The translations under genes and the position numbers were made by a program. A stretch of DNA of 64,000 nt, from contig PLWV01000017.1 of NCBI GenBank assembly GCA_003153155.1, forward strand, positions 161,932 to 225,931. The letters are read 5' to 3'. This DNA is from Gallionella sp. Its GTDB lineage: Bacteria > Pseudomonadota > Gammaproteobacteria > Burkholderiales > Gallionellaceae. Of this stretch, positions 1 to 64,000 are shown one piece after another; within the stretch, counting starts at the first letter, position 1; every line of letters begins with the position of its first letter. The notes under the pieces are model-generated. The model did no database searches, was not told the origin of the DNA, and was given only the letters and a program-made list of their open reading frames with translations.

Positions 1-642
1 GAAGACAAACGAGGCAAAATCCCACACCCCTTGGCCAATCCCAGGCTGGAAGTTTCCGAAGCTCAACGCGATGCCACGCTGCAAAAGCTCGGCTTGATGC
101 TGGATAAACCCGTCGCGGTGTTTTGTCCCGGTGCCGAGTACGGGCCAGCCAAGCGCTGGCCTGCAACCTATTTCGCGGAGATCGCACAACGTCTGCAGCG
201 CCAAGGTTATGCGGTATGGCTGATCGGTTCTGCCAAAGACAAGGAAGTCTCGGACAAGATTATCGCGCTGGGCAATTCGGAGTGTCGCAACCTGTGCGGC
301 GGCACCGATCTGACAGATGCCATCGCGCTGCTATCTTGTGCGCAACTGGTCATCAGCAATGATTCCGGTCTGATGCATCTGGCTGCCGCACTGGATCGGC
401 CGATGTTGGCACTGTTCGGCTCGAGCAGCCCGCAATTCACGCCGCCTCTGTCCACGCAAGCACATGTCATCAAGCTCGATATCGAGTGCAGCCCGTGCTT
501 CAAACGCGAATGTCCGCTCGGTCACTTCAACTGCATGGTGCAACTTACCCCCGATCTGGTATGGGAAAAATTTATCGTTCCCATGCTCCGCGTGGGAACG
601 ATAAAAAACGAAAAATCGATAACATTCCAAAAATCTGTATAA
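1..642 (+). CDS. waaF: Lipopolysaccharide heptosyltransferase II, 3' part
   Basis: The reading frame is open from the first base, so the 5' end lies outside the window and about 213 codons are visible. The GT9-family C-terminal half is recognisable: FCPGAEYGPAKRWP, the ISNDSGLMHLAAAL donor-binding segment and LFGSSSPQFTPP. The family adds the second L-glycero-D-manno-heptose to inner-core LPS at the inner face of the membrane. The last ~25 residues (from about base 570) do not look like the family; they are encoded by and after a palindrome at 574-602, suggesting the original C-terminus was overwritten. Family assignment is confident; WaaF rather than WaaC rests on the motif set. Confidence 0.88.
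   Translation, partial: EDKRGKIPHPLANPRLEVSEAQRDATLQKLGLMLDKPVAVFCPGAEYGPAKRWPATYFAEIAQRLQRQGYAVWLIGSAKDKEVSDKIIALGNSECRNLCGGTDLTDAIALLSCAQLVISNDSGLMHLAAALDRPMLALFGSSSPQFTPPLSTQAHVIKLDIECSPCFKRECPLGHFNCMVQLTPDLVWEKFIVPMLRVGTIKNEKSITFQKSV
574..602. repeat. Small palindrome at the waaF 3' end
   Basis: Perfect 10-bp inverted arms ATCGTTCCCA (574-583) and TGGGAACGAT (593-602) around a 9-base loop. It is REP-like and lies inside the last codons of waaF, encoding IVPMLRVGTI. Confidence 0.75.
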
Positions 643-725
643 ATCTGCGTAATCTGCGGACTCAGTCGCCATTTTCAAGTTAATATAATTCATCAACAAT
701 CTTCATTAAAGCCAAGGCCAGCGCA

Positions 726-2102
726 ATGCAGAACTTACCCAAGGAAATCTTCAAGGCTTATGACATACGCGGCATAGTCGGCAAGACGCTGACGCCCAAA
801 GTGGTTGAAGCCATCGGTCATGCCATCGGTTCGGAAGCCACCGCACGCGGACAGAGCACAATCGCGATTGGACGCGATGGCAGACTGTCCGGTCCGGAAC
901 TGATCGCCGCCCTTGCGCGCGGTATTCAGAAAAGCGGCATCAATGTGATCGATGTCGGTTGCGTTCCCACGCCGATGGTGTATTTCGCCGCCTACCAATT
1001 GCACACCGACTGTGCGGTGATGCTCACCGGCAGCCACAACCCGCCGGATTACAACGGCCTGAAGATGGTGCTGGCGGGTGAAACCCTGTCGGGCGAAACC
1101 ATCCAGCAATTGCGCTCGCGCATCGAGCAAAACAACTTGACGCACGGCAACGGCAGCTACACGCAACGCGACATCAGCGCGGATTATATCGCGCGCATCG
1201 TCTCCGACATCAAGCTGGCACGCCCGATGCACGTCACCGTGGATTGCGGCAATGGCGTGGCAGGCGCTTATGTCGCCAACCTGTATCGCCAGCTCGGCTG
1301 CATCGTGCAAGAGATGTATTGCGAAGTTGACGGGCATTTCCCCAACCATCATCCTGACCCTTCTCAACCGGAAAACCTGCAAGACCTGATCGCCGTGCTG
1401 CGCGACAACGACAGTGAACTGGGACTAGGGTTCGACGGCGATGGCGACCGCCTCGGCGTGGTGACCAAAGACGGCAAGATCATCTATCCGGACCGCCAAC
1501 TGATGCTGTTCGCCGCCGATGTGTTGAGCCGCAATCCCGGCGCGGAAATAATTTTCGACATCAAATCCACGCGCAACCTGTTCGGCTGGATACGATCACA
1601 CGGCGGCAGACCGACGTTATGGAAGACCGGGCACTCCCTGATCAAAGCCAAAATGCGCGAAACCGGCGCGCTGCTGGCCGGTGAGATGAGCGGCCATGTG
1701 TTCTTCAAGGAGCGTTGGTACGGCTTTGACGATGGGCTGTACACCGGGGCGCGCCTGCTGGAAATTCTGAGCAAGGTGCAAAATCCCAGTGCCACGCTGA
1801 ATGCTTTGCCGGATGCGATCTGCACACCGGAACTGCACATGCATACCGCCGAAGGCGAGAACCACGCGCTGCTTGCACGACTGCAACAGACCGCGAGGTT
1901 TACCGATGCCAAGGAGATCATTACTCTGGACGGCCTGCGTGTGGAATACGCCGACGGCTTTGGCTTAGCGCGCCCGAGCAACACCACGCCGGTGATCGTA
2001 TTGCGTTTTGAAGCAGATAGCGAGGCTGCACTGCAACGCATCCAGAACGACTTCCGCAGGATATTTCAGCAGGCCGCGCCACACCTGAAATTACCGTTTT
2101 AA
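726..2102 (+). CDS. Phosphomannomutase / phosphoglucomutase
   Basis: A 458-residue alpha-D-phosphohexomutase of normal length. It has the phosphoserine loop TGSHNPPDYNGLKM near residue 100, the Mg-binding loop GFDGDGDRLG near 240, the sugar-specificity stretch GEMSGHVFF near 320 and a C-terminal phosphate-binding loop with RPSNTTP. The family interconverts hexose 1- and 6-phosphates, feeding GDP-mannose and nucleotide-sugar synthesis for LPS or exopolysaccharide, which fits the adjacent waaF. The ATG at 726 lies 83 bp after waaF. It could be named manB or algC; sequence alone does not decide substrate preference. Confidence 0.92.
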   Translation: MQNLPKEIFKAYDIRGIVGKTLTPKVVEAIGHAIGSEATARGQSTIAIGRDGRLSGPELIAALARGIQKSGINVIDVGCVPTPMVYFAAYQLHTDCAVMLTGSHNPPDYNGLKMVLAGETLSGETIQQLRSRIEQNNLTHGNGSYTQRDISADYIARIVSDIKLARPMHVTVDCGNGVAGAYVANLYRQLGCIVQEMYCEVDGHFPNHHPDPSQPENLQDLIAVLRDNDSELGLGFDGDGDRLGVVTKDGKIIYPDRQLMLFAADVLSRNPGAEIIFDIKSTRNLFGWIRSHGGRPTLWKTGHSLIKAKMRETGALLAGEMSGHVFFKERWYGFDDGLYTGARLLEILSKVQNPSATLNALPDAICTPELHMHTAEGENHALLARLQQTARFTDAKEIITLDGLRVEYADGFGLARPSNTTPVIVLRFEADSEAALQRIQNDFRRIFQQAAPHLKLPF

Positions 2103-2161
2103 TGCGGTAGCCTGGATTACATTATGCTGATCCAACCAGCTAACGAGCGCAACGATCAAAT

Positions 2162-2620
2162 TCACTGCGTTGCGCCATCCTTAGCGGAGTAAATCAGATT
2201 TCGCTGGAGCGGGTGCAACCAGTAGGCCAAACTATCGCGGAAGAAATCGGCGAATTGCACAAGGTCAGTCGGCTTGGACACAAAACTGTTCGCACCGGCC
2301 TTGTAACTCATCAGTACGTCATCCTGTGTGTATTCTGCGGAAAACACCAAGATCGGGATATCTCGGGTAACCTGATCCATGCGTATCTTGCGCAGTACCG
2401 CCAGACCATCCAGTTTTGGCAATTTCAGGTCCAGCAGGATGATGTGCGGCATCTGTTCCCTTTTCTCGACACTGGCGCTGAACCAATCCAGCACGGCCTC
2501 ACCACCAACCACTGCTGTCAAATTTATTTCGGGACAAGATTCAGCTGCGGCGCGTCGCGCTAAATCTATTTGAACCAAATCGTCATCAACCAGCAACACG
2601 TTATAACGGCCTGTGTCCAC
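2162..2620 (-). CDS. Single-domain response regulator (CheY/Rcp1-like)
   Basis: 152 residues forming one receiver domain without an output domain. The acidic pocket is VDDD near residue 11, the phospho-acceptor Asp lies in ILLDLKLPKLDG near 64, and the conserved Lys is in FVSKPTD near 117. The long form of the alpha2-beta3 region resembles Rcp1-type regulators that partner with phytochrome-like hybrid kinases. No kinase is adjacent, so the partner is encoded elsewhere. It lies 12 bp downstream of alaS on the same strand and may be co-transcribed with it. It converges on the phosphohexomutase gene. Confidence 0.9.
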   Translation of the reverse strand: MDTGRYNVLLVDDDLVQIDLARRAAAESCPEINLTAVVGGEAVLDWFSASVEKREQMPHIILLDLKLPKLDGLAVLRKIRMDQVTRDIPILVFSAEYTQDDVLMSYKAGANSFVSKPTDLVQFADFFRDSLAYWLHPLQRNLIYSAKDGATQ

Positions 2621-2632
2621 CTGTATCGCTCC

Positions 2633-5254
2633 TTATGTGTGAGCCTTGATCCAATCCGCAACTGAACCCAATGCTGATAACAAATGCTCCGGCTGCGTAC
2701 CGCCCGCCATCGCCATGTCTGGGCGACCGCCGCCTTTGCCGCCAACTTGTTGAGCAATCATGTTCACCAGCTCACCCGCTTTGATTCTCGTAATGAGATC
2801 GGGTGTCACACCGGCTATCAAACTGACCTTGCCATCGGCTACCGCTGCCAGCACGATGGCGGCAGATTTGAGTTTATCCTTGAGCTTGTCCAATGTTTCG
2901 CGCAACACCGCCGCATCCGCGCCTTCCAGCAGCGCAGCCAGCACCTTGATGCCATTGATGTCCACCGCCTGACTGACGAGGTCGTCGCCCTGCGCGCCGG
3001 CGAGTTTCGATTTCAACCGTGCCAGCTCTTTTTCCATTGCCTTTACATTATCGAGGATTTGCATGATACGTGCGGCGGCTTCCTGCGGTTGCGTCTTCAC
3101 TGCATCCGCCACTTGCTGCAATTGCGTTTCCTGCTGCTGAATATAGGCCAGCGCGCCCTCGCCGGTGACCGCTTCCACGCGCCGCACGCCCGCCGCCACA
3201 CCGCTCTCAGCCAGTATCTTGAACAGCCCGATGTCGCCGGTGCGCTTGACGTGTGTGCCGCCACACAGCTCGCGCGAAGAACCAATGTCCAGCACGCGCA
3301 CTTCGTCGCCGTACTTCTCGCCGAACAGCATCATCGCGCCGGTCTTCTGCGCGTCCTCGATACCCATCACGCGCGCATCGGTCGCCACGTTCGCAAGAAT
3401 TTCCGCGTTCACGATGGCTTCCACTTTGCGTATCTCCGCATCCGTCATCGGCTGGGTATGCACGAAGTCGAAGCGCGTCTTGTCCGGGTCGACCAGCGAA
3501 CCTTTTTGCTGCACATGGCCGCCCAGAACCTCGCGCAACGCCTTGTGCATCAGGTGCGTGACGGAGTGATTGCGCTCAGTGTGCGCGCGCGCCTGCACGT
3601 CCACACGCGCCAAGACGCTGTTGCCCACGCTCAGCTTGCCGGTAGTCACTACGCCATGATGCCCGAACACGCTGGCCTGTATCTTTTGCGTATCTTCCAC
3701 CGTGAAAATGCCGTGCACGCTGTGCAACACACCGCGATCACCGACCTGTCCGCCGGACTCGGCGTAGAACGGCGTGTCATCCAGCACCGCCACGCCCAGT
3801 TCACCCTCCTTCAGTTCATTGACCGACACACCGTCTTTATACAAAGCCAGCACGTTGCCTTTACTTTCCAGCATCTCATAGCCGTGAAACGCGGTGGATG
3901 GGCCGTCATATTCGAGATTGGCCGCCATCTTGAACTTGCCGGCAGCGCGCGCCTGTTCTTTCTGGCGGGACATCGCAACATCGAACATGGCAACATCCAC
4001 GGCGATTTTGTGCTCTCGGCAGATGTCGGCAGTTAGGTCGAGCGGGAAACCGAAAGTGTCGTGCAACTTGAAAGCCGTTTCGCCGTTGAACACCTTGATG
4101 CCTTGCTTATGCATCACGGCAAGATCGTTTTCCAAAATCGCCATGCCATGTTCAATGGTGGTGAAGAAACGCTCCTCCTCCTGTTTGAGCACCTCCATCA
4201 CGCGCACCTGCGCCGCGGCCAGTTCTGGAAAAGCCACGCCCATTTCAGCGACCAGATCGGGAACCATTTTATTGAAGAACGCCGCACGTACACCGAGCTT
4301 GTAGCCGTGGCGTATCGCGCGGCGAATGATGCGGCGCAGCACATAGCCGCGCCCTTCGTTGCCGGGAATCACGCCGTCGGCGATCAGGAAGGAGCAGGCG
4401 CGGATATGATCGGCCAGCACCTTGAGCGAATTATTGGTGAGATCGCTGGTTTTTGTTTCGCGTGCCGCCGCACAGATAAGATTCTGGAACAGGTCGATGT
4501 CGTAGTTGCTATGCACATGCTGCAACACCGCCGAGATGCGCTCCAGCCCCATGCCGGTATCCACCGAGGGCTTGGGCAGCGGATGCATCACGCGGTGCTC
4601 GTCGCGGTTGAACTGCATGAACACGTTGTTCCAGATTTCGATGTAGCGGTCGCCGTCTTCTTCAGGCGAACCGGGTGGCCCGCCCCAGATGTCCGCGCCG
4701 TGATCGTAAAAAATTTCCGTGCATGGGCCGCACGGGCCGGTGTCGCCCATCATCCAGAAATTATCCGAAGCGTAGCGCGCGCCCTTGTTGTCGCCGATGC
4801 GTATCACCCGCTCCGCAGGCATACCGATTTCCTTGGTCCAGATGTCGTAAGCCTCGTCATCCTCGGCATACACCGTCACCCACAGCTTATCCTTGGGCAG
4901 CTTGTAAACTTTAGTCAGCAACTCCCATGCGTAATTGATCGCATCGCGCTTGAAGTAGTCGCCGAAGCTGAAGTTGCCCAGCATCTCGAAGAAGGTGTGA
5001 TGGCGGGCGGTATAGCCGACGTTCTCCAGATCGTTGTGCTTGCCGCCTGCACGCACGCATTTCTGCGACGAAGCGGCACGGGTGTAGGGACGCTTGTCGA
5101 AACCGAGGAACACATCCTTGAACTGGTTCATCCCTGCGTTGGTGAACAACAACGTCGGGTCTTCATGCGGCACCAGCGAACTGGAGGCGACCACCGTGTG
5201 GCCTTTGGACGCAAAATAATCCAGGAATTTCTGGCGGATTTCACTGCTTTTCAT
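2633..5254 (-). CDS. alaS: Alanyl-tRNA synthetase
   Basis: 873 residues, full length. N-terminal class II catalytic domain starts [19 protein letters not shown], followed by the editing domain with the zinc-binding HxxxH ([15 protein letters not shown]) and [13 protein letters not shown] motifs. The C-Ala domain ends with the [15 protein letters not shown] glycine-rich segment. It charges tRNA-Ala and clears mischarged Ser and Gly in the cytoplasm. The start is the ATG at 5254. A small response regulator follows directly. No frameshift or unusual insertion was seen. Confidence 0.98.
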
Positions 5255-5353
5255 TGCACACCCTGAATATCAAATACACGCTTGAACAAGTGGCGCATCA
5301 TACCACGCGCGGCTCGGGCGGCTATACCACGGACAGGAATGAAGGCAGTAGTT

Positions 5354-5407
5354 GTAGGAGCGGGCCATGCCCGCGAACATCTTTTCGCGGGCATGGCCCG
5401 CTCCTAC
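5354..5407. repeat. Perfect palindrome, REP-like (24-bp arms)
   Basis: Arms 5354-5377 (GTAGGAGCGGGCCATGCC...) and 5384-5407 are exact reverse complements around a 6-base loop. The GTAGGAGCGGGC start resembles well-known proteobacterial REP sequences. Its right edge abuts the 25-bp module beginning at 5408, so two repeat families are directly juxtaposed. It lies upstream of alaS and downstream of the glycerate-kinase gene. With the nested TAACC locus next to it, it accounts for most of the gene-free stretch 5255-5553. Confidence 0.9.
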
Positions 5408-5546
5408 GGGTGCCCGGTCATAACCAGTCACTTGGCTGTTGTTCTTTGACAGCCTAGTGGAATGGCTATAACCAATGACTTGGCAGCTTGCTGCCTTAGT
5501 CAGATGGCTAGTTGCTTCAACAGTGGTTCCATCAAAAGTTTTTCGG
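5408..5546 (+). repeat. 25-bp module hosting two nested TAACC elements
   Basis: Module left half GGGTGCCCGGTCA (5408-5420) and right half AAAGTTTTTCGG (5535-5546) are split by TAACC element 1 (5421-5468 plus 5523-5534, together 60 bp). Element 1 is itself interrupted after GGCTA by element 2 (5469-5522, 54 bp). Removing element 2 restores the same 60-bp unit seen uninterrupted at 47683-47742. Arms of element 2, TGACTTGGCAGC and GCTGCCTTAGTCA, differ from those of element 1 but pair equally well. Confidence 0.85.
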
Positions 5547-5553
5547 ACAAGTT

Positions 5554-6945
5554 TCAACTGCTTTTTTTAAAATGATTTGGATTCAAAAGCACAATCTGAA
5601 TATCCATGACATTTGTGCCTGTTGATCCTGCTTTTAAATGACTGTGTGCTCCTGTCGCGGCATCGAACTGCTGAAAGAATGTGTAAGAGTCGTTGTTATC
5701 AAGATGGCTGATTGGGTCTATTCCCAGACTTCGTGCCCATGATGTTGTTCTGCCATCAACCATCGCGCCTGCGGCATCGGTTGGGCCATCTGTGCCATCA
5801 GTACCTGCGGATAGCAGCGTCACACCCTGACACCCCTCGATTTCCAACGCAAAGGCCAGGGCGAACTCCTGATTCCTGCCGCCCTTTCCGGTCCCGCGTA
5901 CGGTGACCGTGGTCTCGCCACCGCAGAGCAGGCAACGCCGCTCATTTGGTTTCATCACGGCCAGTTCGGCGCGTGCGGCTTGTGCCAGGAAACGGGCTGC
6001 CTCGCGTGCCTCGCCTTGGAGCGTATCGGAAATCATTCTCGTGACGAACCCAAGCTGCGCTGATTTCTCCTGAGCTGCGGCCATTGCCTGGTGGATGCTG
6101 GCGATGATGATGTTGCGCGTTTTATCCAGGCGGGGATTATTTTCCTTCACGGTTTCCGCTACCCGTCCAGCGATACCACGTTGCAAATAGTCCACTACAC
6201 GCGGAGGAAGTTCTTCCTGCAGTCCAAATTTCACAATCACTGCCCAGGCATCAGCAAAGGTCGAATTGTCTTGCGCCGTCGGCCCCGAAGCGATCACATC
6301 CAGAGGATCGCCGATGACATCGGAGAGAATCAGCGTTACCACCTGCGCTGGATAAGCTGCCTGCGCCAATCTGCCACCCTTCACCATTGAGAGATGTTTG
6401 CGCACTGCGTTCAATTCGGCTATGGATGCGCCCGCATTCAGCAACAAACGGGTCGCTTCCTGTTTGTCTTGTAGTGTTATCCCTGGCAGCGTTACCCCTG
6501 CGACGGGCGCAACCAGCAGCGCAGATGCGCCGCCAGAGAGCAGGCAAATGAGCAGCGTTTTTTCAGTGGCTGCGTGCGCCATTTCCAGAACACGCACGGT
6601 ACCCGCCACGCCGGCTTCGCCGGGAACAGGATGGGAGGATTCTACCTGTTCGATGATGGCCAATGGCGCTATGTGTCCATCCTTGACGACGATCAATCCT
6701 GCGTCGATTTTGCTACCCAGCAGGGATTCGATTGCCAATGCCATGCGTGCCGTGGCTTTGCCCGCGCCGACTACGATGATGCGGTCGAATGCTGCAAGAT
6801 CGTACTTCGCGCCAGCGATACGCAATTGATCGCCCTCGACCTTGGCCGCCTTGAGCACGGCGTTGTATGGATCAACGGCCGCCAGCGCGGCGTTAAAAAT
6901 ATCCAGCAGATTTTGGCTATCCGCTAGCTCTTCAGTGTCGGTCAT
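5554..6945 (-). CDS. Glycerate 2-kinase (MOFRL family)
   Basis: 463 residues matching the DUF4147/MOFRL glycerate-kinase family (also called TtuD or GckA, and often misnamed hydroxypyruvate reductase). The N-terminal domain has VVGAGKATARMA near residue 60 and LLSGGASALL near 135. The C-terminal MOFRL domain carries CLLCGGETTVTVRGTGKGGRNQE and SAGTDGTDGPTDAAG. It phosphorylates D-glycerate to 2-phosphoglycerate in glyoxylate or tartronate-semialdehyde metabolism. The downstream neighbour alaS is separated by a repeat-filled gap; the gene appears to be a single transcription unit. Confidence 0.9.
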   Translation of the reverse strand: MTDTEELADSQNLLDIFNAALAAVDPYNAVLKAAKVEGDQLRIAGAKYDLAAFDRIIVVGAGKATARMALAIESLLGSKIDAGLIVVKDGHIAPLAIIEQVESSHPVPGEAGVAGTVRVLEMAHAATEKTLLICLLSGGASALLVAPVAGVTLPGITLQDKQEATRLLLNAGASIAELNAVRKHLSMVKGGRLAQAAYPAQVVTLILSDVIGDPLDVIASGPTAQDNSTFADAWAVIVKFGLQEELPPRVVDYLQRGIAGRVAETVKENNPRLDKTRNIIIASIHQAMAAAQEKSAQLGFVTRMISDTLQGEAREAARFLAQAARAELAVMKPNERRCLLCGGETTVTVRGTGKGGRNQEFALAFALEIEGCQGVTLLSAGTDGTDGPTDAAGAMVDGRTTSWARSLGIDPISHLDNNDSYTFFQQFDAATGAHSHLKAGSTGTNVMDIQIVLLNPNHFKKSS

Positions 6946-6974
6946 TTCGTAAATAATCGCGTGGTGTTGTAGTT

Positions 6975-7085
6975 GTAGGTTGGGTAGGGCGGAAGCCCCG
7001 CAGGGGCGTTCCGCCGCAATTCAATGTGCTGTTGCATTCGGCGGAACGAAATCATCAGGCGGAACCGCAAGCGTTCCGTCCTACG
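6975..7085. repeat. Compound inverted repeat downstream of a frameshifted gene
   Basis: Starts GTAGGTTGGGTAGGGCGGAA and ends GCGTTCCGTCCTAC, which pair as an outer inverted repeat. An inner hairpin GCGGAAGCCCC/GGGGCGTTCCGC occurs near 6989-7013. The stop codon of the minus-strand frameshifted gene (TAG at 7081-7083) lies inside the element, so its C-terminus may have been set by the insertion. Confidence 0.7.
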
Positions 7086-7445
7086 CGGGCTTCACCGCTT
7101 CGCTCATGTTCTGAAGCAACTTCCCTGAGTGGCTGACGTTGGCTTTCGCGCGTTTGAGTCTCCAACGAAAATAGTCCTGCAAGAATCCAAGGAGAAACTG
7201 AACTAGTAGGTACGCTGTCGAAAGTGCGAGCATCCCATTAATGAGATCTGGTGAGTTTGTGGGTAGATCGATCGCCAACCCCGGAATCTGCCGAATCTGT
7301 AGTCCGTACGTAGCGATCACAAGAAGAATTGACAAGAAAACAAACAGTGTCGTCTTGGTCTTGAGTGTTGTTCCTGACAGAACGTCTTCAAGAATCGCCT
7401 ATCGTATTCGGCTTTGTAGTCAGTGGGATCGATGATTATTGTCAT
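7081..7445 (-). pseudogene. Frameshifted small membrane protein gene
   Basis: An 84-codon frame ending at 7081 contains two hydrophobic stretches (SILLVIATYG and LALSTAYLLVQFLLGFL). Upstream on the same strand an ATG at 7445 opens a second frame (MTIIIDPTDYKAEYDRRF) that ends within ~40 codons. The two frames join naturally near base 7385, where the downstream frame continues LEDVLSGTTLKTKTTLFVF. A single 1-bp indel would fuse them into a ~121-residue protein. Function unknown. It could be a sequencing error, a real pseudogene or, less likely, programmed frameshifting. Confidence 0.55.
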
Positions 7446-7515
7446 GTTGATTGTGGCGCCTAACGTAATTTGAGCGACATAGAGTTCGTCAAGTTATGCA
7501 ATATATCAGGCATCG

Positions 7516-7995
7516 TCAACCCTCCGTTCCCGCCGCTCGCAACACTTGAAAAATCACGTCAAAACCAAAACCTCGCGATTGCAGAAAGCGAACTTGCTTC
7601 GCCTTTTCTTTTTCGTCATGCGGTGCGATACCAAACTTTGTTTGCCATACGCTACGCGCCGCTTCCAGTTCGCTTGCTTTTAATTCCGGCAACGCTGCGC
7701 TGATCAATTCTTCCGCGATGCCTTTCTGGCGCAACTCGTGTGTAATGCGTTGGGTGCCGAAACGGCTACGCTTGGCGTGTACCAATTGCGTGGCAGCGCG
7801 AGCATCGGACAGCCAACCGCGCGCGACAAAGTCATCCAAGAGCGCATCCAGATTTACCGGAGACACCTGCTCGAAATCTTCGTCGGCTTGCACATGCGGC
7901 AACAACTTGCCGCGCAACTCGGCACGGCTGTATTCACGCCGGGCCAGGTATTGCAAAGCTCGAGCGCGTAAACTGACCTCAGGCTTTTTCCTCAC
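7516..7995 (-). CDS. recX: Regulatory protein RecX
   Basis: 159 residues with the RecX signature: SLRARALQYLARREYSRAELRGKL at the N-terminus, then three-helix repeats with QRITHELRQKGI and QVRFLQSRGFGFDVIFQVL. RecX binds RecA filaments and inhibits or remodels them. It lies directly downstream of recA on the same strand. The start is a GTG at 7995 with no clear ribosome-binding site, because the sequence immediately upstream is repeat DNA (7998-8083). Translation or expression of recX may therefore differ from relatives where recA and recX are tightly spaced. Confidence 0.93.
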   Translation of the reverse strand: MRKKPEVSLRARALQYLARREYSRAELRGKLLPHVQADEDFEQVSPVNLDALLDDFVARGWLSDARAATQLVHAKRSRFGTQRITHELRQKGIAEELISAALPELKASELEAARSVWQTKFGIAPHDEKEKAKQVRFLQSRGFGFDVIFQVLRAAGTEG

Positions 7996-7997
7996 CC

Positions 7998-8075
7998 GGG
8001 TGCCCGGCCATAACCAGCCACTTGGCTGTTGTCTTTATGACAGCTTAGTGGAATGGCTAGTAGTTCCATTAAAAG

Positions 8076-8083
<8 letters not shown>
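7998..8083 (+). repeat. 25-bp module with inserted TAACC element between recA and recX
   Basis: Module halves GGGTGCCCGGCCA (7998-8010) and AAAGTTATTCGG (8072-8083) surround a 61-bp TAACC element (8011-8071). The element fills nearly the whole recA-recX gap. The recA stop codon (8076-8078) lies inside the right half-module, so the last RecA codons are repeat-derived. Confidence 0.85.
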
Positions 8084-9146
<1,063 letters not shown>

Positions 9147-9188
9147 TTCGATCCCCTTTCAATAGTGATGCCGGATTGTGGCACATCA

Positions 9189-9204
9189 ATTCGTATTTGT
9201 ACAG
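9189..9204 (-). promoter_or_regulatory. Possible degenerate LexA (SOS) box upstream of recA
   Basis: The minus strand reads CTGTACAAATACGAAT, 43 bp upstream of recA. It matches the CTGT half and the AT-rich spacer of the proteobacterial SOS box but lacks the closing CAG. Position is right; the match is incomplete. Confidence 0.3.
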
Positions 9205-9280
9205 AACGTTCGTTCTCTTGTTGTTTTTAACGGGCATGGCTTATATGCCGCCCCTGATGATGAAACCCACTATGCCCGTT

Positions 9281-9345
9281 TCCCTCTCCCCTGCCCTCTC
9301 CCGCAAGCGGGCGAGGGGGACAGAGACTCGCTGCGCGAGTTTCAC
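9281..9345. repeat. C-rich palindrome between cinA and recA
   Basis: CCCTCTCCCGC and GCGGGCGAGGGG form a short stem near 9294-9318, followed by ACAGAGACTCGCTGCGCGAG. The same composite (palindrome plus a SLREF-encoding tail on one frame) recurs in frame inside fadE at 49374-49436. It ends at the cinA stop region. Confidence 0.75.
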
Positions 9346-9346
9346 G

Positions 9347-9838
9347 TTAAACTGTTTCGCTCGATTGATTCAGCAGGTCTATTAGTCCCTGCAAGGCGAT
9401 ATGCACCGCCAAAGCGCGCACTTCGGCACGGTTGCCTCCCAGTTGATGCCGTTGCGCGTGAGTCTCGCCGTGTTTTATACCCCAGGCGAACCACACCGTA
9501 CCCACCGGCTTGTCCGCTGTGCCGCCATCCGGTCCGGCGATGCCGCTGACCGCCAATGCGACTTGTGCCGCGCTGTTGGCTAATGCGCCCGCCACCATCT
9601 CGCGCACCGTCATCTCGGACACTGCGCCGTGTTGCTTGAGCGTCGTCTCACGCACGCCCAGCATCTGTTGCTTGGCCAAATTGGAGTAGGTAATGAAACC
9701 GCGCTCGAACCAGGTCGAGCTGCCTGCCACCTCGGTGATCGCCTGCGCAACTCCGCCGCCGGTACAAGATTCCGCCGTAGCCAGCATCAAGCCGTGCGAT
9801 TTAAGTGCGCCACCGACCTGCGTGGCCAAAACATCCAT
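9347..9838 (-). CDS. pncC: Nicotinamide-nucleotide amidase (CinA C-terminal type)
   Basis: 163 residues corresponding only to the CinA C-terminal domain: LATAESCTGGGVAQAITEVAGSS at the N-terminus, then YSNLAKQQMLGV, and ALAVSGIAGPDGGTADKPVGTVWFAW. The family deamidates NMN to nicotinic acid mononucleotide in pyridine-nucleotide recycling. The ATG at 9838 shares one base with the metZ stop (TGATG), indicating translational coupling; a TTG one codon upstream is less likely. It sits between metZ and recA on the same strand. Confidence 0.92.
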   Translation of the reverse strand: MDVLATQVGGALKSHGLMLATAESCTGGGVAQAITEVAGSSTWFERGFITYSNLAKQQMLGVRETTLKQHGAVSEMTVREMVAGALANSAAQVALAVSGIAGPDGGTADKPVGTVWFAWGIKHGETHAQRHQLGGNRAEVRALAVHIALQGLIDLLNQSSETV

Positions 9839-11025
9839 CAAAGATTCAGCCCACGTAAGTCAGCTTGAATATCGCAGACTGCTTCCAAGCCGACCGCGAT
9901 GCGTATCAATCCATCCGTAATGCCTGCCGCCGCGCGCGCCTCAGGTGTGATGCGCGCATGGGTAGTGCTGGCCGGATGAGTGATGGTGGTTTTGGTGTCG
10001 CCCAGATTGGCGGTGATGGACAACAGCTTGGTGTTGTCAATCACGCGCCATGCCACTGCCTTGCCACCCTTCACCTCGAACGACACGATACCGCCGCCGG
10101 CTTTCTGTTGGCGCAGCGCCAGTTCGTGTTGAGGATGCGACGGCAAGCCCGGGTAGAAAACCCGTGCCACATTCGGTTGCGTCTCCAACCATCGCGCGAG
10201 TTCCAGCGCATTGGCGCAGTGAGCGTCCATGCGAATTTTCAGCGTCTCCATGCCTTTCAGGAACACCCAGGCATTGAACGGGCTCATGGTCGGGCCTGCG
10301 GTACGCAAAAAGCCGTACACGCTTTCCATATTCTTCTTGCTGCCCAGCACCGCACCGCCCAGCACGCGCCCCTGCCCGTCGATGTATTTGGTCGCGGAAT
10401 GGATCACGATGTCCGCGCCCAATTCCAGCGGGCGTTGCAGGATGGGCGTGCAGAAGCAGTTGTCCACCGCCAGCAGCGCGCCGCATTTCTTAGCCACCGC
10501 AGAAATTGCCGCGATGTCGGAAATCTCAGTGAGCGGATTGGACGGCGTTTCGAGAAAGAACAACCTGGTGTTGGGACGCACCGCCGCCTGCCATTCCGCG
10601 ACATCGGTGGCGGAAACGTAAGTCGTCTCGACGCCAAATTTTTTGATGATGTTGTTGAACAAATTCACCGTCGCGCCGAACAGGCTGCGCGAAGCGACGA
10701 TGTGATCGCCTGCCTTGAGCACGCCCATCACACACGCCAGAATTGCCGACATGCCGGAGGCAGTGGCAACACATTGCTCCGCGCCTTCCATGGCGGCGAG
10801 CCGTTCTTCGAACATGGTGACGGTCGGATTGGTAAAGCGCGAATAGATGTTGCCCGGCTGTTCGCCGATGAAACGCGCGGCGGCTTGCGCGGAATTCTCG
10901 AACACGAAGCTGGAAGTCAGGAACAACGCTTCACTGTGTTCGCCAAACTGGCTGCGCACCGTGCCGGCATGCACCGCCAAAGTTTCCGGTTGATAAGTAT
11001 TAGGCTGATTTGTATTATTAGGCAT
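9838..11025 (-). CDS. metZ: O-succinylhomoserine sulfhydrylase
   Basis: 395 residues, Cys/Met-metabolism PLP family. The cofactor region includes ASGMSAILA near 90, VDNCFCTPILQRPLELGAD and the Schiff-base lysine in HSATKYIDGQGR near 205. MetZ makes homocysteine directly from O-succinylhomoserine and sulfide. I prefer the ATG at 11025 over 11031 because AGGGG lies about 6 bases before it. A SAM-II riboswitch and an intrinsic terminator lie immediately upstream, consistent with feedback by S-adenosylmethionine. MetZ versus other paralogs is supported by the GQGR(V)LGGA stretch and by context. Confidence 0.93.
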   Translation of the reverse strand: MPNNTNQPNTYQPETLAVHAGTVRSQFGEHSEALFLTSSFVFENSAQAAARFIGEQPGNIYSRFTNPTVTMFEERLAAMEGAEQCVATASGMSAILACVMGVLKAGDHIVASRSLFGATVNLFNNIIKKFGVETTYVSATDVAEWQAAVRPNTRLFFLETPSNPLTEISDIAAISAVAKKCGALLAVDNCFCTPILQRPLELGADIVIHSATKYIDGQGRVLGGAVLGSKKNMESVYGFLRTAGPTMSPFNAWVFLKGMETLKIRMDAHCANALELARWLETQPNVARVFYPGLPSHPQHELALRQQKAGGGIVSFEVKGGKAVAWRVIDNTKLLSITANLGDTKTTITHPASTTHARITPEARAAAGITDGLIRIAVGLEAVCDIQADLRGLNL

Positions 11026-11042
11026 GTGCATCCCCTGAAAGC

Positions 11043-11077
11043 AAAAAACCCGGAAAGCTTAGCGCTAAACCGGGTTT
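11043..11077 (-). terminator. Intrinsic terminator between SAM-II riboswitch and metZ
   Basis: On the minus strand AAACCCGG (11077-11070) pairs with CCGGGTTT (11053-11046), followed by a run of Ts to 11043. It ends 12-18 bases before the metZ start and is the likely expression platform of the riboswitch. Confidence 0.85.
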
Positions 11078-11136
11078 CCCGCGCTTTAGCTGTATTTATT
11101 ATGCGCCCGCAAGCTGTTCCTCAAATCGGCGCAGGC
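11078..11136 (-). ncRNA. SAM-II riboswitch upstream of metZ
   Basis: The minus strand carries the compact SAM-II layout: P1 5' strand TGCGCC followed by GATTTGAGGAAC, then CTTGCGGGCGCATAATAAAT closing P1 and CAGCTAAAGCG at the 3' end forming the pseudoknot. The spacing and the conserved GATTT, TTGC, ATAAAT and GCTAAA blocks match the metX-type aptamer I know from alphaproteobacteria and marine metagenomes. Its position before metZ and a terminator supports repression when S-adenosylmethionine is abundant. Confidence 0.88.
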
Positions 11137-11252
11137 AAAAGGTAACACCTGCCGCAGCGAAATGTCAAATTCTCTCCTGCTCTTCAGCAACTGGCCTGTT
11201 GGCTTTTTCGGCACCTCATGAAATTTCCAAAGCTGCGTGCCCCCGAAAATAT

Positions 11253-12773
11253 TTATTCGTTGACTTCAGCCAAATCGAGGGCCATCTGATTGACATCATC
11301 GCTCTGGTTGGCCTTGCCATGACTTCGCCGCGCCTCGACTCTGTTCAGATAGTCGGCAGTAATATCGCCGGTGATATAGTGCCCATCGAAGCATGACGCA
11401 TCGAAGCTGCTGATCTTTGGGTTGGCTTTGTGCACTGCCGCTTTAAGATCATCAAGATCCTGATAAATGATGCGGTCCGCACCGATCTCGCGACAAATTT
11501 CTTCGTCGTTGCGTCCGGTGGCAATCAGCTCCTGCGGGCTGGGCATATCGATGCCATAAACATTCGGGAAACGCACCGGCGGAGCAGCGGAGGCAAAATA
11601 CACTTTGCGCGCACCCGCATCGCGCGCCATCTGCACGATCTCGCGGCTGGTGGTGCCACGCACGATCGAGTCATCCACCAGCAACACGTTCTTGCCCTTG
11701 AATTCAACACCGATGGCATTCAATTTCTGGCGCACTGATTTTCTGCGCATCGCCTGTCCCGGCATGATGAAGGTGCGGCCAATGTAGCGGTTTTTCACGA
11801 AGCCTTCGCGGAACGGGATGCCTAAACGGTTCGCCAATTGTAAGGCACTGGGGCGACTGGACTCGGGAATCGGGATCACCACGTCAATGTCGATTTCATC
11901 CCAGGTGCGCTTGAGTTTATCGGCCAGATATTCGCCCATGTACAAGCGCGTTTCGTACACCGAAATACCGTCGATCACCGAGTCGGGGCGCGCCAGATAA
12001 ACGTACTCGAAAATGCACGGATTAAGGCTGGCTTTGTCGCTGCATTGCTGACTGTGCAGCTTACCGTTGAAATCAACGAACACCGCTTCACCGGGTGCGA
12101 CATCACGCAGGAATTTGAAGCCCAAGGTATCCAGTGCCACGCTTTCCGAGGCGACCAGATATTCCGTGCCATGTGCGGCTTCGTGCAGGCCAATCACCAG
12201 CGGGCGGATACCGTAAATATCCCGGAACGCCAGCAGCCCGTAGCCCGCGATCATCGCCACCACCGCATATGCACCGCGACAACGCTGATGCACGCCGGAC
12301 ACCGCCGCAAAAATAGTTTGCACATCGAGGCGGTATTGCTGAGAATTGATCTGCAACTCGTGCGCCAGCACATTCAGCAACACTTCAGAATCGGAGTTGG
12401 TGTTGACGTGACGTAAATCTTCAGCGAACAACTGCTGCTTTAGCTCATCCGCATTGGTCAGGTTGCCGTTATGGCCCAGCATGATGCCAAACGGCGAATT
12501 CACATAGAACGGCTGCGCCTCGTTGTGGTCGACCGCAGAACCCGCAGTCGGATAACGCACGTGCGCAATTCCCGCATTTCCCAGCAGCGAACGCATATGG
12601 CGGGTGCGGAACACATCGCGCACCAGCCCATTGTCTTTGTGCAGGTGGAAGGTCTGCCCGTCCAGCGTCGCAATACCGGCTGCGTCCTGGCCGCGATGCT
12701 GCAAGACCTGCAAGCCGTCATACAACAGCTGATTGGCCGGTGATTGCGAAATCACTCCGAGAATGCCGCACAT
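11253..12773 (-). CDS. purF: Amidophosphoribosyltransferase
   Basis: 506 residues. The Met is followed by the catalytic Cys (MCGILGVI), giving an Ntn glutamine amidotransferase domain over the first ~230 residues; the phosphoribosyltransferase domain has the PRPP motif [14 protein letters not shown] near residue 365. It catalyses the first committed step of purine synthesis. It follows cvpA by 18 bp, the classical cvpA-purF arrangement. Downstream lies the metZ riboswitch region, so purF probably ends the long trp-acc-fol-pur run. Confidence 0.98.
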
Positions 12774-12791
12774 GATTTTCTATCCCAAATA

Positions 12792-13286
12792 TTAACTACG
12801 AATTCGATAATGAATGCGCTGCGCGATGCTGTCCGGCAACCACGCTTTGGTCAGCAATGCAGCATCTTCCAGCGTCTCGCTCGTCAGTGCATCGCGCCAG
12901 AATGGTTGTTCAAAAAAATTCGTCAAGCCAGCCATCCACACCAAAACGAGCAGTACCACCCCGCCGCGCAACACCCCGAATAATCCGCCCAACACTCTAT
13001 CCGACCAGCCAGAGCCTGCCGCCTTCAGCAACTTGGAGAGCAACCTGGCCAGCACGCCCCACACGATCAACGCGGCGATGAACACCAGCGCATAAGATAC
13101 CGCAATACGTGACGCCTCTTGCTTCAGCGGCAGCAACGGCGCAATGTTGCCGGCGAACAACTTGCTCAGCAGAAACGCAAGCGGCCAGCCTAACAACGCC
13201 ATCACTTCATAAACCAGACCGCGCCACAAACCGAGCAACAAGGAAAACAGCAATATTCCTATTACAACAAAATCAAGTCCATTCAT
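12792..13286 (-). CDS. cvpA: CvpA family membrane protein
   Basis: 164 residues with four predicted transmembrane segments (VVIGILLFSLLLGLWRGLVY, a second near ALLGWPLAFLLS, then ALVFIAALIVWGVLA and GVVLLVLVWMAGL). The family is needed for envelope homeostasis and colicin V export. I choose the ATG at 13286 (MNGLDFVV) because the longer frame to 13328 runs into MITE-like DNA. That ATG belongs to an ATGA copy of which the other copy ends dedD, showing that dedD and cvpA overlapped before the insertion. Confidence 0.93.
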   Translation of the reverse strand: MNGLDFVVIGILLFSLLLGLWRGLVYEVMALLGWPLAFLLSKLFAGNIAPLLPLKQEASRIAVSYALVFIAALIVWGVLARLLSKLLKAAGSGWSDRVLGGLFGVLRGGVVLLVLVWMAGLTNFFEQPFWRDALTSETLEDAALLTKAWLPDSIAQRIHYRIRS

Positions 13287-13544
13287 GAGCGCCTCTAAAA
13301 ATTCAGAGTTCGCCCAAATGCCCCACAAGGGGACGCCGATCCGCTACGGGCAAAAGCAGCCCGTGCGGAGTCGTCAGCAAGGCGTGGAAAAAATTTCGCA
13401 GCGCCGCATATGGTTGATATGTCAGCAAGAAATTTTTTCCGCAACGCAGCATAACCAGCCACTTGGTTGCCGTTTTTTGGCGACTTAGTGGAATGGCAAG
13501 TAGTTCCATCAGTTGGGATGAAGTATGGATTTTTAGAGGTTCCC
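13287..13544 (-). mobile_element. MITE-like element (copy 1) between dedD and cvpA
   Basis: Terminal inverted repeats GAGCGCCTCTAAAAAT at 13287 and ATTTTTAGAGGTTCCC ending 13544. Flanked by the 4-bp direct repeat TCAT (13283-13286 and 13545-13548). Internally similar to the inverted copy at 14222-14364, but carrying a 57-bp extra block (13321-13377, with hairpin CCGCTACGGGC/GCCCGTGCGG) and a 60-bp TAACC element (13452-13511). It encodes no protein. The terminal sequence looks IS5-like from memory; this is unverified. Confidence 0.88.
13452..13511 (+). repeat. TAACC element inserted in MITE copy 1
   Basis: 60-bp unit with ends TAACCAGCC and GTTCCATCA and arms CCACTTGGTTGCC and GGCGACTTAGTGG. 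The sister MITE copy reads GCAGCA then GTTGGG without interruption, so the element's exact boundaries are given by the empty site. Confidence 0.9.
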
Positions 13545-14201
13545 TCATTTGTTGCTGACGATTACCGGATGTAGCCCATGTTTTTCCAACAGACGGCCCG
13601 CCTTCTCCGCCTTGTCGCGATCCGGGTAAGGGCCAACGCGCACCCGCATCTTGTCGCCGACTTTTTCGGTATAAGCCTTAAAGCCCCATTTCTTCAGCTT
13701 CTTGAGTTCTTGCTTCGCGGTGTCCAGGTTTGAAAATGCCCCAACCTGCGCGACATAACCTTCGGCACTGGCCGGATTATCTGCGCTGCTGGTTTCTGTG
13801 GATTTCTGGGATTCCGAGGGTTTATGGGGGCTGGGCTGTGCCTTGCTCGGCACCGCCTTCTTTTGTTGGCTTGGTGCAACAATCGGTTTGGCCGCATCGG
13901 GTATCTGGACAGGCGTGGCAATAGCGTGGGCAGCAGGCGGTGCGGGGCTAGCCACGACTGCAGAACCGGCTAACGGCAATGTCACCGCCACTTCAGAAAC
14001 CGCCACACGCGGGACGAACTCGCCGACCTTATCGGGAGCCGGAATGCTCAAATCGATGTCTTTACCGGTAGACTTTGGTGCACTGTCCAGCACCATCGGC
14101 AATATCACCACCACCGCCAGCGTAAGCGCGACAGCGCCAATCAAACGGCGGCGCGCTTTGCGCCTGAGATTCAGTTCATCGTCTGTCTGCTGTTTAGCCA
14201 T
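13545..14201 (-). CDS. dedD: SPOR-domain cell-division protein DedD-like
   Basis: 218 residues: a short basic cytoplasmic N-terminus, one transmembrane helix (LIGAVALTLAVVVILPMVL, about residues 20-38), a Pro/Ala/Ser-rich linker, and a C-terminal SPOR domain (GYVAQVGAFSNLDTAKQEL to the end) that binds denuded septal peptidoglycan. The bitopic layout matches DedD. It lies between folC and cvpA, the usual order, but is now bracketed by two inverted MITE-like copies. The stop TGA (13547-13545) overlaps the duplicated target site. Confidence 0.92.
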   Translation of the reverse strand: MAKQQTDDELNLRRKARRRLIGAVALTLAVVVILPMVLDSAPKSTGKDIDLSIPAPDKVGEFVPRVAVSEVAVTLPLAGSAVVASPAPPAAHAIATPVQIPDAAKPIVAPSQQKKAVPSKAQPSPHKPSESQKSTETSSADNPASAEGYVAQVGAFSNLDTAKQELKKLKKWGFKAYTEKVGDKMRVRVGPYPDRDKAEKAGRLLEKHGLHPVIVSNK

Positions 14202-14221
14202 GCTTTGATCTCACCTGTTTA

Positions 14222-14364
14222 GGGGAACCTCAAAAAATCCAGATTTCATCCCAACTGCTGCGTTGCGTAAAAAATTTCTTGCTTACATATAACCCATATG
14301 CGGCGCTGCGAAATTTTTTCCGCGCCTTGCATTTGGGCGAACTCTAAATTTTTAGAGGCCCCCC
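14222..14364 (+). mobile_element. MITE-like element (copy 2) between folC and dedD
   Basis: 143 bp with ends GGGGAACCTCAAAAAAT and TTTTTAGAGGCCCCCC, flanked by TTA on both sides (14219-14221 and 14365-14367). Internal GAAATTTTTT/AAAAAATTTC arms form a subterminal palindrome. Its reverse complement aligns along its whole length with copy 1 apart from two blocks present only there. Confidence 0.88.
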
Positions 14365-14372
14365 TTAATTTC

Positions 14373-15743
14373 TTATATAGGAATAGATAGCCCTTTGGCG
14401 GCCATCACTTCCGCCACCGTATAGAACGATCCGAAGACGATGATTCTATCATTTTCGCCTGCCGCGTTATAGGCATAACGCAGCGCAGCGGAAATGTTTT
14501 TGCAGATTTTAATCTCACCGCGCACCCGGCACTGTTGCAGTACTTGCTCCAGCTTCTCGGGGGTCGCGCCGCGCGGCGTATCTATGCCCGCCGCCAGCCA
14601 TGTGTCGATGTGCGGATCGAGTGCCGCCACCACACCCGCCATGTCCTTGTCTTTCAACATGGCGAACACCGCATAGGTGTTCGGACACGGCGGCAGACCG
14701 GCGAGATTCTGCGCCAGCGAACGCGCCGCATGCGGATTGTGCGCCACATCCAGAATCAGCGTCGGCTTGCCCGGCACGAACTGAAAACGTCCCGCCAGTT
14801 GCACTTCGCCCAAACCGCGCCTCACCGCTTCCATACTCACCGGCAATCGTTCCTTGAGCACATCCAGCGCCGCCAGTGCCGCGCTGGCATTGTGCAACTG
14901 GAATGCGCCGCGCAGGGCGGGGTATGGCAACGAGCTGCGCGTGTTTACCGTGCTGTGGTAATTCCACTGCATCGGCCCCCTCCCTAACCCTCCCCCGGAG
15001 GGAGAGGGAAACGAAAGCCCCTCTCCCTCCGGGGGAGGGGTTGGGGTGGGGGAGCACTCGTCAAAACCAAACTCCCGCCCAATCCGCCAAAGTTGCGCAC
15101 CGATTTTCTCCGCATGTTCTGCCATCGCCAGCGGCACATCCGCATCCGCACAAATCGCCATCTTACCGCTGCGAAAAATTCCCGCCTTCTCAAACGCAAT
15201 CTGCTCGCGCGTATCGCCCAGATAATCGGTGTGATCGATGTCCACGCTGGCGATCACAGCGCAATCGTTGTCAAATACATTCACCGCATCCAGCCTGCCG
15301 CCCAGCCCCACTTCCAGAATGGCGACATCCACCTTGTGCTCGATGAAGCACTGCATTGCCGCCAGTGTGCCGAACTCGAAATAGGTGAGTGGCACTTCTG
15401 ATGTTCCTGAAAAAGCGGCTCCTCGCACTTGTTCGATTTTCTCAAACGACTTACACAACTCCACATCGCTCACCTGCTTTTTGGCTATGCGCACACGCTC
15501 ATTGTAATGCAGCAGATGCGGCGAGGTGTAGCAGCCGACGCGATAGCCGGCGGCATGCAGGATGCTTTCCAGCATCGCGCACACCGAACCCTTGCCATTG
15601 GTGCCGCCGACCACGATGACCGGAAAATCAGGCTGGAGATTGAGCCGCTGTTTGACTTGCGCCACGCGCTCCAGACCGAGCGCGATGGTTTTGGGATGCA
15701 GGGATTCAAGGTAGGTCAGCCAGTCGGCTAAAGTGATTGGCAT
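14373..15743 (-). CDS. folC: Folylpolyglutamate / dihydrofolate synthase
   Basis: 456 residues, Mur-ligase fold. P-loop VVGGTNGKGSVCAML near residue 45, YFEFGTLAAMQCFIE, VGLGGRLDAVN and the C-terminal LDVAHNPHAAR substrate region near 345. It adds glutamate to dihydropteroate and folates. Unusual: after REFGFDE (about residue 230) a stretch of ~27 residues (SPTPTPPPEGEGLSFPSPSG...) before MQWNYH is encoded by a C/G-rich palindrome (14976-15052). The frame is kept, so the enzyme is probably active with a surface loop insertion. Immediately downstream is MITE copy 2. Confidence 0.95.
   Translation of the reverse strand: MPITLADWLTYLESLHPKTIALGLERVAQVKQRLNLQPDFPVIVVGGTNGKGSVCAMLESILHAAGYRVGCYTSPHLLHYNERVRIAKKQVSDVELCKSFEKIEQVRGAAFSGTSEVPLTYFEFGTLAAMQCFIEHKVDVAILEVGLGGRLDAVNVFDNDCAVIASVDIDHTDYLGDTREQIAFEKAGIFRSGKMAICADADVPLAMAEHAEKIGAQLWRIGREFGFDECSPTPTPPPEGEGLSFPSPSGGGLGRGPMQWNYHSTVNTRSSLPYPALRGAFQLHNASAALAALDVLKERLPVSMEAVRRGLGEVQLAGRFQFVPGKPTLILDVAHNPHAARSLAQNLAGLPPCPNTYAVFAMLKDKDMAGVVAALDPHIDTWLAAGIDTPRGATPEKLEQVLQQCRVRGEIKICKNISAALRYAYNAAGENDRIIVFGSFYTVAEVMAAKGLSIPI
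14976..15052. repeat. Palindromic element inserted in frame in folC
   Basis: Left arm 14976-15008 (CCCCCTCCCTAACCCTCCCC...) and right arm 15018-15052 are near-perfect reverse complements around AAACGAAAG. The inserted DNA encodes a Pro/Gly/Ser-rich peptide in the FolC frame without stops. Confidence 0.88.
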
Positions 15744-15752
15744 TATGCAAAT

Positions 15753-16349
15753 TCAGGACAAGTGATAGCTCACCTTGCCATCGTTAATTTTTACAACACC
15801 ACGCTTTACGAGCTGATGAATAAGGTCACCAACCTCCTCATCTGTCACCTGATTTGCAAATTGTGTCTTTACGCTACTACTGAGTGTTTTAAGAGTTCTT
15901 GGCTTCGAAGCGCCTCGTTTAGTTAGATTGTCGATAACCGCATCGATTTTTTCAGTGGCTGATTTTGCGTTTGCAGTCCTGACCAAAGGAATATCGCCAA
16001 TTGAAGTTGATCGCTTGCAGAAAATATTTTGTTTCTTGAGATGCTTAATCAGCGGATCAAATCCAGTATCTTTCGAGATGATATGAAAGAACGAATCGGG
16101 GCATTCAATCGCCAATCGCCCAATGTAATAGGCAATGTGAAAATCGAGGGCGTTACTCCCACTCCCCTCGATTTGGATGTATTCAGCATCAGTGCCAAAT
16201 GATTGAAGAGCGCGAGCAATGCTTAAAGGGATTTTTACCTGATTTCCACCAAGGAAAATCTTTACCTTAAATACCTCTCCACCTTGCAGCAACCCCATGT
16301 CCTCTGGCTGTACATTCTCAAAATCTACAAGGACAAAGTTCGTTTTCAA
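15753..16349 (-). CDS. PIN/NYN-like domain protein
   Basis: 198 residues. N-terminal NYN/PIN-like nuclease fold with NFVLVDFENVQ (first acidic residue), EGSGSNALDFHIAYYIG and IISKDTGFDPLIKHLKK (later acidic residues). The C-terminal ~60 residues (VKTQFANQVTDEEVGDLIHQLVKRGVVKINDGKVSYHL) look like a small winged helix. The family is presumed RNA-binding or RNase; no specific role is known to me. It is AT-richer than its neighbours and separates accD from folC, which are usually adjacent, so it looks inserted. There are no transposition marks at its edges. Confidence 0.8.
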   Translation of the reverse strand: MKTNFVLVDFENVQPEDMGLLQGGEVFKVKIFLGGNQVKIPLSIARALQSFGTDAEYIQIEGSGSNALDFHIAYYIGRLAIECPDSFFHIISKDTGFDPLIKHLKKQNIFCKRSTSIGDIPLVRTANAKSATEKIDAVIDNLTKRGASKPRTLKTLSSSVKTQFANQVTDEEVGDLIHQLVKRGVVKINDGKVSYHLS

Positions 16350-16362
16350 TCGTCGCTCCGGT

Positions 16363-17244
16363 TTAAGCCGCCTCGATCTCCGCCACCGCCGACTGCTTGG
16401 TCAGCAAGGTAATCAGCGTCGCCAGTTGATCCTTCATCTCGCGCCGGTCGATGATCATGTCCACCGCACCGTGCTCCAGCAAAAACTCTGCGCGCTGAAA
16501 GCCTTCCGGCAACGTCTCGCGCACCGTCTGCTGAATCACGCGCGCGCCCGCGAAGCCGATCAGCGCGCCGGGTTCGGCGATCACCACGTCGCCCATGAAG
16601 GCAAAACTGGCGGACACGCCGCCCATGGTGGGGTCGGTCAGCACCGAGATGAACGGCAGCCTTTCCTGGCTGAGTTGCGTCAAAGCGGCGCAGGTTTTCG
16701 CCATCTGCATCAGTGACAACAGGCCTTCCTGCATGCGTGCGCCGCCGCTGGCGGCGAAACAGATGAACGGGCATTTTTGCTCCAGCGAAACTTGCACGCC
16801 GCGCACGAAACGCTCGCCCACCACTGAGCCCATCGAGCCGCCCATGAAGCTGAATTCAAATGCGGCGGCAACCACCGGCTGCGCATGAATACTGCCCTGC
16901 ATCACCACCAGTGCATCGTCTTCATCGGTGGCAAGCTTGGAAGCGATCAGGCGATCCGAGTAACGCTTGCTGTCCTTGAATTTGAGCGTGTCTATCGGCA
17001 ACACTTCCGCACCGATTTCAAAACGACCTTCGCCATCCAGCAACAAATCCAGACGGGTACGCGCCGTGATGCGGTGATGATGATTGCACTTGGGGCAAAC
17101 GCTTTGATTTTTTTCCAGGTCGGAGTGATACAACACCGCCTGACAGGATGGACATTTTTGCCACAAACCTTCCGGCACATTTTTCTTGATGTCGCCTTCG
17201 CGACGTTTGATTTTTGGTGGTAATAATTTTTGGAACCAGCTCAT
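16363..17244 (-). CDS. accD: Acetyl-CoA carboxylase carboxyltransferase subunit beta
   Basis: 293 residues. N-terminal four-Cys zinc ribbon [21 protein letters not shown]2-C near residues 30-52, then the crotonase-fold carboxyltransferase domain with [23 protein letters not shown] and [12 protein letters not shown]. It pairs with AccA (not in the window) to make malonyl-CoA. It lies between trpA and the PIN gene in the minus-strand run; the trpA-accD-folC order is common in betaproteobacteria. Confidence 0.98.
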
Positions 17245-17257
17245 AATATTTTCTCCT

Positions 17258-18058
17258 TTATGCCTTATCTACAGCCTGCCTTAATTCTTTAACCAGCTTG
17301 CTCACGTTGGCAACGACATTTTGCTCGGTCGAGTTTTCGATTTCCTGCACGATGCGACTACCCACCACCACGCCATCACAGAGCTTCGCCACCGCCAGCG
17401 CGGTCGCCGCATCGCGGATGCCGAAACCCACACCAATGGGCAGCTTGATATGCTTGCGCAGATGCGGAATTTTTTCTGCGATGGCGGACAAATCCAGATT
17501 CCCCGCGCCCGTCACACCCTTGAGCGACACGTAATACACATAGCCGCGCGCCTGCTTGGCGACACGCGCCACACGCGCATCGGTGCTGGTTGGGGCAAGC
17601 AGAAAGATCGGATCGATGCCGTGTTTCTCCAGATGCGCAAAAGCCTCGTGACCTTCCTCCGGAGGGAAGTCCACCGTCAGCACACCATCCACGCCGACTT
17701 CGGCGCAACGCTTGGCAAAGGTTCCCCAACCCATCGCTTCAATCGGATTGCCATAGCCCATCAGCACGATGGGTGTGCCGGTATTGCTGCGGCGGAATTC
17801 GGCGACCATATCCAGCACATGATGCAGACTGACATGATGTTTGAGGGCGCGCTCGGAAGCGCGCTGTATGGTCGGGCCATCCGCCATCGGATCGGAGAAC
17901 GGCACGCCCAGTTCGATCACGTCCGCCCCCGCTTCAACCAAGGCATGCAGCAGCGGCACGGTGAGTTTCGGATCAGGATCACCCGCCGTAAAAAACGGAA
18001 TGAGTGCCTTGCGCTGATGTTGTTTGAGCTTGTCGAAAGTGGTTTGGATGCGCGACAT
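17258..18058 (-). CDS. trpA: Tryptophan synthase alpha chain
   Basis: 266 residues, TIM barrel. The catalytic Glu lies in [21 protein letters not shown] near residue 50, catalytic Asp in [13 protein letters not shown], and the phosphate site in [12 protein letters not shown] and GVVVGSRIV. It converts indole-3-glycerol phosphate to indole and glyceraldehyde 3-phosphate and channels indole to TrpB. It is 8 bp downstream of trpB and 13 bp upstream of accD, consistent with one operon. Confidence 0.98.
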
Positions 18059-18066
18059 AATGGTTC

Positions 18067-19263
18067 CTAAAATTCAATACCAGAGGCGCGCGCCACCGTC
18101 GCCATATCCTTGTCGCCGCGCCCGGACAAATTCACCAGCAACACTTTATCCTTATTCATGGTCGGCGCAATTTTCGCGGCGTAAGCCAGCGCGTGGCTGG
18201 ATTCCAGCGCAGGGATGATGCCTTCGAAGTGGCACAGGTCATGGAATGCGCGCAGCGCTTCGTCATCGTTGATCGCCACGTATTCGGCGCGTCCGCTGTC
18301 TTTCAACCAGCTATGCTCGGGGCCGACACCGGGGTAATCCAGCCCGGCCGAAATGGAATGCGTCTCGATGATCTGACCGTCTGCATCCTGCATCAGGTAA
18401 GTGCGATTGCCGTGCAACACGCCGACCGGACTGTTGGTGGTCAACGGCGCGGCATGTTGCCCGCTGGCTATGCCTTGCCCGCCCGCCTCCACGCCGATCA
18501 GCTTCACGCCGGGCATATCGATGTAGAAATAGAACACACCCATCGCGTTGGAGCCGCCGCCGACACAGGCGATCACCGCATCCGGCTGGCGACCCGCCAG
18601 CTCCGGCATTTGCACCACGCATTCCTTGCCGACGATAGCATTGAAATCGCGCACCATCATCGGATACGGATGCGGTCCTGCCACCGTGCCGATGATGTAA
18701 AAAGTATTTTCGATGTTGGTCACCCAGTCGCGCATCGCCTCGTTGAGCGCATCCTTGAGTGTCTTGGAACCGCTCTCCACCGGCACCACGGTCGCACCGA
18801 GCAGCTTCATGCGATAAACGTTTTGCGCCTGACGCTGCACGTCTTCCGAGCCCATGTACACCACGCATTCCATGCCATAACGAGCCGCCACGGTAGCTGT
18901 CGCCACACCATGCTGGCCCGCGCCGGTTTCGGCGATCACGCGCGGCTTGCCCATGCGCTTGGCCAGCAATGCCTGCCCCACGGTGTTGTTCACCTTGTGC
19001 GCGCCGGTGTGGTTGAGGTCTTCGCGCTTCAGAAATATCTGCGCGCCGCCGAGTTGTTGCGACCAGCGCTTGGCGTGATAGATCGGGCTGGGGCGACCGA
19101 CGAAATGCTTGAGGTCGTAATTCAGCTCGGCGACGAATTCAGGATTGTGGCGATATTTTTCATAGGCCTGGTTCAGCTCTTCCAGCGCGCTCATCAGGGT
19201 TTCGGCGACATAAATTCCGCCGTAGGGGCCGAAGTGGCCGGTGCTATCGGGATAGTTGTACAT
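18067..19263 (-). CDS. trpB: Tryptophan synthase beta chain
   Basis: 398 residues. The PLP lysine is in [11 protein letters not shown] near residue 88, and the phosphate-binding glycine loop is [10 protein letters not shown] near 235. It condenses indole with serine to give tryptophan. The start codon (19263) lies within the 3' end of trpF, a 20-bp overlap that implies translational coupling. Length and motifs are typical of the TrpB1 type. Confidence 0.98.
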
Positions 19264-19891
19264 CTATTCGTTTGACCTCGTTGATGAACGCAGCGATCTT
19301 CGCCGCATCCTTGATTCCTTTGCTCGCCTCCACGCCGCCCGACTCTACACCACTCGACACGTCCACCGCGTAGGGCCGCACTTGTTTGATTGCTGCCGCG
19401 ACATTTTCCGCATCCAACCCGCCGGACAATATCACCGGCAACGGCAATCGGTGAGGGATCAATGCCCAGTCGAAGGTTGCACCCGTGCCCCCCGCAATAC
19501 CTTCCACATGGGCATCCAGCAACAAACCTTTGGCAATGTGAAAACGCGCCGCGCATTGTAACAAATCCACCCCGGCTTTTACGCGGATCGCTTTGAGATA
19601 AGGCCTGGCGAATTGCGCGCAAAATTCAGGAGATTCATCGCCGTGGAACTGCAGCATATCCAGTGGCACGCCAGCCAACACCTCGCGCACAAAAGCGGCT
19701 TCGGCATTCACGAACAACCCGACCACGGACACGAAGGGCGGCAGCGCGGCTGCCAGTTGTGCTGCTTGTGTAATGCTGACATGGCGCGGGCTGCGTTCAT
19801 AGAACACCATGCCGATGGCGTCCGCACCGCTGTGAGCGGCGGCCAGCGCGTCTTCCACGCGCGTGATACCGCAAATTTTTACTCGGGTCAC
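19244..19891 (-). CDS. trpF: Phosphoribosylanthranilate isomerase
   Basis: About 215 residues starting [17 protein letters not shown], with [23 protein letters not shown] and [19 protein letters not shown], all typical of TrpF. I choose the GTG at 19891: it overlaps the truA stop as GTGA and has GGGAG 7-8 bases upstream. The longer frame to 19939 adds residues from inside truA. It catalyses the third step of tryptophan synthesis. Confidence 0.95.
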
Positions 19892-20706
19892 AGCATTTCT
19901 CCCGATACAACATCGTGTTCCATTTGTGGCAATCCCCACTTCGCTTCATATTTTATCCGGCGCAAGTATAAGCCATCCGGCGCGAAGGTCGGTGCGGCGA
20001 GACTGCGCTCGCGACCGGCCAGTACCTCGGCCAGCCAAGCCGGTGGATATTTGCCTTTGCCGACATACACCAGGCAACCGACCATGTTGCGTACCATGTG
20101 ATGCAAAAATGCATCGGCACTCACTTCGAATATCAGCATCTCGCCCTGCCTGCGAATATCCAGTTGGTGGAGGTGCTTGACCGGCGATTTGGCCTGACAT
20201 TGCGCTGCACGAAACGCGCTGAAATCATGCTCGCCCAATAAGCATTGCGCGGCAATCTGCATCGCGGTGACATCCAGCGGGGCGTGAAACCAGCCCACCT
20301 TGCCCGCATGGATAGCAGGGCGCACGGCTCGATTGATCAACAGATAGCGGTAGCTGCGACCATGCGCAGAAAAGCGCGCATGAAATTCATCCGGAACCGG
20401 ATGCGCCCAGCGCACCGCGATGCTGTCCGGCAGCAAGGTATTCACGCCGCGCACCCATGCGGTCAGCGGACGTTCGGCTTGGGTGTCAAAATGGACCACC
20501 TGCTCGAGCGCGTGTACGCCGGTGTCGGTGCGTCCCGCCGCGATGACTGAAATGTGCTCAGCGGCAGTCTGTTCACTTGTAATTTGGTCACCTGCAATTT
20601 GACTCAAGGCGCGCTGCAGTGTGTCCTGCACTGTCTGATCCTCTGCCTGGCTCTGCCAGCCGCAAAACGGAGAGCCGTCATATTCCACACCAAGCGCGAT
20701 TCTCAT
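19888..20706 (-). CDS. truA: tRNA pseudouridine(38-40) synthase
   Basis: 272 residues. The catalytic Asp is in [18 protein letters not shown] near residue 57; other family blocks are [21 protein letters not shown] and [20 protein letters not shown]. It modifies the anticodon stem-loop. Upstream it overlaps the EcfT-like gene by 4 bp, and its stop overlaps trpF as GTGA, so truA is embedded in a coupled transcript. Confidence 0.97.
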
Positions 20707-21317
20707 CGCAGCGTCTCGAATAACAGCAGCAGCGCAAAACTCACCAACAGCCCGTCGCTGATGCCAAAACGATACAGCGTCAGTTCCATTTGCTTGCTGG
20801 TCTCGTCATGCGGCTCAAACAAACTGCGCAAGTTATCTTGCCATGTGTGCGTCTCACGCAACATCGCGACCTCGGCATAATGCAGCGTCAATGCCAAGCG
20901 CACCGCGACTCGTTCACGCGACACGCCTATCAACTGCAATGGAGCGAACAAAGTGTACAGACCGGCGATCAACTGCTGGCGATGCAGCCGATCCAGCAAT
21001 ATCGCCAATCCGGCTAATGCGGTCAGCAAACGAGTGAGTTGCAGCACGCCATCGCTCAGTCCTTCACGGCTCGGACTGAATATTCCGAGCGCGTCTAACA
21101 GCGGTTGTCCGGGCGTGCTGTAAGCGTAGATCAACAACAACGACAGCATGATCCAGCGGGTGCGGCGCAACAATTGCATGAGCTTGTGAGCTGATCGCAA
21201 CAATGCAAATAGCAAAACAAAACCAGCCGCAATCAGCAAGATTTCAAGTGTCAAGAATTGCATAATCGCAACCAACAAACACCAAGTCAGGATCTGCGCG
21301 GCAGGATGAAATTTCAT
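20703..21317 (-). CDS. EcfT/CbiQ-like membrane protein
   Basis: 204 residues with hydrophobic segments around ILTWCLLVAIMQFL, LLIAAGFVLLFALL, IMLSLLLIYAYST and the C-terminal LLVSFALLLLF. The layout and ARVAVRLALTLHY-like amphipathic region resemble the T component of energy-coupling-factor transporters. No ATPase (EcfA) or substrate subunit is adjacent, so transport activity is unproven. It lies between fimV and truA and overlaps truA by 4 bp. Confidence 0.65.
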   Translation of the reverse strand: MKFHPAAQILTWCLLVAIMQFLTLEILLIAAGFVLLFALLRSAHKLMQLLRRTRWIMLSLLLIYAYSTPGQPLLDALGIFSPSREGLSDGVLQLTRLLTALAGLAILLDRLHRQQLIAGLYTLFAPLQLIGVSRERVAVRLALTLHYAEVAMLRETHTWQDNLRSLFEPHDETSKQMELTLYRFGISDGLLVSFALLLLFETLR

Positions 21318-21333
21318 TCCGGAGCCTCATTCC

Positions 21334-21368
21334 AAAAGAAAACGGCAGCCCAATCCTGAACTGCCGTT
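21334..21368 (-). terminator. Intrinsic terminator downstream of fimV
   Basis: On the minus strand AACGGCAG (21368-21361) pairs with CTGCCGTT (21348-21341), followed by TTCTTTT. The stem directly abuts the first TAACC element. Confidence 0.8.
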
Positions 21369-21656
21369 AACCAGCGGCTTATGTCACCGTTTTTTGGTGA
21401 CTTAGCCGATTGGCTATGCAAAGCTAACCAATGACTTGGTTGGCGTTAACCAGCGGCTTATGTCACCGTCTTTTGGTGACTTAGCCGAATGGCTATGCAA
21501 CGCGTTTGCCAACTTATAACCAACCACTTAGCAACCGTCTTTGGGTTGCTTATAACCAGCCACTTGGTTGCCGTCTTTTGGCGACCTAGTGGAATGGCTA
21601 GAAGTTTCATCAGTGGGATGGCTAGTTGTTCCACCAGTCAGATGGCTATACAAAGC
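21368..21656 (+). repeat. Nested cluster of five TAACC elements
   Basis: Fills the gap between fimV and the EcfT-like gene. Element i is 21368-21424 (57 bp). Element A (21425-21446, 21504-21516, 21637-21656) contains element iii (21447-21503, 57 bp) in its loop and element B (21517-21552 plus 21613-21636, 60 bp) in its right arm after CTTA. Element B in turn contains element C (21553-21612, 60 bp), again after CTTA. Removing inner copies gives intact outer copies of 60 and 55 bp. Confidence 0.9.
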
Positions 21657-21662
21657 GCATGA

Positions 21663-24626
21663 TTAACCGAGTTGATCGAAAAGGGTTTGCGCGGCTTTGC
21701 GTTGCTCGGCATCACCTTCGCGCAGGACTTCCTCAAGGATTTCACGTGCACCGCTGGTATCGCCCATTTCGTGATAGGCCTTGGCCAAATCGAGTTTCGT
21801 TGCGACGTCTTGCCAGTGATCGTCTTTGTTTCCTGCTGCCGATCCGCTTGGTGCTGCGGCATCATCAAAGTTCAAACTGATACCCGCCAAACCGACTGCA
21901 GCAGGTTGTGCCACAGACGCAGATTTCCCGGCTATGTTTTCAACCGGGAAATCCAGCGTGAACGCCATTCCGCCGCCAGCTTCTGCGGGCTTGCTTATTT
22001 CCGGCTGGGCCGTTGCCGGCTTGAATGAATGGCTGCCCGTCACATCGAAAACAAAATCATCCGAAATTGGCGATGCTGCTTCTGTTGGCCCGCCAGCCGC
22101 ACCCATCGAAGGATGGGTAGAGGTGACATCAAAATCCATCGCGCCCCCTTGCCCGGTAGCCCCATGCATCGAAGTATTGGCGGATGTAACGTCAAAATCC
22201 ATTTTCGCGACTTGCGCGGCAAGCCTGCCATCAGATGACATAACCGAAGTTATTTCTGCGCCGCTCAAAAAGTCCTGTTCCGGCGATGGCTCCTCTTTGG
22301 CTGCTGACGCGCCCGAATCAAAATCAAAATCGAGAGCCGATGCTTGTGCCTTCGGAACATTTTTTGGTTCCGGAGTTACACTGAAAGCCGTCATTTGCAT
22401 GGTCGCGCTACCCGCATTCTCTATAGTTCCGGCACCGCCATACATCGGGTTGTTCGGTTCCAGCTTGCGGCCCATAGCAATGGCTTGTTGCCATGCATCT
22501 TCATCACCGGAATCCTGCAACTGGCGCGCAATTGTCGAGAAGGAGTTTGTATCCTTTCGGTTAGCATAAATTTCCAACAACTTGAGATGGATCTGGTGAT
22601 TGTTCGGGGTGTTTTGCAGAGCTTCTTTGAGTATTTCTTCAGCTTGGACATCACGGCCAAAGTTAAGGAACAGATCTGCCTCACTGATCGGATCAACGTT
22701 ATCCGATTGGGAAGCTGCCATAGCCTGGGCAGCAGCCGCACTGGTGAAATCGCCAGTCTCAGGAGAAGGAAAAACTGGCGCGGCCATGCGGCCCGTTATT
22801 TCACCGACATCCGCTGATGGTTGATCCTTGTCCTCATCAGAAGAATTTTTTTTTCTCCGGTACACCATAAAACCCAGACCACCCAAAGCAAGCAAGGCAG
22901 CGGCACCACCAGCCAGATAAAGCGGCTCGTCCAGAACCTGATCCAGCAGGGACGGTTCCGGCTTGGCCTGTTTTGGCATGGGCTGGACAACCGGTGCCGG
23001 CTTGACCGCGCTCGTTGCCGTCACTTCACTGACAGCAGATTTAGCCGCTGCAGTGACTGGAGGTTGTGCCAGTGCAGCTTGCTCAGTTTTCAATTGGGCG
23101 AGGCGCTGCATATCCTGGAGATTCTTTTCGAGCAGTGCGGTGCGCTCCTGCCCTTCCTTCAAGGCCTTGTTCTTGGCAATTGCATCTTCCTGCGCAGCAT
23201 TTTTCTTGTCCTGTTCGGACATGGACTTGCCACCGGCACCTGTCCCGACCTGGTCTCCAGGAGCTTCGCCCTTGGATAGTTTCAGCACCTCCTTGGCGGA
23301 CTCTTTTGCCACCGGAGCCATATCGGCGATCGAACTGCTGATCTTGCCGGTAGCAACTTGCTGCGCGGCTTGCGATTGATTGCTGACTGCGGCTGCACTG
23401 GCCAGTTTTTGCCGGTAAGCATTCCAATCGGCTGCCTGGGCATGAATCTCCTTTATCGCATCAGGCAGTGACACGCTCATCAATTCTTGCTGGCTGGGCA
23501 AATGCAGAATTTTGCCGGCCCTGATGCGGTTCATGTTGCGGCCGTCGAACTGGTCGGCATTGATGCGATACATCGCGACCAGCATACGTTCCAGACTCAT
23601 ATCAGCCGGTTTGTGTTGTTCTGCGATTTTGTACATCGTGTCGCCGCGTTGAACCGTAAGCCACTCTTTAATCGCTGGCACCGCTGCAGCTTCCGGAGCA
23701 GCTTGTTCCACAGGCTTGGCAGCGGTTTCTGCCGGAGCGGCTTGTTCCTCAGGCTTGGCAGCGGTTTCCGCCGGTGCGGCTGGCACTGCCGATGCAGCGG
23801 CTTGCTCCGCTGGCGTGACTGCGGCTACTGGAGCGGCTTGCTCCACAGGCGTGGCTGTGGTTTCTTCCGGCACGGCTGGCACGGCCGACACGGCTGCTTC
23901 GGGTGCGGCGGCTTGCACTTCTGGTGCGACGGCCTGCACTTCCGCTTGAGCAGGTTGTTCCGGCACATAACCGGGGGGATCCAGCAGGAAAGTATATTCG
24001 CGGGACAGTTTGCCGGAAGACCAGGTCACCTCAACCAGCAGACTTACAAAAGGATCGTTGACTGGTTGCGCGCTGCTCGCCTTGATGTACGGTTGACCGT
24101 CCGCGCGACTCTCAATCTGAAATTTGAACTTGTTGCCATAAGGATATTCCAGCCCGGCACTCTTATAGGCTTCGGGTGAGGCAAGACGGGCGACCAGACT
24201 GTCTTTCTCAGCCTTGCTGATTGCCACTAATTCTATGTCGGCCTTAAGCGGTTGCCCCAAAGCAGAAGCCACATTTATTCCGCCCAACCCTACGGCGGAA
24301 ACAGTTGTTGTGGACAGCATCAAAGCGGCAACAACGCCGAGCAGTTTTAGTATAACCAGCGACTTGGCTGTCGTTAACCAGCGACTTGCCAGCGTTTTTG
24401 CTGGCTTAGTCGATTGGCTATGCAAAGCTAACCAGCGGCTTATGTCACCGCCTTTAGGTGACTTAGCCGAATGGCTATGCAAAGCTAACCAGCGGCTTAT
24501 GTCACCGTCTTTCGGGTGCCAGGCCAAAAGCTTTTCGGATGGTGACTTAGCCGAATGGCTATGCAAAGCCTTTTGACAGCCTAGTCGAATGGCTAGTCGC
24601 TTTAGTTTTAGTAGTGATTTTCGCAC
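21663..24626 (-). CDS. fimV: FimV-family peptidoglycan-binding protein with interrupted signal peptide
   Basis: 987 residues. After the N-terminus come the FimV N-domain (VGLGGINVASALGQPLKADIEL), a Pro/Ala/Glu-rich repeat region (about 260-350), a LysM-like domain (TVQRGDTMYKIAEQHK), a coiled-coil stretch, one transmembrane helix (LAGGAAALLALGGLGFMVY near 600) and a C-terminal TPR-like FimV domain (DLAKAYHEMGDTSGAREILEEVL). FimV organises polar assemblies and type IV pilus function. The GTG start has AGGGTG about 7 bases upstream. Residues ~9-95 are encoded by nested TAACC elements and split the signal peptide. Collapsing the 10-bp flanking repeat removes exactly 87 codons. Confidence 0.93.
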   Translation of the reverse strand: MRKSLLKLKRLAIRLGCQKALHSHSAKSPSEKLLAWHPKDGDISRWLALHSHSAKSPKGGDISRWLALHSQSTKPAKTLASRWLTTAKSLVILKLLGVVAALMLSTTTVSAVGLGGINVASALGQPLKADIELVAISKAEKDSLVARLASPEAYKSAGLEYPYGNKFKFQIESRADGQPYIKASSAQPVNDPFVSLLVEVTWSSGKLSREYTFLLDPPGYVPEQPAQAEVQAVAPEVQAAAPEAAVSAVPAVPEETTATPVEQAAPVAAVTPAEQAAASAVPAAPAETAAKPEEQAAPAETAAKPVEQAAPEAAAVPAIKEWLTVQRGDTMYKIAEQHKPADMSLERMLVAMYRINADQFDGRNMNRIRAGKILHLPSQQELMSVSLPDAIKEIHAQAADWNAYRQKLASAAAVSNQSQAAQQVATGKISSSIADMAPVAKESAKEVLKLSKGEAPGDQVGTGAGGKSMSEQDKKNAAQEDAIAKNKALKEGQERTALLEKNLQDMQRLAQLKTEQAALAQPPVTAAAKSAVSEVTATSAVKPAPVVQPMPKQAKPEPSLLDQVLDEPLYLAGGAAALLALGGLGFMVYRRKKNSSDEDKDQPSADVGEITGRMAAPVFPSPETGDFTSAAAAQAMAASQSDNVDPISEADLFLNFGRDVQAEEILKEALQNTPNNHQIHLKLLEIYANRKDTNSFSTIARQLQDSGDEDAWQQAIAMGRKLEPNNPMYGGAGTIENAGSATMQMTAFSVTPEPKNVPKAQASALDFDFDSGASAAKEEPSPEQDFLSGAEITSVMSSDGRLAAQVAKMDFDVTSANTSMHGATGQGGAMDFDVTSTHPSMGAAGGPTEAASPISDDFVFDVTGSHSFKPATAQPEISKPAEAGGGMAFTLDFPVENIAGKSASVAQPAAVGLAGISLNFDDAAAPSGSAAGNKDDHWQDVATKLDLAKAYHEMGDTSGAREILEEVLREGDAEQRKAAQTLFDQLG
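24353..24603 (+). repeat. Nested TAACC cluster inside the fimV signal-peptide region
   Basis: Outer element D (24353-24374 plus 24570-24603) holds E (24375-24428, 54 bp), F (24429-24485, 57 bp) and G (24486-24512 plus 24540-24569, 57 bp) in its loop. G's loop holds an unoccupied 25-bp module within a 27-bp insert (24513-24539). All insert lengths are multiples of three. The cluster is flanked by AGTTTTAGTA at 24343-24352 and 24604-24613. Confidence 0.92.
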
Positions 24627-24714
24627 GCGATCACCCTCACATTATTTATTGGAGAATATAAAATAACATCATAGAGTTATCAGCACAAGCTAATAATATT
24701 CTTCGCATTATGTC

Positions 24715-25737
24715 TCAACTGAAGTATTTCGCAATTAAAATTTCCGCGATCTGTACGCTATTCAACGCCGCGCCCTTGCGCACATTGTCGCTCACCACCC
24801 ACAGATTCAAGCCCATTGGGTGTGAGATATCTTCGCGGATGCGCCCGACATAGGTCGCGTCGTTTCCCGCTGCATCGACCGGTGTCGGGTATCCACCCGG
24901 TTCGCGCCTGTCCAGCACGATCACGCCGGGAGCCTTTTCCAGCAAGGCACGCGCCGCCGCGGCGGTGATCTTCTTGCGGGTTTCAATGTGCACCGCTTCG
25001 GAATGCCCATAGAACACCGGCACGCGCACTGCAGTCGGATTGACCACGATGGAGTCGTCTTCCATGATCTTCCGGGTCTCCCAGACCATCTTCATTTCTT
25101 CTTTGGTGTAGCCGTTTTCCATGAACACATCGATCTGCGGCAGCACGTTAAAAGCGATGCGCTTCGGATACACCTCGACTTCGACATCTTGCTGGTTGAA
25201 CAGTGCGCGGGTTTGCGCAGCCAGTTCGTCGATCGCCTCCTTGCCGGTACCGGACACCGCCTGATAAGTCGCCACATTAATACGCGCGATGCCTACCGCG
25301 TCCTGGATCGGCTTAAGTGCCACCAGCATCTGGATGGTCGAACAGTTCGGATTGGCGATGATGCCGCGATTTTTATATTGCGCGATGGCGTGCGGATTCA
25401 CCTCCGGCACCACCAGCGGAATATCGCGGTCGTAGCGGAAGTGTGCGGTGTTGTCGATCACCACGCAACCGGCAGCCGCAGCGATCGGCGCGTACTTTTC
25501 CGATACGCTGCCACCTGCCGAGAACAAACCGATCTGTGTCTTGGAAAAGTCGAAACCTTCCACGTCGATGACGGTAAGGTCTTCTCCTTTAAAGCTCACT
25601 GTGGAACCTGCTGAACGGCTGGATGCCAATGGATAAAGATTACGCACCGGGAACTTGCGCTGCTCCAGTATGGACAACATCGCCTCTCCCACCGCTCCGG
25701 TTGCGCCTAATACACAAACGTCATATTGCTTGCTCAT
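24715..25737 (-). CDS. asd: Aspartate-semialdehyde dehydrogenase
   Basis: 340 residues. N-terminal NADP site LGATGAVGEAMLSIL, catalytic Cys in IANPNCSTIQM near residue 130, and the substrate region VYPKRIAFNVLPQIDVF. It makes aspartate semialdehyde for threonine, methionine, lysine and diaminopimelate synthesis. It lies between leuB (upstream) and fimV on the same strand, an arrangement shared by many proteobacteria. Confidence 0.97.
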   Translation of the reverse strand: MSKQYDVCVLGATGAVGEAMLSILEQRKFPVRNLYPLASSRSAGSTVSFKGEDLTVIDVEGFDFSKTQIGLFSAGGSVSEKYAPIAAAAGCVVIDNTAHFRYDRDIPLVVPEVNPHAIAQYKNRGIIANPNCSTIQMLVALKPIQDAVGIARINVATYQAVSGTGKEAIDELAAQTRALFNQQDVEVEVYPKRIAFNVLPQIDVFMENGYTKEEMKMVWETRKIMEDDSIVVNPTAVRVPVFYGHSEAVHIETRKKITAAAARALLEKAPGVIVLDRREPGGYPTPVDAAGNDATYVGRIREDISHPMGLNLWVVSDNVRKGAALNSVQIAEILIAKYFS

Positions 25738-25776
25738 GCTTCTTCTCTCTCAAATATTATGCTGGTAGCCAGTAGC

Positions 25777-26841
25777 TCAAAGTGCTGCCACTACCGCGTC
25801 GCCCATCGCCGCCGTGCCGATCTTCTGCTTGCCCGCTTCGGCGATATCCGCGGTGCGCAATCCCTGTTGCAGCGTTTTGCGCACCGCAGTCTCGATGCGC
25901 TGCGCGATGTCTTCACGCGCAAAGGTGTAGCGCATCATCATCGCCACCGACAAAATCGTTGCCAGCGGATTGGCGATGTCCTTGCCGGCGATATCCGGTG
26001 CCGAACCGTGGCACGGCTCGTACAGGCCCTTGTTGTTCGCATCCAGCGAAGCCGATGGCAACATGCCGATGGAACCGGTCAGCATCGACGCCTCGTCCGA
26101 CAAGATATCGCCGAAAATATTGCCAGTCAAAATCACATCGAACTGCTTGGGCGCGCGCACCAGTTGCATCGCCGCATTGTCCACATACATGTGCGACAAC
26201 GCCACTGCCGGGTATTCCTTCGCCACGTCCGTCACGATTTCGCGCCAGAACATGCTGGTATCCAGCACATTGGCCTTGTCCACCGAACACAGCTTTTTGT
26301 TACGTTTCATCGCGATCTGAAAACCGACATGCGCCACGCGATGGATCTCCGACTCGCTATACAACATGGTATCGAAGCCCTGCCGTTCGCCGTTATCCAG
26401 CGTGCGTATGCCGCGCGGCTGGCCGAAATAAATGTCGCCGGTCAGTTCGCGCAAAATCATGATGTCCAAACCCGACACCAATTCCGGCTTCAGGCTGGAA
26501 GCATTAACCAACTCGGGATACACCAGTGCGGGACGCAGGTTGGCGAACAAGCTCAAGCCCTTGCGTATGCGCAACAGACCTTGTTCAGGACGTAGCGGAC
26601 GAGCCAGCGTGTCATATTGATAACCGCCCACCGCGCCGAGCAGCACCGCATCCGACGCCTGCGCCAGCTCCAGCGTCGCGTCCGGCAATGGATCCCCGGC
26701 TGCGTCATACCCGGCACCGCCGATGTGCGCGTATTCCATTTCAATCTTCAAGCCGTCGCGGCGCAACGTCTCCAGCACTTTGGCCGCTTGCGCGACGATT
26801 TCCGGTCCGATCCCGTCACCTGGTAAAACTGCAATCTTCAT
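25777..26841 (-). CDS. leuB: 3-Isopropylmalate dehydrogenase
   Basis: 354 residues with the beta-decarboxylating dehydrogenase blocks [10 protein letters not shown] at the N-terminus, [30 protein letters not shown] and the metal/NAD segment [22 protein letters not shown] near 250. It oxidises 3-isopropylmalate in leucine synthesis. It follows leuD after a repeat-containing gap of ~180 bp and precedes asd. Confidence 0.98.
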
Positions 26842-26884
26842 TTCAAATTCCTAATAAATACATAGGACGTGAACGACAATAACA

Positions 26885-26991
26885 AACCTCTCCCAACCTC
26901 CCCCGCTTCGACAAGCTCAGGACAGGCTTGTCAGGGGAGGAGCCACCTCCCCCTGACAAGGGGGAGAGCTTGCGAAGGAGCAGAGGGGGTT
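26885..26991. repeat. C/G-rich inverted repeat between leuD and leuB
   Basis: CCTCTCCCAACCTCCCCC pairs with GGGGGAGAG-type stretches further right, and ACAAGCTC/GGCTTGTC-like arms lie in the centre (26911-26932). It belongs to the C-rich palindrome type seen in folC, the ATP-grasp gene and fadE, but is intergenic here. Confidence 0.6.
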
Positions 26992-27019
26992 GCATTTTTC
27001 ATTTCACGTTTCACCTAAA

Positions 27020-27652
27020 TTAAAGCCACGGCTGTGCAGCCCGATGCATCGCCTCGTAACTCTTGATCTCGTCCACATGCTGCAAGGTCAGTCCGATGTC
27101 ATCCAAGCCGTTCAGCAAACAATGTTTGCGGAACGTCTCGACTTCAAATTTATACACTTTGCCGTCCAGCGCGCTGATGGTTTGCTGCTCCAGATCGATC
27201 GCCAGTTTGTAGCCGGCATGGGCAGCCACCGCCTTGAACAACTCATCCACTTGTTCCGCAGCCAGACGGATCGGCAGCAAGCCATTCTTGAAGCAGTTGT
27301 TGAAAAAGATGTCGGCAAAACTGGTCGCGATGATCGCGCGGAAACCATAATCGCCCAATGCCCAAGGCGCGTGTTCGCGCGACGAGCCGCAGCCGAAGTT
27401 CTCGCGCGCAAGCAAAATCTGCGCACCCTTATAGCGCGGCTGATTCAGCACGAAATCGGGATTGAGCGGACGCCCGGAATTATCCCTGCCCGGCTCGCCG
27501 TGGTCGAGATAACGCCATTCATCGAACAGATTCGGGCCGAAACCGGAACGCTTGATCGACTTTAAAAACTGCTTGGGGATGATCGCGTCGGTATCCACGT
27601 TGGCGCGATCCAATGGCGCGACTAGCCCATTGAGCATAGTAAATTTCTGCAT
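27020..27652 (-). CDS. leuD: 3-Isopropylmalate dehydratase small subunit
   Basis: 210 residues starting [29 protein letters not shown], with the substrate loop [21 protein letters not shown] near 75-95. It pairs with LeuC to isomerise 2- to 3-isopropylmalate. The ATG at 27652 shares one base with the stop of the small upstream gene; the longer frame to 27712 reads into that gene and is rejected. Confidence 0.97.
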
Positions 27653-27957
27653 TATGGCTTGTCCGCCTTTTCCATCTTCTCGCCCGTTTTCTTGATGCCG
27701 TGACCCACCCACGCGGTGCCCTTCTTGACGCCTTTGACCGCCGCTTTGCCACCCTTCCTGATGGCCGGGCCGACCACTTCGCTGCCCTTCTTGACACCTT
27801 TGCCAGCCGCCTCACCACCCTTCTTGATGCCCCGACCGGCAGCGCCAGCACCTTTCTTGATCCCGTTCCCGGCGCTCTCCACGAGACTGTCTTCGGCAGA
27901 CGCGTTGCTGCCGACGAGCACGCCCAGCGTCATCAACAAAGCCACCATCCTTTTCAT
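27652..27957 (-). CDS. Small secreted Gly/Lys-repeat protein
   Basis: 101 residues from the ATG at 27957, which has GGAG about 6 bases upstream. A signal peptide ([21 protein letters not shown]) is followed by about five repeats of an ~11-13 residue unit with core GIKKG/GVKKG and AAG/VVG spacers. The mature part is strongly basic and glycine-rich, which suggests binding to polyanions or membranes; this is inference. Small entericidin-like genes occur between leuC and leuD in relatives, but no lipobox Cys is present here. It is translationally coupled to leuD (one-base overlap). Confidence 0.75.
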
Positions 27958-27968
27958 GTCTACTCCAT

Positions 27969-29372
27969 TCACAATTTGCTCACATCAACAAAATGCCCGG
28001 AGATCGCCGCAGCCGCAGCCATTTCCGGACTTACCAAATGGGTGCGCCCACCCTGCCCCTGCCGCCCCTCAAAGTTGCGGTTGGAAGTCGAGGCACAGCG
28101 CTCACCCGGTGAAAGCTTATCGTCATTCATCGCCAGACACATCGAACAGCCCGGCTCGCGCCATTCAAAACCCGCCGCGATAAAGATTTTATCCAGACCT
28201 TCCTGCTCGGCCTGCCGTTTCACCAAACCGGAACCGGGCACCACCATCGCCAACTTCACATTCGCCGCGACGTGTTTGCCTTGCGCGATCACCGCCGCGG
28301 CGCGCAAATCCTCGATGCGTGAATTGGTGCAGGAGCCGATGAACACCTTGTCGATCCTGATTTCCGCGATCGGCGTATTCGCCGCCAAGCCCATATACTG
28401 CAACGCACGCTCGGCAGCTTGACGCTTGACCGCATCGCTCATGGTCGCCGGATCAGGCACGCGCCCATCCACCGCCACCACCATTTCCGGTGACGTGCCC
28501 CAGGTCACTTGCGGCTTGATCTGCGCGGCGTCCAGCTTAACCACCTGATCGAACTGCGCGCCCTCATCGCTATGCAAAGTGTGCCAGTAAGCCACTGCCT
28601 TGTCCCACAACTCGCCTTGGGGTGCGAACGGGCGACCCTTGAGATAGTTGATGGTGGTGTAGTCCGCCGCGATCATGCCCGCGCGCGCGCCCGCTTCGAT
28701 CGCCATGTTGCACACTGTCATGCGCCCTTCCATGGAAAGGCCGCGTATCGTGGTGCCGGCGAACTCTATCGCATAGCCGGTGCCGCCCGCCGTGCCGATC
28801 TTGCCGATCACCGCGAGCGCGATGTCCTTGGCGGTGACACCCTTGCCCAACGTGCCATTCACCAACACCTGCATGGCCTTGGTTTTTTTCGTCAGCAAAC
28901 ATTGTGTCGCCATCACGTGCTCGACCTCGGACGTGCCGATGCCGAACGCCAGCGCGGCGAATGCGCCGTGCGTGCTGGTGTGCGAATCGCCGCACACCAC
29001 CGTCATGCCCGGCAAGGTCGCGCCCTGCTCCGGCCCGATCACATGCACGATGCCCTGACGCACATCGGACATTTTGAATTCGTTCACGCCAAACTCGGCG
29101 CAATTACTGTCCAGCGTCTCCACTTGCAAACGCGAGACCGGATCGGCGATACCCTGCGCGCGCGCGGTGGTCGGCACGTTATGATCGGCCACGGCCAGGA
29201 TCGAAGCGGTGCGCCACACCTTGCGCCCGGCCAGCTTCAACCCCTCGAAGGCCTGCGGGCTGGTCACTTCATGCACCAGATGGCGGTCGATATAAATCAA
29301 CGCGGTGCCGTCGGCTTCCTGCCGCACCACGTGAGCATTCCAGAGTTTGTCGTAAAGAGTTTGCGCTTTCAT
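27969..29372 (-). CDS. leuC: 3-Isopropylmalate dehydratase large subunit
   Basis: 467 residues from [11 protein letters not shown]. Iron-sulfur cysteines lie in FIGSCTNSR near 345 and in [11 protein letters not shown] near 405-410; [23 protein letters not shown] near 130 is also typical. With LeuD it forms the [4Fe-4S] isomerase. A second upstream ATG at 29393 results from a 21-bp tandem duplication of the start region (29366-29386 and 29387-29407), so the protein could carry seven extra residues (MKAKRNN). Neither start has a clear ribosome-binding site. Confidence 0.97.
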
Positions 29373-29607
29373 GTTATTTCGCTTGGCTTTCATGTCATTT
29401 CGCTTGCCTGATACTCGTTTTTAGAGCGCACGATTATGCCACAACAGGCACGGCTTGGCATAAGCCTAAGCCAAGCTACGCTATAACAGATAAATATCTC
29501 TGCGAAAAATTGAAAGATCGTTAGCAAACGAAGAAGATATTTCTCCTTGAAAACCCAGACAATACTTTGAGCACAACGCAGATTCAGCTTCGTGTTAGCA
29601 TATTGCC

Positions 29608-30714
29608 ATGCAGAATAATGATGCAAAATTTCGTCGAAATAACTTTGATGTGGCCAACGCCGTCAACGTGACCGATCCTGCTTCGGTTGGTGACGCGGTG
29701 GAGAGCATTTTTCTCAATCTCTTCCCCAGCGCACGTGTCAGCACCCTGCGGAATGCGATGAACCACATTACCCAGCTTTATCGCGGCGAGCATCGGGGCT
29801 ATGCGGCGTGCGATACCGGCTATCACGATTTGCAACATATTATGGATGTAACACTGGCCTGTGCGCGCTTGATGGACGGCTACGAGCGCTCGCAAAAGAG
29901 TGGCGAGGGACTGGGCGAGGAACTATTTATCTTTGGCATTTTGCTGGCGCTGTTTCATGACAGCGGTTATCTGCGCAAGCGGGGCAGTGAAGATGACAGG
30001 CAAGGCGCGGAATTCACCCCGATTCATGTTTCACGCAGCGCGGAATTATTGAAGAAATATATGCAGGGAGTAGGCTTGGGCAATCTGGCAGAAACGGCAG
30101 CGCAAGTGGTGCATTACACCGGCTATGAAGTGCCGGTAGATCGCATCCTGGTGCCCTCCCCTGCTTACCGGGCTATCGGCAATCTGGTGGCTTCGGCAGA
30201 CATATTGGCACAAATGGCGGATCGTTGTTATCTCGAAAAATGCTACGGCCGGCTATACACTGAGTTTGTTTTGGGCGGTATTGCAATAAAACGCGACGCA
30301 CAAGGCAATGAGCAAGTCATTTTTGCTTCCCCGCAAGACCTGGTGATAAAAACCCCGGGGTTCTATCGAATCGCGAAAAAGCGCATGGATGAAACGTTAC
30401 ATGGAGCTTATCGTTATGTTGAGAAGCATTTTAACGGACAAAATCTGTACCTTGAGGCGGTTGAAAAAAATATCCTGTTTGCGGAATATGTGATTGCCCA
30501 CAATGCCGACATCGGCATGTTGCAACGCATTCCGCCACAGACTCCGGGTTCTGATCAGGCTTCCCCCGAAACCGATGACAAGAAACAGCAAGTAGAAGAC
30601 AGACGAAAAAGAACCGGGGACAGAAGGCAAAATACAGCGGAGCGCTATCCAGACCTTGATGATAGAAGGCAAAATACCAGCGACAGAAGGCGGGATACTT
30701 CGTCAAAGAAATAA
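29608..30714 (+). CDS. HD-domain phosphohydrolase-like protein
   Basis: 368 residues. The metal-binding HD pattern is visible: YHDLQHIMDV near residue 75, LFHDSGYLRKRG near 115 and further His at VVHYTGYE near 170. This suggests a divalent-metal phosphohydrolase, possibly nucleotide-directed; the substrate is unknown. The last ~50 residues are a low-complexity Arg/Asp/Asn tail with repeats of DRRQNT and DRRRDT, encoded by degenerate tandem DNA. The gene is alone on the plus strand and converges on an MFS gene. Confidence 0.75.
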   Translation: MQNNDAKFRRNNFDVANAVNVTDPASVGDAVESIFLNLFPSARVSTLRNAMNHITQLYRGEHRGYAACDTGYHDLQHIMDVTLACARLMDGYERSQKSGEGLGEELFIFGILLALFHDSGYLRKRGSEDDRQGAEFTPIHVSRSAELLKKYMQGVGLGNLAETAAQVVHYTGYEVPVDRILVPSPAYRAIGNLVASADILAQMADRCYLEKCYGRLYTEFVLGGIAIKRDAQGNEQVIFASPQDLVIKTPGFYRIAKKRMDETLHGAYRYVEKHFNGQNLYLEAVEKNILFAEYVIAHNADIGMLQRIPPQTPGSDQASPETDDKKQQVEDRRKRTGDRRQNTAERYPDLDDRRQNTSDRRRDTSSKK

Positions 30715-30749
30715 GCGGTCAATAATAAAATGGGTTTGGCATATCGCAA

Positions 30750-30784
30750 GGGCGCGATTTACCTCGTAGAGGTGAATCTCGCCC
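30750..30784. terminator. Inverted repeat between convergent genes
   Basis: GGGCGCGATTTACCTC and GAGGTGAATCTCGCCC pair around GTA with two mismatches. It sits between the convergent HD-domain and MFS genes and may terminate both; it is also REP-like. No strong T-run is present. Confidence 0.55.
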
Positions 30785-30790
30785 CTACCC

Positions 30791-31954
30791 TTATGTCGCT
30801 TGCTGCGTACTCGCCATGCCCCACTTCCACAATATCAGCAACAACCCCAGCAATGCTACGCCCGCACTGCATGAATACAGCACGCTGGCGCCGTACTGCT
30901 GCCAGATCGGGCCGCTCGCCAAGCCGCCCAACATGCCGCCCGCGCCGTAGGTAAGGCTGCCTAACAGGGCTTGGCCTTTGGACTGATGCCGCCCCTGAAA
31001 GAACTCGTGCACCAGTCCCACCGAAGCAGCGTGATACGCGCCGAAGGTGGCGGCGTGCAGCACTTGCGCGATGAGCAGCAGTATCAGGTAGTCCACGCCC
31101 CAACCGATCAGCATGAAGCGCACGATTGCAGCGCTAAAACTGATCAGCAGGATGCGGGTGAAACCAAAGCGGCGCACCAGCCAGGGCATCAGGAAGAACA
31201 CGCCGATTTCGCAGATCACGCCGAGCGCCCACAAGCCACCCACTGCGCTTTTCGCGTAGCCATGTTCGACCAGGTAAATCGAGTAGAAGGTGTAATAAGG
31301 GCCGTGTGCGACGGACATCAGAAAACACGCGCTGAACAAAGCGATCACACGCGGCTGCATGACGATTTGTTTGACCGGCTGACGATCGGTGTGATGCGCC
31401 AGCACTTCGGTGGGAGGAATCTGCCGGGCGAACAACAGAATGCCGATCTCTATCACGGCGCCCACCCACAACAACCAGGCGATGGCCATATAATCGAGCG
31501 CGTAGCCCAACCCGACCACCGAGGCGATGAAGCCGATCGAGCCCCACGAGCGGATGCGCCCGTAGCGCGCGCTGTGCTTGCCGAGATAGGTAAGCGTGGT
31601 CGCCTCCACCAGTGGCATCGAGGCGCTCCAGAAAAAGCTCATCAACCCCAGCACCAGCAACATGCCCCAGAAACTGGTGGTCGCAAACACCCCGAGGTAG
31701 CATACCGCGCTCATGGTTGCGGCGATCTTTACCACCATCAAGCGCTTGCCGGTGTGATCGGCCAGCCAGCCCCAGATGTTCGGCGCGATCATGCGCATCA
31801 CCGGCTGCACCGACAACAGGATGGCGATCTCGATGGCGTCGAAGTGGATGGATTTGAGGTACAGGCTCCAATAGGGCGCGAACATCCCCACGAAGGCGTA
31901 GTAGAAAAAATAAAATCCGGCGATGCGCCAGTAGTAATTCTTGGGAGTAGACAT
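30791..31954 (-). CDS. MFS transporter (HcaT/MFS_1-like)
   Basis: 387 residues, about 12 transmembrane helices. The N-terminus FYFFYYAFVGMFAPYWSLYLKS and GWLADHTGKRLMVV (loop 2-3 motif) match the MFS_1-like / phenylpropionate-permease group; RIRSWGSIGFIASVVG and GLVHEFFQGRHQSKGQALLGS are also typical. Substrate unknown. The start at 31954 is divergent from grpE, whose sigma-32 promoter lies in the ~115-bp gap. Confidence 0.8.
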   Translation of the reverse strand: MSTPKNYYWRIAGFYFFYYAFVGMFAPYWSLYLKSIHFDAIEIAILLSVQPVMRMIAPNIWGWLADHTGKRLMVVKIAATMSAVCYLGVFATTSFWGMLLVLGLMSFFWSASMPLVEATTLTYLGKHSARYGRIRSWGSIGFIASVVGLGYALDYMAIAWLLWVGAVIEIGILLFARQIPPTEVLAHHTDRQPVKQIVMQPRVIALFSACFLMSVAHGPYYTFYSIYLVEHGYAKSAVGGLWALGVICEIGVFFLMPWLVRRFGFTRILLISFSAAIVRFMLIGWGVDYLILLLIAQVLHAATFGAYHAASVGLVHEFFQGRHQSKGQALLGSLTYGAGGMLGGLASGPIWQQYGASVLYSCSAGVALLGLLLILWKWGMASTQQAT

Positions 31955-32016
31955 AACGGTGCAACATCCAAACGGCGCGCATTATCTCACGCGGTAAAAA
32001 TAATTTTTCACCTACT

Positions 32017-32044
32017 CTTGAAATGGGAAACTTAACCCCCATAA
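32017..32044 (+). promoter_or_regulatory. Sigma-32 heat-shock promoter for grpE
   Basis: CTTGAAA (32017-32023) and CCCCATAA (32037-32044) are separated by 13 bp and match the RpoH consensus closely. The grpE start is 28 bp downstream of the -10 element. Confidence 0.88.
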
Positions 32045-32071
32045 GCTGCAGATTGAAATTTGGAGAACGGC

Positions 32072-32611
32072 ATGGAACAGAACGATACCAACCCGCAAAT
32101 CGAACCCCAGATCGAACCCAAGCCAACCACGGCAAGCGCCGCGGATGTCATGCCCAGCATGGAGGAGATGCTCAAGGAAGCCGAGCGCAAGGCGCAGGAA
32201 CACTATGACGCATGGATGTATGCCAAGGCCGAAGGGGAGAATATCCGCCGCCGTGCGATCGAGGAAGTGAGCAAGGCGCATAAATTTGCCGTGGAGCGTT
32301 TCTCCAATGAGATGCTGGCGGTGAAAGACAGTCTGGAAGCCGGCCTGGCGGTGGAAACGGCGACGGTGGAGGGCTTCAAGAGCGGTATGGAATTAACGCT
32401 TAAGCAACTGTCCGGCGTTTTCGAGAAATTCAACATCAGTGAAATCAACCCGATCGGCGAGAAGTTCGACGCACACAAACATCAAGCCATCGGCATGCTG
32501 GACAGCGACCAGCCCGCCAACACCGTGGTCAGCGTGATGCAAAAGGGTTATGCGCTGAATGACCGCGTCTTGCGCCCGGCGCTGGTGATGGTGGCGAAAG
32601 CGAAGGAATGA
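32072..32611 (+). CDS. grpE: Nucleotide exchange factor GrpE
   Basis: 179 residues from the ATG at 32072, preceded by GGAG; the TTG at 32060 is rejected. A disordered acidic N-terminus leads to a long coiled coil ([33 protein letters not shown] region) and the beta-rich head with [36 protein letters not shown]. GrpE releases ADP from DnaK. hrcA, often upstream in betaproteobacteria, is not present between the MFS gene and grpE. Confidence 0.97.
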
Positions 32612-32618
32612 AAAATAA

Positions 32619-32695
32619 AGCTGGTAGCCGGTAGCTTGTAGCGGGTAGCCAGCCGCGGTTTTGCTACAAGCCACAAGCTACGGGCTACAAGCTCG
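32619..32695. repeat. Heptamer-based inverted repeat between grpE and dnaK
   Basis: Runs of GGTAGC/TGTAGC-type heptamers on the left (GGTAGCCGGTAGCTTGTAGC) and their complements on the right (GCTACAAGCCACAAGCTACG) form a long imperfect hairpin. A related block follows dnaK at 34737-34821. Confidence 0.8.
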
Positions 32696-32700
32696 ACCCA

Positions 32701-32726
32701 CTTGAAATAACCATTACCGCCCCTAT
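32701..32726 (+). promoter_or_regulatory. Sigma-32 heat-shock promoter for dnaK
   Basis: CTTGAAA (32701-32707) and CCCCTAT (32720-32726) are separated by 12 bp, again a close RpoH match, 75 bp before the dnaK start. It immediately follows the heptamer repeat, giving dnaK its own heat-shock promoter. Confidence 0.85.
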
Positions 32727-32800
32727 GTTAAGCGGCAAGCAACAACGTATTCATTCTTTAAGCATTCAACTGAAAGCCAATTTAATTGAAAGGATTCATC

Positions 32801-34735
32801 ATGGGAAAAATCATCGGTATCGACTTGGGCACGACCAACTCTTGCGTGGCCATCATGGAAAACGGCAAGACCAAGGTGATCGAGAACGCGGAAGGCACAC
32901 GCACCACCCCATCCATCGTCGCCTATATGGAAGACGGTGAGGTGCTGGTGGGTGCGCCCGCCAAACGTCAGGCCGTCACCAATCCGACCAACACGCTGTA
33001 TGGCGTGAAGCGCCTGATCGGCCGCCGCTTCGACGAGAAGATGGTGCAGAAAGACATCGCCATGGTGCCATTCAAGATCGTCAAGGCCAAGAACGGCGAC
33101 GCATGGGTGAGGGTGCGGGACAAGGAATTTTCCGCACCGGAAATTTCCGCGCAAGTGCTGATGAAAATGAAGAAGACCGCCGAAGACTATCTCGGTGAAC
33201 CCGTCACCGAAGCGGTCATCACCGTTCCTGCTTACTTCAATGACTCACAGCGTCAAGCCACCAAGGATGCCGGGCGCATCGCGGGTCTGGAAGTGAAACG
33301 CATCATCAACGAACCGACCGCAGCCGCGCTGGCTTTCGGCCTGGACAAGCAGGAAGGCGACCGCAAGATCGCGGTGTATGACCTCGGCGGCGGCACCTTC
33401 GACATTTCCATCATCGACATTGCCGAGATCGAAGGCGAACATCAGTTCGAAGTGATGTCAACCAATGGCGACACCTTCCTGGGCGGTGAGGATTTTGACA
33501 TGCGCGTGATCGACTATCTGGTGGAAGAATTCCAGAAGGAAAGCGGCATCGACCTGCGCAAGGACGTGCTGGCGTTGCAACGCCTGAAAGATTCGGCGGA
33601 AAAGGCCAAGATCGAACTGTCCAGCGCACAGCAAACCGAAGTGAACCTGCCTTACATCACCGCTGACGCTGCCGGCCCGAAACATCTGGCAGTGAAGATC
33701 ACCCGCGCAAAACTGGAAAGCCTGGTCGAAGACTTGATCGCGCGCACCATCGAGCCATGCAAGATCGCCATGAAGGATGCCGGTGTTTCCGCATCCGACA
33801 TCGCCGACGTGATTTTGGTCGGCGGCCAGACCCGTATGCCTTTGGTGCAAGAGAAGGTGAAGGAATTCTTCGGCAAGGAAGCGCGCAAGGACGTGAACCC
33901 GGACGAAGCCGTGGCAGTAGGTGCCGCGATCCAGGGCGGCGTGCTGCAAGGCGAAGTGAAGGACGTGCTGCTGCTCGACGTGACGCCTCTGTCGCTGGGT
34001 ATCGAAACCATGGGCGGCGTGATGACCAAGCTGATCAAGAAGAACACCACCATCCCGACCAAGGCATCGCAAGTATTCTCCACCGCCGACGACAACCAGA
34101 GTGCCGTCACCATTCACGTGCTGCAGGGCGAGCGCGAAGTGGTTTCCGGCAACAAGAGTCTGGGTCAATTCAACTTGAGCGACATACCGCCCGCACCGCG
34201 CGGTATGCCGCAGATCGAAGTGACTTTCGACATCGACGCGAACGGCATCTTGCACGTGTCGGCAAAAGACAAGGCGACCGGCAAGGAAAACAAGATCAAG
34301 ATCCAGGCCAGCTCCGGCTTGAGCGAAGCGGAGATCAAACAGATGGTGCAGGATGCCGAAGCCCACGCCGAAGATGATCGCAAGGCGGTGGAACTGGTGA
34401 CCGCGCGCAATCAACTCGACTCGCTGATCCACTCCACGCACAAGTCGCTGAAGGAATATGGCGATCATCTGAGTGCAGAGGAAAAGTCTGCTATCGAAGC
34501 CGCCTTGAAGGAAGCCGAAGAAGTGGTAAAGACCGACGACAAGGAAGCCATCGAAGCCAAGGCCGAAACACTATCAACTGCCGCACAAAAGCTGGGTGAA
34601 AAAATGTACGCCGCTGAGCAGGCCAAGGCGCAAGCGGGCGAAGCAGGCGCACAGGCCAGTGAGCACGCTGAGGCCAAGAAGGAAGAAGGCGATGTGGTGG
34701 ATGCGGAGTTCACCGAAGTGAAGGATAAGAAATAA
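32801..34735 (+). CDS. dnaK: Chaperone DnaK (Hsp70)
   Basis: 644 residues from [18 protein letters not shown]; an upstream in-frame TTG at 32786 is rejected, because GAAAGGA precedes the ATG. ATPase-domain blocks are [20 protein letters not shown] near 140 and [15 protein letters not shown] near 195; the [18 protein letters not shown] linker near 390 leads into the substrate-binding domain and a helical lid with a low-complexity Ala/Glu tail ending [13 protein letters not shown]. Central Hsp70 of the cytoplasm, acting with the flanking GrpE and DnaJ. Confidence 0.99.
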
Positions 34736-34736
34736 G

Positions 34737-34821
34737 CTGGTAGCGGGTAGCGCGTAGCTGGTAGCAAAGACAACTGCTACCAGCTACCAGCTACCGGCTA
34801 CCGGCTACAAGCTACAAGCTC
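34737..34821. repeat. Heptamer-based inverted repeat between dnaK and dnaJ
   Basis: TGGTAGCGGGTAGCGCGTAG on the left and tandem CTACCAG/CTACCGG/CTACAAG heptamers on the right pair across ACAACTG. It fills the whole dnaK-dnaJ gap and ends 3 bases before the dnaJ start, so it probably modifies dnaJ translation or attenuates the transcript. Confidence 0.8.
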
Positions 34822-34824
34822 CCT

Positions 34825-35958
34825 ATGCCCAAAAAAGACTACTACGAAGTTCTCGGAGTCAACCGCGACGCTTCGGACGAAGAAATCAAAAAGGCTTATC
34901 GCAAGCTGGCGATGAAGCATCACCCCGACCGCAATCCGGACAATCCGAAAGCTGAGGAACATTTCAAGGAGGCCAAAGAAGCTTATGAGACATTAAGCGA
35001 CGGGCATAAGCGTGCCGCTTATGATCAGCATGGTCATGCTGCATTTGAAGCCGGCGGGATGGGCGGCGGTAGCCCGTTCGGTGCAGGTGGCGCGGCAGCG
35101 GGCTTTGATTTTTCCGACATCTTCGGCGACATTTTTGGTGGCGGACGCGGTGGCGGCGAGCGCAGCAATGTGCAACGCGGTGCCGATTTGCGCTACAACC
35201 TTGAGATCACACTGGAACAAGCCGCACGCGGCACTGAGACGCAAATTCGCGTCCCCACCATGGCGGAATGCGAAACCTGCAAGGGCACCGGCGCAAAACC
35301 CGGCACCAGCCCAACCACTTGCACCACCTGCGCCGGTCATGGTCAGGTGCGCATGCAGCAAGGTTTCTTTTCCATCCAGCAAACCTGCCCGCGCTGTCAC
35401 GGCACCGGAAAGATGATCACCTCACCGTGCAAGGACTGCAACGGTAACGGACGCATCAAGCAACACAAGACGCTGTCGGTAAAAATCCCGTCCGGGGTGG
35501 ATAACGAAGATCGTATCCGCCTCTCCGGAGAAGGCGAACATGGCACGAATGGCGGACCTCCCGGCGATTTATATGTGGTGATACACACCAAACCGCATGC
35601 GGTGTTCCAGCGGGACCACAACGACCTGCATTGCGAGATGCCGATCAGCTTCAGCACTGCCGCGCTCGGCGGTTCGATCGAAATTCCAACGCTGGATGGA
35701 GTGGCTTCGATCAAGATTCCCGCCGAGACCCAGAGCGGAAAAATATTCCGCCTGCGCGGCAAAGGCATCAAGGGCGTGCGCAGCTCCAGTCATGGTGATT
35801 TGCATTGCCACGTGGCGTTGGAAACACCGGTGAATCTGACCGAGCGCCAAAAGGAACTGCTGCGCGAGTTTGAAAACATCAACGAGAAAGACAACGAACG
35901 CCACAACCCGCGCGCAAAATCCTGGATGAACAAGGTCAAGAATTTCTTCGCGCAGTAG
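34825..35958 (+). CDS. dnaJ: Chaperone DnaJ (Hsp40)
   Basis: 377 residues, type I. J-domain with the HPD motif ([16 protein letters not shown]), a Gly/Phe region ([17 protein letters not shown]), four CxxCxGxG zinc repeats ([36 protein letters not shown]) and the C-terminal substrate-binding domain. It stimulates DnaK ATPase. The ribosome-binding region overlaps the heptamer repeat; the ATG follows CTCCCT with no good Shine-Dalgarno. Confidence 0.99.
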
Positions 35959-36073
35959 CGCGAGAAACCTTGCAATTGCGGCGCAGGCTCACCCGAGTTC
36001 GCAAGCGAAGCAAGCGGTCGAAACCACAAGGTGAAAAATTCAGGCAATAGTGCGAAATATCTTTCTCCTTACG

Positions 36074-36115
36074 CTGCGAACCCATGTCGCGCTTGCGCTC
36101 AACATGGGTTCGCAG
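36074..36115. terminator. Perfect hairpin between dnaJ and a DedA gene
   Basis: Arms CTGCGAACCCATGT (36074-36087) and ACATGGGTTCGCAG (36102-36115) are exact complements, with a GCGC-containing loop. It lies between convergent genes; a bidirectional terminator or REP is likely. Confidence 0.65.
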
Positions 36116-36135
36116 TAACAAGATTTTTACTGCAC

Positions 36136-36702
36136 TTACCGGTAAAATTTCCTGCGGAACTTCCAGCATCGCCAACCCCAGAAGCCCAAACCCCCGAACA
36201 GAATGGTGAATAACAACACCTCTTCGACCCGCTTCAAATCAGGGAGCCACAGTTCAATCGCCTGCCCGGACAGATAACCTGCACCACCAATGCCAACCGC
36301 CCAGATGGTCGCGCCCAGCGCGTTGAATAGCACAAAGCGCCAGCCCTGTACCGCACTCATACCAAAGGCCAAAGGTCCTACCGTGCGCAAGCCATAGAGG
36401 AATCGTATGCCCACGATGAGCACCTCGTGATAACGCTCTATCAGTGCGTTGGTGCGCTCGAACACCGGAACAAGTCGCGGGAAATGGGACAGCACCCACG
36501 CGCCGCGCCACCTTCCCAGCCAGAAATAAAACTGATCGCCGAGGAACCCGCCGAGCAGCGCGATACTGATCACCCAGTGCAGTTGCAGATAACCCTGATG
36601 CGCGGCAAAACCGGCCATTATCAACACTGTCTCGCCCTCCAGCAGGGTACCCGCAAACAGCGCAACATAGCCATAGTCCGCGATCAGACCGGAAAGACTC
36701 AC
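36136..36702 (-). CDS. DedA-family membrane protein
   Basis: 188 residues of the DedA/SNARE-associated (VTT) family. Typical blocks: LFAGTLLEGETVLIMAGFAAHQGYL near the N-terminus, LGGFLGDQFYFWLGRWRGAWVL (F/Y-G-R-x-G-like) and VGIRFLYGLRTVGPLAFGMS (R-x3-P region). Family members are undecaprenyl-phosphate or lipid flippases and support envelope proton homeostasis. It converges on dnaJ. Exact lipid unknown. Confidence 0.88.
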   Translation of the reverse strand: MSLSGLIADYGYVALFAGTLLEGETVLIMAGFAAHQGYLQLHWVISIALLGGFLGDQFYFWLGRWRGAWVLSHFPRLVPVFERTNALIERYHEVLIVGIRFLYGLRTVGPLAFGMSAVQGWRFVLFNALGATIWAVGIGGAGYLSGQAIELWLPDLKRVEEVLLFTILFGGLGFWGWRCWKFRRKFYR

Positions 36703-36738
36703 AACAGGATTCTCAACGACATAATAGTTGCAAAGGGC

Positions 36739-37530
36739 TCACCTCGCGGCGAACACTACACTTAGAAACACTTTGGCCTGCTGCCATGAATCCTTGTCAG
36801 CCTCAGCGTTGTAGGCAATCGGCATGTTGAATTTTTTGCCCAATTCATCCGCATCCGGATTGGTGAAGGCATGCTTTGCGCCGGGATAAGTGACCACCCG
36901 GTAATTCGCTCCCGCGCTTTCCATTTCCTTCCTGAATGCGGCAACTTTGTCGGCCCCTATCACCGGATCGGCCTCGCCGCTGAATGAAATGATGCGCGCT
37001 TTGATTTTGCCGGGCTGGGCGGGATGGTCCGTGCCAAGGCCGCCATGGAAACTCGCCACACCCTTCAAATCCTCGCCCATGCGCGCCATGTTCAGCACCA
37101 CGCCACCGCCGAAGCAATAGCCGAACGCCGCAATTTCATTGGCATCCACAGTTTCCTGTTTGCGCAACAACTGCATGCCCGCTTCAAAACGCGCCTTCGC
37201 CATAGTCATATTCTTGCTCACCTCGGTGGCGAGCTTGCCCGCATCATCGGGATTGTCGGCCACTTTGCCATCGCCATACATGTCGACCGCCAGCGCGGTA
37301 TAGCCCAACTCCGCCAGCATACGCGCCCGCTTGCGCGCATACTCGTTTTGTCCCCACCACTCGTGCACCACCAGCACTCCCGGGCGCTTGCCCTTGATGG
37401 CATCATCATAGGCGATATAACCCTTTAGGGTCGTTCCATTCGCTTGATAACTCACTTCCTTGCCCTGCACCGCCGCTTGCACCGCACTGCCGAAACAGCA
37501 TAACGACATCGCCAATAAAAATTCTTTCAT
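36739..37530 (-). CDS. Secreted dienelactone-hydrolase family protein
   Basis: About 263 residues from MKEFLLAMSLCCFGSAVQA (signal peptide), with AAAGGAG shortly upstream. Alpha/beta-hydrolase triad: Cys in FGYCFGGGVVLN near 140, Asp in GEADPVIGADK and His in GAKHAFTNPDADE. The DLH family usually hydrolyses dienelactones, but secreted members with this layout have unknown substrates. No aromatic degradation genes are nearby. A frame extended to 37557 exists but lacks the signal-peptide start. Confidence 0.85.
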   Translation of the reverse strand: MKEFLLAMSLCCFGSAVQAAVQGKEVSYQANGTTLKGYIAYDDAIKGKRPGVLVVHEWWGQNEYARKRARMLAELGYTALAVDMYGDGKVADNPDDAGKLATEVSKNMTMAKARFEAGMQLLRKQETVDANEIAAFGYCFGGGVVLNMARMGEDLKGVASFHGGLGTDHPAQPGKIKARIISFSGEADPVIGADKVAAFRKEMESAGANYRVVTYPGAKHAFTNPDADELGKKFNMPIAYNAEADKDSWQQAKVFLSVVFAAR

Positions 37531-37599
37531 CATCACTCCTTTGCGAAAATCAACCACGCCATATCCGGCTATTCGCCGACTATCCTGATTATCCGGCTT

Positions 37600-37905
37600 T
37601 CAAGCAACCCCGGCTTCTACCGTCTGCTTTAGATAAAACACATTCATGTTGTGACTGCGAATCTTCTCCAGCAGCCGGTCGGCCAGCGCATCGTCCAGAA
37701 TGAACTCAACCTTGACCGCCAGCTCGCCTGCCAACTCGAAAAAAGTTTCTTCGTGCATATGGCCATGCCGGCCAAACCCGGCAATCGCACGGAATGCGGA
37801 GCCGCCGTGAACACCCAATGACTTGGCCTCCTCCAGCAACCATTCATACAATGGCATATTGGCGTGATGTTGTTTTTCACTGATATAAAACGAAAGCTGG
37901 TTCAT
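37600..37905 (-). CDS. DUF190 family protein linked to fluoride export
   Basis: 101 residues matching DUF190: LSFYISEKQHHANMPLYEWLLEEAKSLG, GGSAFRAIAGFGRHGH and VEFILDDALADRLLEKI. These small PII-like fold proteins commonly sit beside crcB, as here, where it starts 10 bp after the crcB stop. It probably modulates or senses in the fluoride-resistance pair; its biochemical role is not established. Confidence 0.88.
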   Translation of the reverse strand: MNQLSFYISEKQHHANMPLYEWLLEEAKSLGVHGGSAFRAIAGFGRHGHMHEETFFELAGELAVKVEFILDDALADRLLEKIRSHNMNVFYLKQTVEAGVA

Positions 37906-37915
37906 GATCGCGCTC

Positions 37916-38296
37916 CTATGTGTGCAGCCATTTGAAAGTCTGGATACCCAGCACTGTCATCAGCAGCGAGCCGCCGAGATGCGTGGCGATGATCGCCGAT
38001 CCCCACGCATACTGTCCGCGCAACAGCAACGTGACAGTCTCTGCCGAAAAGGTGGAAAAAGTGGTCAGTCCGCCAAGAAAGCCGGTGATGATTAGCAGCC
38101 GCCATTCCGGCGAGAGTCCCGGATAGTGCGTAAAAAAAGCCACCGCGAGACCAACCAGATAACCACCGATCAAATTGGCGGCAAGCGTGCCGAGCGGCAA
38201 CTCCGGCAACGCCGGATTTAGCCACAGCCCCAAGCCCCAGCGCAGCCATGCGCCGAATGCCGAGCCGATTCCTATCGCGAGAAAAGCGTAAAGCAT
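37916..38296 (-). CDS. crcB: Fluoride channel CrcB/Fluc
   Basis: 126 residues, four transmembrane helices. Fluc blocks are [15 protein letters not shown], the pore Asn in [14 protein letters not shown] near 45, and the Phe box [14 protein letters not shown] near 75. Dual-topology dimers export fluoride. It is followed by a DUF190 gene. I looked for a fluoride riboswitch in the short upstream region and saw none. Confidence 0.96.
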
Positions 38297-38342
38297 CGTA
38301 ACTTCCCTGAATTGGTTCCGTCATTTATGAATAGCATTCGCG

Positions 38343-39617
38343 TCATTCTACAACACGCACCAGCGCAAATCCCCCCCCCGGCGTGCGGAAGTTGGTGGTC
38401 TGGCCCTGGTACAGCCGCGCCGCAACCAGTTGCACTTGCCCGTCATAGACATAGCAGCGCACATCATATTTAAGCGACACCGACTCGGCACCATTCACAC
38501 ATACCGCACGCTCACCCGGCGGCGCTAATTTCTGCGCGACATAATCGCCGTGCATGATTTCACCGAACACCCGCTTGGTCAGATTCGCGCCGCGATACGC
38601 GCCCTTGCTGCCGTAGCCGCTGTTCGGCTTGAAGAACCATTGCTTGCGCTCTGCCCACAGCGTGGCTTCCATGCCCGGTCGCACCACGATGGTATGCGGA
38701 ATACCTGCGTGCAAAGTGGCGATGTCGGCTTCGTCCGCACCCAGCGCGCGCAAGCCTTGCGCGTCGGTCAGCCGCGCCAGATTGCGCTTGTCGGCGTATT
38801 GCACATAATTATACGGATGCGGTGTCAGCACCACCTGCCCGCTAGCATATGCCTGCCGCAATGCGGGATGCTGCTGCAACGAAAAATCCGTCAGGCGGTT
38901 ATAGACCAGATCGATTTTCTGCTCGCCTCCGGGAAAATCAAGATACAAACCGTCATCGCGCTCTTGCAGCGTAGAAGTATCAACGATGTGCACCGCGATT
39001 CCGGCGCGCTCGAATAAATTTTTCGCCAACAGAAATTCGGCATACAGATGTTGCGCTTCCGGCTGCTCGTCCACGATAGCGATATTCTTCAAAGGCGCAT
39101 CGCCGCGCGCCAGTCGCCACTCGTTGCGGAACATGTCGAGGAAAGTTTGTTCGAGATTCGCTTCGGCTACCGCCGCACCCGGCAACCCGGTTTCGCGCTG
39201 ACTGTCGATCAACAGCGCGTTGAGAAAACCGCCGCCCGCATTGGTGTTGATCTCGATAAGATGCGCGCCCTGCTCGTTCAGGTGGAAATCGTAGCCGAAG
39301 AACACGCCGAGACAATCTTCTGGCGCCGGACAGGCAACGTTAGTCCCCTCTCCCGCTGGCGGGAGAGGGTTAGGGAGAGGGGTGTCGCGCTCCCATCCAG
39401 GCAGTTTCACTACCCGCCCCACAGCCGCGATCACCGCATGCATCTGCTGCAACTTTGCAGGAGTAATGAACAACGTCACATCGGCAAACAGATGTGGGGA
39501 ACGCTCCGTCACCAGGCTGTGCCATGCATCACCCTGCGCCTGCATCGTCTGCCGCAGTGCGGCTTGATTCAATCTGGCTGCATGACAATCAGCATTGAGT
39601 CGTTCTGCCTCGTTCAC
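38343..39617 (-). CDS. ATP-grasp-like protein with in-frame palindrome
   Basis: 424 residues. The C-terminal half shows ATP-grasp-like features: WFFKPNSGYGSKGAYRGANLTKRVF, YVAQKLAPPGE and SLKYDVRCYVYDGQVQLVAARLYQGQTTNFRTPGGGF. The N-terminal part has FFGYDFHLNEQGAHLIEINTNAGGG. This suggests an uncharacterised carboxylate-amine ligase; product unknown. The start is a GTG (39617) sharing one base with the upstream gene's TAG. After LPGWERDTP (about residue 80) a palindrome encodes LPNPLPPAGEGTNV before the conserved part resumes. Confidence 0.7.
   Translation of the reverse strand: MNEAERLNADCHAARLNQAALRQTMQAQGDAWHSLVTERSPHLFADVTLFITPAKLQQMHAVIAAVGRVVKLPGWERDTPLPNPLPPAGEGTNVACPAPEDCLGVFFGYDFHLNEQGAHLIEINTNAGGGFLNALLIDSQRETGLPGAAVAEANLEQTFLDMFRNEWRLARGDAPLKNIAIVDEQPEAQHLYAEFLLAKNLFERAGIAVHIVDTSTLQERDDGLYLDFPGGEQKIDLVYNRLTDFSLQQHPALRQAYASGQVVLTPHPYNYVQYADKRNLARLTDAQGLRALGADEADIATLHAGIPHTIVVRPGMEATLWAERKQWFFKPNSGYGSKGAYRGANLTKRVFGEIMHGDYVAQKLAPPGERAVCVNGAESVSLKYDVRCYVYDGQVQLVAARLYQGQTTNFRTPGGGFALVRVVE
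39343..39387. repeat. C-rich palindrome inserted in frame in the ATP-grasp gene
   Basis: CCCTCTCCCGC and GCGGGAGAGGG pair around TG, followed by TTAGGGAGAGGGGTGTC. On the gene's strand it reads PLPNPLPPAGEG without stops. Confidence 0.85.
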
Positions 39618-40180
39618 TACAGGCCCAGCATTTTTTGTTTCAGATCAGGCTGAGCGGGTTTATCGCCCAGCCAAATTTTGAACAACGCGCGATTGAATAC
39701 CGCACCGGCGATATTGCCTTTAAGTACGCCATTCACATTGATCTGTGTGCCACTGTCAGGAAGATAATCCAAAGCAATCACATCACCCTCTTTTACCGTT
39801 CCGACCGCATGAAAAATCGCCGTCAATTCTTTAAGCTGCGGCTCCAAAGCCTGCATCTCAGCGGGGGTGTGATTCGCGACCATCACCTCGTTGAACGCAT
39901 GCAGCATTTGCTCGTCACTGAGCTCACGCAAGGCATGCAAAACAATTCTCTTCTCGCCGGATTGATTCAACGCGGCCTCCGCCACATGGGTCTTCTCACC
40001 CAGATACAGCGCCGCGACATAAATTTTGAAAAATAACTTGGTGCGCACCCCCGCGCCGTTCAGCAGCAGATCACGGCTGCCGAGATGCACGCTGTCCGCC
40101 AGCTTTACTCCCGCTATCTCCAACGCGCTTGCGTTCCAACTCAGAAACACACAGCAGATCACCAACAATATCTTTTTCAT
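39617..40180 (-). CDS. Secreted chalcone-isomerase-like protein
   Basis: 187 residues from MKKILLVICCVFLSWNASA (signal peptide), with GAAAGGAT upstream; longer frames are rejected. The mature part follows the bacterial chalcone-isomerase-like family (DUF2796-type fold): GVRTKLFFKIYVAALYLGEK, LHALRELSDEQMLHAFNE and GTQINVNGVLKGNIAGAVFNRALFKIWLGDKPAQP. Bacterial members are periplasmic and of unknown function; they lack proof of flavonoid isomerase activity. It is coupled to the ATP-grasp gene by one shared base. Confidence 0.85.
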   Translation of the reverse strand: MKKILLVICCVFLSWNASALEIAGVKLADSVHLGSRDLLLNGAGVRTKLFFKIYVAALYLGEKTHVAEAALNQSGEKRIVLHALRELSDEQMLHAFNEVMVANHTPAEMQALEPQLKELTAIFHAVGTVKEGDVIALDYLPDSGTQINVNGVLKGNIAGAVFNRALFKIWLGDKPAQPDLKQKMLGL

Positions 40181-40327
40181 TTTCATCCTTTCAGAAAAAA
40201 GAGGATTGGAAACCGTCACGAGTACCATCAGGACAAGGCGCGAGATAGCAAGAAACCGGAGTGTACGAAAAAGTACACGAGGATTTCGAGCTGTCGAGCA
40301 ACACAGTCATGGTGGTGCGCAGTAGGT

Positions 40328-41527
40328 TTACAGCGCCTCGAAGATGCCTGCCGCACCCATCCCCGTGCCGATACACATCGTCACCATACCGTATTTCAGT
40401 TTGCGCCTGCGCATGCCGTGCAGCAAGGTTGCAACGCGGATCGCTCCGGTCGCGCCGAGCGGATGGCCCAGTGCGATCGCGCCACCCAATGGATTGACCT
40501 TGGCTCTGTCCAGTCCGACATCATGGATCACCGCCAGCGATTGTGCGGCGAAGGCTTCGTTGAGCTCGATCCAGCCCATGTCGTCCAGCTTCAAACCGAC
40601 TTGCCGCAACACGCGCGGAATCGCTTCCTTCGGGCCGATGCCCATGATTTCCGGTGGCACGCCTGCGACCGTGAATCCCACGAAGCGGCCTATCGGCGTG
40701 AGGTTATAGCGTTTCAGCGCAGCCTCGCTGCACAATAACACCGCGCCTGCACCGTCGGACATTTGCGAGCTGTTGCCTGCGGTGACGGAACCTGCTTTGG
40801 CGAACACCGTTTTCAATTTAGCCAGCGCTTCGAGCGAGGTGTCGGCGCGAGGTCCTTCGTCCTGCGCCGCATCGCGTTTAGCGATGCGCACTGCTCGCGA
40901 ACTTAAATCAGGCACATGATCTTCTATCGTATACGGCGTGATCTCGTCTTTGAATTCGCCGTTGGCGATGGCCTGCACGGCGCGCTGGTGGCTGGTCAGC
41001 GCGAACTCATCCTGCGCCTCGCGCAACACTTTCCAGCGCTCGGCGACCTTCTCGGCGGTGATGCCCATGCCAAAAGCGATGGCAAGGTTCTCATCGTGCG
41101 TAAAGATTTCAGGATTGAACGCGACCTTGTTGCCCATCATCGGCACCATGCTCATGCTTTCCGTCCCGGCGGCGATCATCACGTCCGCCTCGCCGAGACG
41201 GATGCGATCCGCCGCCATCGCCACCGCCTGCAAGCCGGACGAGCAAAAGCGATTCACCGTCACACCCGGCACACTGTTCGGCAGCCCCGCCAGCAGCAGC
41301 CCGATGCGCGCCACGTTCATCCCCTGCTCGGCTTCCGGCATGGCGCAGCCGACGATGACATCCGCGACCGCCGCAGGCTCCAGATTCGGACATTGCAGCA
41401 GCACACTCTTCAACACATGCGCCAGCAGATCGTCGGGACGAGTATTGCGGAACATGCCGCGCGGCGCCTTGCCGACCGGCGTGCGCGTCGCGGCGACGAT
41501 GTAGGCTTCCTGGATTTGTTTGGTCAT
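40328..41527 (-). CDS. fadA: Acetyl-CoA acyltransferase (thiolase)
   Basis: 399 residues from MTKQIQEAYIVAATRTPVG; a longer frame to 41620 runs into the next gene and is rejected. Thiolase catalytic Cys in VNRFCSSGLQAVAMAADRI near 90, His in GHPLGATGAIR near 350, and the final Cys in MCIGTGMGAAGIFE near 385. It cleaves 3-ketoacyl-CoA in the last beta-oxidation step. It is separated from fadB by a 1.7-kb accessory island, although these genes usually adjoin. Confidence 0.93.
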   Translation of the reverse strand: MTKQIQEAYIVAATRTPVGKAPRGMFRNTRPDDLLAHVLKSVLLQCPNLEPAAVADVIVGCAMPEAEQGMNVARIGLLLAGLPNSVPGVTVNRFCSSGLQAVAMAADRIRLGEADVMIAAGTESMSMVPMMGNKVAFNPEIFTHDENLAIAFGMGITAEKVAERWKVLREAQDEFALTSHQRAVQAIANGEFKDEITPYTIEDHVPDLSSRAVRIAKRDAAQDEGPRADTSLEALAKLKTVFAKAGSVTAGNSSQMSDGAGAVLLCSEAALKRYNLTPIGRFVGFTVAGVPPEIMGIGPKEAIPRVLRQVGLKLDDMGWIELNEAFAAQSLAVIHDVGLDRAKVNPLGGAIALGHPLGATGAIRVATLLHGMRRRKLKYGMVTMCIGTGMGAAGIFEAL

Positions 41528-41544
41528 GATTCCCCCGCAACGAA

Positions 41545-41901
41545 TTAGTTTGGAAAAGCCTTTTTCATTTTGTGCAACTCTGCCAGCAAGGCCGGAATAT
41601 CCGTCTGGATGATGCTCCACAGCGTATCGTCATCAATCCCCAAATATCCGTGAATCAGTCTGTTGCGCGTAGCGACTACCATCCGCCAAGGAATTTTCGA
41701 ATACTGCTGACGAACCTCATCAGGGACATTGGTTGACGCTTCGCCGATCAATTCCAGATTGCGCACCGTAGCGTCGTAATTTAAACCACTTGCGACGAAA
41801 CTCGCTTGGTCTAAACCATCGGTATAAGCCACCACCTTCTCGGCGAAGCCAATCATGTCATCCAGATAGAAGCGCCATTCGCGCACCGGTGCGTCAGACA
41901 T
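41545..41901 (-). CDS. hepT: HepT-like toxin (HEPN, DUF86)
   Basis: 118 residues from MSDAPVREWRFYLDDMIGFAEKVV. HEPN RNase motif R-x4-H in VVATRNRLIHGYLGI near residue 85; the following Tyr of the RX4HXY motif (HGY) is present. In HepT/MntA systems MntA adenylylates this Tyr region and neutralises the toxin. Its start overlaps the mntA stop by 8 bp, the usual antitoxin-first order. It lies between fadB and the thiolase gene within a small island. Confidence 0.9.
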   Translation of the reverse strand: MSDAPVREWRFYLDDMIGFAEKVVAYTDGLDQASFVASGLNYDATVRNLELIGEASTNVPDEVRQQYSKIPWRMVVATRNRLIHGYLGIDDDTLWSIIQTDIPALLAELHKMKKAFPN

Positions 41902-42184
41902 GCGCCGCCTCCTTCTCAATGAAAGGACGCAACTCTGGACGTAACGCCTTCTCCGTCACCAGATCAACAGGCACCCCAAGCAAATCTTCCAGGTAAAACT
42001 GCACACCGAAGTAGCGCGCTGACGTCGCCGGGCCATCGAAGGCAACCAGCACATCCACATCGCTGCCCTCTTTCGCGGTATCCCGCACGACCGAGCCGAA
42101 CAAGGCCAAGCGCGCGACGCCAAAGCGCTGCGCCAAGACCTGTTTGTGCTCGGACAGCAACTGCAAAGTTTGTGAACGGTTCAT
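41894..42184 (-). CDS. mntA: MntA-like nucleotidyltransferase antitoxin
   Basis: 96 residues. The minimal nucleotidyltransferase signature GSX10DXD is present as LFGSVVRDTAKEGSDVDVLV near residues 29-46. MntA-type antitoxins transfer AMP to HepT. It overlaps hepT by 8 bp, so the two are co-translated. Confidence 0.9.
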   Translation of the reverse strand: MNRSQTLQLLSEHKQVLAQRFGVARLALFGSVVRDTAKEGSDVDVLVAFDGPATSARYFGVQFYLEDLLGVPVDLVTEKALRPELRPFIEKEAAHV

Positions 42185-42282
42185 TTCAATATTCCTTTAT
42201 AGCTTCCATGATGCCACAGCAAACGGCGGCGACTGCTGAATAATCGACTCCGATGCCTATTCATCGCCCGACAAATAAATTC

Positions 42283-43254
42283 TCAAGATGTTTTTTCAAT
42301 TAACCAATCAATAAGCCCATTGCGCACAACCTGCACAGCAACCTCTCTCCCATCCCATATTGTGATATTTCTATTTTTGCGGCTAGAAACCTTGTGCTTA
42401 CCTGTGTGATACACATAAAACATTTTTCCAAAATTTTTTGACTGACTATTACTGATATAACTTTCCAATTCATTAGCATTTGTTTCACTCTTAACCTGAA
42501 CGAATGCCCTTTCGCCCGTCAAAGGCTGCCAAAGAGAGAAGTCAATTGTTTTCTGAACACCGCCTGTTGCACTTATTCGTTTCCATCCAGATTGAGCAAA
42601 AATAAGTTCAATTAAGGCCTCAAAATCTTTCCATGTAAGCAACTTTAATAGTTCTTCCATGCACTCCACAAGTGAATCTCTTGCCCCCTTAGCCCTCTCA
42701 ACCTCATTGGGAAGCTTGCCGTTGATTCTATCGATAGCGTATCTGGCAGAATCCGCACTAAGACCACATATAGTGCCTTGGTAACTTGCAGTCCTAGTTA
42801 AATTTCCACCCAGGAAATCCATTGCCAACGATTTATCATGCACGTCCGTATTGCGCCAAGGAATGGACATATTTTTAAAACTCCCCTCTCCATCAGGGTG
42901 AGCCTTTGGCTGCTCCCCATTGGAAAATCCATACCACATCGCGTTCTTTGAGAAGGTAATCCAAAGTACTGATCCATCATCTTCAAAAAAAGATTTCGTT
43001 TGGTTAACGTAACTAGTCACCGTTTGCGAGGCACTCTTTTTTTCTGACCAATACTCTTTCAATTTATCCCACTGGCGTTTCGACGCGTAACTCAAAACTT
43101 TTGCTTCCCCAGTAGAAAACCCCAGCCTGATAATTCCATCATTAAAACACTCACCCTCCCAACGCCCTCCTTCGCCGAGCTTGATATAGCAAATATCACT
43201 CACATCTCTACCACAACAAATAGGCAATCCATCCATTTCAGAAATCCCATCCAA
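42283..43254 (-). CDS. Mrr-like restriction endonuclease with unassigned N-terminal domain
   Basis: 323 residues, visibly AT-richer than the surrounding fad genes. The C-terminal ~130 residues look like an Mrr-type PD-(D/E)xK nuclease: LLTWKDFEALIELIFAQSGW then TIDFSLWQPLTGERAFVQVKSET (D...QVK catalytic core). The N-terminal ~190 residues start ICYIKLGEGGRWEGECFNDG-IIRLGF and contain several Trp-rich strands; I do not recognise this domain by name, though similar N-termini occur in endonuclease-annotated proteins. It likely cuts modified or foreign DNA (inference). It is transcribed with mntA-hepT. Confidence 0.72.
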   Translation of the reverse strand: MDGISEMDGLPICCGRDVSDICYIKLGEGGRWEGECFNDGIIRLGFSTGEAKVLSYASKRQWDKLKEYWSEKKSASQTVTSYVNQTKSFFEDDGSVLWITFSKNAMWYGFSNGEQPKAHPDGEGSFKNMSIPWRNTDVHDKSLAMDFLGGNLTRTASYQGTICGLSADSARYAIDRINGKLPNEVERAKGARDSLVECMEELLKLLTWKDFEALIELIFAQSGWKRISATGGVQKTIDFSLWQPLTGERAFVQVKSETNANELESYISNSQSKNFGKMFYVYHTGKHKVSSRKNRNITIWDGREVAVQVVRNGLIDWLIEKTS

Positions 43255-43263
43255 ACTTTTTCA

Positions 43264-45771
43264 TTAGTTGCGCAACGGCTTGCCGTTCTTCAGCATGTAC
43301 TCGATCCGCTCCTGCGTCTTGTCCGTCGCCAGCAGCTCCATGAAGTGTTTGCGCTCCAGATCCAGCAGCCATTGTTCATCCACCAGGCTGCCCGCTTCAA
43401 CATCGCCGCCGCATAGCGTATCAGCCACTGCGCAGCCGACTTTGTAATCGTGTGCGGAGATGAAGCCGCCTTCCAGCATGTTGATCATCGCGGCTTGCAG
43501 CGTGGCAGTGCCGGTTCGTCCTGCCACCGGAATCTGCGTGGGTGGCAACGGCGGGCGGTAGTCGGTGGCGGTCAGCGCGCGCAGTTCGTTCTTGGCGACG
43601 TGCAACAACTCGAAGTGGTTCATCACGATGCGGTCACCCGCGCGCAAGTAGCCCATTTCTCTCGCCAGTTCGGCACTCTTGGCGACTTCGCCCATGGCGA
43701 TGTTCTGGAAATAGCGTTTCAAGAATGGAAACAAGTCACCGCCCTTGGCCTCCTGAGCGGCGCGAAGCGCAGCTTCCTTGCTGCCGCCACCGGCGGGCAA
43801 TATGCCCACCCCGACTTCGACCAGCCCGATATAACTCTCCAGCGTGGCCACCACGCGCGCCGAGTGCATGATGATCTCGCAACCGCCGCCGAGTGCCAGG
43901 CCGTCCACCGCCGACACCACCGGCACTTGCGCGTACTTGATGCGCTGGGTCACTTGCTGGAATTTGGCGACCACCGCTTCGACTTGCGGCACGTTTCCGG
44001 TCGCGGCATTCAGCACCTGACTCAAACCACCGCCGCCCGCCACGGTATATTTAACGCGGTTCGCCGCCTGCTTCAATTTGTCGAACATCCCTGCATCTTC
44101 ACTGGCCGGTTGCACACCCTGCATCAGTTGCAACAGATTCGCGCCGGCGGAAAACGGCGGCTCGGTCTGCCAGATGATCAGCCCGCGCCAGTTCGCCTCG
44201 GCCTCATCCACTGCGCGCAAGATGCCGTCCAGCACCTCGTCGCCGATGATGTGCATCTTGCTCTTGAAACTGAGGATGGCGATGTCGTCGTTCGGGTGCC
44301 CGTCCATCAGTTTTTCGGAGCCGTGCCACATCCGCACACTTTCATTCTCGAATATCGTTTCGCCATAGTGTGCTTCTTCGCCCAGCAGACGTTCGGGGAA
44401 TTCCTGACGGCGATACACCGGCAACACAGAGCGCGGCTGGTCAATTCCCAGTGCCGGTGAATACGAGCCCTGCGCGCTGTGCACGCCGGTACGCGCGGGA
44501 TCCTGCGCCCAATGCGGCAACTCAACATCAGACATGGTCTTACCAGCAGCGCGCTCTTCGTTGATCCAGCCCAGCACTTTTTGCCAACCGACCGCTTGCC
44601 AGATTTCAAACGGCCCGCTGCCCCAGCCGAAACCCCAGCGCACCGCGAAATCCAGATCACGCGCGTTGTCGGCGATGCGCGGCAAATGAACGCCGCAGTA
44701 ATGGAACACATCGCGGAACACGCGCCACACAAATTGGGCTTGCGGATGCGCGCTGTTGCGCAAGCCTTCCAACTTTGCGGCCCAATCGCGTTGGCGCAGC
44801 AACTCCTTCACCGTGTCATCCACTTTCCCTGCCGAGAGGCGGTATTTCTTGGTATGCACAACCAGCACGTGAATATCCTTGCCGACCTTCTGATACACGC
44901 CGCGCCTGGATTTTTGTCCCAGCGCGCCCTGCTCGATCAAACCGTTGAGCCAGTCCGGCACGGCGAAATAAGAGTGCCACGGATCGTCGTGCAAATTGTC
45001 GCGCATGGTGTTGACCACATGCGCAAAGGTATCCAGCCCGACCACATCCAGGGTGCGAAACGTTGCACTCTTGGGGCGGCCCAAATAACTTCCGGTCAGC
45101 GCGTCCACGGTATCGAAGCCCAAGCCCAGCCGCTCCGCATGATGCAGCGTGGCCAGCAGGGAAAATACGCCGATGCGGTTGGCGATGAAGTTGGGCGTGT
45201 CTTTGGCACGCACCACACCTTTGCCCAAGCCGGACACCAGAAATGTTTCGAGCTGGTCGAGCAACAGCGCATCGGTTTTCTCGCAAGCGATCAACTCGAC
45301 CAGATGCATATAACGCGGCGGATTGAAAAAATGGATGCCGCAGAAGCGGTGCCGCAAATTTTCCGGAAAGGCTTCGGCGAGCTTGTTGATGGACAGCCCG
45401 GAGGTGTTGCTGGCGAAGATGGTTCGCTCGCCCAGGTAAGGTGCGACCTTGTGGTACAACTCGGATTTCCAATCCATGCGTTCGGCGATCGCCTCGATGA
45501 CCAGATCGCAATCGCGTAGCTGTTCGAGGTGCTGACCGTAATTCGCCGCCGCAATGAAATTGAGCTTGGCCGGGCTCGCCAGAGGACTCGGCTCAAGCTT
45601 CTTCAGCCCGTCCAGTGCCTTGTTGACGATGCCATTAGGATCACCCTCGCGGGCGGGTAAGTCGAACAGGATGGTCGGCACATTGGCATTCACCAGATGC
45701 GCGGCGATCTGTGCACCCATCACGCCTGCGCCGAGCACCGCGACTTTGCGGATATGGAAATTTTCATTCAT
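43264..45771 (-). CDS. Fatty-acid oxidation bifunctional protein (FadB-like)
   Basis: 835 residues from MNENFHIRKVAVLGAGVMGAQIAAHL (NAD site of 3-hydroxyacyl-CoA dehydrogenase), preceded by GGGAGAG; the frame to 45798 is rejected. The first ~420 residues form the dehydrogenase; the enoyl-CoA hydratase/crotonase domain follows (PPFSAGANLLQ and DGLALGGGCEIIMHSARV). This domain order, dehydrogenase before hydratase, is opposite to E. coli FadB and matches the FadJ/HbdA-like single-gene type in betaproteobacteria. Residues near 485 (SEKLMDGHPND) are encoded by a copy of the 25-bp repeat module. Confidence 0.95.
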   Translation of the reverse strand: MNENFHIRKVAVLGAGVMGAQIAAHLVNANVPTILFDLPAREGDPNGIVNKALDGLKKLEPSPLASPAKLNFIAAANYGQHLEQLRDCDLVIEAIAERMDWKSELYHKVAPYLGERTIFASNTSGLSINKLAEAFPENLRHRFCGIHFFNPPRYMHLVELIACEKTDALLLDQLETFLVSGLGKGVVRAKDTPNFIANRIGVFSLLATLHHAERLGLGFDTVDALTGSYLGRPKSATFRTLDVVGLDTFAHVVNTMRDNLHDDPWHSYFAVPDWLNGLIEQGALGQKSRRGVYQKVGKDIHVLVVHTKKYRLSAGKVDDTVKELLRQRDWAAKLEGLRNSAHPQAQFVWRVFRDVFHYCGVHLPRIADNARDLDFAVRWGFGWGSGPFEIWQAVGWQKVLGWINEERAAGKTMSDVELPHWAQDPARTGVHSAQGSYSPALGIDQPRSVLPVYRRQEFPERLLGEEAHYGETIFENESVRMWHGSEKLMDGHPNDDIAILSFKSKMHIIGDEVLDGILRAVDEAEANWRGLIIWQTEPPFSAGANLLQLMQGVQPASEDAGMFDKLKQAANRVKYTVAGGGGLSQVLNAATGNVPQVEAVVAKFQQVTQRIKYAQVPVVSAVDGLALGGGCEIIMHSARVVATLESYIGLVEVGVGILPAGGGSKEAALRAAQEAKGGDLFPFLKRYFQNIAMGEVAKSAELAREMGYLRAGDRIVMNHFELLHVAKNELRALTATDYRPPLPPTQIPVAGRTGTATLQAAMINMLEGGFISAHDYKVGCAVADTLCGGDVEAGSLVDEQWLLDLERKHFMELLATDKTQERIEYMLKNGKPLRN
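44294..44318 (+). repeat. 25-bp module, empty copy, in frame in fadB
   Basis: Reads GGGTGCCCGTCCA then TCAGTTTTTCGG, differing at three positions from the copies split by TAACC elements. It encodes EKLMDGHP on the fadB strand, between the conserved WHG and DDIAILSFKSK blocks. Confidence 0.65.
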
Positions 45772-45866
45772 CTGTTTCTCTCCCGTTAGGTGTTTCACCC
45801 CTTCCCACTATGAGGAGAAAGGCTGGGATGGGGGTGAAAACACCGCTTAGGCTGGCTTAAAATTCT

Positions 45867-45905
45867 ACCCCCACCCTAACCCTCCCCCTGCAAGGGGGAG
45901 GGGAT
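45867..45905. repeat. C-rich palindrome upstream of fadB
   Basis: CCACCCTAACCCTCCCCCTG then CAAGGGGGAGGGG pair around TGCA. Intergenic member of the same C-rich palindrome type as in folC. Confidence 0.7.
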
Positions 45906-45923
45906 GTTGTTGTAACTTTTTTT

Positions 45924-46325
45924 CTAATCCACTGGCGGCACTACTCGCGGCTTGCGATCTTCACCCACCGCGACATAAGTCAGCGTCGCCTCGGTCACCT
46001 TGACGCAAACCGGCTTGGCAGGATCGCGCTGCGCATAGACCTCGACCTCGACGGTGATCGACGTCGTTCCCACCTTCACGATCCTGGTGTAGAAACTCAC
46101 CACGTCGCCGACGAAGATCGGCTGCTTGAATACGAAGGAATTCACTGCCACTGTTGCAACACGGCCCTTGGCGCGATGCAATGCCGGGATGCTGCCGGCG
46201 ATGTCCACCTGCCCCATCAGCCAGCCACCGAAGATGTCGCCGGTATAATTGGCATCTGATGGCATCGCCGCCACACGGATGGTCGGTTCGCGCTGAGGCA
46301 AGGTGGTGTGCAGGTGGTCATCCAA
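45924..46325 (-). CDS. Acyl-CoA thioesterase (YciA-like hotdog)
   Basis: 133 residues, hotdog fold. Active-site region is NYTGDIFGGWLMGQVDIAGSIPALHRA with the conserved Asn/Asp helix, followed by ATVAVNSFVFKQPIFVGDVVSFYTRIVKVG. It hydrolyses acyl-CoAs, probably buffering the CoA pool within the fad cluster. It lies between fadB and the acyl-CoA ligase, 3 bp from the latter. Confidence 0.92.
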   Translation of the reverse strand: MDDHLHTTLPQREPTIRVAAMPSDANYTGDIFGGWLMGQVDIAGSIPALHRAKGRVATVAVNSFVFKQPIFVGDVVSFYTRIVKVGTTSITVEVEVYAQRDPAKPVCVKVTEATLTYVAVGEDRKPRVVPPVD

Positions 46326-46327
46326 GA

Positions 46328-48241
46328 TTAATGTCCTTCATAAAGTTGTTTTATTTGATCGGCGAATTTCGCCGCCACTTCGGCGCGCTTAATTTTCAAA
46401 GTAGGCGTGAGCAGGTCGTTTTCTATGCTCCACGGCTCCCGCAACAGCAACACGCGATGCACGTTGGCATAGCCGGGGAAGCCGCTCAGATTTCGCGCGA
46501 TACGCCGCAACACCTTGGCTCGCACATTGCTGTCCGTCAGAGATTCCGGCATGTCTGGACGCACGCCGACTTTCGCGGCAATGCTCAACCACACCTCGGG
46601 ATTAAGCACGGCCAACGCGACCAGATACGGATGCGCCTCGCCGAATATCATCACCTGATCGATCAGCGGATCATGCAGAATCGCGATTTCCATATCGCCC
46701 GGCGGAATCTTCTCACCGTTCGACATGACGATGATCTCCTTGATGCGTCCGGTAATGTAGATGTGGCCGGTGCCGCTGATGCGCGCGACGTCGCCAGTAT
46801 TCAGCCAACCGTCCGCATCGATCATCGCCTTGGTCGCTTCAGGGTTGTTCCAGTAGCCCAGCATCACGTTCGGCCCTTTCACCAACAGCACGTTCTGCTC
46901 CCCGATGCGCACCTGAACATCGCGTATCGGTTGGCCGACACTGTCCGGAAAATTATTTTCCAGATGATTGCCGGTAATCACCGGGCTGGTTTCAGTCAGC
47001 CCATAGCCCTGCACAACCGGCAATCCCAAACCAACGAACACCCGTGAAATGTCGGGCGCGAGTGCGGCCCCACCGCTGATCGCGACGCGCATGCGACCGC
47101 CCAACTTATCGAGAATTTTTTTCGCAACCAGTTTTTGCAATATCGGCCAGAGCAAAAAAGAGACCTTCCATGGACCGCGACCTTGCTCATGTTCAAAGCG
47201 CGCCCAGCCGGTTTCCACCGCCAGGTGAAACAGCATGCGTTTGAGCGGCGAACCCTCTTCGAGCTTGATTTTAATTGCGCCATAAACACGCTCGTAAATG
47301 CGCGGAACGGAAATCAGCATGGTCGGGCGGATGCTTTGCAGATCCTCCGACAACAGCGGGATGGAACGTGCGAAGGCCACGGTCGCTCCCGTCATCACGG
47401 CCAGGTAATAGCCCAGAGTGCGCTCGAAGGTATGCGACAGCGGAAGGAAGGACAAGAGCAAATCATCGCCGCGCACGGTAAAGGTATCCAGACAAGCATG
47501 GGCATTGGTGAGCATATTGGCGTGGCTCAACATCACGCCCTTTGGCTTGCCGGTGGTGCCGGAGGTATAGATGATGCTGGCCAGTTCATTCATCTGGCAG
47601 GGCGGCGCGGGCCGCAATTGCGCGGCAGGCGGCAAGAACTCCGCCATGGATTTCAGGCGCGGCTCATCCGGGTGCCCGGCCATAACCAGCCGCTTGGTTG
47701 CCGTTGTTTGGCTACCTAGCGGAATGGCTAGTGGTTCCATCAAAAGTTTTTCGGCACCATCTCTCATATCGTCGATACTCACGAAACGCACCACACCGCC
47801 AAGCTGATCGCGCACCGTGCTCAGAGCTTGCCATTGTTCGGCATTTTCAAACAGCAACACCTTCACCTCGGCATCGTTAATGATGTAAGCGATGTTGTCC
47901 GGCCGGTCCACGGTATACAGCGGCACGACCACCAGGCCCAGCGACATCGCCGCCTGATCGAACATCATCCACTGCGGGCAGTTGCGCAACATGATGGCGA
48001 CGCGGTCACCGCGCTGCAACCTTAACTCTGCCAACGCCGCCTGCCAGCGCGCCACTTCGCCGAGCATATCCCGCCAAGTGATGTCGCGCCAAACCGGTGC
48101 CGGGCCAAAAGTTGTTCGGTCATTCTGCTGAAAATAGCGATAGGCGACTTTATCCGGTGTCCGGCGCGCGCGCTCCACGAACAGCCCGTGCAAGGTGCCC
48201 GCCTGTTCCGGCGAAATCACATCGTTTTGTTGTGCCTGCAT
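46328..48241 (-). CDS. Long-chain acyl-CoA synthetase with in-frame repeat insertions
   Basis: 637 residues, FAA1/long-chain type. AMP-binding P-loop SIIYTSGTTGKPKGVMLSH near 235, VQGYGLTETSPVI near 425, LNTGDVARIS and the C-terminal KIKRAEVAAKF. It activates fatty acids to acyl-CoA. The linker near residues 165-200 (EKLLMEPLAIPLGSQTTATK...) is encoded by a 25-bp module split by a 60-bp TAACC element. A second, empty module lies near residue 45 (RTTFGPAP). Both keep the frame, so function is probably preserved. Confidence 0.93.
   Translation of the reverse strand: MQAQQNDVISPEQAGTLHGLFVERARRTPDKVAYRYFQQNDRTTFGPAPVWRDITWRDMLGEVARWQAALAELRLQRGDRVAIMLRNCPQWMMFDQAAMSLGLVVVPLYTVDRPDNIAYIINDAEVKVLLFENAEQWQALSTVRDQLGGVVRFVSIDDMRDGAEKLLMEPLAIPLGSQTTATKRLVMAGHPDEPRLKSMAEFLPPAAQLRPAPPCQMNELASIIYTSGTTGKPKGVMLSHANMLTNAHACLDTFTVRGDDLLLSFLPLSHTFERTLGYYLAVMTGATVAFARSIPLLSEDLQSIRPTMLISVPRIYERVYGAIKIKLEEGSPLKRMLFHLAVETGWARFEHEQGRGPWKVSFLLWPILQKLVAKKILDKLGGRMRVAISGGAALAPDISRVFVGLGLPVVQGYGLTETSPVITGNHLENNFPDSVGQPIRDVQVRIGEQNVLLVKGPNVMLGYWNNPEATKAMIDADGWLNTGDVARISGTGHIYITGRIKEIIVMSNGEKIPPGDMEIAILHDPLIDQVMIFGEAHPYLVALAVLNPEVWLSIAAKVGVRPDMPESLTDSNVRAKVLRRIARNLSGFPGYANVHRVLLLREPWSIENDLLTPTLKIKRAEVAAKFADQIKQLYEGH
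47670..47754 (+). repeat. 25-bp module split by TAACC element, in frame in acyl-CoA ligase
   Basis: Module halves GGGTGCCCGGCCA (47670-47682) and AAAGTTTTTCGG (47743-47754) flank a clean 60-bp TAACC element (47683-47742) with arms CCGCTTGGTTGCC and GGCTACCTAGCGG. Confidence 0.92.
48096..48119 (+). repeat. Empty copy of the 25-bp module in acyl-CoA ligase
   Basis: GGTGCCGGGCCA then AAAGTTGTTCGG matches the module at 22 of 24 positions. It encodes RTTFGPAP at the N-terminal part of the ligase. Confidence 0.55.
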
Positions 48242-48258
48242 CCCATCACTCCCACGAA

Positions 48259-49080
48259 CTAGCCAAGAAACAAATCGCTGAACAGCGGCGTGCCGGGTGA
48301 AACTGCATATTGGTCGAAATTACTCACCCCAGCCGCGCGCAACACCTCTTCATCAATAAGAAACTGGCCGCTGCCAGCGCGACTGTCGCGCGTCAAGATT
48401 ACATGCGCCGCATCCGCCATGATGGCGGGTTTGCGCGAGGCGCGCAGAACCGCCTCGGGGAAATTGAACTCGATCGCGGCGGTAGCGATAGTAGTACGCG
48501 GCCACAGGCAATTCACCGCAATACCGTCTGCGGCAAATTCGCGCGCCATGCCCAGCGTGCACAGACTCATGCCATATTTTGACATCGTATAAGCCAGGTG
48601 CGGCGCGAACCATTTGGCATCCAGGTTGAGCGGCGGCGCCAGCGTAAGGATATGCGGATTACCCGCCTGCTTGAGATAGGGAATACAGGCTTGCGATACC
48701 AGGAAAGTCGCGCGCATATTCACGTCCCACATCAGGTCGAGTTTTTTGGCGGGCGTCCCCAGCGTGCCGCTCAAACTGATCGCGCTGGCATTGTTCACCA
48801 GCACATCTATGCCGCCAAACCTCTCCACAGTCTGCGCCACGGCGGTTTGGATCGCCTGCTCGTCGCGCACATCCAATTGGATCGCCAACGCCTGCCCGCC
48901 CGCTTGCACCACCTCATCGGCAACCGTGAGTATCGTGCCGGGTAATTTGGCATGTGTTGTTACCGTCTTGCCGGTGATCACCAGCTGTGCGCCGTCGCGC
49001 GCGCAACGCAACGCGATTTCACGTCCGATACCACGACTGGAACCGGTGATGAAAATCGTTTTACCGCGCAAGTCATTCAT
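48259..49080 (-). CDS. Short-chain dehydrogenase/reductase
   Basis: 273 residues from MNDLRGKTIFITGSSRGIGREIALR; a GTG six codons upstream is possible. SDR features: TGSSRGIG cofactor loop, NNASAISLSG near 95 and catalytic Y-x3-K in AYTMSKYGMSL near 165. NADP preference is suggested by the basic residues after the glycine loop. The C-terminal region with SRAGSGQFLIDEEVLRAAGV resembles SDRs found with acyl-CoA dehydrogenases (HSDL2-like). Substrate unknown; context suggests fatty-acid metabolism. Confidence 0.88.
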   Translation of the reverse strand: MNDLRGKTIFITGSSRGIGREIALRCARDGAQLVITGKTVTTHAKLPGTILTVADEVVQAGGQALAIQLDVRDEQAIQTAVAQTVERFGGIDVLVNNASAISLSGTLGTPAKKLDLMWDVNMRATFLVSQACIPYLKQAGNPHILTLAPPLNLDAKWFAPHLAYTMSKYGMSLCTLGMAREFAADGIAVNCLWPRTTIATAAIEFNFPEAVLRASRKPAIMADAAHVILTRDSRAGSGQFLIDEEVLRAAGVSNFDQYAVSPGTPLFSDLFLG

Positions 49081-49101
49081 TGCCAGAATTCCCTTCACTT
49101 T

Positions 49102-51639
49102 TTATTTCGTAGCCCGCAATTGCTCCGGCGCAAAATCATCCACCATGATGACCTTGCGGCGCAACGCGTAGTCGCGTTCCAATTGCAACGCCTGTTCCGC
49201 GCTGATGAAGCCTTGGTCGCGCGCCTCGGCGATGCGCAACAATTCTTCCAAAGCATTTAACTTACCGGCCTTGCGCGCCTCTTGCAGCTTGATCTGCAAC
49301 GGCTCACAGGTCAGCGTGCTGGCCAGGGCTGCTTCTAAAGCGCCCACTGCATCTTGTTCATCGTAAATGTAAAACTCGCGTAGCGATTCGTTTGTCTCCT
49401 CTCCCGCCTGCGGGAGAGGATTGAGGTGAGGGAAACGTGCATGGCCAGCTTTATCTTTGCCATGCACGGTCGGAATATATATTCCCGCGGTCAAACGATC
49501 GCGCGCCGCGCCGGGTTGCATCAACAGCGTGGCGATCTGATGCCCGATGTGATCGGATGGTGGTGACAAACACCGTCCCAGCGGAAAAACCAATACCCTC
49601 AACAGCAGACGAACCAATACATTCGGAAAGTTTTTAATCACGCCGTCAAATGCCTGCTGGATCTTGTATAGCGCATCCTGCATCGCCCAATGCAGCAACG
49701 GCAAATCCTCGACAGGGCGGCCGTCGTCCTCGAAGCGCTTCAGCGCCGCCGAGCACAAATACAGCTGGCTCAACACGTCACCCAGGCGAGCGGAGATTTT
49801 CTCGCGCCGTTTCAGTGAACCACCCAACACCGCCATGGCCACATCCGCGCTCAAGGCAAAGGCTGCCGAGAAGCGCGTCAATTGCTGGTAATAGCGATGG
49901 GTTTCGGCCCCCTCGGGCGTTTCTATGCCGCGACCGCCGGTCAGCCCGAACACCAGGCTGCGCGCGGCGTTGCTCAACGCAAAAGTGATGTGTCCGAACA
50001 GCGCCTCATCGAATTGGTGCAGGGCGCGCTGGCGGTCATGATCGTTTACCGCCGCAATCTCTTTCAGCACATAAGGATGCGAGCGTATCGCCCCTTGCCC
50101 GAAGATCATCAGCGTGCGGGTCAGGATATTCGCGCCTTCCACAGTGATGGCGACCGGCATCTGCTGATAAAAACGTCCCAGATAATTGTCCGGCCCGAGG
50201 CTGATACCCTTGCCGCCGTGCACATCCATCGCGTCGTTGATGACGATGCGGCAGCGCTCAGTGGAGTGGTATTTGATGATGGCCGAAATCACCGACGGCT
50301 TTTCGCCCAAGTCCACCGCCAATGCGGTAAAGCGACCCGCCGCATCCACCATGTAAGTGTGTGCGCCGATGCGTGCCAGCGGTTCTTCCACGCCCTCGAA
50401 TTTGCCTATCGGCATCTTGAATTGTTTGCGCACCCGGCTATATGCCCCGCAGGTACGCGCGGCCAGCTTCATGCCGCCCATGCTGCTGGCCGGCAATGAG
50501 ATTGAACGCCCTGCCGCCAGACATTCCATCAACATGCGCCAGCCCTGCCCCACGCGCGACGTTCCGCCGATGATGTAATCCATCGGAATGAATACATCCT
50601 TGCCCTGCGTCGGGCCGTTCAGGAAAGCAGAATTCAACGGGAAGTGGCGGCGGCCGATTTGCACGCCCGGTGTATCGGTGGGAATCAGGGCAAGGGTGAT
50701 GCCGCGACTGGTTTCGCTGCCGAGCAAATGTTCCGGGTCATGCAGCTTAAACGCCAGGCCTAGCAGCGTGGCTGCCGGAGCCAGCGTGATATAGCGCTTC
50801 TCCCAAGTCAGGCGGATGCCCAATACATTCTGCCGCCCGTCAAAGTCGCCGTGGCACACCACACCGTAATCAGGAATCGCGCCGGCATCCGATCCGGCGA
50901 ATGGGCCGGTCAGCGCAAAACAAGGCACTTCCAGGCCATGGGCGAGACGATGCAGATATTTTTCCTTTTGCTCGTCGGTGCCGTAGTGCAACAACAGTTC
51001 GGCCGGCCCCAGGGAATTCGGCACCATCACCGTCACCGCAGCCGTGCCGCTGCGCGAAGCCACTTTGCTCACCACTGCCGAATGCGCCTGCGCGGAAAAC
51101 TCCAGCCCGCCATAACGCTTCGGAATGATCATGCCGAAGAAGCCCTTGTCCTTAATGAATTGCCAGACTTCGGGGGGCAGGTCGGCGCGATTGTGGGTGA
51201 TGTCCCAATCGTCCAGCATGGCACACAGTTGCTCGACTTCATTGTCCAGAAAGGCTTGCTCCCGAGCACTCAATCCACACTTTGGAAAGGCCAGCAACTT
51301 GTCCCAATCCGGATTGCCGCTGAACAACTCGCCATCCCACCACACCGTACCGGCGTCGATCGCTTCTTGTTCGGTGGCGGAAATTTGCGGCAGAACTTTG
51401 CGGAAGAGTTTGAACACTGCACCACTCACCACATTGCGGCGCATAAAAGGGATACCGAAGAACACGATAAATAAAAACAGCGCGGCACCGATCACCACCA
51501 ACACGTCATCCGAGAAGCGCGCCATGATCGCGACCACCGGCACGATCACCATCATGGCCAACACCCAACTGGTGATCGAAGCGCGGAAAAACGCGAGCAT
51601 AATGAATATCGCCAGTGCTGCCAGAACAGTTAAGGCCAT
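49102..51639 (-). CDS. fadE: Acyl-CoA dehydrogenase, FadE type
   Basis: 845 residues, the long FadE class. Two N-terminal hydrophobic segments (TVLAALAIFIMLAFF, VLVVIGAALFLFIVFFGI) anchor it to the membrane; the acyl-CoA dehydrogenase core spans about 120-600 (RYGGLEFSAQAHSAVV, VPCFALTGPFAGSDAGAIPDYG, AINDAMDVHGGKGISLGPDNYLGR-like segment), then a long C-terminal helical domain. It performs the first beta-oxidation step. Around residue 755 a palindrome adds LNPLPQAGEETNESLREF without breaking the frame. It opens the minus-strand fad cluster. Confidence 0.94.
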   Translation of the reverse strand: MALTVLAALAIFIMLAFFRASITSWVLAMMVIVPVVAIMARFSDDVLVVIGAALFLFIVFFGIPFMRRNVVSGAVFKLFRKVLPQISATEQEAIDAGTVWWDGELFSGNPDWDKLLAFPKCGLSAREQAFLDNEVEQLCAMLDDWDITHNRADLPPEVWQFIKDKGFFGMIIPKRYGGLEFSAQAHSAVVSKVASRSGTAAVTVMVPNSLGPAELLLHYGTDEQKEKYLHRLAHGLEVPCFALTGPFAGSDAGAIPDYGVVCHGDFDGRQNVLGIRLTWEKRYITLAPAATLLGLAFKLHDPEHLLGSETSRGITLALIPTDTPGVQIGRRHFPLNSAFLNGPTQGKDVFIPMDYIIGGTSRVGQGWRMLMECLAAGRSISLPASSMGGMKLAARTCGAYSRVRKQFKMPIGKFEGVEEPLARIGAHTYMVDAAGRFTALAVDLGEKPSVISAIIKYHSTERCRIVINDAMDVHGGKGISLGPDNYLGRFYQQMPVAITVEGANILTRTLMIFGQGAIRSHPYVLKEIAAVNDHDRQRALHQFDEALFGHITFALSNAARSLVFGLTGGRGIETPEGAETHRYYQQLTRFSAAFALSADVAMAVLGGSLKRREKISARLGDVLSQLYLCSAALKRFEDDGRPVEDLPLLHWAMQDALYKIQQAFDGVIKNFPNVLVRLLLRVLVFPLGRCLSPPSDHIGHQIATLLMQPGAARDRLTAGIYIPTVHGKDKAGHARFPHLNPLPQAGEETNESLREFYIYDEQDAVGALEAALASTLTCEPLQIKLQEARKAGKLNALEELLRIAEARDQGFISAEQALQLERDYALRRKVIMVDDFAPEQLRATK
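49374..49436. repeat. C-rich palindrome inserted in frame in fadE
   Basis: TCCTCTCCCGC and GCGGGAGAGGA pair around CT (49397-49420), with the same flanking tail as the intergenic copy at 9281-9345. On the fadE strand both copies can encode PLPQAGE...SLREF. Confidence 0.85.
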
Positions 51640-51735
51640 GATCGTTGCATCTCCTGATTTATTTTTTCGTGCATCTGCACTTTAACGCGATACAACTAAC
51701 AACACAACAATGCAGCGGCACGGCGCGCCGTGCCT

Positions 51736-53094
51736 CTACCGCATTCTTTCGACGGCATCCTCCACCCTTTCCACCGCGATGATTTCCATGCCCGCAATCT
51801 TTTGTTTTGGCGCATTGGCCTTGGGGATGATCGCATGCGTGAAGCCCAGCTTGGCGGCCTCTTTCAAACGTTCCTGGCCGCGCTGCACCGGGCGCACTTC
51901 CCCGGCCAGACCGACTTCACCGAACACGACCAGTTTTTCCGGCAGCGGTTTGTTCTTGAGCGAGGACACGATGGCGAGCAGCACCGCTAGGTCGGCGCCC
52001 GGCTCGGTGATCTTTACGCCGCCCACCGCGTTGATGAACACGTCCTGATCGAAACAGGCGATGCCCGCATGGCGGTGCAGTACGGCCAGCAACATGGCCA
52101 AGCGGTTCTGATCCAAACCCAGGGAAAGGCGGCGCGGGCTGGGCGAGTGCGCCTCGTCGAGCAGCGCCTGTATCTCGACCAGCAAGGGGCGCGTGCCCTC
52201 CTGCGTCACCATCACGCACGAGCCCGCCACCTGCGCGCCGTGCTGCGACAGGAACAGCGCGGACGGATTGCTCACTTCGCGCAAGCCCTTCTCGGTCATG
52301 GCGAATACGCCGAGTTCGTTCACCGCACCGAAGCGGTTCTTGAACGCGCGCACCAGACGGAAACTGGAATGGGTATCGCCCTCGAAATACAGCACCGTGT
52401 CCACGATGTGCTCCAGCACACGCGGTCCGGCCAGCGCGCCTTCCTTGGTGACATGCCCGACCAGAATCATGGTGATGTTGCTGCTCTTGGCGACACGGGT
52501 GAGTTGCGCCGCGCATTCGCGCACCTGCGACACCGAGCCGGGCGCGGAAGTCAGTTGCTCGGAATACACGGTCTGGATGGAATCGATCACCACCACATCC
52601 GGTTTTTCCTGCGCGATGGCCGCCTGGATTTTTTCCAACTGGATTTCCGCCAGCAGATGCATTCCGCGCGCATCCAGCACCAGGCGCCTAGCGCGCAACG
52701 CGATCTGCTGCGTCGATTCCTCGCCGCTGACATACAGCACTTTTTTGTGCGAAGAGAGATGCGCCAGCGTCTGCAACAACAAAGTGGATTTGCCGATGCC
52801 GGGATCACCGCCGATCAGCACCACCGCGCCCTGCACCAGCCCGCCGCCCAGCACACGGTCGAATTCCATGATGCCGGTTGGTGTGCGCGGCACCTCCGCC
52901 GCCTCCACCTCGGCGAGCATCTGCACCTTGCCTGTTGCCGCCAGCGCGTTGAAACGATTCTTTCCGCTCGCCGCAACCTCTGCCACGCTTTCCACCAGCG
53001 TGTTCCACGCGTCGCAATGCGGGCACTGCCCCTGCCACTTCGGCACGTGCCCGCCGCATTCTGTGCAGGAGTAAATCGTTTTTGGTTTTGCCAT
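51736..53094 (-). CDS. radA: DNA repair protein RadA
   Basis: 452 residues. N-terminal zinc finger CTECGGHVPKWQGQCPHC, RecA-like ATPase with GGDPGIGKSTLLLQ near residue 95, the RadA-specific KNRFGAVNELGVF near 255, and a C-terminal Lon-protease-like domain. RadA is a branch-migration helicase in recombination. It appears to be a single gene between the fad cluster and a lipoprotein gene, all on the minus strand. Confidence 0.98.
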   Translation of the reverse strand: MAKPKTIYSCTECGGHVPKWQGQCPHCDAWNTLVESVAEVAASGKNRFNALAATGKVQMLAEVEAAEVPRTPTGIMEFDRVLGGGLVQGAVVLIGGDPGIGKSTLLLQTLAHLSSHKKVLYVSGEESTQQIALRARRLVLDARGMHLLAEIQLEKIQAAIAQEKPDVVVIDSIQTVYSEQLTSAPGSVSQVRECAAQLTRVAKSSNITMILVGHVTKEGALAGPRVLEHIVDTVLYFEGDTHSSFRLVRAFKNRFGAVNELGVFAMTEKGLREVSNPSALFLSQHGAQVAGSCVMVTQEGTRPLLVEIQALLDEAHSPSPRRLSLGLDQNRLAMLLAVLHRHAGIACFDQDVFINAVGGVKITEPGADLAVLLAIVSSLKNKPLPEKLVVFGEVGLAGEVRPVQRGQERLKEAAKLGFTHAIIPKANAPKQKIAGMEIIAVERVEDAVERMR

Positions 53095-53163
53095 GCTTAT
53101 CTTTTTATTTGGCGCGCCAGAAAAAACAAATGGGCGTTACATAACGCGCATGCGAATGATGGG

Positions 53164-53784
53164 TTATTTGCCCAGTAATCCCAGCCCGATCATGTTCTTC
53201 ACCATGACACCGATGTAGCCCTGGATGAGACTCTGATCCGAATCGCCTATACCTGTTTCTGACGAAGCAGCCCAGATCAGCTTGTTACTTTTTGCTTCAT
53301 ACAGATTAGTCTCAATGACTGCATATTCATCTTCAGCGATATAACCTGGCGTGTACATATACCGGTAACCATATCCGTAATAGTCCGGCCAGGTACCATA
53401 AAATGGTGGAGGATAATAGGGAGACCCCGGCACATAGACTTGCACGATTTTTTTGCTCACCAGCCTCGTGATGAGCACCGTATCCGCCCCCAGTTCCGCC
53501 ACTTTTTTCGCGATGGCCGCCGGGTCACCCTGCTGCTCGTCGGAAAGAACGGTATAGCTGGCGATGGCATCCGTCCCACGGGATTTAAGCTGCTGGACAA
53601 ACTCATCCTCAAAGAGTCTTCTGTTGAGCGGATTCTTGGCTACCCCGACTACCATGATCTTGGCGGGACGCGTCTGGTATGACGGGTCTTTCCAGACCGA
53701 GGTAAGCTGTGTCGAGGCGCATGCAGTGACCAGCATGGCAATGAGAATAAATAAACCAAATGGATTACGCAGCGACCGTATCAT
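53164..53784 (-). CDS. DUF4136-like lipoprotein
   Basis: 206 residues from MIRSLRNPFGLFILIAMLVTACAST; the lipobox LVTAC gives a lipoprotein after cleavage before Cys. The frame to 53874 is rejected because it lacks a signal peptide start. The mature N-terminus STQLTSVWKDPSYQTRPAKIMVVG and IETNLYEAKSNKLIWAASSETG resemble DUF4136-type periplasmic lipoproteins of unknown function. A Tyr/Pro-rich loop (GSPYYPPPFYGTWPDYYGYGYRY, trimmed here) is unusual and could be a surface patch. Confidence 0.75.
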   Translation of the reverse strand: MIRSLRNPFGLFILIAMLVTACASTQLTSVWKDPSYQTRPAKIMVVGVAKNPLNRRLFEDEFVQQLKSRGTDAIASYTVLSDEQQGDPAAIAKKVAELGADTVLITRLVSKKIVQVYVPGSPYYPPPFYGTWPDYYGYGYRYMYTPGYIAEDEYAVIETNLYEAKSNKLIWAASSETGIGDSDQSLIQGYIGVMVKNMIGLGLLGK

Positions 53785-53954
53785 TTTTTGTTCCTCTTTC
53801 AGTTCGAACAGATGGCAGTTCAGACAGATGGGCAAAGCATACGTAACTTCACCATGCCAAGCTGCACATCTCACATGTTCATAATAGTAACGCAGGCTGG
53901 CGGCTCCATTGATTTATTTGATGGCAATTTATTTGATGGCCGAATCTATAAGGT

Positions 53955-54611
53955 TCAATGGTCGCCCACCTCGCTGGAGGCAACCACTTCCTGCTCAAGT
54001 TCACCGGCTTGCAGCCACTCCTGCACCAGCGGGTCGCGCATCGCGGTCTGAACATACTCATCCACCGCTCCCGTTTCGGTCACGCCGTAGGTGAGGAAGC
54101 GAAAAACCACCGGCGCGAACATGGCATCCGCGATACTGTATCGGCCGAATAGCCACGGCCCTGCAACGGTATACTGCTTGCGCAGTTCGCGCCAGATGGT
54201 TTTGATCCGCGCGATGTCTGCCTCAAGCTCGGGAGAGGAATCCACCTTGCGGCCACGTGCCCGGATGTTCATCGGCATCGCTTTGCGCAAGGGAACAAAA
54301 CCCGAATGCATCTCCGCGCTGACGGAGCGGGCACGGGCCCGCGCAGTTCTGTCGGCAGGCCAAAGCGCGGGATGAGTTTCATATAAATATTCGCCTATCG
54401 CCAACGTATCCCACACCAGCAGATCGCCCTCGCGGTACACCGGCACCTTGCCGGCAGGCGAATAGGAAAACAGCTTTTCCTTATAACCTGCCACGAACAG
54501 CGGAATGCGCACCTCGTCGAAATCCACCCCGGCATGTTTTAACATCAGCCAGGCGCGCAACGACCAGGAGGAATAGTTTTTGTTGCCGATCACCAAGAGT
54601 GGTTTGCTCAT
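53955..54611 (-). CDS. Glutathione S-transferase family protein
   Basis: 218 residues from MSKPLLVIGNKNYSSWSLRAWL; the frame to 54707 is rejected. Thioredoxin-like N-domain with the active-site Ser in NYSSWSLR and the cis-Pro glutathione motif AGKVPVYREGDLLVWDTLAI, then an all-helical C-domain (GPWLFGRYSIADAMFAPVVFR). Substrate unknown. It diverges from the efflux genes across a ~94-bp gap. Confidence 0.9.
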   Translation of the reverse strand: MSKPLLVIGNKNYSSWSLRAWLMLKHAGVDFDEVRIPLFVAGYKEKLFSYSPAGKVPVYREGDLLVWDTLAIGEYLYETHPALWPADRTARARARSVSAEMHSGFVPLRKAMPMNIRARGRKVDSSPELEADIARIKTIWRELRKQYTVAGPWLFGRYSIADAMFAPVVFRFLTYGVTETGAVDEYVQTAMRDPLVQEWLQAGELEQEVVASSEVGDH

Positions 54612-54705
54612 GTTGCCTCCGAAATTTACCCCGCACAATAGCGTACTATCCAAGAATGGTAAAATCAGCGCGACAAAACTCATACGCCCAGTTTCGTAAA
54701 CACCC

Positions 54706-55956
54706 ATGACCGATCAAGACAGCCCGACCACGCCTGCCCCGCCAAGCAAACGAAACGCGATTCTGCTGCGCATTGCCGCGCTGGCGCTGGTTATTCTGCT
54801 GGTCGTTTTTGCCTGGTGGTTTTTTTCCTGGCGGTGGCACAGCAGCACCGATGATGCTTATGTCGGCGGCAACGTGGTTGCGGTGACGCCACTGACCAGC
54901 GGCACGGTGGTATCTATTTATGGCGACACCACGCAAGCCGTGAGCGAAGGTCAGTTATTGGTGCAACTGGACGACAGCGATGCGCGCCTGCAACTGGATG
55001 GCGCAGAAGCCGCTCTGGCTGCGGCGGTGCGCGAGGTGCGCGGTCTGTATGCGATCAGCCGCGGTAATTTGCCGCTGATCGCGCAGCGTCGCGCCGATCT
55101 GGCGCGTGCACAGGCGCAGCTGGCAAGCAGCGACGCGGCATTGGCCCAGGCCGAGGCCGAATTCAAACGCCGCGAAATGTTGGTCAAGCAGAATTTCATT
55201 TCAGCGGAAAATTTGCAGATCGCACAAACATCACGGGACGCGGCACGGGCACAGCACGATGCGGCGCTCAGTGCGGTGCAAGCCAGCAGCGCAGCCATAG
55301 CCCAAAGCTTGGATCAGGCCAGCGTTTCCAGTGCACTCGTGGACAACACCTCGCTGGAAAACCATCCCAATGTGCGCACCGCTGCGGTGAAGGTTCGCGA
55401 AGCCGCTCTCGCGCTGGCGCGCACCCGCGTGCTGGCGCCGATCAGCGGGCAAGTGGCCAAACGCTCGGTGCAAATCGGTGAACGGGTCAAGCCCGGCGAT
55501 GCGCTGATGGCGCTCGTGCCGCTCGACAAGGTGTGGCTGGATGCCAATTTCAAGGAAACCGAATTGCGTGACGTGCGCATCGGACAGCAAGTCACGATTA
55601 CTTCCGATTTCTACGGCGACTCCGTCGTGTTTCATGGGCAGGTAGTCGGCATGGCACCGGGCACGGGTTCCGCCTTCGCCTTGCTGCCCGCACAGAATGC
55701 CACCGGCAACTGGGTGAAGATCGTGCAGCGCTTGCCGGCGCGCATCGCGCTGGACAGCAAAGAGTTGCAGGAACACCCGCTGCGCATCGGACTATCCATG
55801 AATGCCACCATCGATACGCATGACCGCAGCGGCGCGGCGCTGACGGTGTTGCCCAACACCACGGCGATCGCCGCCACTTCGGTGTATGCACTGGACATCA
55901 AAGCCGCCGATGCGCTCGTGGCACAAATCATCGCCAACAATCTGGAACGCAAGTGA
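54706..55956 (+). CDS. Membrane fusion protein, EmrA/HlyD family
   Basis: 416 residues. One N-terminal transmembrane helix (LRIAALALVILLVVFAWWFF), then the lipoyl/barrel halves (DAYVGGNVVAVTPLTSGTVVSIY and VLAPISGQVAKRSVQIGERVKPGDALMALVPL), with a long alpha-hairpin of Ala/Gln-rich heptads between (about 95-210). It bridges an inner-membrane MFS pump to an outer-membrane channel. It overlaps the next gene as GTGA. Confidence 0.93.
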   Translation: MTDQDSPTTPAPPSKRNAILLRIAALALVILLVVFAWWFFSWRWHSSTDDAYVGGNVVAVTPLTSGTVVSIYGDTTQAVSEGQLLVQLDDSDARLQLDGAEAALAAAVREVRGLYAISRGNLPLIAQRRADLARAQAQLASSDAALAQAEAEFKRREMLVKQNFISAENLQIAQTSRDAARAQHDAALSAVQASSAAIAQSLDQASVSSALVDNTSLENHPNVRTAAVKVREAALALARTRVLAPISGQVAKRSVQIGERVKPGDALMALVPLDKVWLDANFKETELRDVRIGQQVTITSDFYGDSVVFHGQVVGMAPGTGSAFALLPAQNATGNWVKIVQRLPARIALDSKELQEHPLRIGLSMNATIDTHDRSGAALTVLPNTTAIAATSVYALDIKAADALVAQIIANNLERK

Positions 55957-57524
55957 ACGCTACACAGGCCGCTAATTACAGCGCAGCCGGACAGCCTGCC
56001 GCGTTAAGCGGCATCAAACTTGTCGCGGCAACGCTGGCACTCGGCATGGGTTCGTTCATGAACATTCTGGACCTGACCATCGTCAATGTTGCCGTGCCCA
56101 CCATGGCCGGCGATTTCGCGGTCAGCCCGACGCAAGCCACCTGGATCATCACCTCATATTCGGTGGCCGAGGCCATCATGCTGCCGCTGGCGGGATACCT
56201 TGCCGGACGTTTTGGCGCAGTGCGCAGTTTCGTCGCAGCGACCCTGCTGTTCACCCTGGCTTCGCTGTTGTGCGCGATGTCAGTCACGTTTTCGATGTTG
56301 CTCGCGGCGCGGGTGTTGCAAGGGGTGTTCGGCGCATCCATGATCCCGCTGTCGCAAACACTGCTCACTGCAATCTACCCGCCACACAAACGCGGGCTGG
56401 CGCTGGGCATCTGGGCGATGACCACAGTGATCGCGCCGATCGTCGGGCCGCTGGCGGGCGGCTGGCTGACTGACAACACTAGCTGGCACTGGATATTTCT
56501 GGTCAACCTGCCGGTCGGCCTGCTGGTCGGCATTTCAGTGTCCCTGATGTTGGGGCATCGCGATGCGCTTCAACCCGGCAAGCGCGATCAGAAAATGGAT
56601 TGGGTCGGGTTGTCCTTGTTGATCGTCGGTATCGGCTCACTGCAAATCCTGCTCGATAAAGGAAACGAACTGGACTGGTTCAACTCCGCCACCATCATCA
56701 CTCTGGCGGCACTGGCGGCGGTCGCGCTGCTGGTGTTCGTGGTCTGGGAACTGGATGACCCCGCCCCGCTGGTTGATTTGCGCCTGTTCACCCAGCGTAA
56801 TTTTATGGTGGGGACGGTTTGCCTGTTGTTCGGCTCGATGGCTTTCTTCGGCGTGGTCGTCATCATCCCGTTGTGGCTGCAAACCTTTCAGGGTTATACC
56901 TCGCTGTGGGCGGGCAAGACCGTGGCCTTCGGCGGAATACTGGCGTTCATCATGGGGCCGATCATCGGCGCCAACATCAACCGCGTTGATGCGCGCGCCA
57001 TCGCCACGTTCGGCTTCATCGTGTTTGCCCTGGTGGGTTTCTGGAGCGCAAACTTCACCCCGGATATCGACTATTGGTCGGTCGCGCTGAGCCGTTTATT
57101 CATGGGCATCGGCATCAGCTGTTTCTTCCTGCCGCTGGTCACTATCGGCCTGTCCGGTTTGCCCGCAGAACGGATCGCGGCGGCCTCCGGCCTCACCAAC
57201 TTCATGCGCAATCTGGGCGCCAGTTTTGGCACTGCCATTACCACCTGGCTGTGGACCAGCAATGCTTCCGAATACCACGCCAGACTGGTGGAAAACATCC
57301 ACCCCTACAATCCGGTGGCGAACGATTACCTGGATCAGTTGCACCAACTCGGCATGCCGGACGACACCGCCTACGCCTATCTGGAAAACATGATCACCAC
57401 CCAGTCCTACACCCTCGCCACCGATCAGATCCTGATGATTTCCGCCGCGCTGATGTTGTCACTGGTCACGCTGATCTGGTGGGCAAAGCCTCCGTTCGTC
57501 GCCAGCCGCGGCGATGCACATTAA
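55953..57524 (+). CDS. EmrB/QacA-type MFS drug efflux transporter
   Basis: 523 residues with about 14 transmembrane helices (DHA2 family). Typical motifs: FMNILDLTIVNVAVPTMAGDF (motif D1), RLARRFGAVR-like loop GYLAGRFGAVRSFV, and motif C GIWAMTTVIAPIVGPLAGGWLTD. The start is a GTG overlapping the stop of the fusion-protein gene. The pair probably exports hydrophobic drugs or fatty-acid-like compounds with a TolC-type channel, which is not encoded here. Confidence 0.93.
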   Translation: MNATQAANYSAAGQPAALSGIKLVAATLALGMGSFMNILDLTIVNVAVPTMAGDFAVSPTQATWIITSYSVAEAIMLPLAGYLAGRFGAVRSFVAATLLFTLASLLCAMSVTFSMLLAARVLQGVFGASMIPLSQTLLTAIYPPHKRGLALGIWAMTTVIAPIVGPLAGGWLTDNTSWHWIFLVNLPVGLLVGISVSLMLGHRDALQPGKRDQKMDWVGLSLLIVGIGSLQILLDKGNELDWFNSATIITLAALAAVALLVFVVWELDDPAPLVDLRLFTQRNFMVGTVCLLFGSMAFFGVVVIIPLWLQTFQGYTSLWAGKTVAFGGILAFIMGPIIGANINRVDARAIATFGFIVFALVGFWSANFTPDIDYWSVALSRLFMGIGISCFFLPLVTIGLSGLPAERIAAASGLTNFMRNLGASFGTAITTWLWTSNASEYHARLVENIHPYNPVANDYLDQLHQLGMPDDTAYAYLENMITTQSYTLATDQILMISAALMLSLVTLIWWAKPPFVASRGDAH

Positions 57525-57535
57525 GCACGTATCCC

Positions 57536-57579
57536 GTAGATACCCGTCTTCCGTGTCAAGCAGGAAAGACGGTATCTAC
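57536..57579. terminator. Hairpin after the efflux operon
   Basis: GTAGATACCCGTCTTCC pairs with GGAAAGACGGTATCTAC (one unpaired base each side). It lies 11 bp after the efflux transporter stop. Confidence 0.55.
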
Positions 57580-57627
57580 CGCGCTTTGGATTTTGAACCG
57601 GAGAAATACAAAGCGAAGCTTGTAATT

Positions 57628-57656
57628 GACAAGGCCAGCATTGCGCTGGCCTTGTC
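57628..57656. terminator. Perfect 12-bp hairpin between convergent genes
   Basis: GACAAGGCCAGC (57628-57639) and GCTGGCCTTGTC (57645-57656) are exact complements around ATTGC. No long T-run follows; bidirectional termination between convergent genes is likely. Confidence 0.6.
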
Positions 57657-57753
57657 GTTAATGCGGAAGCTGATGCCCGATTCACGGGTTCTGTTTCAGC
57701 CTGTTTATTGAGGGCGGTGGAAAAGCCATCTGCATCTTTATCCACCTGCACAG

Positions 57754-59139
57754 CTACCGCGCGGTGATAACGGATATCGGTTGCCCGCCCACCGTCACCG
57801 TCGCCGCGGTGGTATTGGCCGAGAGCACACCCGAGCTGATGGTGTATTGCGAGACGGTGCCGTCCCCTAAATTCGCCACATAGGCGTATTGGCCCGAAGG
57901 ATCGACGGTAACGGAAGATGGGTTCTTGCCTGTCCCAACTGTCCCTATCGTTGCCAACGCACCACCTGTGCCGATGCTGTATTCCGAGACAGTGCCGGCA
58001 CTGGTCCCGCTACTATAATTTGCCACATAGACGTGGGAGCCCGAAGGAGCGACGGTGACGGATATCGGGTTCGAGCCCGCCAGAACTGTCGGTAGGGACA
58101 TCGGTGCCAACGCACCAGGCGTCAACGAACTAGGCGTGCCAATAGTGTATTGCGAGACGGTGCCGTCACCATAGTTCGCCACATAGGCGTACTGGCCCGA
58201 AGGATCGACGGTGATGGATGCCGGGTTGTTGTTGCCGGATACCGGTGCCGGAAGCGTCGCCGGAAGCGTTAGCGCACCCGCGTTGATGGTGTATTCCGAG
58301 ATAGTGCCGTCGCCGTAGTTCGCCACATAGGCGTACGTCCCCGAAGGATCGACTGCTATGGAGTTTGGGGTGTTGCCCGCCTGGGCTGGTAAGCCGAGCG
58401 CTGTCAGCGTCCCATCGCTGTTAATGGTGTATTGCGAGATGGTGCTCGGGATGATGCCGTTGCCTGCATTCACAACGTAGACGTGCTGGCCCGTAGGATC
58501 GACGGTGACAGATACCGGGTTCAAACCCGCATTAACTGTCCCCGTGGAGTTAGCTGTGGAGGTATTGAGCGTGAGCACACCCGAACTGATGGTGTATTCC
58601 GAGACGTTGTTGCTGCCATTGTTCGCCACATAGGCATACAAGCCCGAAGGAACGACTGCGATGGAGTATGGATTCGTGCCTGTCGCAACTGACGAGGCTG
58701 CCGTTGTGGGCAACGCCCCATTGGCACCGATGGGGTATTGAGAGACGGTGCCGCTTTTGTTCACCACATAAGCCGAGGTGCTGCTGTTCGAACAACTCAC
58801 CACCACGCTGGTTACGTTGCTGGACGCTGTGCCGCTGCCACCCGTTACGGTACAGGTTTGGGGAAACGGCTGAGTCAGGATCGTGACGTTGTATGTCGCC
58901 TTGGTTGTGCTGTTGCTTTTGACTGCAGTGGCGAAGGTGAAGGCTCCATTCGCTGAAATGGTCAGGTTGTCGCCGCCGTTATTTTGCAAAACCAGGGGGG
59001 TGGACAAGGGCCCTGGGGAACTGGCAAGCCCTGTTACCGTTCCGCCTATGGTGTAGCTGTGGTTTCCACCGCACGCAGAGAGCAATAGCACTGCTAAAGG
59101 CAGCATGCCATGCATCAGTCTTGTGATATTTAAACGCAT
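57754..59139 (-). CDS. Beta-propeller (lactonase-like) lipoprotein
   Basis: 461 residues with lipobox LLLSACGG. After an Ig-like N-domain (YTIGGTVTGLASSPGPLS..., a prealbumin-like fold) come about seven blades with the YVTN-type consensus SITVDPSGQYAYVANYGDGTVSQYTI. The DNA of the blades is repetitive. Similar proteins include 6-phosphogluconolactonase-like and surface-layer propellers; enzymatic activity is unproven and a binding role is equally likely. Confidence 0.85.
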   Translation of the reverse strand: MRLNITRLMHGMLPLAVLLLSACGGNHSYTIGGTVTGLASSPGPLSTPLVLQNNGGDNLTISANGAFTFATAVKSNSTTKATYNVTILTQPFPQTCTVTGGSGTASSNVTSVVVSCSNSSTSAYVVNKSGTVSQYPIGANGALPTTAASSVATGTNPYSIAVVPSGLYAYVANNGSNNVSEYTISSGVLTLNTSTANSTGTVNAGLNPVSVTVDPTGQHVYVVNAGNGIIPSTISQYTINSDGTLTALGLPAQAGNTPNSIAVDPSGTYAYVANYGDGTISEYTINAGALTLPATLPAPVSGNNNPASITVDPSGQYAYVANYGDGTVSQYTIGTPSSLTPGALAPMSLPTVLAGSNPISVTVAPSGSHVYVANYSSGTSAGTVSEYSIGTGGALATIGTVGTGKNPSSVTVDPSGQYAYVANLGDGTVSQYTISSGVLSANTTAATVTVGGQPISVITAR

Positions 59140-59275
59140 TGGATGGTCTCCGTAATTATTTGCAAAAAAATGTCCCAGGAAAAGATATTACATATACGCC
59201 CACCCGGTCAGCACCATTCACTGAGGAAAATAAAATCTGGGTTAACGCATTCAGCTTGTTGCAGCCGCTCCGAAT

Positions 59276-59911
59276 CTAAACTGTCGTACCCGCCTGTTGC
59301 AGTGCTTCGGCAAACACCTCGACCGGCTGCGCGCCGGAGACGCCGGATTTCTCGTCGAACACAAAGAACGGCACGCCGCTGATACCGAATGCCGCCGCGC
59401 GCGACTCGTCTGCACGCACTGCATCGGAATAGGCATCGCTCTCCAGCATCGCCAGCGCATCGCTCTCGGCGATACCGAACTCCGACGCAAGGCGTGCCAA
59501 CGCGGCGCGGTCGCCCACCGGCAACGCTTCGGAAAAATATGCATGCATGATGCGTTCGGTCGCACAATCGCCAAGCTGCCGAGAGGCAGCGAAATGCAGC
59601 AAACGATGCGCATCGAAAGTATTGCCGGGGCGTGCATTTTCCAAATGGTATTCCAGCCCGATCTCTGCGGCGATCCCGCTCACGCGCGCGTTCATCGCCG
59701 CCGCCTCCTGCGGGCTGACACCGTATTTGCGCGCCAGCATCTCCGCCAGCGTGCCCGGACGCTCGCGCGGCGCTTGGGTGTCGAGTTCGAAGCTGCGCCA
59801 GATTACCTGCACGTCATCCCGTTGCGCAAAATTGGCGAGCGCCGTTTCAAAGCGCCGTTTGCCGATGTAGCACCAAGGGCAGATCACGTCAGACCAGATT
59901 TCGATTTTCAT
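59276..59911 (-). CDS. DsbA-family oxidoreductase (FrnE-like)
   Basis: 211 residues without signal peptide. Active site SDVICPWCYIGKRRFE (Cys-x2-Cys near residue 11-14), inserted helical domain, and ISGVPFFVFDEKSGVSGAQPVEVF with the cis-Pro near 180. It belongs to the FrnE / 2-hydroxychromene isomerase-like cytoplasmic DsbA group. It likely has thiol-disulfide activity; a biosynthetic role as in frenolicin synthesis is not supported by neighbours. Confidence 0.9.
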   Translation of the reverse strand: MKIEIWSDVICPWCYIGKRRFETALANFAQRDDVQVIWRSFELDTQAPRERPGTLAEMLARKYGVSPQEAAAMNARVSGIAAEIGLEYHLENARPGNTFDAHRLLHFAASRQLGDCATERIMHAYFSEALPVGDRAALARLASEFGIAESDALAMLESDAYSDAVRADESRAAAFGISGVPFFVFDEKSGVSGAQPVEVFAEALQQAGTTV

Positions 59912-59949
59912 GTGTGTTGCCTAGATTTTTTAGTTGAATCTTGAATCAG

Positions 59950-61266
59950 CTAATAGCCATTCGTATAAACGTAATCGTTCGTCAATTCAACAAATTTATT
60001 GCCGTCGGTGCGATACAAGTAATAGGTGACGCCCTCGCCGCCATACCCGACTGTCGCAAGCTCGATTTCCGAGCCGGATCGCAATCCGAACAGAACAAAA
60101 CTTTCCTCAGGGTGAAAAACACCTTCGTCGCCAAGTCGCCAAACATCTGTATCCGTAGCGGTTGGAGTATTTCCTGTCCAGTCAAACATTACCAAGCGCT
60201 TTCCATCGAGCAAACTCAACGCTGCTGTGCGAACGCCGTTATGCTCGGCGAATTCTGTAATATTAAACGATCCGGTCTTCCCAACTTTCCCGAGACGCCA
60301 ACAACCTTTGATGGTGAGTCCCTTGGCCTGTTCCAGCGTATTTATTACATCCGAATCACACTTTGGGCGCTTATCGTTATCGCGATCAAAAACATTTTCG
60401 CTGAATTGCAGAATACTCTTGCCGCGAAAGTAATCGTCGTCTCCGACAAGACACATTCCTTCAGTTAATTGATTTTCGACAAATTCGAAGCGGTCATAAA
60501 CTTCATCTTGGCGGCAAGCCATATTTTTGCAATCGGGTTTTGCCAAATGCCGCTCAACGTACCGTATTTCATGCAGCTTTTGATCTTCACACAGTGCGGA
60601 ATGGATTGCTTTTGGCCGACCGATCAGTTTTTGCGTATGAAGAAACTTATCAGCAATCATCGCAAAATCTATGGCTTCTTTCTTTTTATATCCGGCGGGC
60701 AATACAAATAAATCGGGCGATTGATGTCCAGGCTTGATAAACCACTCTTGCTTTGTCTGCACCATCTTTTTCGTCGAAAGATTTTCTGCTTGAGAATTAA
60801 TTTTTATCGGCACTCCATAAATTTTAGACACCCAATATGTATCTTCGTAATGATATGCACCAAGCGACTCCACCCGGTAGATATCACAGTATTGCCCATC
60901 TATCGTTTGCGCTCCGATTAATTCCACGCGAACTTCCTTATCTTTTGCCTTTTCATAGGCAAACCGTATTCTGGAATCATCGATTATCTCAGGGTGGTAA
61001 GGTACCTCCTCATATACTTTGTTTGGTACATCGATTCGGTAAGTAACATTTTCTTGAGCATTGCTGATTATGATTAAAGTCGCCGCATCTCCCGGAGCAT
61101 TTTGCCGGCGTGTGTTGTTTCCCGATATGTAAAATACGTCATGCACACTACCGCCAAAGCGCACATCACCAACCCAATCTACTTGGTATTCGTCAGGCAT
61201 CTTGGCCTCGCCAAACGCATCGGTAACCATTACCGCGAACAACAAAATGCTGATGACGCTTTTCAT
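59950..61266 (-). CDS. Secreted protein of unknown function
   Basis: 438 residues from MKSVISILLFAVMVTDAFG (signal peptide), with GAAAGGT upstream; alternative starts at 61284 or 61332 add unlikely residues. The first ~200 residues resemble LolA/DUF4412-like proteins (YQVDWVGDVRFGGSVHDVFYISGNNTR, EVRVELIGAQTIDGQYCDIYRVES). The rest is unrecognised, with six Cys in a cluster (CEDQ, CKNMACRQDE, CLVGDDD). AT-richer than its neighbours, so possibly acquired. No function is assigned. Confidence 0.6.
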   Translation of the reverse strand: MKSVISILLFAVMVTDAFGEAKMPDEYQVDWVGDVRFGGSVHDVFYISGNNTRRQNAPGDAATLIIISNAQENVTYRIDVPNKVYEEVPYHPEIIDDSRIRFAYEKAKDKEVRVELIGAQTIDGQYCDIYRVESLGAYHYEDTYWVSKIYGVPIKINSQAENLSTKKMVQTKQEWFIKPGHQSPDLFVLPAGYKKKEAIDFAMIADKFLHTQKLIGRPKAIHSALCEDQKLHEIRYVERHLAKPDCKNMACRQDEVYDRFEFVENQLTEGMCLVGDDDYFRGKSILQFSENVFDRDNDKRPKCDSDVINTLEQAKGLTIKGCWRLGKVGKTGSFNITEFAEHNGVRTAALSLLDGKRLVMFDWTGNTPTATDTDVWRLGDEGVFHPEESFVLFGLRSGSEIELATVGYGGEGVTYYLYRTDGNKFVELTNDYVYTNGY

Positions 61267-61388
61267 ATAAAGCTGACCTTTCATAGAGACTCGAAATTCA
61301 TACCGTTCCGGTACGCCCTCGCGTAAAATCATCGCCGCACTATAGCGCTGCCTTCAGCAAATAACCATATCACTTAATTTCTCTCAAC

Positions 61389-63353
61389 GTGTCCCTAGAA
61401 GTCGAACGTTTTTTTTCCGAACAAAGCCCGCTTGCCGCTGAAGTCGCGTCGTTCCGTCCGCGCGCGCAGCAGCGCGAGATGGCATTGGCGGTGGCCGAGG
61501 CGATACGCGACAACGCGATATTGGTGGTCGAGGCAGGCACAGGCACCGGCAAGACTTTCGCCTACCTGGTTCCCGCACTGCTGGCGGGCGGCAAGGTGAT
61601 CATCTCCACCGGCACCAAGAATTTGCAGGATCAGCTGTTCCAGAAAGATTTGCCGATGGTGCGCGATGCGCTGAAAGCGCCGGTTTCCGTGGCGTTGCTC
61701 AAGGGGCGCGCCAACTATGTGTGCCACTATCATCTGGAACGCGCCTTGAGCGATGGCCGCTTCGCCACACGCGAGGACATCAAACATCTGGGCAAGATCA
61801 AGCAATACGCCAAGATCAGCGACTCCGGCGACAAGAGCGGCATCGCCGATGTGCCGGAGAACGCGCCGATCTGGATGCAGGTGACTTCAACACGCGACAG
61901 CTGTTTAGGGCAGGAATGTCCCAACCATAAGGAATGCTTCGTGCTCAAAGCACGCAGCGAGGCGATGAAGGCGGACATCGTAGTGGTAAATCACCATCTG
62001 TTCTTCGCCGATGTGATGCTGCGCGACGAGGGCGTGGCGGAGCTGCTGCCGACCTGCAACACGGTGATCTTCGACGAGGCGCATCAACTGCCTGAAACCG
62101 CCAGCCTGTTCTTCGGCGAGAGCCTGTCCACCACGCTGTTGCTCGATCTGGCACGCGACACGCGCCTTGAAGCGGCAGCCTCTGCCAAGGATTTCGCGCC
62201 GCTACCTAAAGCCACCGATGAGTTGGACAAAGCCGCGCGCGACTTGCGGCTGGTGTTCAAGAAAGAAGGACGGCTGCCTGCCACCGCGACGGATAGTTTC
62301 AAGGAATGGCCCGGCGCACTGAAGACGCTTGGCGAAAAACTTGCGCAACTGAACGGCCTGCTCGAAAAACAAGCTGAGCGTAGTGAAGGGCTGGAGAACT
62401 GCTGGCAACGAACGCAGGCGTTGGCGCAACAACTGAGCAAATGGCAAAAAGGCGACGAGCCGGATCAAGTCAGATGGCTGGAGGTATTCCATCACTCGCT
62501 GCAACTCAACACCACGCCGCTGTCCATCGCAGAAATATTCGAGAAGCAGATCGGCGGCAGTGCACGCGCGTGGATATTCACTTCCGCCACGCTCGCGGTG
62601 AAACAGGATTTCTCGCATTACCAAACCGAGATGGGCCTGCTCAAGGCAAAGACCGCATGTTGGGACAGCCCGTTCAACTACGCCGAACAGGCGTTGCTGT
62701 ATGTGCCGGCCAACCTTCCTGAGCCGAACAGCGAGGGCTATACCGAGGCGGTGGTGCAGGCCGCGCTGCCGCTGATCGAAGCCAGCCAAGGCCGCGCCTT
62801 CCTGCTGTTCACCAGCCTGCGCGCGATGCAGCGCGCACACGAAATTCTGCAGGCAGAATTCGACCGTCGCGGCTGGGACTACCCGCTGCTGCTGCAAGGC
62901 GAAGGCTCGCGTAGCGAACTGCTGACGCGCTTCCGCTCGCTCGGCAATGCGGTGCTGCTCGGCAGCCAATCATTCTGGGAAGGTGTGGACGTGCGCGGCG
63001 AAGCCCTGTCGCTGGTGATCATCGACAAGCTGCCGTTCGCCCCGCCGGATGATCCGGTGCTGGCGGCTCGTATCGCGCAACTCAACAAACAGGGACGCAA
63101 TGCGTTCATGGAATATCAGTTGCCGCGCGCCATCATCACGCTCAAGCAAGGCGCGGGAAGATTGATCCGCGACGAAACCGATCGCGGCGTGTTGATGATC
63201 TGCGACCCGCGTTTGATCAGCAAACCTTATGGAAAGCGCATCTGGCAAAGTCTGCCGCCGATGAAGCGCACCCGGGATGAAGCGGAAGCGGTGGCGTTTT
63301 TCAATATTTCTCTTCCCGCACAAGAAAACCCTGAACGAACCGTTATTGGCTAG
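61389..63353 (+). CDS. ATP-dependent DNA helicase, DinG/YoaA family
   Basis: 654 residues starting with GTG (SLEVERFFSE). XPD-like superfamily 2: Walker A VVEAGTGTGKTFAYLVPAL near residue 50, four Fe-S cysteines (NYVCHYH, SCLGQECPNHKECF) near 115-185, DEAH in VIFDEAHQLPE near 230, and motif VI GAGRLIRDETDRG near 585. It likely unwinds forked or damaged DNA. YoaA rather than DinG is suggested by length. The minus-strand neighbour diverges from it. Confidence 0.93.
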   Translation: MSLEVERFFSEQSPLAAEVASFRPRAQQREMALAVAEAIRDNAILVVEAGTGTGKTFAYLVPALLAGGKVIISTGTKNLQDQLFQKDLPMVRDALKAPVSVALLKGRANYVCHYHLERALSDGRFATREDIKHLGKIKQYAKISDSGDKSGIADVPENAPIWMQVTSTRDSCLGQECPNHKECFVLKARSEAMKADIVVVNHHLFFADVMLRDEGVAELLPTCNTVIFDEAHQLPETASLFFGESLSTTLLLDLARDTRLEAAASAKDFAPLPKATDELDKAARDLRLVFKKEGRLPATATDSFKEWPGALKTLGEKLAQLNGLLEKQAERSEGLENCWQRTQALAQQLSKWQKGDEPDQVRWLEVFHHSLQLNTTPLSIAEIFEKQIGGSARAWIFTSATLAVKQDFSHYQTEMGLLKAKTACWDSPFNYAEQALLYVPANLPEPNSEGYTEAVVQAALPLIEASQGRAFLLFTSLRAMQRAHEILQAEFDRRGWDYPLLLQGEGSRSELLTRFRSLGNAVLLGSQSFWEGVDVRGEALSLVIIDKLPFAPPDDPVLAARIAQLNKQGRNAFMEYQLPRAIITLKQGAGRLIRDETDRGVLMICDPRLISKPYGKRIWQSLPPMKRTRDEAEAVAFFNISLPAQENPERTVIG

Positions 63354-63360
63354 TCGAAAA

Positions 63361-63660
63361 TCAGGTAGCTATTGGCAACACCAGCTTGGCCACCAGTCCA
63401 CCTGCCTCGTTATCTTCCAGAATAAATTCGCCGTCATGCAGCCGGGCGGCGCGTTCGGCGATGGCCAAGCCCAAGCCAGATCCGGTCGAGTTGCTGGGTG
63501 CGGCTTCCAGCCGGATGAACGGACGCTTCACCGCTTCGCTTTGTGCGTCAGGAATGCCTGTGCCGCGATCTGCCACACTCAACACGATTGCGTTCGCTTC
63601 TTGGCGAAGCTGCATGGTGATCTCGCCGCCGCCGTATTCTTGAAACAAATCTTTACATAT
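63361..63660 (-). pseudogene. Sensor histidine kinase remnant (ATPase C-terminus only)
   Basis: About 95 codons: YGGGEITMQLRQEANAIVLSVADRGTGIP (G1 box) and NSTGSGLGLAIAERAARLHDGEF (G2 box). The H box, dimerisation helices and N box are missing; the open frame runs a few unrelated codons upstream and stops. It is a truncated HATPase_c fragment. The adjacent plus-strand Spy-like gene suggests a former Cpx-like sensory locus. Confidence 0.8.
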
Positions 63661-63738
63661 TCGCCACCGGCACAAACACTTTTCTTACAACTTGATCCTA
63701 AGATTCGCTCTCCCACTTAAACACTCAGGAGAAGAAAT

Positions 63739-64000
63739 ATGAATAACAGAATCATCCAGACATTGTTTGTTGCCATCGGCTTGACGCTTGCATCGGCATC
63801 AGTCTTCGCCTCGAAAGGCGAATGTGATCACGCTTGGAGCGCAGAGCACGAAAATGGCGGGGCTGCACGTTTTGATAAGCATATGGCCAAACTGCATGGC
63901 GCGCTCAAACTAACATCTGCCCAAGAGGCAGCATGGACTGAATTTTCGAACAAAATGAAACCGGTCAAAATGGATAAGCCCGGACATCAAGACTGGAAGG
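63739..64000 (+). CDS. Spy/CpxP-like periplasmic protein, 5' part
   Basis: The ATG at 63739 has AGGAG 8 bases upstream; the frame runs off the window after 87 codons. A signal peptide (MNNRIIQTLFVAIGLTLASA) is followed by ARFDKHMAKLHGALKLTSAQEAAWTEFSNKMK, an LTxxQ helical motif typical of the Spy/CpxP family. These are periplasmic chaperones or metal/envelope-stress sensors. The CxxxxH-like CDHAW near the mature N-terminus could bind metal (inference). Confidence 0.8.
   Translation, partial: MNNRIIQTLFVAIGLTLASASVFASKGECDHAWSAEHENGGAARFDKHMAKLHGALKLTSAQEAAWTEFSNKMKPVKMDKPGHQDWK

Follow-up and report, generated by a model that had tools for sequence, protein, structure and literature searches.

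Relation to described palindromic elements

PMC8266576 describes the spread of REP-like palindromes as poorly understood, and reports that a TnpA-REP of Marinomonas cuts CA as well as CT, with T2 and G4 of GTAG setting CA and position 3 being free. Here we analyze a stretch of 64,000 nucleotides (the window) from Gallionella sp., which carries short elements beginning with TAACC. Our best explanation, which we consider about as likely as not, is that these TAACC elements form a new REP-like, non-autonomous mobile family of single hairpins, which HUH enzymes of the RAYT type probably mobilize in trans; the mobilizing step is the part that we infer, and it has exceptions. The host is described as an iron-oxidizer-like bacterium of the Gallionellaceae, with a genome closest to Gallionella/Ferrigenium.

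The most similar described elements are the GTAG REPs and REPINs. Like these, the TAACC elements are short imperfect palindromes with unpaired stem bases, reach high copy numbers and have no gene of their own; their load follows RAYT-size genes, and the CA cutting reported for one TnpA-REP, in PMC8266576, is a further likeness. However, the TAACC hairpin begins at base 1, its 5' side is target DNA with no 5' GTAG, and a GTNG lies 3' of the foot instead. The stem is also longer, the elements nest within themselves, and they are not regularly found beside RAYT genes.

Other classes share fewer features. CGTC-tagged palindromic repeats also have no known dedicated transposase and are described inside genes and inside palindromes, in PMC3733652, which also names Rickettsia palindromic elements. 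The TAACC elements have no CGTC tag, and end in TAACC and in CA or GC. Rickettsia palindromic elements share with them in-frame insertions in protein genes, but are set apart by their description, with another sequence and another host. Small elements derived from IS200/IS605 are a further comparison class. In IS200, according to PMC6006769, a hairpin is likewise followed on its 3' side by a stretch that reaches the cut site, and the element inserts 3' of a short target, which is not duplicated. In the TAACC elements, however, a single hairpin starting at the first base serves both ends, in place of one subterminal hairpin on the left and one on the right, each with a guide 5' of its foot. Integron attC sites are folded single strands with a variable terminal stem and unpaired bases, traits that the TAACC elements share. 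Unlike attC sites, the elements lack R boxes (RYYYAAC/GTTRRRY) and a G^TT junction, and the association between integrase and element load vanishes once RAYT is considered.

Copies and nesting in the window

The half-site pattern TAACCANNNRCTT occurs 14 times in the window, always on the + strand, compared with a mean of 0.09 and a maximum of 1 in 100 shuffles. An earlier note, made from the sequence alone, had listed at least 14 copies at six loci on one strand, and the pattern count agrees in giving 14 five-prime halves. The note missed that the clusters are nested insertions, copy within copy, and that several of the copies it listed are only the halves of an outer copy that has been interrupted. 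The unit is a single hairpin with a 3' tail, mostly 54 to 61 nt long. Its foot is made up of TAACC and GGCTA; an internal loop and a stem come next, followed by an inner stem and loop that vary, and then the tail. The copies and their hosting repeats are as follows.

5407-5420 and 5535-5546: REP-like repeat hosting the 5421 copy
5421..5468, + strand: hairpin part of an outer copy, with its tail GTGGTTCCATCA at 5523-5534
5469..5522, + strand: type A copy; target is the foot of the 5421 copy, GGCTA^GTGG
8011..8071, + strand: type A copy within a REP-like repeat, flanked by recX and recA
13452..13511, + strand: type A copy with a GGCAA foot, within another recurrent repeat, CGCAACGCAGCA^GTTGGGATG
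21368..21424, + strand: type B copy, tail TGCAAAGC
21425-21446, 21504-21516 and 21637-21656, + strand: outer copy in three pieces, split in loop and 3' arm (by eye)
21447..21503, + strand: type B copy; target is the loop of the 21425 copy, CGT^GTTT
21517-21552 and 21613-21636, + strand: type A copy, split into two pieces; target is CTTA^GTCAG in the 3' arm of the 21425 copy (by eye)
21553..21612, + strand: type A copy; target is CTTA^GTGGG in the 3' arm of the 21517 copy
24353-24374 and 24570-24595 plus an ambiguous tail (span 24353..24603), + strand: outer copy in two pieces (by eye), whose loop holds three copies at CGT^CTTTT
24375..24428, + strand: type B copy
24429..24485, + strand: type B copy
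24486..24569, + strand: type B copy whose loop contains a REP-like repeat (24513-24538)
47669-47682 and 47743-47754: REP-like repeat around the 47683 copy
47683..47742, + strand: type A copy of 60 nt, antisense and in frame in a gene for an AMP-binding enzyme

Folding and covariation

In the 12 un-nested copies of the window, 97.4% of cells are paired and double changes occur in 8 of 16 pairs. For 133 distinct copies the paired fraction is 98.2%, and the covariation score is 0.422, compared with 0.174 in shuffles; the pairing of the outer stem also covaries, across families. These values confirm the earlier observation that the arms differ but stay complementary. Combined with the evidence for mobility given below, the covariation also supports the accompanying proposal that a folded strand is what is selected or copied. 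As for the concern that this might be an already named repeat, Rfam 15 at the gathering score had no match in the window, and literature searches, which covered few subscription papers, found no paper naming the family.

Mobility and insertion sites

The elements are mobile: they have exact ends, insert without target duplication, and have empty orthologous sites. Both empty and half-filled examples were found in relatives. At the recX-recA site of the 8011 copy, relatives show either an empty site or the REP-like repeat alone, and conserved placement was not seen at the orthologous loci checked (recA-recX, upstream of alaS and the AMP-binding gene). Of the 70 external sites whose flanks were clean, 27 have a joined 14-mer that is found uninterrupted elsewhere, versus 6.2% of controls. 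Targeting of hairpin loops was considered and rejected, as the joined flanks of the same 70 sites fold no more strongly than 3000 control sites.

Insertions in AlaS of several relatives gave no model match, and no gap between the aligned pieces. A single 60-nt query had no match in the plasmid collection, and three patterns gave 1, 12 and 0 stretches in viral contigs. One of these, L249, with genes that we read as phage-like, shares its insertion and flanks with L112.

Orientation

The earlier note would have been refuted by a lack of further copies, but a search of the source genome found hundreds (326 half-sites, 174 forward and 152 reverse). It had also stated that all copies share one orientation. 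This holds in the window, where six of six loci on one strand has a chance probability of about 0.03 (2 x 0.5^6), and within clusters, only 2 of 154 of which are mixed, but not across the genome. The orientation analysis took 146 of the 154 clusters, and of those between co-directional genes (n=62), 33 run with the genes and 29 against. There is thus no gene polarity in the comparison with transcription that the note had proposed, and its argument from shared orientation to a strand-specific mechanism fails genome-wide.

Tail types and target choice

The two tail types that had been noticed are real, and the two classes use different targets. This was established from junction tables of strict-pattern copies, which comprised 195 of 272 half-sites (6 of the 195 in an "other" class) and later 143 type A and 27 type B copies. 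Elements whose tail is 12 nt long have CA at the end and are inserted mostly after TA, CA or GA, while those with a tail of 8 nt have GC at the end and are inserted after GT or GC. The left dinucleotides of type A (n=143) are TA 71, CA 48, GA 17, GG 4, CG 2 and AA 1; the right end is CA in 143/143 by construction, since the pattern required CA. For type B (n=27), the right end is GC in 25, and the left is GT in 22, GC in 4 and GA in 1. The tail of type A starts with GTNG, with position 3 nearly free (142 copies). Within the family's own copies, type A is found in the foot 36 times, the arm 20 times and the loop once, and type B in the loop 13 times (Fisher 3e-13 for tail type versus position).

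Association with RAYT genes

Across the genus, element load ranges from background up to hundreds. In a first set of 22 genomes, load followed the presence of a RAYT-size Y1 transposase gene (p=0.0046), a post hoc value because Y1 number and IntI had been examined before RAYT. Under a rule written beforehand and applied to new genomes, omitting those less than 90% complete, 9 genomes with RAYT had an excess of 56 to 209 and 7 without had an excess of -6 to 26 (p=0.00017). With no completeness filter, the values are p=0.0038 for all 24 new genomes and p=2e-5 for all 61. The new set was not wholly unseen, since model matches in G061 and single loci of G062, G070, G072, G074 and G082 were known earlier; p is 0.0004 without G061, and 0.0025 without G061, G072, G074 and G082. 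In PGLS on 38 genomes with a single-gene tree, p is 4.6e-5 when lambda is fitted and 1e-4 when it is set to 1. Among IntI-negative genomes the RAYT effect was not significant (4 vs 11, p=0.21).

There are also individual exceptions. G061, which is 99% complete, has no Y1 match and 13 model matches, with a half-site count at background. No RAYT was found in G070 (excess 171) or G022 (excess 84), each 83% complete. Conversely, G001 and G023 have a RAYT and no element excess. It is important to consider that the link may be indirect, because the load counts covered only the TAACC-element family.

Copies are in slight surplus beside RAYT-size loci: elements lie within 2 kb of 4 of 29, where density predicts about 1 locus (p 0.014 to 0.028). 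Even so, no RAYT gene has these elements regularly at its sides. Most inspected RAYT genes carry GTAG palindromes of their own, and the RAYTs of loaded genomes look diverse. The earlier guess of a RAYT or other HUH mobilizer is therefore supported by a strong association with load, but not by regular adjacency.

A mobilizer linked in cis was rejected: when 514 neighboring ORFs were clustered, no mobilizer gene was consistently linked. Among the groups present at 3 or more loci, a group of 45 ORFs (33 loci) and a group of 6 were read as peptide derived from repeats; the other two groups were each found at 3 loci. The trans-acting candidates searched were Y1 and integron integrase. Y1 genes of the 245-aa class were set aside, with a GGGGNNNA-like repeat beside the gene at 20 of 21 loci (by eye), as were IS200-class TnpA genes, where the flanks of 7 of 9 loci, compared by eye, showed no resemblance. 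The source genome has three Y1 matches, none of them an IS200-class TnpA; its two RAYTs are at C19:91125 and C9:168996. At L184, one element lies 0.23 kb after a 245-aa-class Y1 gene.

Alternative explanations

It is possible, though less likely than the main reading, that the folded element is moved by a dedicated enzyme that was not found or has been lost, be it a different HUH enzyme, a recombinase or a system based on reverse transcription, and that RAYT merely marks repeat-rich genomes. The elements in G061, G070 and G022, the want of a cis link and the RAYTs' own palindromes would all fit this explanation. Against it stands the strong RAYT association, also under the pre-written rule and with tree correction, and no neighboring gene recurs.

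Passive spread, in which REP-like host palindromes move or convert and carry along elements that have no mobility of their own, is unlikely. Many copies do occupy the identical point of recurrent repeats, and composites with the same inner copy recur. Against this, different hairpins share a target, one core occurs at different targets, nested copies lie at three defined positions that match the tail type, and one palindrome is filled by an element where relatives carry the same palindrome unfilled.

A functional RNA, such as a terminator or attenuator, kept by host selection would be structured and covarying, as observed, yet we consider it very improbable given the absence of a preference for gene direction, the nesting, the in-frame antisense copy, the sites empty in relatives and the lack of an Rfam match. 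The least credible proposal is that integron integrase moves the elements as attC-like sites: an integrase scores above cut-off in 30 of 61 genomes of the genus, including the source genome, and load is higher with integrase over both sets at 90% completeness or more (p=0.0018), but load did not differ in the first 37 genomes (p=0.29), and integrase had no effect among RAYT-negative genomes (p=1.0) and none beside RAYT in PGLS. A simple pattern located R-box pairs close to three integrases, and these look unlike the elements, whose junctions are not G^TT.

Proposed mechanism and significance

If RAYT-type enzymes do move the TAACC elements in trans, the acting form would be the folded DNA strand carrying TAACC, and the enzyme acting on it would be a Y1/HUH protein of TnpA-REP (RAYT) type whose gene lies at another place in the genome. 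This enzyme might cut after the target dinucleotide and after a like dinucleotide at the 3' end of the element, and then join the ends, giving a precise insertion without target duplication. The first bases of the tail may serve as the guide, with GTNG specifying CA ends (T2 matched to A and G4 to C or T) and (A)TGC specifying GC and GT ends. The elements nest because their own loop, arm and foot are targets. Two observations go against the proposal: G is the first base of 21 of the 143 type A left dinucleotides, contrary to the proposed code, and GTNG lies 3' of the hairpin, whereas REPs have their tetranucleotide 5'.

More tentatively, the family may be a hairpin transposon with an exchangeable 3' tail. 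The core would be the part recognized, and the tail would both end the element and select the target dinucleotide. RAYT-type enzymes encoded elsewhere in the host genome would move the core, and the resulting lineages would differ in their targets, among them the loop, arm and foot of the element itself.

The copy at 47683 adds 60 nt in frame to an enzyme gene. In the family as a whole, the ends are exact, empty sites exist, the nesting is layered in time, and the two tails form a natural contrast. Together with a load that follows RAYT presence, these features allow trans-mobilization and the choice of targets by a guide to be tested using short oligonucleotides.

Copies, nesting and covariation

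The hairpin family is real, mobile, covarying and self-nesting. Its 5' half-site, TAACCANNNRCTT, has 14 matches in the window, at six loci and all on the + strand, against a mean of 0.09 in shuffled sequence. The earlier note had described many copies in a single orientation; this holds within the window but not genome-wide, as the source genome (2.75 Mb, 30 contigs) carries 174 forward and 152 reverse half-sites (reversed-pattern control, 5 and 9). When we read the six loci, the clusters proved to be nests of one copy within another.

Nested insertions read from the window loci (^, junction)
Outer copies 21425 and 24353, +: loop insertion
Outer copies 21425 and 21517, +: insertion in the 3' arm, CTTA^G
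Outer copy 5421, +: insertion in the foot, GGCTA^G

With the inserts removed, 12 window copies can be aligned; 97.4% of cells are paired and double changes occur at 8 of 16 pairs, in agreement with the earlier observation that the inner arms differ yet stay complementary. Across 37 copies (11 from the window, 26 from other genomes) double changes reach 13 of 16 pairs. For 133 distinct copies, mostly from the source genome, covariation is 0.422 versus 0.174 in shuffles, in an alignment fitted to the structure, which favours the score.

Two GTAG-type palindromes that face each other (GTAGGAGCGGGCCATGCCCGCGAA...) lie at 5354-5407, beside the 5421 nest, and an inverted-repeat element enclosing the same palindromes occupies the 3' arm of a copy elsewhere in the source genome (C4:71300-73600, GGGTTA^GTCAG). 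A second short REP-like repeat, of CGGGTGCCCGGCCAAAAGTTTTTCGG type, occurs at 5407-5420, 5535-5546, 24513-24538, 47669-47682 and 47743-47754; this repeat, too, is found inserted within genes and within the loops of elements, and is often a target of elements. The mechanical N-terminal extension of a FimV-like ORF (21663-24626, -) runs through the 24353 nest, but because its FimV_N domain begins only at residue 112, the true start may be downstream of the nest.

The earlier note proposed to tabulate orientation against transcription: clusters between genes show no bias to gene direction (33 vs 29), nor do clusters overall favour the strand that carries most genes of a stretch (69 vs 77). In mechanically called ORFs 100 aa or longer, antisense orientation accounts for 38 of 50 clusters, a surplus that would be expected if sense copies introduce stop codons.

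Empty sites and exact ends

Between recA and recX, the insertion is missing in two related loci (L009, L010); a third (L015) has a REP-like repeat alone, and in the window this repeat contains an element. In the AMP-binding gene, the window is longer by 87 nt, in frame, than the 8 of 20 loci that have a 62-nt spacing, the remainder differing otherwise; the surplus consists of a REP-like repeat and a 60-nt element. A palindrome filled by an element in L230 is unfilled in L228 and L231. More generally, the joined 14-mer is uninterrupted in fetched DNA for 27 of 70 external sites, compared with 6.2% of 5000 control sites. From these sites it follows that the element ends are exact and that target duplication is absent.

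Two tails with different targets

Strict copies in 620 kb carry one of two tails.

Targets of the two tail types
Tail A (12 nt, ending CA), 143 copies: left dinucleotide TA 71, CA 48, GA 17, GG 4, CG 2, AA 1; nested in foot 36, arm 20, loop 1; external or other 86
Tail B (8 nt, ending GC in 25 of 27), 27 copies: left dinucleotide GT 22, GC 4, GA 1; nested in loop 13, foot 0, arm 0; external or other 14

Tail type and nested position are strongly associated (Fisher p=3e-13, nested copies only). Both tails are found on one core sequence. Most type B cores, however, come from subfamilies unseen with tail A, so that the independence of core from tail is incomplete.

Distribution

The earlier note expected further copies in the genome and its relatives, and a hundreds-scale set was found: the source genome has 326 half-sites and at least 172 model matches at E<=0.1 (150 of 1637 candidates scored). 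Judged by AlaS, the genomes closest to it in the named collection are Candidatus Ferrigenium and Gallionella MAGs; half-site counts in 36 other genus members range from 1 to 99. Counting the source genome, 26 of 300 genomes of the order match the model at E<=1e-4 (matches within each being lower bounds), as do 6 of 369 of the class at E<=1e-6. In other families the outer stem is altered on both sides, from UAACC/GGCUA to CAAGC/GCUUG or UAAGC/GCUUA; the ATCA-ending tail is retained in L199, L203, L204, L206, L209, L211, L212 and L243 and absent in L200, L202, L208 and L213.

Single copies in other families of the class (L241, L242) share a GGGA^GAGGG-like palindrome arm as site, and were possibly carried by that repeat. 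A viral-collection contig (L249) has the same insertion and flanks as a source-genome locus (L112, C6), which may therefore lie in a prophage.

RAYTs as candidate mobilisers

It had been proposed that a RAYT or other HUH-type gene elsewhere mobilises the family. Element load correlates with the number of Y1 transposases: rho is 0.36 over 37 genomes and 0.64 over the 22 whose completeness is at least 90%. In those 22, RAYT presence is associated with load at p=0.0046, a value obtained after the Y1 class was split and before the rule was fixed. The RAYT rule (match length and E-value) and the groups were then written down before 24 further genomes were counted. When only genomes of 90% completeness or more are taken from these, the excess is 56 to 209 in nine RAYT-positive genomes and -6 to 26 in seven negative ones (p=0.00017). 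In PGLS on 38 genomes the RAYT effect has p=4.6e-5 at fitted lambda and 1e-4 at lambda 1, and the new set by itself gives 1.3e-5 and 0.0015; integron integrase (IntI) contributes nothing beside RAYT. The tree used is of a single gene, AlaS; its nodes are weak and one of its sequences is partial. In the first set, a RAYT-type HLH motif was read in 23 fetched frames from 16 genomes, and was not seen in G015, which is positive by the rule; status in the second set comes from match length and E-value alone.

Against the proposal, three genomes (G061, G070, G022) bear elements without a detected RAYT, two (G001, G023) have a RAYT and no excess, and the effect is non-significant among IntI-negative genomes (4 vs 11, p=0.21). 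The association also falls short of showing RAYT action on the elements, because other repeats may follow RAYTs as well.

An integron integrase gene lies at C8:2361-3302 of the source genome, above the family cut-off; counting this genome, 30 of the 61 examined in the genus have one that passes it. The match to AlaS is interrupted near residue 276 (G015, G074, G076) or 380 (G027, G030, G072), where a longer open frame continues; the model found no element in four such loci.

Of three Y1 matches in the source genome, two look like RAYTs, with adjoining GTAG palindromes. The third belongs to a class with GGGG-type inverted repeats flanking 20 of 21 loci (by eye), resembling in this respect the TIRYTs described in PMC3733652. 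Beside RAYT-size genes there are five model matches, in 4 of 29 loci, against about 1 expected from density (p 0.014 to 0.028). The 245-aa Y1 class has one clear match beside 20 loci (L184), and 30 further Y1 loci have no full-length match alongside and one partial (E 0.014).

Possible guide sequence and class of the family

According to PMC8266576, a TnpA-REP of Marinomonas cleaves at either CT or CA; CA is specified by T2 and G4 of GTAG, and position 3 is unconstrained. In the present family, tail A opens with GTNG and ends at CA; position 3 is nearly free, at 0.34 and 0.26 bits, against higher values at positions 2 (1.6 and 1.3 bits) and 4 (2.0 and 1.8 bits). By analogy, the tail start may act as guide: GTNG would specify CA, its G accepting T too, which would fit the TA targets, and tail B, if its reading begins a base further upstream to give ATGC, would specify G, then C or T, fitting GC and GT. 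The 17 of 143 GA targets, and the position of the tetranucleotide 3' of the hairpin, do not fit such a code.

No paper naming this hairpin was found in the literature searched. The family is of REP-like kind, but lacks features by which GTAG REPs, CGTC repeats, IS200/IS605 derivatives and attC sites are each defined.
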